NCBI GenBank assembly: GCA_002189035.1
Contig: NEEC01000008.1
Coordinates: 744,001 to 808,000 of the forward strand
Length of the DNA: 64,000 nucleotides
DNA from: Utricularia gibba
Lineage: Eukaryota > Streptophyta > Magnoliopsida > Lamiales > Lentibulariaceae
Direction of reading: 5' to 3'
Made by a program: the position numbers and the translations under genes. Shown here piece by piece: positions 1 to 64,000 of this stretch. Below the pieces are notes generated by a model that saw only the letters and a program-made list of their open reading frames with translations, made no database searches and was not told the DNA's origin. Positions within the stretch are counted from its first letter, which is position 1. Each line of letters starts with the position of its first letter.

Positions 1-62
1 TTGAATGCAGCATGAGTCCCTTGTATTTGAATGTAGTTATATGAAGATTTTGCTATATTCAG

Positions 63-2866
<2,804 letters not shown>

Positions 2867-3984
2867 GCAGCAGAAGCCAGTGATTTGATGTCCAACCGCC
2901 GCACCACATGTGGTGTAAGAATGAAGTATACCTCCTATACCAAGCCATGCCGACTGCTGCAGGTTCCAAAGAATTCTGTTCGCTGCCCATCTGTCTGTGT
3001 GTCTTTCTTTCTTTCTTTGTGGTTGGTTGGATGCCGGGGCCGGGCTTGATTATCCCAAAAGAAAATGGTCTGCCTCATGGGAGAGGTGTGTCCAGGAAAC
3101 CTGGATGCTGGATGCGCATGTGGAATGCCATTTTCTTGCACATTCCAGCGGAGTGGGACTTGTTGGTTTGCAGCGAAATAATGGGTTGAGATTGTAGTTG
3201 GAAATTTGAATGCTTGGATACAATGAAATTGAATTGAGGTTGAATGTAATTTTTATACGTAAAATACTATTTTACTCTTATTTAATTTATCCAACAATTC
3301 TCAAATCATCTATTGATTTCACTGACTAGTTGAGTTGTTCTATTCCACTTGTTACTCATTTCATGCACAATTTCCTGAGCTGTAGCTGTAGCTGAGTTGC
3401 CAACCGAACGGAAATCAAAACGCCCTCAATGTATATAGTTATTGGTACTCAGGTTTTATTATTCGTATTAGATTTTAATCTTCCATTTTTTCCTTATTAT
3501 GAATATTTCCTTCACAGTTAATTCAAATTTTATTTAATTTTGAATGTTAATAAAATAAAATAAATAAAATTTTTATTATGATTTTAAACAGTGTTTAGAC
3601 TCGGTTCAATTTAAACTCACAATTTATAAAAAACTCAATTTAAAATTTTGATTAAATGAAAATAGGTATAAACTATGTACTTATTATGTAATTTGAAGTT
3701 GTATTTTACACTATGTGGAATAGAATCAATTTTAAGAGTATGTGAATAAAATTAATTTTAAAAGTTATTATATAAATATTAAAGATTAAAATTTTCAAAA
3801 ATTAATAAAAGAAAACAGATTCTATCTCATTTTAAAACAGGCCATAGAGGCTAATGGGCCTCGGTCTTGTGTTGGAGGCCCGTCACCGGTGCTCGAGAGT
3901 GTGTGCTTTTTGTGGCCTTTCCTTCGCTTCGCCGGTGAGGTATCGCACCCGAGGTGAAGCGAATCTCGCTGCTGCACTATAGCC
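2867..3984. other. CUL1 3' UTR and AT-rich spacer
   Basis: The first 350 bases after the CUL1 stop are of mixed composition and probably 3' UTR. From about 3240 to 3830 the sequence is strongly AT-rich with no coding signal. The 5' leader of the next gene probably begins after about 3840, where GC content rises. No transposon ends or RNA genes were seen. Confidence 0.5.
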
Positions 3985-5225
3985 ATGGCTTTTTTGCTCA
4001 GACGTACGGCTTCAATGCGGCCGTTCTTCAATCGATTCCAAATGCCACAAGGTTACGCGTCGATTGCAGCTGGCTCGGATTTGATAGCGATCGCGCCGGA
4101 TGTTTCCCTTCAGAAAGCTCGTTCTTGGGACGATGGCGTTTCATCCAAGTTTGCCACTACTCCAATCAAAGATATTTTCAAGGTTCGTTGGATTCTTTTT
4201 CTAATCACATTTTCAGAATTTAATCTGGGTTGGACACGCTCTGGTTTACTGACTATGCTCCGCTATTGTGGTTTTCCAGGACAAGAAAGTCGTCATCTTC
4301 GGCCTCCCTGTAAGCTGGCTTTTCACCAAAAAAAAAAAAAAAATAAACCATTCCACTTTGTTCATTGCCTTCTCGCCTCTTGTGATCAACTTTTTCGCCT
4401 TTTCTTAATAACTGAGCATCACATTACGCATTTAAGTCATCTAAGTGCATGTATTCTTTTCCTAGTCACCGTCACTCCCTTAAAAGACTACTTGGCGACT
4501 TGTCAGTGGTGTATAAACCGCCTCTCTCTACACTCCCTACACTAACAAGCCTGATGTAACTATTCCTGTGATTTTTGGTGCATTTGTTCCATATTTTGGC
4601 CTGGATGTGGATGAGGGGGCATAGTTTCCTTCTTTTTTAAGTAGTAAACCTTCTTTGGTGTGGCTTGCCGAGCACTCGACAAAGTGTTTGCATTTTTCAG
4701 GGTGCATATACTGGTGTGTGTACAGCACAGCATGTCCCTAGCTACAAAAACATTGTCGACAAGTTCAAGGCAAAGGGTATTGATTCAGTGATATGCGTTG
4801 CTGTGAACGACCCATATGCATTGAATGGATGGGCGGAAAAGCTCAAGGCCAAGGATGATGTAAGTCACTGTAACGATCATCTTCGTCCTTCATCTTCTGC
4901 AAATATTTAATGGATCTCTATGCATTGTTACCCAAGATTGAGTTCTATGGGGATTTTGATGGGAGTTTCCACAAGAAACTCGACCTGCTGATAGACCTCT
5001 CCCCCGCCTTGCTTGGCTCTCGCTCTCACAGGTATCACATTTATCATGGTTTGTGTGTGTGTGTGTTGGACATAACTTACCATTGCAGTTATATTTCCTC
5101 GCAGGTGGTCAGCATATGTTGTAGATGGCAAGATTGAAGTTCTGAATGTGGAGAAGGCACCGTCTGAGTTTGGGGTTTCGGGTGGAGATGTGATACTCGC
5201 TCAGATCGAATCAAATGCCACATGA
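3985..5225 (+). CDS. PRXIIF: Peroxiredoxin-2F, mitochondrial
   Basis: Type II (atypical 2-Cys, Prx5-group) peroxiredoxin that reduces H2O2 and alkyl peroxides in the mitochondrial matrix. Exons 3985-4182, 4280-4309, 4701-4859, 4937-5031, 5105-5225 join in phase to give about 200 residues, the usual length. Residues 1-35 (start MAFLLRRTASMRPFFNRF) are rich in Arg and Ser and lack acids, as in a mitochondrial presequence. The peroxidatic Cys sits in GAYTGVCTAQHVPSYK and the resolving Cys in DSVICVAVNDPY. The C-terminal WSAYVVDGKIEVLNVE is the family end. The mature-domain match and the presequence favour PRXIIF over the cytosolic PRXIIB/C/D. It converges on the next gene with about 225 bp between stop codons. 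Confidence 0.95.
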
Positions 5226-5451
5226 GCTGCTTTTGCATGTTAAAAGTGCAAAACTACCAAGATACAGTAATGTTGGAGAACTCGCTTTTTTTTTTTCTTT
5301 TGCAACACTTATCAACTTGTGAAAGGATGATGAACACACTCTTCTTTGTCATGGACTCCTTTCGTCGAGTCTTTAGACGTTAGTGGCTCAATGTGCACAT
5401 CTGTAACTTACATCGATAGAATAATAGTGTCATGCATTCTCAGATACCACA

Positions 5452-8182
5452 TCATTTCTTGATGGTGAGCTCCGCCCTTAGATGCAGGAAGCCGTTGATG
5501 AAGTAGGGGCTGTCGTCTGCTATGAACGCCGTCCACGGCACGCCGAAGAGGTTGCGATAGCCAACAGCCTTCCCGCCGGTGAAGGTGTAGTTCCCTTTGT
5601 ATTTGCAGACGAAATCCTCGGACGGCTTCATTCTTGATGCGAACTCATAGTCCACAGTGAAGGCCACGGAACCCTTCTCCTGCATTCCCAAAAAGAGCCC
5701 AAAGCAATGAAAGGAGCTCTGCTGATCCATGTTGCAATGGCCAGACAAGAAGAAGCCCTGGCCACCCAGGTGAAATGCTTGGGAGTATATTCGCCCTGCG
5801 GGGAACAGCTGTGCGCACTCCTCCCTCTTCAGATCAAGGTAAACAATGCACCGTTGGCGAGGAGACTCGAAGTCTACAACCTTCACAGGTCGGTACTTGT
5901 AGGCTCTCTCAACAAACCGACGCAGTGAGGAATTTGCCTCCTCTGCGAGGAGAGAGCGCTGCCTGTATGGAGCTTCAGCTTTAAAAAAGAGCGCATCAAG
6001 AACAACCTTTGAGGCGAGTTCCGGATCGATGTCACTACAAACCAGGACCTTTTTCAGCTTTCTGCAGGACATGCATGGGAAACGAACTAGGCGGAGGAGG
6101 TGAGTGCTTAGTATTTCTCGTCTCTCTTCCGGCTTTGGATAATGCAGTCTTGCCCACTTCAGCACAAAGTCATAGATGGCATCCTCAGAAGCAACCTGCA
6201 AATCATCAGTTGACAGAACTGCCTCGATACCGGCTAATGGTAAATTCAACAGCTCTTCTTGAAACCTGGTGAAATGAGGGAGAGGGTCACACTTAGGAAA
6301 CACAGTCTAAGTATGACAGTGGGCTTCCATGCGCCATGACTACCAACACTGCCAATATAGAATGATTGAATGCTGAATAGGAAGGAGGTGCTTACTTGCT
6401 AATGTCCTTGAAGCGTGCAGCAAGGAAACTCTTGGCAGCATCCATCAACGGCTGAACTGTATCCGCCATTAAGATATTTGAAGGAAGGTCCAGGTAAAGG
6501 AAGGCCGACTCACAAGTCATAGGCAAGCTTCGCAACAGCTGGCAACAATATCTCATGCATGAAGCCACTTCAAATTTATCAGCAGCCATTAGCACATCCA
6601 GCACAGCAATTGGTGTGGTTCTGGGCAAAGTATTGCTGTACATAAAGTTCAACAAATCCATAAGAGCTTCTTCTTCTGCAATCAGAACCAGAACAATACT
6701 GTCAGTTCAAATGTATTCTTCTACCAAAGAACAACAGCAAGAACCAAAAATGCTGTAGGTACACAGAAGAAGATCGATAAGAAAACATAAATCTGCTGCA
6801 GAAGTGAGAGATATTGCTCAACCAATGTAAATCACGGCTGATCATAACTAGGAGAAATTCACTACGTGGAAAAATTATTCTACCATGCACTTTTTAGCTT
6901 TTTTTTATTAATCGCTTAAAAAAATGATGAGACTCCTTACACCATCATATTCAATCATAATTCAAATATTTCATACTGCCTAAAGACACATCTTAAATTA
7001 CATTAAAATGCTTAGCAAGCAAAAAGAGGGTGAATTTGAGTATATCCTTACCTGAGGCATGAATTCTAAGGGTTACATCTCGCTGCTCTGATTCTTTCAT
7101 TCCATTTGAAAAGAGCTATAATTGAAAGAGAAGACTAAGTATATAACACAGTTAACGAGGGAAAAAGATGAAACTGGGAATTACCTTGTAGAAAAATGGG
7201 CTTTTGGCTGCCAAAATTGGAGAGCTAATGTGTACGCTATTAACTCTAATAGGTGAATAGTCCATGCTAGATGATGCTTCGCTGCACTCAGCAACTTCAA
7301 GGTCTGCGGGACCAAGAGACGCATATAACGATTCTAACCATGGAGGATCCCAGAAAACGGAACATGCTCCCTATTTAGAAACTATGCTTATCAAACAATG
7401 TCATGATAATCTTACCAGACTGATTGTTTATTATTTCTGCAAGTATTGGTGATTCCTCAATCATCTCAACAGGTTCCTCTTCCTGGTTTTCGTAAGTAGC
7501 AATATCTTCTTCCAAGTCTGGTCTATTGCAATTTAGAATCAACTCTTCACACTGTGCAGCAGCTTCTTCACATTTTGGAAAAACACAAAAAATTGGTAAA
7601 ATTACAATTTGAATTAATGATGAGTGAATTATCGAACACAACAAGGAAAAAAAAAACACCTTGCCACACTGATGAGCTAAGGTTTCACATACATGTGTAC
7701 AAAGGAAGAAAGGGAAATATTAAACCTTTTAAAGAGACAACCAATAATCAGCACGAGAAAAAACAGTGAATGGCTCATTAGAAATCAATAAAAATTACAG
7801 ATTTAAGACCCGTGAAAGCCTTCGAACTCAAGTTTCCCCAAAGCCCATCAAAGAAGGAAATCGAAAACTTGTAAAGCTAAGAGACAACGCTCATGCACCT
7901 CTAATTCACATAATAAGCACTACATCTACAAAAGAAAATGAACCCGAAAACTTGTAAAGAAGGGGCAGCACCACTGGTATTCCCACGCCGGTCATCACGA
8001 CGACGCTTTCGATTCCGCGCCCAATCAAGAAGACTGGTCTCGGTATCGGACTTCGATCCGGGCAAGTCAGGCAAAATCTCGATCCGCAAAACTCTGTCGG
8101 AAAAATTAACATCGTTGAATGCGAAGGCGAAGTTGGGCGCGGAGACCGGTGAACCGGGTTCAAGGAAACGGGCAGAATCCAT
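5452..8182 (-). CDS. POB1: BTB/POZ-BACK protein, POB1 / light-response BTB type
   Basis: Substrate adaptor of CUL3 ubiquitin ligases; Arabidopsis relatives (LRB1/LRB2/POB1) target phytochrome B and PIF3. Coding order on the minus strand: 8182-7952, 7551-7416, 7303-7185, 7115-7052, 6675-6396, 6265-5452; the phases close and give about 547 residues (family about 560). Seen: N-terminal [19 protein letters not shown] and the basic [11 protein letters not shown], an acidic linker ([13 protein letters not shown]), the BTB core ([41 protein letters not shown]), the BACK domain ([15 protein letters not shown]) and the conserved C-terminal domain ([20 protein letters not shown], ending [11 protein letters not shown]). 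The start at 8182 matches the family N terminus; an in-frame ATG at 8269 would add 29 residues. The junction at 7952/7551 is the least certain. Confidence 0.93.
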
Positions 8183-8290
8183 TGATAAACGAGCTCCTCC
8201 TCCTCCAATTCCGTTCCAGAACGACGACCGGAGAGGAATCAAAGAAACCCAGAGAGGGGAGGAGATCAATTTCGCCCCTTTCTGGGTTTG

Positions 8291-8772
8291 AACGTTAAAG
8301 AGGTGTCGTGGATCCTCATTCCATTGTTCACTCCATCTATATCGACCTCCATGTCCTCACCCCTCCTTTGTCCTCGATTAAAAAAATAATAAAATATTAA
8401 TATTTCATTTTTCTAATATGATTTTTTAATATTATTAGTCATATTTAATAATAAAATAAACAATTCATAGAAAACTAATTTAAAATTTTTAATTAAATAT
8501 AAAAAAATCAAAGAATAAATTGGATTTAATTTTAAAAATAATTATTTAATTTTTAGAATTTCATAATCTTTTTATAAAAATTATTAAATCAAATTAATAC
8601 TCAAGTTGAATCTCCAATTTTAAAATACTATTTTGAAGATAAAAATTCATAATATTAACAGAAAATTATGTCTAAAATCTGAAATTTGAAGTAGGAGATG
8701 CAAGTGGATACGGGTCGACCCGACACGTAAATATTATTATTGCAAAAATAGAATAAGTTTTTTTTGTTGGGA
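8291..8772. other. AT-rich spacer between POB1 and CSP41B
   Basis: Very AT-rich sequence, with no open frame of interest and no recognised repeat. It holds the POB1 promoter side (POB1 reads leftward) and the 3' flank of CSP41B. Nothing else seen. Confidence 0.4.
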
Positions 8773-10557
8773 CTAGGTTAGGACAAGGTTCTTGCCGAGG
8801 ATGATGTCGTCTGCTGTAAAGTCTGCAGGCTTCCTGAAGGTTCCACGTCCGAAGTCAAGATTATATGAGTCTGCAAGCCCCTCCACCAGATCAAACTCCG
8901 GCTTCCACCCAAGTAAGCTCTTAGCTTTCTCTATGGATGCAAAGAAGTGCTGCCCCACAACAACAAAACCCGAATTCCATCACGGTTTGTTATCGATGTT
9001 TGGATGCATTCTGCAAGACTATGAACTCCAGTTTACCTGGTCACGGAATGGAAATGGCTTCGCCTTTCCAAAGTCGAACTCCTTCGCATTGTAATGGATG
9101 ATTTCAGGTTCGGGGAAGCCACCAGCCTGTTGCATTGGCCTAGCCATGAATGACACTTGTTTCTTGCTACTGATAATGTAGTGTGTGGATTGATTTAAGT
9201 ACCTTGGCGCAGGCTTTCGCTAATCCATCGAAGGTGACATACTTGTCCCCAGAGATGTTGAATACTTGCTTGCTCGCGTTTTGGTTTCCAAGAACTTTTA
9301 GGAAGGCCACAGCCAAGTCCTGATGAATGAATTGCTGCATCAGATTATGTGGCAATCGATACAAAGCTGTGCTCTTGAAGGTGGTGATCGATCGCCAACC
9401 TTTACATGGCCAAGCTGTGTGACCTGTAGCCCTGTGCCAGGGATAGGAATCGGACGGCCGGCCTTCAGCCGGTGGAAGAACCATTCCTCAACAGGGTTGT
9501 AGTTCAATGGGCCATATATGTACACTGGCCTTATGGATGTCCAGTTTACATCGCGTGCTTGCAACAAACTCTCTGTCTCAAGCTTGCCTTTGTGTCTACT
9601 CTTGGGATCAACTTCATCTGTCTGTCACATGTAACATGAACAAAAGGTGAAGAAACCAAGATTTACTCCTGTGAGACATTATTGCCACAGACCTCAAAAT
9701 GGGGGAGATAATCGGATTTGAGGTATACTCCAGCCGAAGAACAGTATATGAACCTGTGAACAAGTTTTCAGAGCTTCATTCATTCGTAAGGTTCCAGCTA
9801 GTTTGTATCTCATAAGGCACTTCAATCAAGAAATCAATCAGGCTCTTACTGCTCTAAGTTTGGTAGAGCGTCTAAAATGGGCTCTACTTCTTCAGCCTCA
9901 CGTCCTGATGGCACAATTGAGAAAAGAGATGAAGCCTTTTCTATGGCAATGCATGTAATTTACTACACTGATTCATGACAGCAAACCATTGATGTCATAA
10001 ACAATATCAAATCCTTGTGATGAGAGATTGGTCTTGACAAAATCATAGTCCCGTCTATCCCCCTTCAAGTGAGAGATCTACAGGATCAAACCAACACCCT
10101 CAAAAACGCAGTCAATCATCCAAACGGAGGAATCACAACAGAGAAGACATACACTCGAAGAAAATTCGGCGAAGTCGGAATCCGATTCACCCGGCAACTG
10201 CTGAGCAATGGGTGCTTTCCCTCGAGTGAAGAGAGTAACCTGCAATTACAGAGCACGATTTGAAAAGGGGAGGCGTGTTGTAAACAGCTGAAATGAATTG
10301 GGTTCCACCTGATGGCCTTCTTTTACTAGAAGGCGTGACAAAAACACACCAATGAATCGTGTGCCGCCCATTATAAGAATCTTCTTAGAACTCGAAGCTG
10401 TTATCCGCAAACCTCCTTTTCCCTTGGGATGCTCAAACGTCTTCTTCTTATTATACTGAATAGAAGATGGTGCGAGCTGTGTGCCATTGAGGTTAGAAGC
10501 GTGGAGGGTAGTGGAGAAGGAGAAGGGGTGCTTGTGTTGCACTTGAAGAAGCACCAT
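8773..10557 (-). CDS. CSP41B: Chloroplast stem-loop binding protein of 41 kDa b
   Basis: Atypical SDR / NAD-epimerase-fold RNA-binding protein that binds and stabilises plastid mRNAs and rRNA precursors and affects plastid transcription and translation. Coding order: 10557-10309, 10239-10153, 10077-9987, 9904-9850, 9753-9693, 9621-9400, 9319-9203, 9126-9037, 8949-8773; all phases agree, giving 382 residues (Arabidopsis about 378). Residues 1-55 are a Ser/Thr/basic transit peptide. The Rossmann motif is KKILIMGGTRFIGVFLS; further landmarks are VTLFTRGKAPI, GFDIVYDINGREAEEVEPIL, FIYCSSAGVYLKSDYLPH, NWTSIRPVYIYGPLNYNPVE and the C-terminal GWKPEFDLVEGLADSYNLDF. A frame-shifted upstream ORF beginning at 10649 is less plausible as the start. 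It lies tail-to-head behind POB1, not in an operon. Confidence 0.95.
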
Positions 10558-10649
10558 TTCCTTGACCTTCTTGTGACGAAGAGTCTGTGAAGTCGAGAAG
10601 AGAAAAGGGAGTGATTTTTTAAAGCTTGATTTCCTGCGTTAAGCGCCAT

Positions 10650-13600
10650 TCATACAATTTGGATAAGGGAGTTGCCTCGTTCCACCCACAACTTGGTTTC
10701 CATGATCCTGAACTCTTCCTCTCCCTCCCACACGTCTGGGGGACAGCCAACGGACACCCCACGCCGAGTGAGCCCAATGGACTTGATTCTCCGCCCATCA
10801 GTATAAAAAAGCAGACAAAAAGTATTTTTAGTTAATTCTAACAAAATTAAAATTTCTGATAAAATTCATATTGATACGACTCCAACCTAAGAAAACTTGT
10901 AAAAATTTTAGATGAAGCTCACATCAATTAGAAATATGAAAAAGATAACTTCTTTAATTTTATATAAAGTATTTTCTTTAAAAAAATAGAACGTAAAATT
11001 ATGAAAATTCAATATTTTAAACAAATAATATCATATAAAAAAAGAATATTTGGCATCAGATCTAAATCTAAACATATAATCAATAGTGAAACAAACCTCA
11101 ACGAAATTATTGAGTTTCTAAGGGAGTTGGAAGGGTATAATGTAAGAAATGATATAAGTACTTTAGACAAATTTTATATGGATTGCGGATGCAATAGATC
11201 AACAGTTTATATAAAGAAATTTTTTTTAATCTTCCATGATACAGTTGAAAATAATCATTATAAATTTGATTCATCTTTTTAATATAAAAAAATAAAAATA
11301 TATATATTGATTAACAATACTATTTAAAAATTTAAAAATTGTATTTCATAAATCATTTATATTGTATAATCCATTCGTATTTAACAAATAATAGCAATTG
11401 TAATTAATTATAAAAAATAATATAAATTCAAATCTTAAAATCAATTTTTAAAAATAATTCATGAGAGAGAATTTTAATAATTATATTTATTTTTTTATTA
11501 AAAATTATATTTTTAAATCATTTATATTTTATAATCCATTTATAATAATTGTAATTAATTATTAAAAAATATAAATCATGTAAATCATTCATGATAAAGA
11601 AGTCACTGAAAAACATTTGAATTTTAACAATTTTTTAGGTAATAAAACTATTTCATAAGGGTTTTTTTTTTTTCCAAAATAATCATACCTAACGGTAATG
11701 AAGGTAACTGGAATAATTATCTCTTAATCAAAACGCAATTAATTAAGCCCTTGAAATTGAGGGCTTTTTCTTTTTATTTTTTTCCAAAAGCGACCCGCAA
11801 TTAATTCTATCCACCGAATGGAACTCAAAAGTCAGAGGAATTATCTGATCTCCGTCGCGTCTGCTTTCCTTTGAATAAAATTCTTTCTTACCACACTTCG
11901 ACAAGGCGCCGGCTGCTAGACCCGGCCCCTGTCGCCGACCACATTTGGGTTCGATGAAATCGAGGGTTGCAGCAGCTTCAGCTTCTGTGCAGGCGCGAGG
12001 CTAACCCCCCGGCTCGTCGTCTTCCCGGCTGCGTGGAGGGTGCATTGATCCTGGGCCATCAAAACGTGTTCATCTCCATAATTGTTCTTTCATTTTGTAG
12101 GGCGTAAGCTTCATAATTGAGGTTTCCACTTGGTGGTACGCAAGTACCACAACCACAACACGGTCCCTACCGCTCTGGGCGGTGCAGCAAAAATTTTCCT
12201 TGATTACTCGCCATTATTCCAACCCCTCATCAATTCACACGCTTTGCCGGAGATCTACACCGACGCTAATCACGCTCGTGGTCGGGGATTAGTTTTAGGC
12301 CGCCGATACGCCAAACGAGTAGTGAGCATCCGCAACCAAGCAACACGGATGCGGCTGCTGCTGCTGCTGCTGCTGTATCAGTGCGTGCGTTAACCTGATG
12401 GCAAGTCCGGTTAGAAATGGGCGATTGGTCCCACATCGGAAATTGTAACCAAATTACGTGTATCAGTTACTTTATAATGCATAGCCTGGTACTATGGTTT
12501 TCATTTCAACCATGAAAAGACTCACATTTTGTTTTTTCATAATTATTTTTTGAAAATTATTTCTAATAAAATAGAACGTAAGTTTCTACAGATTGATATT
12601 GAAACTGTTTTTTTGAATATTTTTAGTATTCCAAACAATCAAATACGAGCGAAAGAGCAAAAATTAAAAAGTGTAGCAGTCACCGTTGAAACCAATGAAG
12701 CAAATGATTGACGGATTCTAAACCTGCTGAGCTAGAGATTTATGGATGGACTTTTTTGTTTTAATATATGGCGAAAAATCAGTTTCTATTTTATCATAAG
12801 AACTTCTAGAAAAATATCTTCTGAAAAAAATGTCTCGTTTAATCTGAACATAATCATTCAATTTAGGTCACATTTGGAAAAATTATTTTAGAACTGATTT
12901 TAGTAAAATTGAAAATTCAAATAGAATAAAAATTAATTTATGTTTGTAATTATTTTTTTTAGAATGATTATTATAAAATGAATTTATGTTTGAAGTATAA
13001 AAAATAAGCATTGATATTAATAAGTAAATTACATATTTATTTGTAATTGTTAATAATTATATAAATATATTTAAAATTAAAATTTAAAATTAAAATAAAT
13101 AAATTATTTATAATTATTGTTATTATTATAGAAAATGAATATAATTGTAATTTCAATCTTAAAATTACTTCTTAAAAAGCAATCCTCATAGAGAATGCTT
13201 TTCATAAAATTGGAATGATTTTCAAAAATTAATTATGGTATAATATAACTTGATACACTTTTAGAAGATAAAAACAATTATATCAAAACAGAAATAATTC
13301 TGGAAATTTTCAAACGCTGATCTCTATTTAATAGATCCCTTCTCCATGAGGAGTGAATTTGAATGTGTAAGCTAATCTTAGAGTTATTTGATACATTATT
13401 TTTTTCATGAACTTATGATTGAATTTAACTATAAACCCACCTATGGTTTTTGGATTGTAAACAAGTAAAAATATACTCACTTGATATCAATATATCAAGT
13501 GATAGCTCAACTTTGTTTAGATAAACCGATGGGAGAGGATCGATTTATCTAAACTCAACCTATTTATCTAAACTTTAAGAAATAAAAGTAATCTACTATT

Positions 13601-14301
13601 TATTTTTTAAAAAAATAATTTTTGTAGTATAATTTTAAAAATATTTTTAATAAAATTAATTTTATAATCGATAGTGTTCTAAAATAAAATTATTTTTATA
13701 TAAAAATTTTAAAAAGTAAAAATAATCTTTAAAATTTTTTCAAAACAATACATAAGTGTGTGTGAAAAATAATTCTCTTATATATAAAAAAAAATTAATC
13801 ATAGTGTTTAAAATAAAATATAAGGATAGTTACTTTTACAAAATAGCCCAAACCAGCACCCCTTCAAGTGATGAAGCGTCACCCATCCAAATTCAATCAA
13901 AAGATTATGGGCAGCATGTCATGCCGACGCGATGTAACATTATTTGATGATCCACCTCGTGTCTAGTTGCGTTGTATATTTGTTTTGAGAGGAAAACCCT
14001 AAACCCCAAATGGTTTTAAAGAAACAATATAAAATGCACCGGACCGGTTGGATAGAGCCGGTCCAACCGATACGACCCCAACAGCCACGTCGTGGGCTAA
14101 ATAAGCCGTCTCAGTTCTTACCTATACGTTGAATTCACGTTGGTCCCCCTACCGGAGAGCACGCGGTAATGGGGTTGATGGTGTATCAGGGAAGAATCGT
14201 ACCGTCATGTGCTTTTTGAGATGTGTATATAACCAGCCGCGGCATTCGAGCTTACTACAACTTTGTAACAATTCGTCTCCCGGTTGGTTGTTAAGACTTT
14301 C
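10650..14301. other. Long AT-rich intergenic region
   Basis: From 10800 to 11880 and from 12480 to 13850 the sequence is mostly A/T with only short chance ORFs (for example a 93-codon lysine/isoleucine-rich frame at 11001-11282 with no family resemblance). Between about 11880 and 12400 there is a GC-richer island with a CTG repeat and an 87-codon frame (12130-12393) I do not recognise. The stretch 12860-13330 contains loosely self-complementary A/T motifs that could be an old MITE, but no clean termini or target duplication were found. The last 300 bases are the promoter and leader of the F-box gene. Confidence 0.4.
12355..12375 (+). repeat. (CTG)7 microsatellite
   Basis: Seven uninterrupted CTG triplets, preceded by GCGG. 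In the only open frame over it (12130-12393) it reads as a leucine run, but that frame is not recognised as a gene. Confidence 0.85.
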
Positions 14302-15352
14302 ATGGGGTTCCGAGCCATCGCTATGCTCCCGTTCTTCGCTTGTGGGCGGAGCGCCACCGAGGGTGGGGCGTCGACGGAAACGGGTCTTGGTGATTTGCCG
14401 GAGAACTGCGTGGCGACGGTGCTGCTGCACCTTGACCCACAGCAGATCTGCCGTCTGGCGGCGCTGAATTCGGCTTTCAGAGGGGCGTCTGGTGCTGATG
14501 TCGTCTGGGAATCCAAGTTGCCTTCGAATTACGGAGATTTTATCAGGAGGGTGTTTCCAGATGGGGAATCGGAGCTGAAAAATTCATGTAAAAGGGACAT
14601 CTTTTCGAAGCTGTGCACACCCAGATTCATAGACGGTGGAGCTAAGGTTAGCTAGACTCTGGTTCTCTCCTTTTTCGCCTAAAGCCATGATCTTGGGATT
14701 TGATTTTCTAAAGCTTGATTTTTTTTCTGCAGAAAGTTTGGTTGGATAAAAGCACAGGCAAAGCTTGTATGGCCATCTCCGCAAAGGGTTGTCAATCACA
14801 GGAATCGATGACCGTAGATACTGGAGTCTCATTCCCACAAAACAATCTATGTGAGTGCATCAGAGAATGCCTTGCCTTGCAGCAACTGAATTTTCGTTCG
14901 TTGCCTCCATATCTGATCCATCATGCTCCCTTTCAGGTTCTCAATCGCCGCATACCTGCAGCAGATCTGGTGGTTCGAAGTCAATGGGGAGATCGATTTC
15001 CCATTTCCTCCAGGGATTACCGCGTTTTCATTAGATTGCAGTTGGGGAGATCTCAGAAGAGGTTTGGAAGACGTGTGTGCAACTCAGAGCAGGTTCATGG
15101 ATGGGAGAGAAAGCCTGTGGCATTCGACGTCTCCTGCGGGACAAGGTTTCAACTACGCAGTGTTATCTGAGCGAGAAGAAGCCCGGGCAGTGGATCAACC
15201 ACCATGCCGGGGATTTCACGGTCGGGAGTAGCTGCAGCAGCTCCATGAAGCTGAAGTTCTCCATGACACAGACGGACTGCACACACACGAAGGGAGGGCT
15301 GTGTGTAGACTCTCTACTTATATACCCTGCAGAATACAGAGGAAAGTTGTAG
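14302..15352 (+). CDS. F-box protein of the PP2-A type (PP2-A12/A13-like), three apparent frameshifts
   Basis: F-box adaptor for SCF ligases carrying a C-terminal phloem-protein-2 (PP2) lectin-like domain. Exons 14302-14646, 14733-14850 and 14937-15352. Exon 1 has the F-box (GLGDLPENCVATVLLHLDP, ADVVWESKLPSNY). Exon 2 starts KVWLDKSTGKACMAISAKG and exon 3 carries AAYLQQIWWFEVNGEIDFPF, then RLQLGRSQKRFGRRVC, EKKPGQWINHHAGDF and CTHTKGGLCVDSLLIYP. These blocks lie in different frames: the frame slips by one missing base near the GGG at 14786-14788, at 15013-15015 and at 15138-15140. Allowing for the three slips, every intron phase and the final TAG fit the family exactly. So either the gene is intact and the sequence wrong, or it is a very young pseudogene. 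It lies in the inferred ancestral block with HOTHEAD-like and KNAT7. Confidence 0.88.
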
Positions 15353-16548
15353 AAAATTGATTCGTTCATGTCTTTGTTAGTGTAAAACTGGTTTTCATTC
15401 TAACAGCAGTTTTTGTTGTTCTGTCCTCAACAACTAACTCGGCATAATCCAAACTACCTCCCGATCCAATCATTTTGTGATATGTGTGCGATGAAAAAAC
15501 GTAGAACAACTATTTTTTAAAATATCCAACGATCAAATAAATTTTTGAATATATTCATTCCATTTTAGTCTACCAAACATTGATTCTTTGTACTCGTATA
15601 CATTGATAGTTCATAAATTATATTTTTTTCGAATAGCTCTGTTGAAGAGCATCCAACTTATCTTAAACTTTTTTCATTTATTCGATTTCAAATCAATTAG
15701 AGTGCAACATGTGATATGATCTTTACAACTCTTTTTTTTATTTTCGTTGATAATTTTCGTGTAAAAACGTGTGGCCACTCCAAATTCTCCTGTTGTGTTT
15801 CATTCTGGACGTAATCTACCGTTATACCATCTTTTCAAACTATTCCAAAAAAAAAAACTCTATCCTCCTACATTCAATCAAAGCATGTTGAATTGATTTT
15901 ATGCATCTAGTGCATTCATCACACATATCAGATGCAATCATATGTTGTTGATTTAACTTTTCTACCCATTTCTCTCATTAATACTTTATATCTTACATAT
16001 CTCGTTCTCGCATCCTCAAACAGTATTTTATATGACTTGGAGGTTAGATAGATGAGTAGAATTCATGAATAGTAGAGATATATTTGAAACATTTTATGTT
16101 TTTTTTTTGGAAAAATATATAAAAATCAATTATGTCATCAAATATTATTTTTAAAATCGAATAAGTAAGTTGTCCGGTCAAAGAAAAGGATGTGGTGGAA
16201 CCTTCCATTTGATTGGAAACCGATATTTTAAAGGCTATCAGCCCTAAACTGAGATATTCAAGGCTTTGAAATGGATGAAGATGAAGAAGGGGGTAGACAC
16301 TAGGCAGGGTACCCCTGCCTGCCGGGGAAATCCTATTATGCACGTGCCTCCATCCGCACGTTGATGATGTATGTATCTTCCAGGTCCTTCTTCTTTAGGG
16401 GGAGAAGGGGTCTTGTCTACTTCTAGGGTTATACCTACTAAATTAGGCATATGCGGCCACGCCTTTCTTTTCTGTGGCATGGTCCAGCAACTCAACACTC
16501 CTTCTAGAACGTGGAGTAGCCCCTGACTCGGAATCCCTCCCTCCCTCT

Positions 16549-16580
16549 GTGGCTGCGGCTGTGGCTGTGGCTGTGGCTGG
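16549..16580 (+). repeat. GTGGCT hexamer repeat
   Basis: About five copies of the hexamer GTGGCT, with one GCGGCT variant. It causes Gln-Pro or Thr-Ala repeats in the overlapping minus-strand frames. Confidence 0.8.
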
Positions 16581-16630
16581 TGTGTGGAAACAGACAGGGC
16601 GTGCGGCGCGCCTATGGACTCCTGAATGAG

Positions 16631-16661
16631 GGTCAGGGACAGGGACAGGGACAGGGACAGG
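16631..16661 (+). repeat. CAGGGA hexamer repeat
   Basis: About five copies of the hexamer CAGGGA, 50 bases from the GTGGCT array. The two arrays differ in sequence and so are independent expansions. Confidence 0.8.
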
Positions 16662-18184
16662 CTCAGGAGTCCAACTGCCTGCCACCATCTCTGAACTGCT
16701 TGTCCCCGGGGCCAGAGAGGAAACTTCCATCTCTGCCGCCATCTTCCCTTTCTTCTTTCTGGCAAGGCGGAGGGAATTCTCAGTGTTGTTCAGCTTGGGA
16801 GAACAAGCTTGTTGGGTTCTCAGCAATAGTGAGGAGCAAACGGCAATAGTAGCTCCCTCGACACTCACATTTTGTGCTTTTCTTCAACTTGACCTCCGGT
16901 CAGCCTCCGCCGGCGCCGGCGAGCAAGTAGGCCGGCGGACACCGTCTTGGATGACATGCAACTGTCCGATTTCAATGTAGCCTCTTCATTGGTGGGGTAT
17001 CCTTGCACCCAGGGACCACCCGCACATTTTATCACTAGAAGACAATTTAAACGTGAATGAAGTTAGATCCATATGTCTATTAGTAGTTTTAGTATAAATA
17101 TTTCTCAAAAAAACACTTTTAAAGAAATTGAATTGAAATTAAAAATTGGATGAACTAGCACATATAAACTCGAAATATATAAATTTTATTGAAAAATAAA
17201 TTAAATCAAACATTTTTATTGATGATTTGTAATATTTTATATATTTTATGTTAATTTCTAAATGTGATAGTATTTGTTCTAATAATCATACTAAAATTGA
17301 ATTTGTATTTGATTCGATTAAAATTTATTTTTTGTGATTATAGATATTGATTGGGTTATAAATTGATTTAATTTTTTGTTAACTAAATTCAATGTATCTC
17401 CATATTGGGAGTAGGTATTATAACAAATATTTATACATTGGAAAATTAAAGTAAAATGCTTAAATATATAAAAAAAATATTGCATATAATTAATAATCGA
17501 TGAGATTTAATTTTTTATAATGTGATTTATGTTTTTTGTATATTTAAGTATTACGTATATTTGACTAACTCATTGAATCCTTAATTTGACGTACTATCAA
17601 AGTGCTTGTATTAATTATTAATAATCGATTGAGTTCAATATTTTTTTAATGTAATTTAGGATTCTTATTTATTTGAACTTCACCTATTTTTGCTCAATTC
17701 ATGGGATACTTAATTTCAACAAATAGAATATAAACTAACTAGTATATACACTAATTAGTAGGGAGAACTTGAGTTTTTTTTCACACACTAAATACTTATT
17801 TGGAAGTGTTTGTATTTCTCAAAGAATATTTAAGAAATAGTTTTATTAAAAAATAATCGAAATAAAAAAGCGTATGATTTGATAATATTTTCTTCAACAG
17901 TAGCTCCTAGAAACAAATTTAAAAGGAAGTTCTAAGCTCCATGGTAGTGACAGATGCTTCCCCGAGCACATAATGTCTTATGGTTTCTGAGAGGGCGATG
18001 GATCCTTCAAAAGAGTGAAAGGTGCCGGTGTCCGTCTCATGGTCAGGGACACGGGGGGACTCGGGACGTGGTGCAAGTGTCCATGGAGCGAGATCCGCAT
18101 TTATTAGCTTCATCTACCTCCACATGCGTCCTGTTTTCCTCCCCTCATCTTCTTCTAGGTCCTTTGTTCAAGAGTAAAGCCTCG

Positions 18185-20329
18185 ATGGATTGGCTGTTCA
18201 GGGTGAGAGCTGTCTTCTTGGCCATGCTTTCCAGTTCGGCGCTCCTGCACCGGAGGCTCCGGTTCGCTGCATTTTCTGTCATCCTCATGTGCTCTCGCTT
18301 CGCCATTTCCTTGGAGCAAGGTGTCTGTCCCGCCCTAAAATTTCTACTTCTGAAACAGTCGTATTTAGCAGATAATTTTCTCATCTTTAGCTTCGATATT
18401 AGTAGCAGCATTTTTGGTATAGAATAAAGGCTAGCTCCATGATTATGTTCTTGTCATGTGTTGTTTAACTTGTGAAAATGCAGAGCCGAGGTACAGTTTC
18501 GTGAGCCAAGCGACGTCAGCTCCGGCATACTCCACCTATGACTACATCATAATCGGAGGCGGGACCGCCGGATGCCCGCTCGCCGCCACGCTCTCCCATG
18601 GCGCCACAGTGCTCCTTCTGGAGCGAGGAGGCACACCCTACGGCAACGCCAACATCACCCATCTCTCCGCCTTCGGGAAAGCCCTCGTTGACGACAATGA
18701 CAGTTCCCCGTCTCAGCGCTTCGTGTCCGAGGATGGGGTCATCAACGCGCGCGCACGCGTTCTCGGTGGCGGCAGCTGCATAAACGCGGGGTTCTACACG
18801 CGCGCCCCTGCCGACTACGTCGCCGCGGCCGGGTGGGACCCGATGCTGGTTAACACAGCGTACCAATGGGTGGAGAAGATGGTGGCGTTTCAGCCGGAGG
18901 TGAAGCAGTGGCAGTCGGCGGTGAGAGATGGTTTGCTCGAAGTTGGGGTAGGACCGTACAATGGCTTTACATATGATCACTTGGTCGGTACGAAGGTCGG
19001 CGGATCCATCTTTGACGCCGACGGGGAGCGCCACACCGCGGCGGATCTATTGAAGTATGCTGATCCTAAACGCCTCACGGTGCTCTTGCACGCCACCGTG
19101 TATAAAATCCTCTTCAAATATAGAGGTGGTGCCTTCCTTTTCGAACAAATTACCCAAATCGGTTTCTTTGGTTTCAACATAAAACGAGTGTAATGGACAG
19201 GTAGAAAGAGGCCATTAGCCGAGGGAGTGGTTTTCAGAGACGCCATGGGAGTGCTTCACAGAGCTTCCTTGAAGCCGAACTTGAAGAACGAGGTGATAGT
19301 CTCAGCTGGAGCGCTTGGAAGCCCACAGCTGCTGATGCTGAGTGGTGTTGGTCCAGCAAACCATCTCCGAGCCAACAACATATCCCTTGTTTTGGATCAG
19401 CCCTTTGTCGGCCAGGGCATGGCTGATAACCCCATGAACGCCGTCTTCATTCCCTCCCCGCAGCCTGTCGAAATCTCCCTCATTCAAGTTGTCGGAATAA
19501 CCAGTTTCGGAAGCTACATTGAGGCTGCCAGTGGTGAAAATTTCATCTCTTCTTCATCCTTCTCCCTATCGTCCGCTGAGGTTTGCAGTTCTTACTCCCT
19601 CATCAGTTATGGTAGCTGTTGGTCTTTTGAACAAGTAGAAAATGTTCACGACTGCAGATTGGACAGCTGTGGAGCTTGCCCCCGAAGCAGAGGACACCGG
19701 AGGCAATGGCTAGTGCAGCTGAGGCTTCGGATAATCCAAGTCTACAGGGAGGATTCATTCTTGAGAAGATTATGGGTCCTGTTTCCAAGGGCTATCTAAA
19801 GCTCAAGAGCAAGAATCCCAACGAGAATCCATCAGTCACCTTTAACTACTTCAAGGAACCAGAGGATCTTCAGAGGTGCATTGATGGTGTGAAAGTTATC
19901 ATGTCCGTGATTACATCAAAGGCGTTTACAACCTTTCGATACGATGTTCTTCCACCACAGCTTGAGTTCCTCCTCAACGTCACTGCCAATTCACCGATAA
20001 ATGAGTTCTTTCTGGACTCTGCACTGGAGAGGTTCTGCAAGGATACTGTGATGACAATATGGCATTACCATGGAGGCTGTCAGGTGGGGAAAGTCGTTGA
20101 TTCTGAGTATAAGGTTATCGGTGTTGGCTCTCTTCGTGTTGTTGATGGATCCACGTTTCATGACTCGCCGGGGACGAATCCTCAGGCAACCGTCATGATG
20201 CTCGGAAGGTATGTATGCATCTAAGCTGTTAAGTTACTTCTTCAAGTGCTGTCATATGGAATAACCAAGAGATGTGCTGTCTATAGGTACATGGGATCGA
20301 GGATTCTCCAAGAAAGGTTCAGCGGTTAA
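18185..20329 (+). CDS. HOTHEAD-like GMC oxidoreductase
   Basis: FAD-dependent glucose-methanol-choline oxidoreductase, secreted; relatives oxidise long-chain omega-hydroxy fatty acids for cuticle formation (HOTHEAD) or act as mandelonitrile-lyase-like enzymes. Exons 18185-18320, 18484-19125, 19201-19580, 19658-20208, 20287-20329 join in phase to 583 residues (family about 590). Seen: hydrophobic N-terminal signal, FAD dinucleotide motif [21 protein letters not shown] signature 1 region [19 protein letters not shown], signature 2 [19 protein letters not shown], catalytic histidine region [20 protein letters not shown] and C-terminal [16 protein letters not shown]. Exon 2 is strongly GC-rich. 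The end of exon 3 ([15 protein letters not shown]) is serine-rich and lacks the MFSPK block usual before IGQL; the donor at 19581 is therefore the least certain junction. Convergent with KNAT7, 348 bp between stops. Confidence 0.92.
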
Positions 20330-20677
20330 GGAGAATCAATTGAGCGATGCAGCGTATCTCTAAAGAAATTACATTCTACCCACATCTCTGTCTGTGACTC
20401 TGGCGTCTTGTGTAGCATTTTGTTGTGCATGGGCCTAATGAAATCTCGTCTTCTCCAGAAATACATATCTATGGTTCTGTAGCAAAACCAGTGACACGTT
20501 TTGGAAGAGAGCCGAGGAGTAAAAGAAAAGAAACATTCGACATTTTTACAAACCAGCACAGATGTATACAGATATATTTATTACTGTATCATGAGCAATC
20601 AACATGAAGGCAGGAATGAGTTTGTTTGTGAAACTTTGTATGGCTGAAAAATTCAGACTTGAACATCTGGAACCAAT

Positions 20678-22684
20678 CTATCTCTTGCGTTTGGATTTGA
20701 GAGAGGTTGATGTTTGTGAGTTGCCATGCCAGTTTCTTTTTCTCTGGTTGATGAACCAGTTGTTTATCTGCTTTAGCTGCAGGCCTGTCTCCTCGACAAG
20801 TTTCGCCTTATCTTCCTCCTAAGAACACACAAAAATCACCCACGGATTCCCAGTCCTCGATCTTTCAAAACTTGTGAAAAAAAACGACTGAAATGCACTT
20901 ACTGTAGGATAAGGCCATTTTGAGTGTTGCTGCCACCAGTTCTTCAGCACGCTTGTTGTATCACCAGGCAGCTTTCCAGCTCTTCTCTTGCGCAGGATTT
21001 CCTCCCTGACGTCCTCGATCCTCGACTTAAACCCCTGATGAAAAACAAGGATTACGACAGGAGTAGAGTTTCATTTGATTTGGCAGTCAGCTGTTAGAAG
21101 AGGATAAGCTGACTATCTCTGTATACCTGTTTTAACTCAACCTTGAGTTCCTGCCTCACTCTCTCCATTAAGGACCTTTCTGACTCTGTTGGAAGCAATG
21201 GACCAAATCCCATGAGATCCTGGCTGTCAGTGCTTGCTTGTTCAAACGGCAAATCCATTGGGATTTCCTCGTCATCATCAGACATGGTTGCTCCGGTGTC
21301 TTCGCCTATAGTCTCTCCTGGTTTGCAGAGAACCAAGAATTTAAGCTGGAAAGAATGGCCTCAAGTTTGCAGCAACAGGGTGAAATACACAAACTATAAA
21401 AACATCAAGCTCATCCTCAGCAAAGCAGCACTGCGTTTTGACAAAACAAACAAGTTCAGATAAACAAGAAGGATGCGATGGGAATGAAGATGTCAAATTT
21501 TTTAGGATGATCTAAGACAATAGTTTCATGTCGAATACATTGAACTGTTCCTAATTTTTTAGTTCTCAGTTCCAAGTACATGAATGCAAGAACAGCTTCA
21601 GCATAACTTGTCATTGGCTTCGCCATTCATCTAAAAATCAGCCCAACAATATAAGTGACTCATTGGTGGATACAACCACTCTACCAACCTGTAGTTGGAG
21701 CATGACATCAAGCCCCTACCAAATCACACTTATTTATCCAACCACCCACTAAACAAATCAGGCTTCAATCCAAATCTACCATGTCATATGACAACAAATC
21801 AGACAACCTATGGGGAAATAATACCCGATGATGATACATAGTACTTCTTGCTTCCCCCTATTACCATGTGGAGTGGTTTACTTGTCCACATCTAGTTAAA
21901 CTTCAAACATATTGGGTAGTTGGGAAAAAAAATGGAGAATTTCACAACGGTACTCAATCTCAAGGTTAATCACGGATTTATCATGTTGATTGAGAAGATA
22001 TGAGCATTTAATACTTTACACGGGAAGGAAAAGTGAGACGGAGTAGGTGCGAGGGGAGCATTAATTGTCAAATTTACCAGTTAACGATTGCAAATTCTGC
22101 TCAATTTCTCGGCAGGCCATGACAGCTTCAACGGCGTGGACTCTGACATGTTGCTGTAGCTGCTCTCTAAATGAACACAAAACTAACAAATACTGAGCCT
22201 GCTCCAATGGGAGAAGAATAAACATCGTCACAATCCCCAAAACGCAAGTCGTATAATTCTCAAGTCCAGATTTCGAGGATAAAGAAGAAAACCCAAAGGA
22301 TACCAGAACTCATGAAAGCAACCGAACGACGTAACAACGCGAAATACGGAAAGCGGTACAAATTGCAAAAGAAAATAGAGAGCCCACCAGGAAGTTATCG
22401 AGCTCTTGCTTTTCATGTGGAGAGAAAGAGCTCGAAGCCCCTTGGGCATAGCAGCGCAAGATTTGATGGGACTGAGAGATCTGAGCATCAATTAGTGGGA
22501 GTTGATCTATCGGTGTCGCTACCCTCAAACAGGCAACGTGCATCCCAAGAAGCTCCTCGAACAAGGGGTGGGCGGCGATCTCCGCCTTCAGCTGGTGGTG
22601 GAGCTCCCCGGAAACAACCAAGGAGACATCGGAGACTCCAGCATGAGAACCCATCATGCTCATCCCCTGCTCTTGCTCTTGCAT
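20678..22684 (-). CDS. KNAT7: KNAT7-type KNOX homeodomain transcription factor
   Basis: Class II-related KNOX protein; Arabidopsis KNAT7 (IRX11) regulates secondary-wall deposition with BELL, OFP and MYB partners in the nucleus. Coding order: 22684-22388, 22198-22078, 21317-21127, 21034-20903, 20818-20678; phases close to 293 residues (Arabidopsis 291). Seen in order: short N terminus [16 protein letters not shown]1 ([20 protein letters not shown]), KNOX2 ([19 protein letters not shown]), acidic linker ([11 protein letters not shown]), [17 protein letters not shown] domain ([20 protein letters not shown]), TALE homeodomain with the PYP insertion ([18 protein letters not shown]) and recognition helix [13 protein letters not shown], ending LKSKRKR. 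The short N terminus and the [15 protein letters not shown] block separate it from KNAT3/4/5. A second in-frame ATG upstream (22846) would add 54 unrelated residues and is taken as 5' UTR. Confidence 0.96.
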
Positions 22685-24997
22685 ACTCAAAACCAGAGGA
22701 TAAACAAGATAAAGATTGATTCTTTCGGGATTGGGTAGCTGCGAGTCAGCGAAACTAGAGAACAAGAAGAAAAGGGCTTTCAAGGATAATATAAAGAGAA
22801 CAGATGGTGGGTCAGAGAGAGCAGTATTTCTTGCCGCGAGAAGCAAAGGCGCACTCTTCTGCTAGTCACGTTAAAAAAATTCAGAAATTGATAAAGAATT
22901 CGGAGGAGGAGAAGAAGTCTTCACCATCTAGATATCTGCCTGCTCTCTATGAGGATAAGAGAGGGAGAGAGAGAGGGCTTCCTGCAACTACAAATCGGAG
23001 AGCCATCCGGCAGGCCTCCATTGGAACACGTAAAATCTGCAGGTTAAAAGTGGAAGTCACCCCGCCCCCTGCCACCTCAAAGTACAAATACATGAAATCA
23101 AGGGGCTCGTTTTTTAAAAAATTACCATATTAAAAAAGTAGCCTCCCGAAATTTGGAATTTCACTAACAAGTCCCCCACGTGTCATCTACTAATTGGCGG
23201 TTTTCACTACTTTGGACCGACCATCAATCTGGGCCTGTCCGCTCCTCAAACTCCCCAAGCCCATTTATTATACGGGGCAGCCCATGTACCCACCTATCTG
23301 GGCCTTGGGTTTCGATAAGCCCAATCCCGTAGGCCCACGTGCCGATTGTCGTGGAGGAGGCAAGTGAACCGTACATGGTACTGCTCTAATTTTTGAAATA
23401 ATAAAATTACCCCGCAGTGAAAGGCGAGAGCATGAGTTTCTTTACATGAATAAAATATTATTAAAGAGGACAGACTTTTATGGAAAGTGGGAGTAGGGTA
23501 TGGACGCATCGAGGGAGGCGACGGACGTGCCCCGAGTCATTATCACCACCTTCTAAAAATAGAATCAGGAAAATTACATTACGCAAATGATTTCACATTA
23601 AAGAAAAGAAACTAAAATACAAACCGACAAGGGTATTGGGAATTGGGGGCGACAGCGAGTACCCTTAACCACGTGACCACCATTTCCTAGATTGTACGGT
23701 CCTCGTTTAAATCATTTTTTATTCACTAAAATTCATTCCAAATAACTTCAATTGTTGCTTAAAATAATAAAAGAAAAATATTTTTCAAAAAACGTTTCTA
23801 ACAAATATATATTGATCTCATAAAAAAACCGAAATTTTATATTATTACATTATATTAAAATATTTTACAAATCATAGATCATATCTCTCTTACAACGTTT
23901 TGATCATATCTATATTGTATGATATTACTTGTTTTGGACATCAAATCCTCACGATTTTGTATTTTACTCATCTTTGATATACTTTCTAAGAAGGTCACAT
24001 ATCATCACTCTACTTCAAACCAATCACATTTAATTTTAAAATTACTATCAAGTATACTTCATCATATTGGAAAAAAGTTTTCGTGCAAAATTTTTATAAT
24101 CATTCTACTCAATCTCATCATCCCCTCTCATCCGTAACCCATGTGTGATTTATCTAATGTCCTTACATTCTTCCTCTAGATGGGACAGGTCACTAGAATT
24201 TACATATTTTTAAAAATAATAAACGATTGTATATTCATTTTATTTGATAACAAAATTAGTTATACTATCATTTTTTAGGAGTGAAAATGGTGTCCAATAG
24301 CTATAAAGTCAACAATTTCAAGTGACCCACATAACTAATCTAAAGTTTGGGCTTTCAGGTTTCGGAATTTTGGTTGAATTGGAAACCCAAATTTTAGGTT
24401 AATATGGTTATGGTAGGTACTCACATATGATTTGGTCCTCAATAATGGCATGGCATGTTATTTTGCACAGCACATGCTCCTTGTTGGTGAGGAAAAAGGA
24501 GCTTGGAAGCCATAAATGAAGACGCGACGAAGACGGGATCCCATAAATACCTAAACGCATGAGCGAGAAGTGGAGTGAAAGCGACTTTGCAAGCTTAAAT
24601 GGCAGCCTGCATCAGACCCCTCCATGCCAACACTCTAACCTAAGCCTACCGTTTTGCCACACTTCATCTGCTCCGGATATCCATTCATACACACCACAGT
24701 TCAGGTATGGCTTCCTTTTTCAGCATCCCCATCTTCTCCACCTCAAAATCCATCCATTTGCCTAGCTGATCGTCAACAAGAGGAAGCTTCTTCTAGGGTT
24801 CAGTTTGCTTCTTTTTTGTTTGTTCTCTCTTTGCATTATAGCTCCCCAGATCTGGACAAAGAAACCCACAAATAGATTATCCGTTCAACGGTCCTTAGGC
24901 CCTTGTGGCCAACTGCACCTCGTATTTCATCAATCTTTCTGTTTTAAGCCCTTCTTTTCCAGGCAGATTTCGAGTTTTTAGCTGGAAGATCGAGAAT
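22685..24997. other. Divergent intergenic region between KNAT7 and the SOC1-like gene
   Basis: A 2.3-kb region serving two divergently transcribed regulators. The KNAT7 side (to about 23100) is purine-rich leader sequence. Three CACGTG boxes lie between 23177 and 23675. The section 23720-24450 is AT-rich with no coding signal. The last 450 bases are pyrimidine-rich leader of the MADS gene. Confidence 0.5.
23177..23675. promoter_or_regulatory. Three G-box (CACGTG) motifs upstream of KNAT7
   Basis: CACGTG occurs at 23177-23182, 23336-23341 and 23670-23675, about 490-990 bp upstream of the KNAT7 start and 1.3-1.8 kb upstream of the SOC1-like start. G-boxes bind bHLH (PIF) and bZIP factors. Function here is inferred from the motif alone. 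Confidence 0.45.
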
Positions 24998-26430
24998 ATG
25001 GTGAGGGGGAAAACTCAGATGAGGAGAATAGAGAATCCAACGAGCAGGCAGGTGACTTTCTCCAAGAGGAGGAGTGGGCTGGTGAAGAAAGCTTATGAGC
25101 TATCAGTTCTCACGGATGCCCAAATTGCTCTCATCGTTTTCTCCTCCAAAGGACGACTCTACCAGTACTCAAGTCCCAGGTGTGTACGTATGCTTAACAG
25201 TCATCTCGTAGTTTGTACACCTCAGACAAATGCACTGTTCTATTTTCATTTGTTGCTGTTACTGTTTAATGCACTAGGCATCTTTTACGAATGAGGGTTT
25301 GTCCTTGCTTTCTTGACTTTTACAGTTGTCTCTTCTGATCACTTTGTACATGAAAGATGTCAATGGCTTTGGATCTTGATCGCTCCCTTTCATAAGATCG
25401 TACCATTTGTTCTGAGCAAGAAAAAAAAACCTAATTGCAAGTCATTAACCAGTCATGTCAAGGAATCAGATACCTCCACCGTCTGTATTGAAAAGAACAT
25501 CCCACCGTCCTATATTACTTCATTTCTTACCTCTGTACGACGCATCTGTTGCAAAATATTTTGTTTTGCAGTACAATTGAGGAGACTCTAGAGAGGTATA
25601 AGAAAATTGAAGAAATTTGGGAATGTACAGTGACTGAAGGAAGTACACATGTAACAATCCTGCCTTTTTTTCTTCTTTTCATTGTCAAACAGTTTGATGA
25701 TTCTTATGCAACAAGTTTGAAATTCATCTGCAGGGAGCAGCACATGAAACAGCTGACCTGAGCAAGAAGATAGAGCTCCTGGATGATTCTGCAAGGCAGT
25801 ACTTTTGAGAAATCATGCCATTTCATTTTCTTCCATCCAATGGACTGTTGTTTGTTTTGTAATCTACAGAAAGTTAATGGGAGAAGATCTAGATGATTGT
25901 ACCATTGAGGATCTGGAAGCTCTGGAGCAACAGTTACACCAAAGTTTAAGCAAGTTCAGGTCTAGAAAGGTGAGAAGTAATTGCTGTAATATCATGTGAC
26001 TATTTCTGAATATGCCCTTCATACTTTCTGTTGTGTTTCCTAGAACACGCTTTTCAGGCAGCACCTTGATGAGCTTAAGGAAAAGGTGCCCGCCTAATCC
26101 TTGCTGCTACTTTCCTTCATTAAAATCTGCATGAAGTAATTTTACACTTGGAACACATGATATATACTTGACGCAGGAAAAAAAGCTAATTAAGACAAAG
26201 ACAGAGATGATGGAAAAGGTACATGTAACACTAAAATCTGATCATCCTTCCAGAGGTTCAACGGACACGAAGTATCTCAAAATTGCTGCGAATTTTCCAT
26301 TCCCTCTGTGTAGTTTGAAGTGCTTCAGATTCCAGCAGCGGAGTCCATGAAGGAAGTGCTGGTGGAAACGGCACTGACCATAGGGCTGCCCGGATATCGT
26401 CATACCAGACAGACTAATGAAGCAAGATGA
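24998..26430 (+). CDS. MIKC MADS-box protein, SOC1/TM3-like
   Basis: Type II MADS-domain transcription factor; the TM3/SOC1 clade integrates flowering signals. Exons 24998-25179, 25572-25650, 25734-25798, 25870-25969, 26044-26085, 26177-26218, 26314-26430 have lengths 182, 79, 65, 100, 42, 42 and 117 nt, the typical MIKC pattern, and encode 208 residues. The MADS domain starts [20 protein letters not shown]; the K domain runs from about residue 90 ([20 protein letters not shown]). The C terminus [10 protein letters not shown] resembles the SOC1 motif (EVETELFIGLP-like). Unusual in the MADS domain: [19 protein letters not shown] where most relatives have SVLCDAEVALI. An AGL42/71/72-type assignment within the clade is possible. 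Confidence 0.92.
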
Positions 26431-26823
26431 AGAAGACATTCGGAAATTCATTTGGTTTGCTAGAGTGTTACCTTATGTTGACAGACTTTAGATGCCTGAC
26501 TCTATTTCCTTTCTGAATAGTTATCTCACCCCTATCCTATCCCATGCCCACTCCATCGTTGAAACCTGCTCTCCCTGGAAAACAATTTCACAGCAGAAAT
26601 GAGGCATACCAGAATGGTGTAGTTCAACCATTCACGTGTAATCTCTCACACACTCATCCCATGTTTCCTTATTCTTTTCCCTCAGCCTACAGATACTGCT
26701 CTCTAGCACGATAACTTTATGGGCAGGCACCGAACTGAAGGATTAAAAAGGATGATCAGGTTTCTGGTACGCTAAACCACCATGCCGAGAACGTCGGTAC
26801 CTCCTCTGTGTTGAGGCATTGTA

Positions 26824-27340
26824 CACGTGGCGGCGAGAAAGCTCAACGGAGGAAGAGGGTTCTTCCGCTGCTGATTTATGGACACGTGGCGCTCCCACAT
26901 CCCACGTGTGCTACCTGCGTATCGTTCATCTCTTTCAAAACAAACCCTGGCCGTCAGATAGAGAAGCATTCACCATTTGCTATGAATAACTACCATTTCA
27001 TTATTAAACATGAAATATTGATGCTCCAAAAAGAATATAAATTAGACAATAAATAGAAAATTATAGGCATTCAATTAAATTTCCATTTTATTATAAGCAC
27101 TTAAGGAAAAGTAAAACTCAAAACGACATTAGACATGGATAAACTCTAAATTTGATATAAAAATATTATTTGATTTTGAGTTCAATAATTTTATTTTCAA
27201 TATGAAGGTTTTTTTAAATAAAATTAAATTGATTGGATTTGGATTTTATTTTTTTTTAAGATAAAAAGTTAACCATATATATAGTGAGCTCGATGAGTGG
27301 CACCCTCGGATCCTCCTCACTCGCGGGGTGGTGACACGTG
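26824..27340. promoter_or_regulatory. G-box/ABRE cluster 5' of STAY-GREEN
   Basis: CACGTG occurs at 26824-26829, 26883-26888 and 26903-26908, three copies in 85 bp, two of them as ACACGTGGC, the abscisic-acid response element form. A fourth, also ACACGTGG, lies at 27335-27340. They are 0.85-1.37 kb upstream of the STAY-GREEN start. Arabidopsis SGR/NYE1 is activated through such motifs by ABI5/EEL, ABF and PIF factors (established). Their use here is inferred; they could also act on the 3' side of the MADS gene. Confidence 0.5.
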
Positions 27341-27981
27341 GATGATTCAATAAAAAAAAATCATTGAAATAAATGTTTAAGTTTTAATTAAATGACATTT
27401 TATTATAGTATTGGCATAATAGTTTAATTAATAATGTATTTGATTTATTTATATTTAAATAAACACATATCATGGGATTAAGATTAAAATTTTATTTGAT
27501 ACATATGTTTTACATACTTGATAGATATATTTAAAATAAATAATTTAGAAATAGAGTTGTTTAACAAAACCCATATAGAAACTCAATTCAAAGCGTAAAA
27601 CATTCGTATATTATTAAACTAATCTACCAAAATATACATTATTACTAATACGTAGACATTTAATAATAAAAATAATATATCAAATCTCCTCTAATTTTTT
27701 TTTATCTTCACACAATTAGGCGTATCATTTTGTAGAATAAATAGAATTAAAATGATTTATTCTCTTGATTTCTATTGACACCTATAAAGTCAAGCCATGT
27801 AGATGCTTTTATAAAATCTATTCTATTTAAAAATATCTAATTCTTAACTATAGAATTTATGTGATGTTTAAAGTATAGTTCAATATTTGAGCCATTAAAT
27901 TCGACGTAGCATCTAGAGACTACACAAAAAATAATATGTTTAGGCGAGAAATAGAAAAGTTAATGGCTGTCGTACGGACAC

Positions 27982-27997
27982 GGGGGGGGGGGGGGGG
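27982..27997 (+). repeat. Run of 16 G
   Basis: Sixteen consecutive G residues flanked by CAC and CGAG, about 195 bp upstream of the STAY-GREEN start codon. It could form a G-quadruplex. True length is uncertain in any sequencing method. Confidence 0.85.
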
Positions 27998-28191
27998 CGA
28001 GAATTTAAAATTGTCCCGGCTCCAATTTAAACTCGGAGGGCGATGCCGGAAAAAAGTTCCAAGTTCACAAGCGAAAGCAACCTCGGTCAGCTTGTAAAGC
28101 AGAAGCGACGAAAAGCTTGATCATCGAGTATCTCCCTCGACCAAGTCTGTGTCGGCACGGTGATCGCTGCTGCCCTCTGGGGGTTCCATAG

Positions 28192-29440
28192 ATGGCTACT
28201 TTGATTCTCCCTTCAAGGCTCAAGCCTCTTTCCCTGTCGGAAGAAGACCCCTCTTCCGTGCTGCGCAGAGCAACAAGAAGGCCCGGAAGGAATCAGCAAT
28301 CCATGACCATGACCCCTGTGAGTCTTTTTTTTTCGGTTGCGGATGTTTTTGGATCAGACCCATGTTCTGTTTGGTTGATTTTCGTTTAAAGATTGGTGCT
28401 TTGATTTGTTGGGACATCAGGTTGCGAGGTTATTCGGACCAGCAATATTCGAGGCGTCAAAGCTGAGAGTCCTGTTTCTGGGCGTGGATGGGAAGAAGCA
28501 CCCTGGAAGTCTTCCGAGGACTTACACGCTCACCCACAGCGACATCACCGCCAAGCTGACTCTCGCCGTTTCTCAAACCATCGACAATTCGCAGGTAAAT
28601 CCATCTCTCGTTTCCCAGATCTGCGAGTACGTCCATGTTCCATGGAAAGCAGGGGAACCACGCGGGCGTTTGGGGGGGTTTTAGTGTTTCGTGCTCGTTC
28701 ACGGGACAGATGCCTCCTTGGAACGACGTGTCAAATTTTGGAGGATGAGTTGGAAACGCAATCTATACAAGTTAACCGCAGCACACTCAACTTGACTCTC
28801 ACCAATTTTGGCAGCTTCTGCTTTTCTCAAGCATTTCTTTCTTCTCCTCCTCTGCATGCCTCGTGCATAGAAACCTTTGCAACTGAAAAGGGTTGTGAAA
28901 ATTTCGGGTTTCTGCTGCAGCTCCAGGGCTGGTACAACAGGCTGCAGAGAGATGAAGTGGTCGCAGAATGGAAGAAAATCAAAGGCATGATGTCTCTTCA
29001 TGTTCACTGTCACATCAGCGGTGGCCATTTTTTGCTGGATCTTTGTGCCCGGTTAAGATACTACATCTTCAGCAAGGAGCTTCCAGTGGTAAAACTCAAC
29101 TCTCCCCTTGTGTTTGTCCCAGAAAACAAGCTGGCTGATTTGGGTTGCTCAGGTTATCAAGGCGTTTGTCCATGGGGATTGGGACTTGCTGCAGAGCTAC
29201 CCTGAGCTCCAAGCTGCGCTTGTCTGGGTCTATTTCCATTCCAACGTTCCTGAATTCAACAAGGTGGAGTGCTGGGGGCCTCTGGGTGAGGCGTCTCCAC
29301 CAAAAGGGCCGACCATGGAAGACACCTTGAGGTTTAAAGATCATTTGGATGCTCCACGGCCATGCCCTGATGACTGCAACTGCTGTTTCCCTGCCACCAG
29401 TTCTATTCCCTGGCCTAAAAAGCATCCCATTAGCAACTAG
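28192..29440 (+). CDS. SGR: STAY-GREEN magnesium dechelatase, chloroplastic
   Basis: Removes Mg from chlorophyll a to give pheophytin a, the committed step of chlorophyll breakdown, and recruits catabolic enzymes to LHCII in senescing chloroplasts. Exons 28192-28317, 28421-28594, 28921-29088, 29153-29440 join in phase to 251 residues. Residues 1-42 are a Ser/Arg-rich transit peptide. The SGR domain follows: VARLFGPAIFEASKLRVLF, HPGSLPRTYTLTHSDITAK, LQGWYNRLQRDEVVAEWKKI, HVHCHISGGHFLLDL, ALVWVYFHSNVPEFNKVECW. The C terminus has the cysteine motif PCPDDCNCCFP (C-x3-C-x-C-C-F-P), which SGR1/SGR2 have and SGR-like (SGRL) proteins lack. Convergent with STR6, 630 bp apart. Confidence 0.96.
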
Positions 29441-30070
29441 CAAGTAGTAAACCGGCAAATCATGTTGTGGCTGCTACTGAGCCTCCCGCGTGCTGCATCT
29501 TTTTCTATGGCTGCGGTTTCACTTCACAAAATAGCAATGGCCTGTCGTTGCGGGTATATTAAAAAAGAACCTACCTTTTCGTCAGTTCTTTTTTAGCTGA
29601 AGCACCAAACACCCTCGTCAAGGACAACAAAATCCGAGTAGCTGAATAACCGGGTCCACGAGGTCAGTTCTTTTTCTATGGCCGCGTCACCATGAGGAGA
29701 AAAGAGAGCAAATGAGTTGGATCTGACTGGACGGCGTCTTTCTTCAATGATCAGATGGTAAGATTCAGCTCACACCAGTTGGCGGCGGATAGTTGGATCT
29801 AAATCATGCTTTAAAACAAAAGCAAAAACACAGCATGCACGCAAGCAGGTTGACCTGAAACCGTGAATGGACGACGAGTCTTTTGATAGATATCACAGAA
29901 ACCTTGAAACGAGCCGCATTGAGGCAGCATCACCATCCATAAGCTCACCAGTTGGTTGCTACTGAGTGTCACAATGATCTTTGCACTGGCTGCGACGTTG
30001 GCCAGAAAAAAGCAGCCGTTGTTGTGTGAGTAAGACCTTCCTCCCTCTCTGTAGCCCTGTGGCCCCAAGG
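29441..30070. other. Convergent 3' region of STAY-GREEN and STR6
   Basis: Contains the two 3' UTRs. No open frame with coding character and no repeats were seen. Confidence 0.5.
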
Positions 30071-33529
<3,459 letters not shown>

Positions 33530-33860
33530 ATCTCAAATTCAATCAACGAGTCCTAAAGGCCATGTGTCAAGCTCTAAAACCCTACCCAGTTGTAATTTGG
33601 GAATTCTTTTAGATTGATTTGCAGAAATAATTACGTGGATTTACTTTATCAAATTTACTAATTTACTTTATTAATTTTCGAAAACATTATTTATAATATT
33701 AAAACATTTTCAATACAAAACATAATACGAAATTACTTCGACAACTATTAATCATAGAATAGAATATATCAATTGAAATTTGTTTAAATATACTCGATTA
33801 AATCTTTTTTCACACGACAATGGATACTACTATCATGTAAATGTTTCACCCTAGATAATG

Positions 33861-36110
33861 TTATATATTTATTCCAACATCTTTGTAATTTTTTGAGAAT
33901 TGGACCATCGTTGATCGATCATATTCATCTACATCATTATTTTCACGAATAGAATGTCTTTTACTTTCAATAATTATATTATGCAGTATAATACATGCAT
34001 ACATGACATTCTTTAAAGTTTTTCGATCCCAAGCTCTTGCATGAGATGTTAGTATTTCGAATTGATTTCGCGATATTCCAAAAATACATTTTATATCTTT
34101 TCGAGTACTCTCCTGGAAATTGAGCAAATATACGTGATTTTTGCTCTTGTGGAAATGTAATAGATTCACGAAAACAACACAATCAGGATAAATATCATCA
34201 GTCAAGTAGCACCATTTATTAGACTCCACTGAAAAAATACATATAGATATAAAATATGAATTAGCAAAATAAATCAATTAAGTAAAACATAAGCAAAATA
34301 CATGTTTTATGCACCTTTGCTACGCAACCTTAATTACTGCTGAAAAAAAGCAAATGGAGAGATTAATGGATCCCTATTCTATCTTCAATAGAAGCAACTT
34401 GAATCGCACTTGGCCGACTTGATTGATCTTACTAATGCAAACCCATCAATCGGTTGTGTAGCGGAGATTTTGCTTTTTTAAAAAAATTTTAAATACTTTC
34501 AACCTTAGTTATTTTATAAATAGGTTTTTAAAAAATATATATTTTACTAATTTTCTAATATTGCAAAAGAACTGATTTTGGTTTCAAATTGGTAAAGTAA
34601 CTAATTTTTATAAAAAGATTTGCAATATAGCTAACATTCTATATATATTGATTTTATATTATTTTTCGAAATACTAATTAATTATTATCTTTAAATGAAT
34701 TAAAATATTAAACATATAGTTTATAAAATATTTTCTATCATATTATATTTCAAATTATATTGCTTTATATTTTCACACCACATTATGATTTACGTTGAAT
34801 GTTTCAAATTATGATTAAATTTTATGAATTTTTTTAGATATAATAATATAGAAAAACAAACTCGCAATTGATAGCAATTTATGAAATTACAAAAAGTGTA
34901 ATTTACTTGGGTAGTCAACCAAAATCACATATTGATGGATTATTGAAAAATTTCATTAATATAATATTTTAATCATTTTTTGATAATATTATTATTAAAA
35001 CAAAATCACAATTCATGATAATAAAATATATCAATCAAATGCATAAAATATATGTATTTTAGCTATTTTGCAAATAAAATTGAAAAACTCAATTACTTTG
35101 AAAATAACTTATTCAAATTAGTTACTTCTCCTAATAATACTTAGTTACATAAGTCATTTCCCCCAATTTACTCGAAGTATGTCACTGGGTTGCCATACAC
35201 CAAACACCTGACATTCATAGGTGTCAGTAAAAAAACATATATTCTGTAAACATATTTGTATAAAACATGTATTTTGCAAATATTTTCATAACATTATGTA
35301 TTTTGCTAATAAACTTTTATAAAATATGTATTTTGCTTATTTTCTCCATTTATTATGAATTGCACTCAGGAGCCAACATCATTATGCAACTCATTTAATA
35401 ATAGAGAATAGCATAAAACATTGAGATCATTATTCACACTTAGCATTCCAAAAAAGTATGCCAAATCCATGAATCTACAGAGGCTACCACTTCTAACATA
35501 AGTGACGGTTTGCGATGATCATCATGCTTAAATTGACCCTGCCATGCAGTTGGACAATTTTTCCATTCTCAATGCATACAATCTACACTACTAAGCATAC
35601 CTGGAAAGCCCCGAGATTCCCCCTAAGCAAGTAAACGTTCTAAATCTTCAATGGTGGGAGCTCTCAAATATTGTTATGAAAAACAAGTACGAATAGCAAC
35701 ATCAAAATGCTGAATATATTGGATAGCTATTACCTCTCCAATTCGAGCATATTCATCTACACTATCAGCATAAAAACCATAAGTTAATATACGTTTAGCA
35801 GCCGTGTACTTTTACAAAGGGCTAAGCCCTAAACGGCCCATGCAATCTAATTTTTCTTGAAAAAACAAATCTTGACTTTGTAGTCTCAACTATTCTTTCA
35901 AATAAAGATCTTTTCATTCGAAATTTCCTGCGGAATAGTTCATCTATGTAAGTTGTGTTATTACAAAAATAATCACCACCAACCTTTCATGTCCTAGTTG
36001 ACGGTTGTGCTCCACACGTTGGCGTGGTAGTCATTGTCTTGAGGTTTCTTATTGCTTCTCATGTGTCTTGTTACGAATGAAATCAAATCCCTATTGCATG
36101 ATTGTTGCAT
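33861..36110 (-). pseudogene. PIF/Harbinger transposase (ORF2) remnant
   Basis: Read leftward from about 36110 in shifting frames: an N-terminal LGHERL block, then TAAKRILTYGFYADSVDEYA at about 35740-35820, PTIEDLERLL, and DCMH followed by a stop and EWKNCPTAWQGQF at about 35535-35610. Next comes SWIWHTFFGMLSVNNDLNVL at about 35400-35470. After an interruption of about 1.1 kb the C-terminal part resumes as WCYLTDDIYPDCVVFVN, ESTRKDIKCIFGISRNQFEI and NVMYACIILHNIIIE (33930-34210). These are hallmark blocks of the plant Harbinger transposase (pfam DDE_Tnp_4 / plant transposon protein type). Internal stops and at least one frameshift near 34130 make it non-functional. Confidence 0.85.
34293..35277. 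repeat. Inverted repeat bounding AT-rich DNA inside the transposase
   Basis: A 21-bp arm at 34293-34313 (begins GCAAAATACATG) matches the reverse complement of 35257-35277 with one mismatch. Further ATGTATTTTGC copies follow at about 35298 and 35328 in direct orientation. The enclosed 0.9 kb is A/T-rich and non-coding and falls in the gap between two transposase blocks. It may be an inserted MITE-like element or a degenerate intron. Confidence 0.5.
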
Positions 36111-36189
36111 AATGTACATCATCTTCTATGAAAGACTTCACTATGGGACTCCCAAAATGTGAATTCATGATGTGAATGGAATTACTATG

Positions 36190-36405
36190 ACAACTAGATT
36201 TTTTAAATAGACGAAATTTTCAACTATCCTTTTTTTAATTTCACCTACTATATTTAAGTTTTATCCATCATTTTTATTTTCATCTGCTACTTTTTAATTT
36301 TATCTACCACTTTGATTTTCACTTACTAATTCTACTACTTTAATTTTTATCTACCACAAGTTAATTTTACCTATCACTTTTAATGTTATCTAATAATATA
36401 AGTTA
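36190..36405 (+). repeat. Degenerate ~30-bp T-rich tandem repeats
   Basis: Successive units resembling TTTTATCTACCACTTT recur about seven times with variation. The pattern resumes on the far side of the solo LTR (from 37563), so the LTR inserted within this repeat tract. Confidence 0.55.
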
Positions 36406-36410
36406 CACCT

Positions 36411-37557
36411 TGATGGTCATTCTGTAACTGAACAGAAATCGTACAAGTAATCAAATAAGATCGTATTCACAGAAAATTGTTATTGGAATTTTCTTTTCAA
36501 ACAAAGATTCAAAAAGATCGAAAACAAAAGAAAGATTTGGTTTTAAAAACAAGAAAAAAGGTGGCATTAGACCTGAGATCCATCTTGCTTAAAACTCGCT
36601 CAAACTTGTGTGTGTAAACCTTGAAGGCTGACCTGCTTGCGCAAGTTTTGGAGGTGTTATTCTAAAATAGTGCTACTCGGTAACCGTTATAGCACTGTCT
36701 CTCGTTTAGTGGGATTATAGAATCGACCACGCCACCAGAGCCCTTTCACCTCTTGTGATAACCCGTGTTTTCCCCACACCCAAATCTAACCCCTACACCT
36801 CACACCTCGCAGATAGATTAGACAGAATGTGCCTTACCAACGATGTCTGATTGAGTTCTTCTCCTTAGGTGCTTGAGGCGAACCTTTGATTCTCTCACAC
36901 TCCATTTGGGTTATGTGATACTAAAGAACACATTGTTAAAGAAAAAGTTGCGAAAAACAAAATCAAACGTAAATTTAAATGTCAAAAAACATAATAAACA
37001 ATCACACGCGCAGGACTTACGCAAGCAAGGCTTCACCACAGATCTTCAGCCGCAAGCGCCTACACGCGCAGACTCGACTCTAACATAAAAATAGACATGA
37101 AAATAGGAAAAATACAAAGGAAAAGTGGTCAAAGGACGTCTCTAATGGTTGAGAGAGTGAGCTATTTATATGAGACTAGATCTAAGTCTTCATATTGGGC
37201 TTGTTTGATGGGTTTGGATAAGATTTTCTATCCAATTTTTTATCCAAATTTTCAAAGATCATCTTTATATCTCTATCTTATCCATGAATCTTGGACCAAA
37301 TCTTTATCGAACTAAGTCTTGAGCTGAGATTTGTGGCCCATCAAGTTTATAATTTAGTGGGTCTTGATTTCTCCTCAAAATGATCCACAAATGCCCTAAA
37401 AATCCATAAAATATACTTTCTCTCCAAAAAGATCAAAGTAGTGTGAAAGATGCAAAATCAATTGAAAATAATGAGAAAATGGAATCTAAGATAAGTAAAA
37501 ACAACACTAATAAGTAATGGAAAAACATATTTTGGAACGACACAAAATCACATATCA
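36411..37557. mobile_element. Solo LTR-like insertion with 5-bp target duplication
   Basis: A 1147-bp block starts TGATGG and ends TATCA, with the short terminal inversion TGAT/ATCA typical of an LTR. It is flanked by the same 5 bases, CACCT, at 36406-36410 and 37558-37562. There is no reverse transcriptase or integrase and no second LTR copy in the window, so it looks like a solo LTR left by intra-element recombination, or a very short non-autonomous retroelement. It interrupts the Harbinger element and is therefore younger. Confidence 0.7.
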
Positions 37558-37793
37558 CACCTACTATTTTTATATTCACCTAATATTATTGCATTATGAC
37601 TTTCATTTGAACCTAACAATATTATTTGCATTTGTATAATTTAAATAAAATCTAATATTTATAAAAAGAAAATAATATAAGTACATTGAATTGAATTTAA
37701 AAATCAATAAAGTCAAATAATGCATAACAAAACATAATTAAAAAGACAAATCATTCTAAGTTTGAAAAATCATGAATATACTTCAAAGTCCAA

Positions 37794-38699
37794 TCAATCA
37801 TTCGAATTAAAGGGATTAATACATGTATTCTCCTCTTTGTCCTTCGAAGTGTCATCAACTATAATTAAACTCTTAGTCTTTGCAAGACCATAAAATATCA
37901 TTTCATATTTTATCTTTTGTTCAGGACTCATCTTACTTACATCATTTGAAAATATCTTCAAGCAAAGATCCGTAAAATATAATTGATTGTAGATCTCCAT
38001 CAACTCAATTTTTTTTTAAAACTTACAATGTAAGTTATTTATCACATCCTTGTATTCTTCAAATGATTTATCATTAGTAGCATTAGTAGAATACATCAAT
38101 TGTTTCTCTTATGATTTATGCTTCGCAATCTTTTATCCTATAGGTCTTTCTTTCAACACTTGGAGAAGATTGCGAAGTGTAGTAAATTGCTCAATTTTCA
38201 AGCTTTTCTCCAAACCTTTTCCAATGACATGATTTATTATCTAGCAAAAAAAAACATATACTTATACATGATGGAATTTGATATCAACAAAACAATAAAA
38301 GTATACATATTGACATTCATTTCGACTCAAAATGCAAAACTTACCAACACTTAATATCAACAAAATCTTTCTTTTCTTCACTCTTGAATAACTTTAAAGC
38401 TTGGAGTTTGAGATCATATTCATTGTAATCACTTCCTCCTTTCGATATTATTCTATCCACACAATCTCCGAATTTGCTACAATTATAACTTAGAGTATCC
38501 CATTTGTGACTTATTATATCTATGCTTCAGGGAACAACATTGAAGCTTCATGATAGTAATAAAAAACTTTCTTCCAAAAGCTATTTCCTTTTTGTGAAGT
38601 TCTATGTATTGGATTCTTATTAACATTTCTCAAACCTGAAATAATGATTAATTTATCTTCATCATACCATCTTTGAGATTGGAATCTTCTAGTGACCAT
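37794..38699 (-). pseudogene. PIF/Harbinger ORF1 (Myb/SANT-like) remnant
   Basis: From 38699 leftward: MVTRRFQSQRWYDEDKLIII, then NPIHRTSQKGNSFWKKVFYY and PEA before stops, then SHKWDTLSYNCSKFGDCVDR in another frame, and finally MSPEQKIKYEMIFYGLAKTK at 37850-37960. This is the trihelix/NAM-associated type accessory protein that pairs with Harbinger transposases. Stops near 38515 and frame changes disable it. Confidence 0.72.
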
Positions 38700-39666
38700 T
38701 GTATAACAAAAGAATTCAATTAAAACATCATGAATATATATAACATAAGAACAAGAATAAAATAAAATAAATACTATATATTATCTTAGAATTATAAATA
38801 TTTTGACATCCAACAAATTGAACTAAACAAAAAAAAAGCAATTATGGCTCCACATGTTGACACCCGATCCAATTAGTAAGACATCTGTCAAAAGTAACCA
38901 AAACATTTCTTGGTGAATAGAGCAAAAACTTAACTAGGTATAGTCATGTTTTTTAAAAAAAATGGTAAAAACAACATATATATATAAAACAACAAAAATC
39001 AGCAAAAATAATCAAAAACAATAAAAATGATCAAAAACATCAGAAATCAACAAAAATCATAGAAAAAAAAGGGTCACTACCCCGCAGAAAAGAATAGGAA
39101 TGGTGTTTTGAATGTGGAAATGAATTCGGCAAACGATGAGAAATTTTAACATTTGCCATCCACCTATTTGTTGCAAAGCAGCAATTAAGAGCCCAGGATC
39201 CTACATCTCAACAAATGCAAGTCATTGACCACATTATTGATTGTTTAAAAAAACAACTTATTGAAACCCAACACATACGAAGTCATAATTGTCTACCTAT
39301 GCAAATGGATGATGTTCACGCTATTCTAGTCATGCTATGGATTGCTATTACGTAGAAAGAGATTCAATGTACCTGAAGGGCAATTGAAGACAATATCGAA
39401 GAGATTCTAAAGAAATGGAACACTTGAACGAATTTGGATGAAGGAAATTATGACACATATTCAAGGTTTTAAAGTCCTGTTTCTGCAAGAAAATGGAGCT
39501 TCCTGCTTCTGGTTTCCGCAGCGTGAAGTTTCCTCAAATTAATCATTTCCGTAAAAATAATATTGATTTTCAGAAAGTTACATCAATATTTTCGGAAATC
39601 ACTAAAGATGCTCTTATAATAACAAAACAAACTTTTTAGTGGTAATTCTACCATGTCAACTATTAA
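38700..39666. other. AT-rich DNA between Harbinger and hAT elements
   Basis: Mostly A/T-rich. A plus-strand open stretch at about 39160-39360 (FAIHLFVAKQQLRAQDPTSQ) reads like a coding relic but matches no family I recognise. At 39470-39540 a patch rich in CTGCTTC-like words recalls Tourist/Harbinger termini without a partner copy. Confidence 0.35.
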
Positions 39667-39674
39667 CCTAGAAT

Positions 39675-40575
39675 TAGAGGTGGGTACGAGTTTGACTCAT
39701 ATGAGTTTGAGTCGAGTTAAACAAGTCAAAGTTAAGCCAATTGACTTGGTGAGTCCAACTTATCATGAGTTACCCTTGACTCGACTCATGTACGAATCAG
39801 TAGTCAATAATTCTACAAGTATGCAATAAAAAATTATTTATTACCTTAGATCATGAAACTCATGATATCATAATTATAACATATATAAATAAAATGTATA
39901 TTTAATTAAATATAATCATACTATTAATATAATACGTAAGAAGATAGAAGAAAAATTTGTTACCTGCGCTTTTTTTAATAGTTCCACAAACATACAATTT
40001 AAGAATAATGAATCTCACTACAAAGTATAAAACATAATGTTAAAAAAACGTATATTCTATAGAAACATAATCAACGTCAAATGAAAACAAAATGGATTTT
40101 GAGCAGTTGCAAGTTAAATAATTCTACCAATCTATTCAAAAAAATATGAACATAAAATAGTGGAAGTAGTTGCACAAACAGAAACACAAAGAATTTAGAT
40201 AAAATGTCACAAATGGTGAAGTGCAGCAAAATAGCAGAATTAATTGGCTTGAAAATCGTACTGAAAACAAGTGAAAAATGATATAATTGAAACTTTTTGA
40301 AACTCTATATTTGATATAATCTTTTTTGTTGATTGGATTTGATAATAATTGAGTTCGAGAAAAAAAAAATCAATTATTAGATTGACTCAAAATATTTTTT
40401 ATTTTAAAAAAATTAAATTAAATTGACAAATCGACTTATACTCATGAACGTGGACTCGACTCTCACTCATGGACTCGACTCGCACTCATTTCCACATGAG
40501 TACGAGTCACGAGTTGACTCGCTACGAGTTAACTTGTCAAATCGATAAGTTGACTCATACTCATGCCTAACTCTA
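39675..40575. mobile_element. Non-autonomous hAT-like element, 901 bp
   Basis: Begins TAGAGGTGGGTACGAGT and ends with the approximate inverse (reverse complement TAGAGTTAGGCATGAGT). It is flanked by CCTAGAAT (39667-39674) and ACTAGAAT (40576-40583), a 7-of-8 match to the 8-bp duplication hAT elements make. Both subterminal regions are packed with GAGTCGAGT/ACTCGACTC words, like transposase-binding repeats. It contains no transposase, so it must have been moved in trans. Confidence 0.72.
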
Positions 40576-40583
40576 ACTAGAAT

Positions 40584-42074
40584 ATTGGATACTTTATATA
40601 TAGACACATTAGCACCTTGATATGGAACACAAAATACGTAAAATTATAAAATATCCTACTTTAGTATGCATATCATGTTTTTAATAATAATAATAATATT
40701 ATTACTATTATGATTAATATATAATCAATTTTTCTTAAATTGTATCAATAATCTTTTAATTTCATAATGGTCATACATCTTCATTTGCATTAATTTTACT
40801 TGCGTTTTTCATTTTCCAATTTCAAGTATACAAAATCTAAAATAAATATTATTGGAGTCCATACAAATAATCATTATGAATATATTGGTTGATTTTGGAT
40901 GTTTGGATAAAAAAAAAGGCTTCAAATAAATCTAAAGTAAGAAAAAGATTCTGGTGAATTTCAAAAGTGCGGAAAGCCGTCGAGATGAAGTGGAGTACTG
41001 AAAATTAGGATTAATTTGAGTGTTTTTGGATATATAAAAAAGGGTAAAATTAATAAATTGTATATTTTAATATTAAATTATTGAACAATATTAATTTTTT
41101 TTCCTACGTACTGTTGATGTATCCCGTCCTCAGTACGGGTCGGACACTCCTTTTCATGAAAAATCAGCGTGTCCGACACCCCAGTCGTGAACTAGCAGTC
41201 ATATTTGATCTCATTGTCCAGATACAATTCTCTGTGTTCTTTGAGTCCACGTTATGCTTTTGCTCCTGTCCCGGTTTTGGTTTTCGTCCCAATTCACTGG
41301 CTCCGGTGCCACAACCGTCTCGGAAATGAATGTATCATGGAAACGGGTCGCAGCTGTAAATGCGAGGGATGGGAACATTACCTAACGTGTCAGCAGCACA
41401 GGACTGTGCATGAGCCCGCCTTCATCTGAGAACGCCAAGGGGCTCTGAATGTGTCAGCAAGCCCCTACCGGGAGCATGTGCATTACCACATTATCCCAGT
41501 GCATAAGTACGCAACACCCTCCTCCTCTAAATTCCATTTTTTATCCAGATTGTCGCTTCGCAGGTTGAATCTCATCTCGTTTCTCTGCATTTGCTTATGG
41601 ATTTCTCTCTTTAAAAAACGGTCTTTCGGTGTTTTTGCCTCTCCTGGGTACTCTCTCCTCCGCTTTACTGTCTTCTGTGGGGATTGCCTTTTTGGTCTCT
41701 TCTTTTTAGAAGCATTTCCATAGTTCTAAGGCTATCCTTTTTTGTCAAGAGAGTAATTTTGAGGAGGGCAGTGTCCTTTTTCTCTAGAAGTTAGCGGACA
41801 AGAGGGTAAGGTCAGATAACTGTCTTGTCATTTTCTGGAGTGCTGGATTAAACTTTCCTGTGGAATTAGTCTTTCTAGGTGTATCAAACCAATTGTAGTT
41901 TCTGGACAAGTTTCTTACCCAATCTGCTCTTGGTAATTCCAAGCTCCTGGTATCAGCTGAGGGATCCAAAATCTTTGAGCTTCCTGTGTTCGAAATAGAA
42001 GAAAAAAAGAGAGCAATTTTACTTATTTGTGTGTTGTTTTGCCAATCTGAACTTTTTTTTTGTTGAAGGATAAC
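40584..42074. other. Spacer and 5' region of the SEC14-like gene
   Basis: AT-rich to about 41100. At 41137-41182 a short hairpin (GTCGGACAC ... GTGTCCGAC) is seen. From 41460 the sequence is pyrimidine-rich and looks like an untranslated leader with an intron. Short open frames here show no coding character. Confidence 0.4.
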
Positions 42075-43313
42075 ATGGCACAAAGGATCATGAACATTGT
42101 TTCCAAGAAACCTTCATCCAGTGACGGAATGTCACCAGAAACGCAGCAAGATAAGGTACTTTTACCATGATAGAAAGGAAGTGAAGGATTGTGCTTACTT
42201 GCATGCATCTGCAAATTCCAGGTTGATGAAGTGAGGAAGCAAATTGGATCCCAGTCTAGAAACCTATCCCTCCATTGCTCGGATGCATCTATTTCAAGAT
42301 ACCTGAGAACAGTGAACTGGAATGTTAGCAAGGCTGTAAAAATGCTTAAAGCTAGTCTCAAATGGAGATTGGGATACAAGCCTGATGAAATCTGCTGGGT
42401 AGTTCTTCATCATGATACTACCACAGAACTTTGCTTTGGAAAATGTTGTCAACGTTGGTTCTCATGTAGGATGATATTGCTGAAGAAGCAAAAACAGGAA
42501 GAATGTACCTTGCAAGTTACAAAGATAAGTATGGGAGGCCAGTTCTTGTAATAAGACCAAGATACCAGGTAATATTCATTTCTCCACTTGCTACTTTTGC
42601 AGTTCTTGTAACATGTTGGTGGCTGTTGAGATTGTTTGTGGTGCACCTGTTGCTGTAAAGAAGTGAACTAAAACCACATTAAAATCCATTTGCAGAGCTT
42701 AAAATCAGTGAAAGAACAGGTCAAGTATCTTGTGTACTGCCTTGAGAAAGCAATTTCAGATCTCAATCTCACTCTCGACCAAGAGGAGATCGTATCGTTG
42801 GTTGACTTCCATGGCTTCAGTTTGTCGAATGTATCCCTCGCCGCAGCCAGGGAAGTAATCAACGTTTTCCAGGATCACTACCCTCAGAGAATTGGAGTTG
42901 CATTTTTATGCAACCCACCCAAAGTCTTCGAGCCATTTTGGAAGGTGACACTCCCGCCACACGAGACACACTGAAACAGCGGGTGATCTGATAAACTATT
43001 TTGTGTTGTGCTCTTGCAGTTGGTGAAGACTTTTTGTGATCAGAAGACAGTTGAGAGGGTGAAGTTCGTGTACTTGGAAGATCCAACAGCAACCAAAATC
43101 ATCGATGAATTGTTTGAAATAGAAAAGGAGGCATTGGAAATTGCATTTGGAGGCAGAAATTGTGAAGAATTCGACATCAACATGTATGCAGAGAGGATGA
43201 GAGATTACGACAGAAGAGCTGGCAACAATTTGTCAAAAGTAGAAGAAGATGCTGCTGCTGATCCTACAGAACTCCCACCACCTCCACTGCTGCTTCCCAT
43301 CACAGCAGCTTGA
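42075..43313 (+). CDS. SEC14 / CRAL-TRIO domain lipid-transfer protein
   Basis: Cytosolic Sec14-type protein expected to bind and exchange phosphoinositide or other lipids. Exons 42075-42155, 42222-42398, 42470-42568, 42696-42944, 43020-43313 join in phase to 299 residues. Seen: CRAL-TRIO-N helix bundle (SDASISRYLRTVNWNVSKAV, MLKASLKWRLGYKP), then the lipid-binding domain (YLASYKDKYGRPVLVIRPRY, LVDFHGFSLSNVSLAAAREV, FQDHYPQRIGVAFLCNPPKV). It ends with a proline-rich tail (LPPPPLLLPITAA). It is a single-domain protein without GOLD or nodulin domains. The start at MAQRIMNIVSKK follows a stop-rich leader. The exact orthologue is not assigned. Confidence 0.93.
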
Positions 43314-45481
43314 TGTCCCTCATTTCAGTAGCGTTGAGGTAATAAGAGGATGCTGTCCAAACCCCAGTTTGCAGCATGTGGTTCCACTGCTTTGTTCTGT
43401 AGTTTGCGATCAAGTTAAGGGTGGTGTAAAGTATTCCTCCAAAGTGTTCCATGTCAGAATATGCGCATACCCAAAAGAAAAAACTTAAGGACTAAAAATA
43501 CCCAAAATAATTGAAATCAATTATGTCAATGATGATGATTAAATATATCATTTTGATCAACTATTAGGAACCAATTAGAAAAAAATTCATTAAATCCATC
43601 AAATTTATCTTTCATTTTCAATTATACCATCAAAGTTTTTTTTGTTTCAGTAAAAGTATTAAATATATTAAAATGGTTTAATTTTAAATATAAACATATA
43701 AAAATTAGTTTTTTATTTATGTAAACTTATATTTGCATGGATTTAATTAAAATATAATTCAATTTAATACAACATTTCATTAAATTCATCAAAAATTGAT
43801 TTTTTGTCTTTTGATTAAAAATAAAATAATTTGACATTGTTGATAATTTTCGTATAATGATTTAATCATGATTAAGTTTTTTAGTGAATAAATTTTTTTA
43901 TGATGAAAATGAAATTGTACATATATTTTATGGATTTAATGAAAAATTATATTAAATCGGATTATATCTTTAGTAAATCAGATTTATTATCGTTTTATAC
44001 AATTACAAAAAATCAATTTTTATATTTATATTTGAAATGAAAATTTTTTGATATGTTTAATGACTTCACAGAAAAAAAAAATTTGATGACAAAATCGAAA
44101 ACGAACTATAAATTTGATGACTTTAATGAAATTTTTCGAAACCAATTATACAATACAATGTATTTTATTATGTTAGTCTCTAAGAATGCAGGTCTTGTTT
44201 GATACGAATGTTAAGGTTCCTTACCATGCATTTTAAATTAAAACTCTATTTGGTAAGAGTTTAAATTAAAACTCTATTGTATTTCCACAACCTTATTTAT
44301 CTAAATATGTATGAAACAGATTTTGATGTATTAAGCTAAATGTAGGAGGGCCTACATTTACTCTAAGAATCTCTCATTATTCCTATTTTATACCTCCAAT
44401 CACCACAATTCATCTCTTATTATTTAAGTCTTTCCTCAATAAAACATGGTGCCTATTGTTATCAACTATATTCAATCACATATCTTTAGGTAATTATTTG
44501 TATTCTTTGATTTTTTTTTGCTAATCGTCGTATCTTCAAGTAGATGATACAATTACTATTATCATTAGAAAAGATGATTATAGCAGACAATATATCTATT
44601 ACGAAATGGTTTCATCTTCTTTAGATTTCACATGAATTTATTCAATTTATCATTAGAGAAAATCCTAGAAACTTTGATGAACTTAATTGGAAGAATAAAG
44701 CAAATAATTGTAAAAAGTATTTAAATAATAATAAAGTTATTTTGGATAATTTTTACGAAATTATTTATTTAACAACAATATATCAATCACAAGATATTAT
44801 AAACATTCATGTTTATATATAATATTATCATATGCATATTCAATCTAAACAACAAATGTTTATTTATCTAAACAATAATAATCTTAACAAACTGTAAACT
44901 AAACAATCCTATCAAATTAGACGGCAGTTATTTAGGTTTCTTGTTGGTAAGAATACTTTTTTTGTTGTTGTACGAAGTTTTGTTTTTTTAGCCATACCCA
45001 CTTCGTTTCCATAGCTCTCAGCCCCTAGACCCCCTTTTTCGCGTATCCTGTCCGAGAGACACCCTTTCTTACGATTAAGCAGGGGAAGATCGGGTTTCGA
45101 AGACTCTTTCGCCGGGATTCTTCTGAATTCCCCGCTCTAAATATTGGAACATTCAGTTTTTTCTGCTTAATCACAAGTTCTTCGAACCGGGTACGCGAGG
45201 TTTCTCAACCCAAGTATCTGTGTTTGCATACGATCGTGCCCCTGCGTGATTTGTTTGAAAGATGTTGGGGTTAATTATATTGTAGCATTGCTAAGTGACC
45301 AAATCTTGTTAGAAGGAATGCTTACCGAATGCAATTAGTTCACATGCTTTCAGCCCCATTTTTCTTATAGAACATCACATGGTAGTTGATACATGCTGTG
45401 CCGTGTATGCTTGTCATTTCTGCCGCTGCCTATTTATTTATCTATCAACCATCTTACTTGCAGTTGGACGGGGGACTAGCC
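43314..45481. other. AT-rich intergenic region and TFB5 leader
   Basis: From 43500 to 44950 the DNA is A/T-dominated with no coding signal; a 20-bp direct repeat of TTTAAATTAAAACTCTATT occurs at about 44231 and 44261. From about 45000 a GC-richer stretch is probably the first untranslated exon of TFB5, followed by an intron. Confidence 0.4.
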
Positions 45482-46543
45482 ATGGTCAATGCCATTAAAG
45501 GAATGTATATTTCCTGGTGAGGTTTTACCTTCTATTTATGCTACAAGTTGAAGTCTTTCCCTTTTGTCATGTCTCAAATTTTTCCTCGCGGATATAAAAT
45601 CTCTGGTTAATATATGTTCAATGAGTTTTCGTTGTGGTCATGTGAGGAAATCCTACCATGTTCGAATCTCCATATTTTTCTTGTTAATACATGTACAGAA
45701 GTCTCCGTGCCTTCATCTCTGCTTATGTGAAGATCTTTGGTTAACATGCTCATTCTGGTTATCTGACGATGATCCTTGCCGTGTTCAAGTCACCATATTT
45801 TTCTTACTCTCGTTAATACACAATATATGCTCTTCTCTTGGTTATGTGAAGGTCCCAAGTTAACAATTTCATTCTGGTTCTGATCCTTATTTTATTCTGG
45901 TTAATGCATGTACAGAAATCACTATTTCTTCTTCTTCTTCTTCTGATCATGGAAGATATCTGGATAACATGCTCATTATGGTTATTTGAGGATGATTGTC
46001 CCTGGGTTCGCATCTCATTGTGTTTTTTGAGTTAGTAGAGATTCCTCTTCTGTACTTCTGGTTATGTGAAAAGCTTTGGCTAATATGTTCATGCTCTAAT
46101 GTGAGGGTGATTCCATGGCCGACACTTTGTTTTCTTAGTTCCTTTTTAAGTTTTAGGTGGTACAAGTTCAAGAAAATCCTCTGCTTCTTCCTCTGGTTGT
46201 TGAAACTCATTCATTCTGCTGAATCTTTTATTGTAACTGATGCACCTGATGTGAAGCAGCCTATGGATGCTATGATCTGAATGTGATTTTTTTGTGTTTG
46301 TTGTTCATTTGCAGCGATATTCCCATGGCGCAGTACATCATCCACATGAATAATTCACTCCCACAATCACAAAGATTCATAATACATGTCCTGGACAACA
46401 CGCATCTCTTTGTGCGTTCTGATGTGGGAGGCATGATAAGAAGCGCCATTGCAACCTTCAGAGAGCAGAATACCTATGAGAGGCCTTTTCAGCTGATCGA
46501 TCAACTGTGCCTCCCAAATCATGCTCGCGGCATTTACAAATGA
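45482..46543 (+). CDS. TFB5: TFIIH subunit TFB5 / GTF2H5 (TTDA)
   Basis: Smallest TFIIH core subunit, needed for nucleotide excision repair and for stabilising the complex with p52. Exons 45482-45516 and 46315-46543 join in phase to 87 residues. The start MVNAIKGMYISCDIPMAQYI matches the family, followed by FIIHVLDNTHLFV and MIRSAIATFREQNTYE. The C terminus (residues 72-87, FQLIDQLCLPNHARGIYK region) is longer than the usual 71-residue protein. The single intron carries a degenerate tandem repeat. Convergent with the SEC1 gene, 372 bp between stops. Confidence 0.93.
45590..46125 (+). repeat. Degenerate 110-135-bp tandem repeat in the TFB5 intron
   Basis: Five diverged copies share the core TATGTGAAG-x-TTTGGTTAACATG followed by GATGATCC-like and CCATATTTTTCTT words; cores are near 45600, 45722, 45841, 45950 and 46063. 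One copy also has a CTT microsatellite (about 45924-45941). Divergence between copies suggests an old expansion. Confidence 0.65.
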
Positions 46544-46915
46544 AGAGCAGATTCAGGCATCAAATTTCTGATCGACCACCATGATATACAATAAGAAGAA
46601 TTGTACTGCTACTCTAAGAAATTTCAAATGTGGTTCCATGGTTCAGTGAGGGTGACAGACAACCTTTCACCATCTCTTCAGTGGCAATTGCATATCCTAA
46701 GCTTTCAATATATTTATTTCCAAACCTGGACCAGGTTAAAGGAGAATGACATGTTGCAAACAACATAGAAATGTGAAGACAACTCTAAGAATGCATCGTC
46801 TACACCATGCTTACTACTTGGTTCCAAGGCAAGACATAATTACAAACACAGCTGCATGTACGGTAGCCAACATATGACCCAGAAGAAGACGAACCGACCG
46901 TGGATACCCAATGAG

Positions 46916-49900
46916 TTATATCTGAAGGTCGTCCAGTGACAGTTCATTTGAATTCATGAGCTTCATTTTCTGTAACCAAACAACGCCAGCAATATTAACT
47001 TTCGGGCACCGTAAGCTAGGGGACTGCAAATTTGCTTAATATGCAGTCAATTCTGAGAGGTATCACTAAAAGAATGGAGTTTTGTACCGTAATAAACTGA
47101 GCGGGGTCATCAAGGCTGGATGAGCCTAAAACAATTTCTCTATTCAGTTTTGCTGATAACTTATGACAAACTCTTAGCTGCAAACACATCAGCCGATACG
47201 CTGTCAACCACTTAACAACAGCTAAGTTGATGAATTTGCAAATTTTGATTCATTACCTCAGAGCGTGTTGCACCACCAACTATGAAAATGAAAATCCGCT
47301 GACCCTTCTTGAAACCACTGGAGGCATGCTTTAATACTGAATCACTGTACGGAAAGACAAATGCACTGTGAGTTAACCCTGAGTGATTTAGTGGAAAAAG
47401 TAAATAGATATGGAACATCACAAAGGAACACGGCATTATAAAAGATACCTTGAATACCCATCATCAGAGGTTCTAGGCCGTGCCCATGTTGCAGTTCGTC
47501 TTGATCTCATCGATTGTGGAGCGGCTGTTGTCTCATTCCTCAAAGATGAGGATACAGATGTTGCATGAAAAGATGGACTGGGATCATTCATACATGGATA
47601 GTCATTCTTTGGAAGTTCACCTTTACTAAGCTTTTCAATGAGCTCCTGATAGACCACATGTTCATCAGTAGCCAGGGCATAAAATGTGAGTCCTCCAGCT
47701 GTCTATTGACAACTATTTTTTATGTGGAGCAGCCACTTATAATACAAAACAGATTAAAGATATTTAAGATTTTTTCTTTCACACCATAGTGTCCAGCAAA
47801 GATTCTCCCCAGCTTTCAAATACCCAAAGTCATTGGAAGCAATAAAAATGCAACGCAAATGTCTAAATGACACTCATTTACCTCTATTATTGGGTAAAAA
47901 CGTGACAATTGCCAGACCACTTCTTCACCAGGACGGTCTTTACGAGCTGCATGTTTCCTCTGGCACCAAAGAGAGGAATGAAAAAATAGGTAGAAAAACA
48001 GAGGGTTTATTTTGTTCATACACAACTATATATTCACAATAACGTTAATGGCATGCCCATTACCTTATGAACATCAAACTTAAGTGAAAATGGTGATGTA
48101 GATTTCTTCGTTATGGAAGGAGCCTCAAGAAATCTCATATTGTAGACAGCATTCATATCATCCGGTGGTAGTCTAGCCAACTGCACCAGTTGCATCCACA
48201 TATATAATAGCTAAACATTAGCCCATCAAGTAGTGTCAAAAGGAGTTTAAATTTCAATCATCACCGGAACAAAAATCCTAATTCCAGTTACATAAGCAAT
48301 CTATTTCGCCATGTTAAATGTTATTGCTGAAGTATAACTACAAGCTTTGCCAAAAGTAAGGGTACAGTGCAGTAGAATTCAAGCTTATAGCACTGCAAGA
48401 GCTCAGCACTAATTTTGATGAATGGTCGGAAGAGATGTGCATGACAGTTGCTGAAGAACAGCAAGTCAAATTTTCGTATGCAATGAACACATGGATTTTG
48501 ACAGAGATGAACGCAAGGTTGCACTTAAAATATATCTTGCATGGAAACTTGGAAATGCAACCTTACACACTGGTTTACTAACCTCCATTAATTTTAAGAT
48601 TTTGTCATCCTCAAACTTCTCTGGGTTAAGGGCCGCATAAATCATCAATATTCGCAACTTATTTTCACGGGAAACATCCTGCAAAAAGTAGAGAATGAGA
48701 CAAATGCTTTATGGAATGTTTCAAGAAACAATGAGTTTCACCTCTCTTAATCTGAGAAAATTAATGAGGTCTTTAGTTCCTGCATCTCCAAAAACAAGAT
48801 CCTGCTCGAGTTGACCAATAGCTTTCAGATTCAACTCCGCAATAATTTTGTTGATCCGATTGGCTATCTGAAGAAAATTTTCCAGAATTAAATCATTGCC
48901 ATGGGAAAGGGCTAGACAAGAACGTAGTACTAAACAGCATAACAAACTTGCGTTACTCAAAGAATCACATATGTATATATAATAGGGAGCGTCCAATACA
49001 AGCTGCTATCACATAAACGATCTGATGAGTTCTTACATCTAATCAAATGTTACCATACCTACAGCATTTCTTATACTTTCAACAATGCATCTGAGACATA
49101 CCTTTTGCAGATAATGACTTAATAAAAGGGAACTCAAAAAGGAGAGAGATTAACCACATAGTAAAATTAGGTACCCATTGCTAATTAAAGGTTGATACTT
49201 TACAAAAAATGATGATTTTACAAAAATAAATAAATAACGTTGATTGAAACTGACAACTCACATCAATATGTAGGGACAACTTCTCAGTTTGTTCACGATA
49301 TTGAGGCAACGCTTGAACAATCTTTTGCAATTCTCTAGTTGATAAATTGTCACCACCTCTAATATTTCAAAAGGGAATAGAAAGATGAATGAGCCACATC
49401 AAAAAAAAAAAAAAAAGAAAGAAAAAAGAAAAAAGAAAAGAAAAGAAAAACAAAAAAGAAGCTCAGATAAATATACATAGGATATCTTTTGAAAGTAACC
49501 ATAGTTTGATGCATAAAGATACACAGAAAATCTTCAACATGCGATTGGCACTTTGGTGTTCAGAGATAAAATATACAAAATGCATGCAGGATATGATCCC
49601 CTTAATCCAGTAAAAATGATTTTTACAGGACCCTCCAGCGACTATTTAAATAAAACTAACCAAACAAATGGTGAGAATTTATATAGCCCAAAGATATGTT
49701 ACGCCATCATTGTTCCCCAAATACACATTCAGCTAATTAAACTGAAAAACAAGAATGAAAGCAAGAAAAAACGAGAGCTATTTAACTTGATAAAGATTCA
49801 AGACCAACCCTAGCCACGCAAAAATGGCTGCCCAATAGCATTTAGTTTAAGAGCATTTCACTTTTCTTGCATATCCAAGCGCTAGTCCTCCAAATGTACG

Positions 49901-52776
49901 TTAGCTTTAATTATATATAGTGCACCACAAAGAAGAATTAATATCTCTAATGCTGTGAGCCAACCTTGATGCATGAATTTGAGCAGCTTTATTCTTAGAG
50001 AGGAAATTTTTCATCTTCTCATCCAATTGCTCACTAGCCTGACACAGTTAACAATAACCAACATAAACTTTTGGTGGATTGTGAACTCTCTAGAAGTGCA
50101 AGGCGGTTTTAGCTTTCCATACATAACCAATATGTTCATTCCGCAGCTCCACCCAGATAGGGTCATGATCTTCAAGAAGGACCTCCTTCTTCTCAGGTAA
50201 ACCACCACTTGAACTTGGAACCTATGGGAATCAATAGGTGAATACTAGAAATCACGCGTGAAGCAAGACATGCACAATAACTAGGGTAAAGGAATAATGC
50301 AACCTTTCAGACAAATTAAGTACCTCATGGGTGTATTTATTACCCTCCATATTCAACAAATCATGACACATGGCATCGTATGTCCATTCATGTATAATTG
50401 GAGCAATCTGAACCGATCCATACATAAGCATCAAATGATTTAAAATAAAAACTCCAGAATCAATGGTTAAAACCTGGTCTATTGATCTGTCTAGGATAAG
50501 AAGTTCACATGTCTCCGACTTTGGGAAATCTTGTATATTTGTTTTATATTTCATCAGACAGTTCCAAATTCCAGCAGCAAGTTTTGTGGGAATTAAATCT
50601 CGGAAAGTTGTCATTGTTGTTGGATCAAGGGATTTGGCACCTCGGTACCGCACATATGGAAACTCCTGTTGTGAGAATGTGATAAGACACTTGATTATAT
50701 CAGCTATTGACAGACTATCAACAAAAAGTAGACCCTGGATCCATACCCTCAACGAAGCAAACACTGTAGCTATCCGTGTAGCCATCAAGTTTAGGCATGC
50801 ATCTCCTTTTCGAGAGCCTTCTTCATTTCCAAATAGTTCCTCAAGGGCCCTCTCATTGTCAGTTAAAAATCCCTACAGTTCGTGCTAATTCTTGAAGATA
50901 TTTTATGGTATAATAGAATGTAAAATTTACAAATTTAAGCATGCTCAGTGAAAGGTAGCAGTATAGGCACAGAGTAGCAGAGAAAAAAGAAACATCAACA
51001 GCAGCACACCTGGCTATCTATGGTGAGATACTCCAAGTTCACCTGCACAATTTCAAGATCCAGCATTAGAGGAAGACAACCTCAAGCTACATTAAATTTT
51101 AAAATGGTAAGAAACCACCTCTCTCAAGGCGCTTAGCCTAGATAAGACACTTCCATTTCTTTTGATGTGATTAACCCACTCTCTAGAAATAGATGAGCTG
51201 AAGAACACAAAAGCTCTGAAATAAAGGCAAAACCCACAAGAGTTAGTTGGTTGATTAAATTGGGAAGAAAAATTAGTGCAAACACTTGACGTACTTCCTG
51301 TACAATGGTGATTTTCCAGACATGTCCGAAAGGAAGATGTCAATGCTGCAAATTGATTAAAAAAAGAGAGTTGTAACATCAACAAAAAAGCCAGAAAGAA
51401 CAACTTCTGCTAATATTGGAAGCAATGCTATAACCCTATCTTGACTTAAAAACATGCCACTTAATACTATGGTGCCTTTTTCATTAGCTTGGATACATGG
51501 TACACTAAGCAAATTACATATGGGCCTAGTATGTGTCTTCTTCTAACCAAACAGTGTCCTCTGGATTAATCTTTATTGTCTAATTAAATTATACTTTGCC
51601 TTTCCAATTTTTCAAAATTCATTGCACAAAATTCTTTCGACCTCTTTAAAGGCCTACTGATATTCATTCATATGTTTTCCAGACGAAGATGTAAATGCCA
51701 CCCCATATGCAAAAGAATATTCCAAGATAAACAAAAAAACGTAGAAAAAAAAAAGAAATAGCAAGAGAGACGGAGAGAGAGAGAGTGAGAGATAGAGAGA
51801 GAAGTGGGGACGATAGATTCTGCATACTTTTCTTTGGTTGGTGAGATGAAGTAGATAGCATCCATTGTTGGTAATGGTTGCCTTCGTTTGTGTATGTCCT
51901 CCACCACTGCAAAGTGTCCAACAAGGTTACTCTTTTCTCAAATTTCCACGTAACTAAAAATTCCTACATGTGAATGCAGGACAATCTTCTTAGATCTAAA
52001 CGTATTATGTGTCAATCCTAGACATCTAAAACGCTCAGGGCACAATTTGGCTGGTAAAGATGCAATAATCCAAGTCCCTAAAAATCAGGTATAAAAATGA
52101 AATTTTCTAAGGCTTCAGACTAGGCATATATTTCTTACATGAGACCCCTTCGTCTGTTATATCTGCCATCTTGCAGGAATATGACATTACTTTTAATGTC
52201 ACCTTGTCCATGATGAGAACCTTAAAATTGACATAGTAATGTGAGATACTGGATATTGCATGATTTCCAAAGAGTGGATACACAAAAATCAGTTAACCGA
52301 TTCAAGGTTATGTTCAAGGTCTTTCATTAACTGGTTTGCATTAAAAAGGAACACATGAAGAAACACCTGTTACATTATTTAAGACGAAAAAAAAGGTTCA
52401 ATGTGTTACTACATTGTGGCCATCTGCTTTGTGGAATGTCAACGTATACATATTGTTTCCATCAATTCCAGCACATATAAAAATTTTATCTAATGCAGAA
52501 ATAAGTGAGGCTTTTGATTCTCATACCTTCCAACTTGACCTTGAATCCCCAGATTTTGTTGATCGAAGCATTTCACATAAAAGCCCTGTAAATAAAAAAC
52601 AACAGCCCATTTATTAAGATATAGCGAGCTTGAAAATGAATCATTTGAAACATCCAAGAATCAAACTAAATTCTCACTGCCATTAAGCACAAAAAGCACT
52701 TACTATCACGGGTAATTTGGAGAAAACTCTTGTACTCAGTCCCCTGTGAAGATGTGTCTGAATCAGACATCGACAT
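46916..52776 (-). CDS. KEULE: Sec1/Munc18 protein, KEULE type
   Basis: SM protein that binds the open syntaxin KNOLLE and promotes SNARE-mediated fusion at the cell plate in cytokinesis and in polar growth. I place 21 exons: 52776-52704, 52585-52527, 52220-52139, 51906-51828, 51345-51295, 51215-51119, 51042-51010, 50872-50747, 50665-50474, 50407-50324, 50221-50123, 50038-49965, 49358-49262, 48867-48742, 48678-48583, 48180-48064, 47959-47882, 47645-47449, 47344-47257, 47177-47088, 46969-46916. Phases close without fault to 663 residues (KEULE 666). Landmarks: [121 protein letters not shown]. It could be a SEC1A/B paralogue; gene context favours KEULE. Confidence 0.95.
49401..49460 (+). repeat. 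A-rich purine tract in a SEC1 intron
   Basis: Sixty bases of A with interspersed G (one C). On the coding strand this is a long T-rich intronic tract. Not associated with target duplications that I can see. Confidence 0.7.
51764..51802 (+). repeat. Imperfect GA repeat in a SEC1 intron
   Basis: A GAGAGA-rich tract immediately 3' of the 51906-51828 exon on the coding strand (TC-rich there). GA/TC repeats are common in plant genes; no function claimed. Confidence 0.65.
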
Positions 52777-53568
52777 GGTATGAACTCAGTAAAAGCAGCA
52801 ACCCTGCATTTCATTCCAAGTCAAGCCAAACATGAGCATCATTCACTTATGGAAATGGAACCCCGCGTAGGATATCGAATGGATTTTACTTGAAACTTAC
52901 TTGCAAAAGATATTGAAGCAAATTTCGCCTCGTTCCAATTTGTTTAAACAGATACCGCTAACATGGAGGTGGAAGCTATTTTAAAGGTGGGATCAAACAG
53001 GCACGAAGATAACTTTCTATTCTTCACAGAAAAGTTTTTACTAGTCTAACAGAGAATTCTGAACGCTTTGACTAGTCTACGATAGACGAAAAAAGGGGTT
53101 GATCTACAGCTTCTTGGAAACCCGAACCGCCAGTTCCTCCCGCCCGAGGGGCGGAGTTGCGAAGATCACCATAACAACGTCTTTAATGATCCGAAATCTA
53201 TGGATGATTCCACTTCGAAATTCAGTCTCCCTTCGATTGCGTGGCTTATCGCATAGAAAGTGATCGTAGTTGCTTCATCGCCGTTGCCGGATGCCGGAGC
53301 TGGAAGGGAGGAATCCTCGAGGAGTTTGGGTGAAATCCGACGGAAGACGTGAAGATTTTTCTTGTTGGGTGATGAAGAAAATGCAGAAGAATTATATTTT
53401 TGAGAAATAACTTTTTCAATTATAAATCGACTTTTTAAAAAGACAAAAAGAATTAATTGTTCCCGGCCGGTCCGAGAGAACCGCCAATGTCCCAAGCTCA
53501 CGGTTTAGCCGGGGGTTCAAGTTCCCGCATAGCTTCGTTTTCATTCGCCGTTTCACGGTTTGGGTTCC
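52777..53568. promoter_or_regulatory. Divergent promoter region of SEC1 and the release factor
   Basis: 792 bp separate the two divergent start codons. The segment 53100-53400 is GC-richer and fits the untranslated first exon of the SEC1 gene followed by a leader intron; an open minus-strand frame there is not conserved. A bidirectional promoter is inferred. Confidence 0.45.
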
Positions 53569-55536
53569 ATGTCCACTGCAACGATGCTGAGGTCGATGCT
53601 CCGGCCGACGATTCATTTGGAAGTACCCAACAATTTGATAAGGTTGTTCAATCGCTCTCATGAATCATGGCTTCCGCCGCCGATTGGAATCGGGGCTCTG
53701 CGCTGCGTAGCCACCAGCTCCGGCGCCGAGGATAAGAAGTCACCGGCTCGGATGGCTGAGATTCAGCGGCTGCTTTATCAAGCTGAGGAGCGGTATAAGG
53801 CTGCTGGAGGTGGTCTTCAGCCTATTCCCAAAATAACACTCGGTATTGGCTTCTCCTAGACTTAGTTTTTCACTCTGATTTCGAAAAGATTCCTGATTTG
53901 GGTATAGGGGTTTGTTGATTTTTAGTGGATTCTGTGTCAAAAGTGGGTTATGCTCCCCTGGCGATTTCATAATAAAGCCCTAGTGAATAGTTTTTGTTGA
54001 AATCCTATATATAGGCAACAGTGTTTTGTGAAAATTAGCAGAGATGGAGCGACAAGAGCCCATCTTTAATTGCTGGTAACAACAAGATCATGCCTTTTTT
54101 CTTTTTACATTCTTGATTTGGTAAATTTCCTGCTAGGTTTTTGCGTATTTCTTCACTTTGTCGGTGTATAAAACATGAGACCATCCATTTGTCTGCAACA
54201 GATAGATTAGGTCATGCTTCAACTGTTTAGCAGCCTCATCTATTGTATCTCTCATGCAGAACATGTTACAGTCGGCTATGCGAGAAGCGGTGGTCCTGGG
54301 GGGCAGAATGTCAATAAAGGTGCCTGGTGGTTCATCTTTTATCTATGCTGTTGAAATTGTTAGCCTTTGTTGTTCTGAAGGCTGTAATATATCTTGCTTT
54401 CCTGCAGTTAACACCAAGGTTGACATGCGGTTTAATGTGAAGAACGCGCACTGGTTAAGTGAGCAAGCGAGGGAGCGTATTATGCTAATGGTGAGTTACT
54501 TTTTTCTTGCCTTAGTGTTTACGAGTTGGGATGGCGTATTCTGCTTCTATTTCGTATATCAGGGGATGTGACATCAATGTTTCCATTGTTTAAAGCTTGA
54601 AGAGGTACCACAGTGCCTCTTAGATTTATTTTAAAGAATGAAAATAAATAGTTTCCCATCTCTTCTTCTCTTTTAAATAAGCCTCGGGCATATGATCATA
54701 AAGACGTTTTTTCAGTCCTAATATATGGTACTTACCACCCACTTCAGTTTTATAGTAAAAGTGTTCTGATGCTGATTACTCACTTTGTTGTTGTTGGCTT
54801 TGAATGGTGCCATTTTTTCTCGGTCAGAACCTAGTCTGTAGTATAACTTGAGATCCTTACGGACTGCACAGAATCATGATTCTGCTTATTTAAAGACTAA
54901 ACCAAGTTCTTTACTTTCAGGAGAAAAACCGCATCAACAAAGATGGAGATATAGTGATTTCTTCAACGAAGACTAGAACTCAAAAGTGAAGTCTTTAACA
55001 AGATGCATTTGTTACAATCTTTCCTTACTAGATTTTCCGGAATCATTGCTTATTGTGTGAGATTTCCGGGAATCATTTCAGGGGTAATGTTGAAGATGCG
55101 CTGGCAAAATTACAGGTACTGAGTAATCAAAAAAAGAAGTTACAGGTACCCTTGGACGAGTCCAATGTATTTTCTGTTATAATTCCTTTCTAACTGATGC
55201 GGTTGCATTCATTCCATCCATCTCCTTCTCTGAGATCATGCCTAGCTTTATGAAACCCTCTGTCATATGCACTTTTCACAATTCTCAGGCAATCATCGAT
55301 GCCGCATCCTATGTTCCACCACCCCCTTCTGAAGAAACTGTCAAGAAGATAGCGAAGCTGTAAGAAACTCCGTGGACCATGCCATCGTTGTTTGATGTAG
55401 TTTTTCCATTGCTGCAACAGCATTCCTCTGTTTCTGAACTTGTAGGTCTGCTCTCGGAGAACAGAAAAGGCTGGACAAGAAGAAGTCACAATCCCAGAAG
55501 AAGGCCCTCCGGAGGAATAAAGATAGCTGGGATTGA
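53569..55536 (+). CDS. ICT1-type class I peptide chain release factor, organellar
   Basis: GGQ-domain peptidyl-tRNA hydrolase, probably rescuing stalled mitochondrial ribosomes like human ICT1/MRPL58. Exons 53569-53842, 54260-54319, 54408-54490, 54921-54985, 55082-55115, 55289-55359, 55446-55536 close in phase to 225 residues. Residues 1-60 are a basic targeting region. The GGQ loop is SGGPGGQNVNKVNTKVDM; then NRINKDGDIVISSTKTRTQK and the basic tail KKKSQSQKKALRRNKDSWD, which in ICT1 enters the mRNA channel. There is no codon-recognition domain. The upstream in-frame TTG is not used as a start; ATG at 53569 is the first. Mitochondrial rather than plastid location is inferred from the family. 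Confidence 0.93.
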
Positions 55537-55843
55537 CACAGCCTGGGGGGTTCCTTGCTTTCTATGAGCAACATTTTGTTAAATATTGATTAAATATATG
55601 CGAATTTAATTTCTTTTTCGGAGTTTAATTATTTAAATCGTGCAATGTGAATTTAATATTTATTGAAAAAGAAAATCCAGCCCTTTTTTGTTTCATTTTA
55701 ATCTTTATCCAAAGGCAGATGCTACTAGAAACTCCATCTTGTCCCCGGACTCATTGTCGCTTGCGAGTCACTCCACTCTTGAACGTGGATTAGCTTCGAG
55801 CTCGGCGGTTGGATTTGTTCGTGAGGGATTTCCTGAATCGGAA

Positions 55844-57841
55844 ATGGACCTGTCGAAGATGAAGCAGCTGCGGCACTTCATCTAACAGTGCGAAGCCAAG
55901 CCTTCAATATTCGCGGATCCCTCTCTCTCATTCTTTAAGAACTACATCGAAAAGTTTGGTAGTGTGACACTGCCATTTGAACTGCGTTGCTGCCCTTTAT
56001 CTGTCTGTGTTTGCAAGGCCTAGTTGTGCGGATTGGATGTGTTTCGTTTATTTGCTTATTGATATCTTTATGTTTTTTTCAGTATAGGAGGCAAGGTAAC
56101 TTCGTCTGGGACTTGAGGTTTTGCTTCTCCAAATTTCAGTTTTTACCCAATAATTAGCATTTTCTTTTTTTGAGGATTGTGAAATATGACCCCTGCTTTC
56201 CTCTTTTGCTTTCTATACTTCAGAAGTCGCCATTGGTGGATGAGGTTGATGATCACATGGATGATCCTGAGGAAGAGCTGGAAATAGTTGAGACTGATGT
56301 TGAACTTGATGAGAGTGATGTTACTCAGCCAGATGATGACCCTCCTTAGAAGGTGGGGACATGACCGTTTAGATCACTGAAGAGAACAAGGGTGCTTCAC
56401 AGGAGGCTAAAATGGAAGTCATCTCCGATGGTATGATTCGATAGGTAACTTGAGGATGCCATCGATCATCTACCAAGGCTATTACTCTGAATCCAACATC
56501 TGCAATAACGTATGCAACCCGAGGTAAATTTACCCCAAACACCCTACTAAGTGTGACTTCAAGGGTTATCAATTTTGTGTATGTTATGGTGTTCCTCCGT
56601 GTTTACAGCTAGTGGTTACATTAAAATGAAGAAACCAAATGCTGCAATTCTGGATGCCACAACTGCTCTTTAGGTTGTCCATCTAAGACGTCATTTTTTT
56701 TGTTTTTTTATGGCATCACTAAATTTTTCATGCAAATATTGATTCTTCTTGTTCAAATTTTTCATCGGCTTCTGATGAAATAATTTCTTGCAACCCTGTC
56801 TATTCCAAAACTTTTTGCCTAATTCAGTGGCTATATTATTCCTGTAATCATTCTGGAAATAAGCTTCAGTTTGTCTGACAAACTTTCTCATGTCACCGGA
56901 GTATCCTCAATACTATTCCGCTGTCAGCAATGCCACATTTTTGGAAAACACGTCTCATGAATCATTTTCACGTAGCTGAATCCTGACTCTGCCAAAGGGT
57001 ACAAGTCTCGTGGTGTTGCTCGAGCAATGCTTGGAGACTGGGAGGCTGCCAAGGATGTTTCATATTCTTCCAACACAATGCACATAAGATAAAGGTGCAC
57101 CGCACCGTAGGAAATATGATAGGCTTCGAAAGGAAAGGGATAAACGGAAAGCTGAACGGGAGAGACAGCATCGTCGTGCTTAATCAAAGGTAAAGGACGT
57201 AGCGCTTTAGAACCTGCCTATCTTGCCATTGAATTGAAGGTGAGTTGCTGTATTAACATTTCAAGGCTGCATATGAAAGGTCTAAGAAAGAAGAGCCGTC
57301 GTCTGCAAATAAAAAAAAAAAAAAGGAACCTCATTTTCAGGTGGTATCCCTGGTGGATTCCCAGGTGGCGGTATGCCTGGAGTTTTTCCTGGTGACACTA
57401 TGCCTGGAGGATTTGATTATGGCAAAATACTGAATGTTAGCATGGGGGCTCTTTGGTTATTATCTGTACTCACTGCAGATTGGCGTTCCTGATAATTTTA
57501 GCAATATTGCAGGATCCCGAGTTGACGGCTGCATTCAAAGATCCGGAAATTTTTTTTTAATGGCAGTAATCCAAGATGGTTAGCCTTCCTTTGTTGTTCT
57601 GTCTTGTTGCATGCTAATTCTTGTGTTTATTCTTACATGCCAGAGCACTTGTATGATCAGCCCCAGCTTAGTTACTAAGATGCCCGTCTTGATGCACCAG
57701 TCTTGCATTTCTTACTTTTTCAAGTTCTTTGTTTCGTTCGCAGTAATGAAGAACCCCGCGAACCTAGCGAAGCACCAGTCAAACCCCAAGGTGGCACCGA
57801 TTATTGCGAAGATGATGGCCTCATTTTCTGCATCAAAGTAA
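55844..57841 (+). pseudogene. HIP/FAM10 (Hsp70-interacting protein) pseudogene
   Basis: Remnant of a TPR co-chaperone gene of the Arabidopsis HIP1/FAM10 type. Order is conserved: N-terminal MDLSKMKQLRHFI then TAA and QCEAKPSIFADPSLSFFKNY; acidic EEELEIVETDVELDESDV then a stop in DDDPP*KVG (about 56347). TPR relics follow (LNPTSAITYATRG, GYIKMKKPNAAI, LNPDSAKGYKSRGVARAMLG), then charged YDRLRKERDKRKAERERQ, the GGIPGGFPGG linker, and the STI1 tail (DPELTAAFKDPE, then VMKNPANLAKHQSNPKVAPI). Stops, indels and lost exon ends are spread along the whole length, but intron positions remain, so it is a decayed duplicate, not a processed copy. It lies only 307 bp after the release factor. Confidence 0.88.
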
Positions 57842-58407
57842 TTGAGCGAAACTGCATAGGCTGATAATCATGCGTCGTATGAATGAATAGAGATTTCCAA
57901 CTCCAGTCCCTGAACTCGCCTGCCACCAACCTTCTGACATGGGCATGCTTTAAAGGGCTGTTGTATCCGAGCATTTCTGTGTTGATTTAGTCTCAATCTC
58001 AGATCGAGTATGCACAGTTCTTGAACCGTCTTGCACAAAAAGCATCTGTTCTTTCTATCAGAAGCACGGGGAATTCATCACCAGTGCAGAGATCATTTCC
58101 CACCTAAATCGAAGTGCAGTTGGTTTTGAACTCACACAAGGGTGACGACACTCGGACGGCAGCATTATTTTGTAGTTGGTTTCGTTTTGTTTCTTTTGGT
58201 TTGTCTTCTTTTGTTTCAGGGGGAAGTGAGCACGTGAGCGTGAGATGAGCCTCAACTACAAGTTTAGGAAAATGGGCATCGTCCCTGTGCTACTTTGTCC
58301 GGACATGGAACACCGGGACACGTGCTGATCGCTTTTTTGCCGGGGCCTTGCATGCTCTATATCTGGGGTTCTCCAAATCCAGACCAAGGAGCCAGAAAAG
58401 CTTTCCG
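57842..58407. other. Spacer between HIP pseudogene and MFT-like gene
   Basis: Mixed-composition DNA containing the pseudogene 3' flank and the promoter and leader of the MFT-like gene. Nothing further recognised. Confidence 0.4.
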
Positions 58408-59084
58408 ATGTGTGCGAGTGTGGATCCCTTGGTGGTGGGGCGTGTCATCGGCGATGTGATCGACCTGTTCGTCCCACGGTCCCGATGTCGGTTCACTACG
58501 GACCCAAACATGTCAACAATGGCTGCGACATCAAGCCCTCCTCAGCCGTGTCCCCCCAAGAGTCACCATCGCCGGCCGACCGGATCAGCTCTTCACTCTG
58601 GTGATGACCGACCCCGATGCTCCGAGCCCGAGCGACCCCACTCACCGTGAATGGGTTCACTGGTTAGTATCCCCTGTACTGCATGCCTTTCCTTAAAACC
58701 TGCAGCTCAAACCATTTTGCTTTCCCTCTCAAGGATTGTCACCGATATTCCAGGCTGCAGCCCCAATCTACACCGCGGTAACACAGGGTGGTACAACCTT
58801 ACTTGAGTATCTTTGGTGGTGTGACCCTCTGGTGCATGTGTGCAGGGAAGGAGGTGTTGGAGTACGCCGGACCAGTGCCGGCCATCGGGATTCATCGGTA
58901 CGTGCTGGTTCTGTTCATGCAGAAGTGCAGCCTGGAAGGGCGGGTGCGGTTGCAGGCGCCGGTGCAGCGCTCCAATTTCTCCACGCGGGCGTTTGCGCAG
59001 GCGTTTGATCTGGGCTCGCCGGTAGCCACCGTCTACTTCAACGCCCGCAAGGAGCCCAAAGCCACTCGCACCAAGCGCCGCTAG
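58408..59084 (+). CDS. MFT: PEBP family, MOTHER OF FT AND TFL1 type, two apparent frameshifts
   Basis: Phosphatidylethanolamine-binding-type regulator; MFT acts in seed dormancy and germination through ABA/GA signalling. Exons 58408-58662, 58734-58777, 58846-59084. Exon 1 begins [20 protein letters not shown]; the frame slips after FVP at the CCC 58473-58475, resuming as [20 protein letters not shown], and again at the C run 58552-58557, resuming [26 protein letters not shown] carries the Trp typical of MFT where FT has Tyr and TFL1 has His. Exon 3 ([20 protein letters not shown] ... [20 protein letters not shown]) is uninterrupted across IHR, where most PEBP genes have an intron. With both slips allowed, phases close at about 179 residues. 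Either sequence error or a recent null. Confidence 0.88.
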
Positions 59085-60594
59085 ACATTACAACATACCG
59101 TAAGACTCCTCCCTAATCTTAAACAATAAACTCTGTAGCTTTGTTTGTTTCCCTTTCCTTGGAAAATGATGTAATTCGACAAACCGGAAAAATGGATGAG
59201 AATTTTCACCATCAGAAATGTTGGAGTTCAAAGGTAAGTTGTAGAGATTTGGCGGTAAAGCTTGTGGGTGCTCTTTAGTAAATCAATTCTACTTTTGCAC
59301 TTACATACTATTCAAAATGTGTGAAATTAGACATAGAGAGTGTTTTGAACTCATTTTCGAAATTTCAATTGTGAAAATGAAAAATGAAGGGAATATTTAG
59401 AAAAATTATTTAAAAAGTGATTTTAGAAGAATTTAAAATTGTGTTAGAATGAAAATTAATATATTTGAAAATGATTTTTTTAAAAATAACCACTATAGAA
59501 TCCATACATGTTTATAATTCAAAAAAATAAGAATTTTTTTTATAAGTAAACAAAACACATATTCATATTTTTAATAATAATATTTTTATAAATAATTTAT
59601 ATTATTAAATATTATATGAATATATATTTTGTATTTATATTATTATAATAATTTAGATAAATTTGCATTAAAATTATAATTTAGAGTTGTATTATTTTAA
59701 TAATTTATTGAACTAAAACAAAAATACTACAAACATTAGTATTTATTTTAAAATGAAAATAATTTTAGTTATTTTTTTAAAAAATATTTTTTTTCAAAGT
59801 AAATTTTTCAAAAATTTCATAGAGAAGCTATTCTTTCTAATTGTTATAAAATAAAATAATTCTCAAATATCATTCTTGAAAGAATATAATTAAGTATATA
59901 TTTTGAAAGTAAAATTAATTCTTAAATTAAGAAGATAAACTGTTTTGCAAAAAATAGGTGATATCATTTTGAGAATTAGAATAAAAAATACAACATAAAT
60001 TTATCTACATTTCAAATAAAACCAAACTAATCATTACAAGATGAACTGATGAAGAAGAAGCATATGCAAAAGACAATCCCTCCTTTGAGACAAAGCATGT
60101 ATTAATTGGAATAGATCAATGAGCTTCATTCCTATCATACAAATATTGAATCTATGCCTTCTCACAATACAAAAGAATATAATAGTGATCATTTTTTTTA
60201 AATGACTCCTCAGTATTACTGGCTCTTTCTCCTATGAGATATGTAATTCATTTAATCATATTTGTCATAATTTTAATTTTTTAATTAAACCAATTTTAAT
60301 TAATTTTTGTATCTTATGCTATCAAAACCCATAAATATGGGTTGCCATTTGGAGTCAAGTAATTTATCCATTCACCGAGTAAATGAAGTTAATCAATGAA
60401 AAACTTTGGTAGAATATATTTGTGTTATTTCAATTATAATTAAGAAATATTATTTAATAATATTTTTAAATAATTTTTTCATTGAAATAAATGATATTTT
60501 TAAAGCATTTTAAATGAAGCGCAAACTATTTTAAAAATTATCGCCTGGGCAAATTTATCCCAACCAGTGGTAGCCATCCGATTCCACAGTAGTG
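59085..60594. other. AT-rich intergenic region
   Basis: The interval 59330-60540 is almost entirely A/T-rich with no open frame of interest. Sections such as 59395-59480 share words (AAAAATTATTT...GATTTTAG) with 12880-12910, suggesting a shared old repeat family, but no termini could be defined. Confidence 0.4.
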
Positions 60595-61397
60595 ATGGCT
60601 GCCTCCGGGATGCCTCTCCGCCTTCAATTTCTTCTGGCATCTTTTCCGTCCCGCCGTCACCGTTCTACGTCCTCGCCCTTTGTTGTCTCTGCGTCTCGGA
60701 AGAGGGCTTCTTCCTCGTCCACGAATCGGAGGAGAAACAACAGCCCTCCAGTTACGACGCCTACGCAGATCCCAGACAACGAAACCAACGACATCAATGG
60801 AGTTGCCGATGTGAAGATTGATGATGGGTTTGTGATGCCAGTGCTTCCTGGAGAGAACCCTGATTTCTGGGAAGGCTCTCAGTGGGACGCTTTGGGATTC
60901 TTCGTTCAGTACATGTGGGCTTTCAGCATCGTTTTTGCGGTAATCTTCTTCGTTTATCCACTTGATGCGTTATTTTATGGTCGCCAGCGTTTCAATTAGA
61001 TAGTTCCCGTGTGGTGGCTGAGTGCTTATCTGACTTGAGTTCTAAAACATGATTGTTGATGCAAAGCACCTATTTTCCTGGTCTGGGATTTGGCCAGGAC
61101 CATTGAAATCTTATTGTTTCCATGGTCTCTGGGAAACTTATGGTTTCATTTATGTACTGTAACTCAACTCCGTTGAGTGAAGGACAAACACCTTTTTGAT
61201 CGCTGTTTGTGATTTGTATCCAGTTGGTTGCATGTGGCATTGCTGTGGCTACATATAACGAAGGAGCAACAGATTTCAAGCAAACCCCTGTGTACAAGGA
61301 ATCACTGCAAACTCGGGAGCTTCTGGAGGGACCTGATGCCTCCAACTCGCAGGTATTCGAAGCAAACCCGACGGAAGAAGCACCATCTTTGGAGTAA
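60595..61397 (+). CDS. Uncharacterised plastid-targeted single-pass membrane protein
   Basis: I know this only as a conserved plant protein without an assigned function. Exons 60595-60939 and 61224-61397 join in phase to 172 residues. Residues 1-50 (start MAASGMPLRLQFLLASF) are rich in Ser and Arg, as in a chloroplast transit peptide. A conserved core follows: VMPVLPGENPDFWEGSQWDA, then one membrane segment spanning the intron (residues about 100-125, LGFFVQYMWAFSIVFALVAC GIAVAT region). The acidic tail contains NEGATDFKQTPVYKESLQ and ends NPTEEAPSLE. The pattern suggests a thylakoid or envelope protein with a short acidic tail. Start at the first ATG; a GTG just upstream is not used. Convergent with the phytocyanin gene (338 bp). 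Confidence 0.82.
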
Positions 61398-61735
61398 TGA
61401 AGCAATTCAGTGGTTTATCAAAATGTAGCTATGTATGTGTGTGTAGGCATCGTTTTTCTGTGATACTCTCTTCATATTTTCTTTTGATGCTGCCGAGGCA
61501 GAATATTGAGCCTTGTATTTGCTCCATGAATTCTTAGTATATAGACTACACCTTTTTTATTGGATATAGTTATTTTCTGTGGCTTGAATCTCATTGTCTG
61601 TAGTTGAGTCACATAAAAATCAAGTCTTTCAGTTTGCATAGACTGTTGTAATGTCAAGCATTGGAAGTAGCTTATAGAATGCAGTTATTCCCTTGAAGAG
61701 GTAGTAGCTGAATGCCAATCCCAACAAAAGCTGAA

Positions 61736-62361
61736 CTAATACCAGGCAAATGCCGCCACTGCAGCGGCAGACAGAATCCTCCTGGAAGACCATCCATCAT
61801 AAGCACTTGAGCTTCCGCTTGTTCTAGCGGGCGCCGGTGCCGGTGCCGGGCTGCTTGCCGGAGGAATCCTCGGGGCGGAGGCGGATGGGGCACGGGGGAC
61901 ACGAATGTCCAGCTTCTGGCCGGCCTGGCAGTGACCGGGTACGCCGCACAGGAAGTAGAAATGGCCTGGACGCGGTATAACGAAGGAGTCGTTGCCACTA
62001 GACCGAGTGAAGTAGGGCGCTGTGGTGTTGCAGGCGTTGAAGTTTTTGTGGGTAACACGCACCAAGTTGTGGAAGTTCTGGTTGTACTGAAACACTGTTC
62101 ACAAACCATAACCAGATGATCGTACATTACCAGTAGAAAGAAAGAACAGAAACTACATCTTCAATGAACTGCGTTTGTGCATAACTTACGGAGAGTGTCC
62201 CCAACGGTAAAATTCCTAGAAGCAGCCCACTTGCTGTAAAAGTCAACAGTAATGTTGATGGTAGTCCACCCAGATTCTCCTCCCACCATGAAAACCTCTC
62301 CTTGACAAATTCCGGCCGCCATAGCAACCGCCAACAGTGGAACCAGAATAATGGTCGCCAT
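61736..62361 (-). CDS. Phytocyanin (mavicyanin/uclacyanin-like blue copper protein)
   Basis: Secreted type I copper protein of the cell surface. Coding order 62361-62190 and 62094-61736, closing in phase to 176 residues. Residues 1-22 (MATIILVPLLAVAMAAGICQG) form a signal peptide. The plastocyanin-like domain has GGESGWTTINITVDFYSKWA, NFTVGDTL, FQYNQNFHNLVRV (first His ligand) and FYFLCGVPGHCQAGQKLDI with the Cys and His ligands and Gln as the likely axial residue. Axial Gln instead of Met is typical of stellacyanin/mavicyanin types. A Pro/Ala/Ser-rich arabinogalactan-like stretch (PASSPAPAPAPARTSG) precedes a short hydrophobic C terminus ending AAAVAAFAWY, possibly a GPI signal. Several Asn-X-Thr/Ser sites are present. 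Confidence 0.92.
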
Positions 62362-63459
62362 GGTGACACAGCTCCTACAACCTCTTCAATGGCAGATATT
62401 CATTTATACATACGAAGAAGAAGCAGGAGCAGAGAAAGAGGGAAGTTGTTCGTATTTGGAAACTGGAAATACTCTGAAAGGAAACACGCCAAACAGCCTT
62501 GACTGAGAAGGCTTTCTTTGATTCTCTTGCCTTATTCCAAGTGCAATGCCATTGCCTCAGTCAACTCCCATTCAAATCATATCATACCAAATTATGAACC
62601 ATGGAGGTGCGTGATTCTTCTGCAAAATAAGCCGAAACAACGAAGCATCACTCATCACTGATCACTGACTGATGTCCCCAAACTTCAAAGAAGCCATATC
62701 TCATTTAAAACCGCAATCTTTCTTCATCTTACCAAATAATGCAACGGCGTCAGTTGGTCTACCGGCCCGAACCAAGCGATCAACAAAAGCTTCAAAACAT
62801 TTCACCCCAACTACCCCACGGCCATCAACTAGAACCTCATGGATAGCCTTAAAATCCTTCCTTCTCCCAAAATAACGTACCCAATAAGAGTAAACCTCAT
62901 CCGTGGCTTCAAACCCCGGCCTTGATTTCGCCCATCGGGGGAAATCAACCGCCGCACGAAAAAATCGAGCGGAAAGTCTCCCGTTGCTTAAGAGACTCGA
63001 CTTCTCATTTTCTCATGTGACCATTAGTCCCACCTTGCTGCTGGCCACGCTGCACGTAAAGTTCGAGCGGTTCAACCATCTGGGAGCTGTGGAGATGCTG
63101 GGAAGGCATTGACGCAACAAAGAAATCAGGTGGGTTGCGCATTCTCAATGTTGGGTCCGGCCCATTATATCACTTTAGGCAATTAGGAGTTTCCTATATA
63201 AACCAGGCGGCTCATCCGAGTTAGAGTACCGAACCGGAATTGTGGTGGGATCGTTGCTCCTCCTATGCCTTCAGCCATGGTATTTATCCCTTGAATTTGT
63301 TTTGTTGATGATAGGCTTTTGCAGTTGTGGATAGATGCATGTTTGGGTTCTTGGTTGATTTTTTTTTATTGCTTGGTTATTGATTGTGAAAAAATATTTC
63401 TAGAGTCTAACATGATGTATATATATATGATTGTCCAGAAATCCAGAACGTGTCATCTA
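62362..63459. other. Intergenic region and GT61 leader
   Basis: Promoter region of two divergent genes. Short open frames (for example 62672-62875 and 62903-63112) show no family resemblance. From about 63220 the sequence is probably the GT61 5' UTR with an intron ending at the acceptor near 63438. Confidence 0.4.
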
Positions 63460-64000
63460 ATGGAACTTAGATCATTACCAAGCCAACGAAGTCAATTCAG
63501 ATGGTTGTTGTCTATAGTATGCTGCATTCTACTATTCACTCTATCTAACATCTTCATTCAATATTTTGGTAAGTGATACATCACATGTTCTAAATTCTTC
63601 TCAAACTTGACAACATGCATGCTTATAGCTTCCTTTTCTACAGTGAATTTGGAGATATCAATGGTGCTGGATCTCAAACTGCTTAAATATTCCAAAGAAC
63701 TAGAGAAATGGGTAGATCAAATGCCAGAATCAATACATAATTTGACCAATTCCAGATCAGATGCATATCAACTTGATGGAGATATAAGAGTTGATGGGAA
63801 ATCTTCAACTATTCTCATAGCAAGTTCGCAAGATCATATTACCTCTTGGACTTTGAAGCCTTACACTAGAAAATTTGATCCTTATGTAATGAACTATGTC
63901 AAGATGTGGAAGATCAATGCTCAACCTGCTGCAAATCTCCCTTCGTGTGATCGAAAAATGACATCTCCAGCCGTACTATTCTCTGGAGGGGGATATACTG
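63460..64000 (+). CDS. GT61 family glycosyltransferase, 5' part (runs off the window)
   Basis: Golgi type II membrane enzyme; plant GT61 members add arabinose or xylose to xylan or beta-1,2-xylose to N-glycans. Exons 63460-63568 and 63644 to beyond 64000 join in phase. After a short basic cytosolic tail (MELRSLPSQRSQFRW) there is one membrane anchor (LLSIVCCILLFTLSNIFIQY). The stem follows, and then the family entry region LKPYTRKFDPYVMNYVKMWK and CDRKMTSPAVLFSGGGYT, matching the conserved ...PAVVFSxGGxTGN... block. The catalytic DUF563 domain lies mostly outside. The resemblance to XAT/XYXT-type enzymes rather than the N-glycan XylT is inferred from the CDR...PAVLFS block. An earlier start cannot be excluded. 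Confidence 0.88.

Follow-up and report, generated by a model that had tools for sequence, protein, structure and literature searches.

Evidence for an ancient eudicot gene block in Utricularia gibba, kept as one of several partly fractionated copies

Work on Arabidopsis has identified two duplicated segments of chromosome 1, at 4.3 Mb (At1g12) and 23 Mb (At1g62-63; PMC1892557, PMC3473061). At1g12710 and At1g63090 are a duplicate pair (PMC1892557, Table 2), as are At1g12560/At1g62980, DDF1/DDF2 and At1g12640/At1g63050 (PMC3473061), and TFB5 is present at two loci, At1g12400 and At1g62886 (PMC9916837). At1g12570 encodes a GMC oxidoreductase (PMC6470574), and At1g12360 is the Sec1/KEULE locus (PMC10750367). 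On chromosome 4, SGR1 is At4g22920 and SGR2 is At4g11910 (PMC4810360), AGL19 is At4g22950 and AGL14 is At4g11880 (PMC3904704), and PUX8 and PUX13 are At4g11740 and At4g23040 (PMC11410653).

Homologues of these Arabidopsis regions are interleaved in other asterids. In the sesame lignan QTL interval (PMC10750367, Table 4), homologues of At1g12420, At4g12080, At1g12410, At4g22790, At1g12370, At1g12360, At4g22740 and At4g12230 follow one another in gene-identifier order, with At1g62780 homologues later. KEULE, ACR8 and a subtilase lie amid interleaved At1g12, At1g62, At4g12 and At4g22 homologues, as in the block family described here. This table is limited to variant-bearing genes and so gives no information on TFB5, the release factor or others. 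A table for eggplant and tomato chromosome 8 (PMC5877650, Table 2; Solyc08g079730 to Solyc08g080120) similarly interleaves At4g11980, At1g12500, At1g12480, At4g22860, At1g62960, At1g12460 and At4g22880, and this interval carries SLAC1, a transporter, a TPX2-like gene and a subtilase near SGR1, the SOC1-like MBP13 and a class II KNOX gene (Solyc08g080090, Solyc08g080100 and Solyc08g080120, respectively). No paper was found that names more than one of these tomato identifiers; each is reported on its own.

Utricularia gibba is reported to have undergone three whole-genome duplications after gamma (PMC6982007) and unusually rapid fractionation. Its compact genome of ~101 Mb shows strong loss back to single copy within duplicate blocks (PMC6982007, PMC4603330), and the locus described here matches this pattern. 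We analyzed a window of 64,000 nucleotides from this plant (assembly GCA_002189035.1, contig NEEC01000008.1, positions 744,001 to 808,000, forward strand). Window genes were identified from stop-to-stop frames on both strands, and key frames were checked against Pfam (Table 1). The original prediction had placed PP2-A F-box, HOTHEAD-like, KNAT7-like, TFB5, KEULE-like and release factor genes here, and all six were present in that order, each with the corresponding Pfam match. The release factor was recognized by Pfam only after its GGPGGQNVNK exon had been spliced to the neighboring exons. Four genes within the same interval had gone unnamed: those encoding the MADS protein, STAY-GREEN, the rhodanese/FSH1 hydrolase and the CRAL-TRIO protein.

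Table 1. Features of the window, with positions counted from its first nucleotide.
Feature	Position	Strand	Match or remark
POB1/LRB-type BTB-BACK gene	5455..8293	-	PF07707; left edge of C3:2.44-2.51 Mb collinearity
CSP41b-like epimerase-fold gene	9170..10638	-	weak PF01370, under its cut-off; named by eye
PP2-A type F-box gene	14287..15349	+	PF00646 (F-box at 14269-14652)
HOTHEAD-like GMC oxidoreductase gene	18435..20221	+	PF00732
KNAT7-like class II KNOX gene	20681..22861	-	PF03790; homeologue C3:2485.5-2487.5 kb
SOC1/AGL14-AGL19-like MADS gene	24899..27053 (first exon 24899-25291; later extent approximate)	+	PF00319, E=1e-25
STAY-GREEN (SGR) gene	28397..29437	+	PF12638; homeologue C3:2480.5-2481.6 kb
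Rhodanese + FSH1 serine hydrolase gene	about 30074..32708	-	PF03959, E=4e-48; rhodanese part by eye
Plant_tran transposase remnant, apparently PIF/Harbinger type	33864-34277		PF04827
SEC14-like CRAL-TRIO gene	42174..43310	+	PF03765; relative at C3:1374.1-1375.2 kb
TFB5 gene exon	46250..46540	+	PF06331, E=1e-17
KEULE-like Sec1/Munc18 gene	about 47439..50872	-	PF00995
ICT1-type release factor gene	53533..55360	+	PF00472 on spliced exons, E=3.9e-12
HIP/FAM10-like co-chaperone gene	55837..57846	+	exon motifs read directly; homeologue C3:2464.2-2466.7 kb
TFL1/CEN-type PEBP gene	57950-59080		PF01161; directly downstream of HIP gene
Plastocyanin-like gene	61739..62385	-	PF02298; right edge of C3 collinearity

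Arabidopsis orthology is assigned here from published locus numbers and family names, not from sequence comparison. On this basis, the chromosome 1 segments probably carry the same families as the window in the same relative order, and the locus numbers given in the original prediction are monotonic along the window in both segments. The numbers At1g12710, At1g12570, At1g12400, At1g12360, At1g63090 and At1g62886 are published; KNAT7 is presumed to be At1g62990 and the release factor At1g62850. A literature search for At1g62850 returned nothing confirming this assignment. We likewise take HIP to be At4g22670. Because published loci support most of the predicted numbers and confirm the predicted duplication of the two chromosome 1 segments, through the known gene pairs and the presence of TFB5 at both, collinearity of the window with Arabidopsis is very likely real.

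The prediction had counted two Arabidopsis copies, which is too few. Unlike the window, At1g12 and At1g62-63 lack MADS and STAY-GREEN members, which are found on chromosome 4, and the At4g11-12 and At4g22 segments interleave with those of chromosome 1 in other asterids. Given these chromosome 4 relatives and the interleaving in sesame and eggplant, the Arabidopsis counterpart comprises at least four segments, and a mosaic of four segments is general rather than peculiar to the window. Complementary gene loss from the Arabidopsis copies had also been proposed. Different subsets are indeed kept in the two chromosome 1 segments, as among the sister blocks of the window, but PP2-A and TFB5 are retained in both. 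The Arabidopsis duplication is separate from those of the U. gibba genome itself.

We searched the genome (100.09 Mb, 516 contigs) with the concatenated window exons and then compared the window with C3:2.44-2.52 Mb. For POB1, PP2-A, HOTHEAD-like, SGR and the KNAT7 N-terminus, the top match other than the query itself fell in a single region, C3:2.48-2.51 Mb. POB1 matched C3:2505899-2508645 at 87-93% amino-acid identity, the HOTHEAD-like gene matched at 88% at C3:2.489 Mb (and 76% at C3:1.365 Mb), the C-terminal exon of PP2-A matched between homeologues, and the plastocyanin-like gene gave a blastn match to C3:2463.2-2463.6 kb. In all, seven genes (POB1, PP2-A, HOTHEAD-like, KNAT7, SGR, HIP and plastocyanin-like) recur on C3 in window order, from 5.5-62.2 kb in the window and C3:2508.6-2463.2 kb, all consistently flipped. 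Ks was 0.43-0.90 for the six of these seven genes that were measured. PP2-A, HOTHEAD, KNOX and MADS are multigene families, and common families could in principle co-occur by chance. This explanation has a negligible probability, because seven genes are arranged alike, in order and in relative orientation, within 45 kb in a genome of 100 Mb, the clustering of positions alone is roughly estimated at about 1e-20, and TFB5 and the release factor each have a single copy.

Beyond these shared genes, the two blocks differ in content. The C3:2.44-2.52 Mb stretch showed no counterpart of CSP41b, MADS, FSH, SEC14, TFB5, KEULE or the release factor, and the TFL1/CEN-type PEBP gene had no good match there. 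Genome-wide, TFB5 and the rhodanese/FSH1 hydrolase each matched the window copy alone, the window copy of the release factor was the sole one found, and the closest paralogue of the KEULE-like gene is just 52-56% identical. This paralogue, at C414:1.759 Mb, was considered as a marker of another sister block and ruled out on account of its low identity and the lack of any other block gene nearby. Conversely, the C3 block keeps SLAC1, a triose-phosphate/nucleotide-sugar-transporter-like gene and a PUX8/13-like gene, all of which the window lacks. Solved SLAC1 chains matched the C3 SLAC1 far better than did SLAH chains, whereas the PUX8/13-like gene has no Pfam match and was named by eye. The block also carries a CNGC gene whose closest relative elsewhere in the genome is at 76%. 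The window, which keeps TFB5, KEULE and the release factor, and the C3 block thus hold complementary sets of genes, as do fractionated ohnologous blocks. The sister stretches compared here and below span 80, 40 and 30 kb, and the absence of a gene from them is not proof of its loss.

Two further blocks are more distant from the window. In C3b (C3:1.361-1.375 Mb), PP2-A, HOTHEAD-like, MADS and SEC14 genes follow one another in order, and C414b (C414:3.226-3.249 Mb) contains PP2-A and MADS genes together with two subtilases, a TPX2-like gene and ACR8. The last two were named by eye, with the ACT domain identified by Pfam, and ACR8 was found at C414:3.249 Mb only, not in the window. In comparisons of two to four genes each, Ks between C3b and C414b was 0.74 for PP2-A and 1.14 for MADS, and Ks between the window and C3b or C414b was 1.25-2.4, which is near saturation above about 1.5. 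Ks values therefore fall into two tiers, separating the recent pairs (window with C3, and C3b with C414b) from the older comparisons of the window with C3b and C414b. This sequence divergence indicates that two recent block pairs are nested in one older duplication. A single segmental duplication could instead have made the window and C3 blocks, and the evidence here does come from a few selected blocks. We consider this quite unlikely, however, because another pair of blocks, situated on these two contigs as well, falls in a similar Ks tier and because three whole-genome duplications after gamma are reported for U. gibba (PMC6982007). We infer that the block duplications in this plant were whole-genome events.

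The original prediction was that the window keeps an unsplit ancestral order, with gene loss confined to the two copies on Arabidopsis chromosome 1. In favor of this reading, anchors of both Arabidopsis segments are found in the window in one monotonic order. It is nevertheless highly improbable, because the window is itself a member of a duplicated pair with C3, and belongs to a set of four duplicated blocks within the U. gibba genome. Nor is it a complete block, as SLAC1, the transporter, the PUX-like gene and ACR8 are absent from it and kept in sister blocks. In eggplant and tomato the block includes SLAC1 (At1g12480 type) and the At1g12500-type transporter, which were found here on C3 only; ACR8 (At1g12420), part of the sesame block, was found here on C414 only. 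Because at least three sister copies hold genes lost from the window, the window is not an intact ancestral version. The gene set of tomato and eggplant chromosome 8 resembles the union of the four U. gibba blocks, with the difference that the block genes lie in one region in those species and are divided among sister blocks in U. gibba.

We therefore favor with high confidence the reading that an ancient eudicot gene block survives in the window as one partly fractionated copy, and that this block was duplicated at least twice in the ancestry of this plant. These duplications produced two recent pairs inside one older duplication, and the same block was duplicated separately in the Arabidopsis lineage. 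Redundant copies were then probably deleted more or less independently, block by block, such that each surviving copy, here and in Arabidopsis, retains a different ordered subset. Ordinary duplication followed by complementary gene loss accounts for the pattern in both plants, which provides a textbook example of gene loss following polyploidy. The ancestral order is approached by combining the four sister blocks, not by any one window. The two-segment synteny claim thus had the right anchors, and its conclusion went wrong once the intervening genes were skipped.

PP2-A matches were found in the C3, C3b, C414b and C2b blocks, and relatives of the MADS gene in C3b, C414b and C2b. The C2b locus (C2:0.737-0.741 Mb), which holds PP2-A and MADS, is possibly a fifth, more diverged place. 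No more than about 11 kb separates PP2-A from a SOC1-type MADS gene in each of four blocks (the window, C3b, C414b and C2b), and the most diverged PP2-A copy, with 53% amino-acid identity and saturated synonymous sites, has its MADS neighbor only about 3 kb away. Their linkage could predate the core-eudicot triplication, though we lean slightly against so early an origin. Compared with the copies on C3 and C3b, PP2-A in the window shows two 1-bp gaps at positions 15015-15165, each located at a short run of G. These gaps put its last exon out of frame and reflect either an assembly error or a decaying copy.

Several minor features were also observed. At C3:2.468-2.476 Mb, the order of the TPX2-like, SLAC1 and transporter genes is opposite to that in tomato, eggplant and Arabidopsis, which suggests a local inversion in the C3 block. 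The PF04827 remnant of the window sits in an AT-rich stretch of 8 kb that separates the FSH hydrolase gene from the SEC14-like gene. Positions 1492-3200 contain a CUL1-like cullin gene whose 85-91% copy is at C2:4.583 Mb rather than on C3; the C3 collinearity therefore ends between POB1 and the peroxiredoxin gene. A PPR gene at positions 62704-63012 has two copies of 82-85%, one at C414:840.5 kb and the other at C3:2418.9 kb. Scanning the window for Rfam families and tRNAs yielded nothing. Elsewhere in the genome, broken rbcL-like fragments are present at C2:3.012 Mb, C2:3.544 Mb, C451:6.448 Mb and C375:0.417 Mb, and an intact rbcL is on C516. The fragments lie in large, presumably nuclear contigs and are probably transferred plastid DNA.
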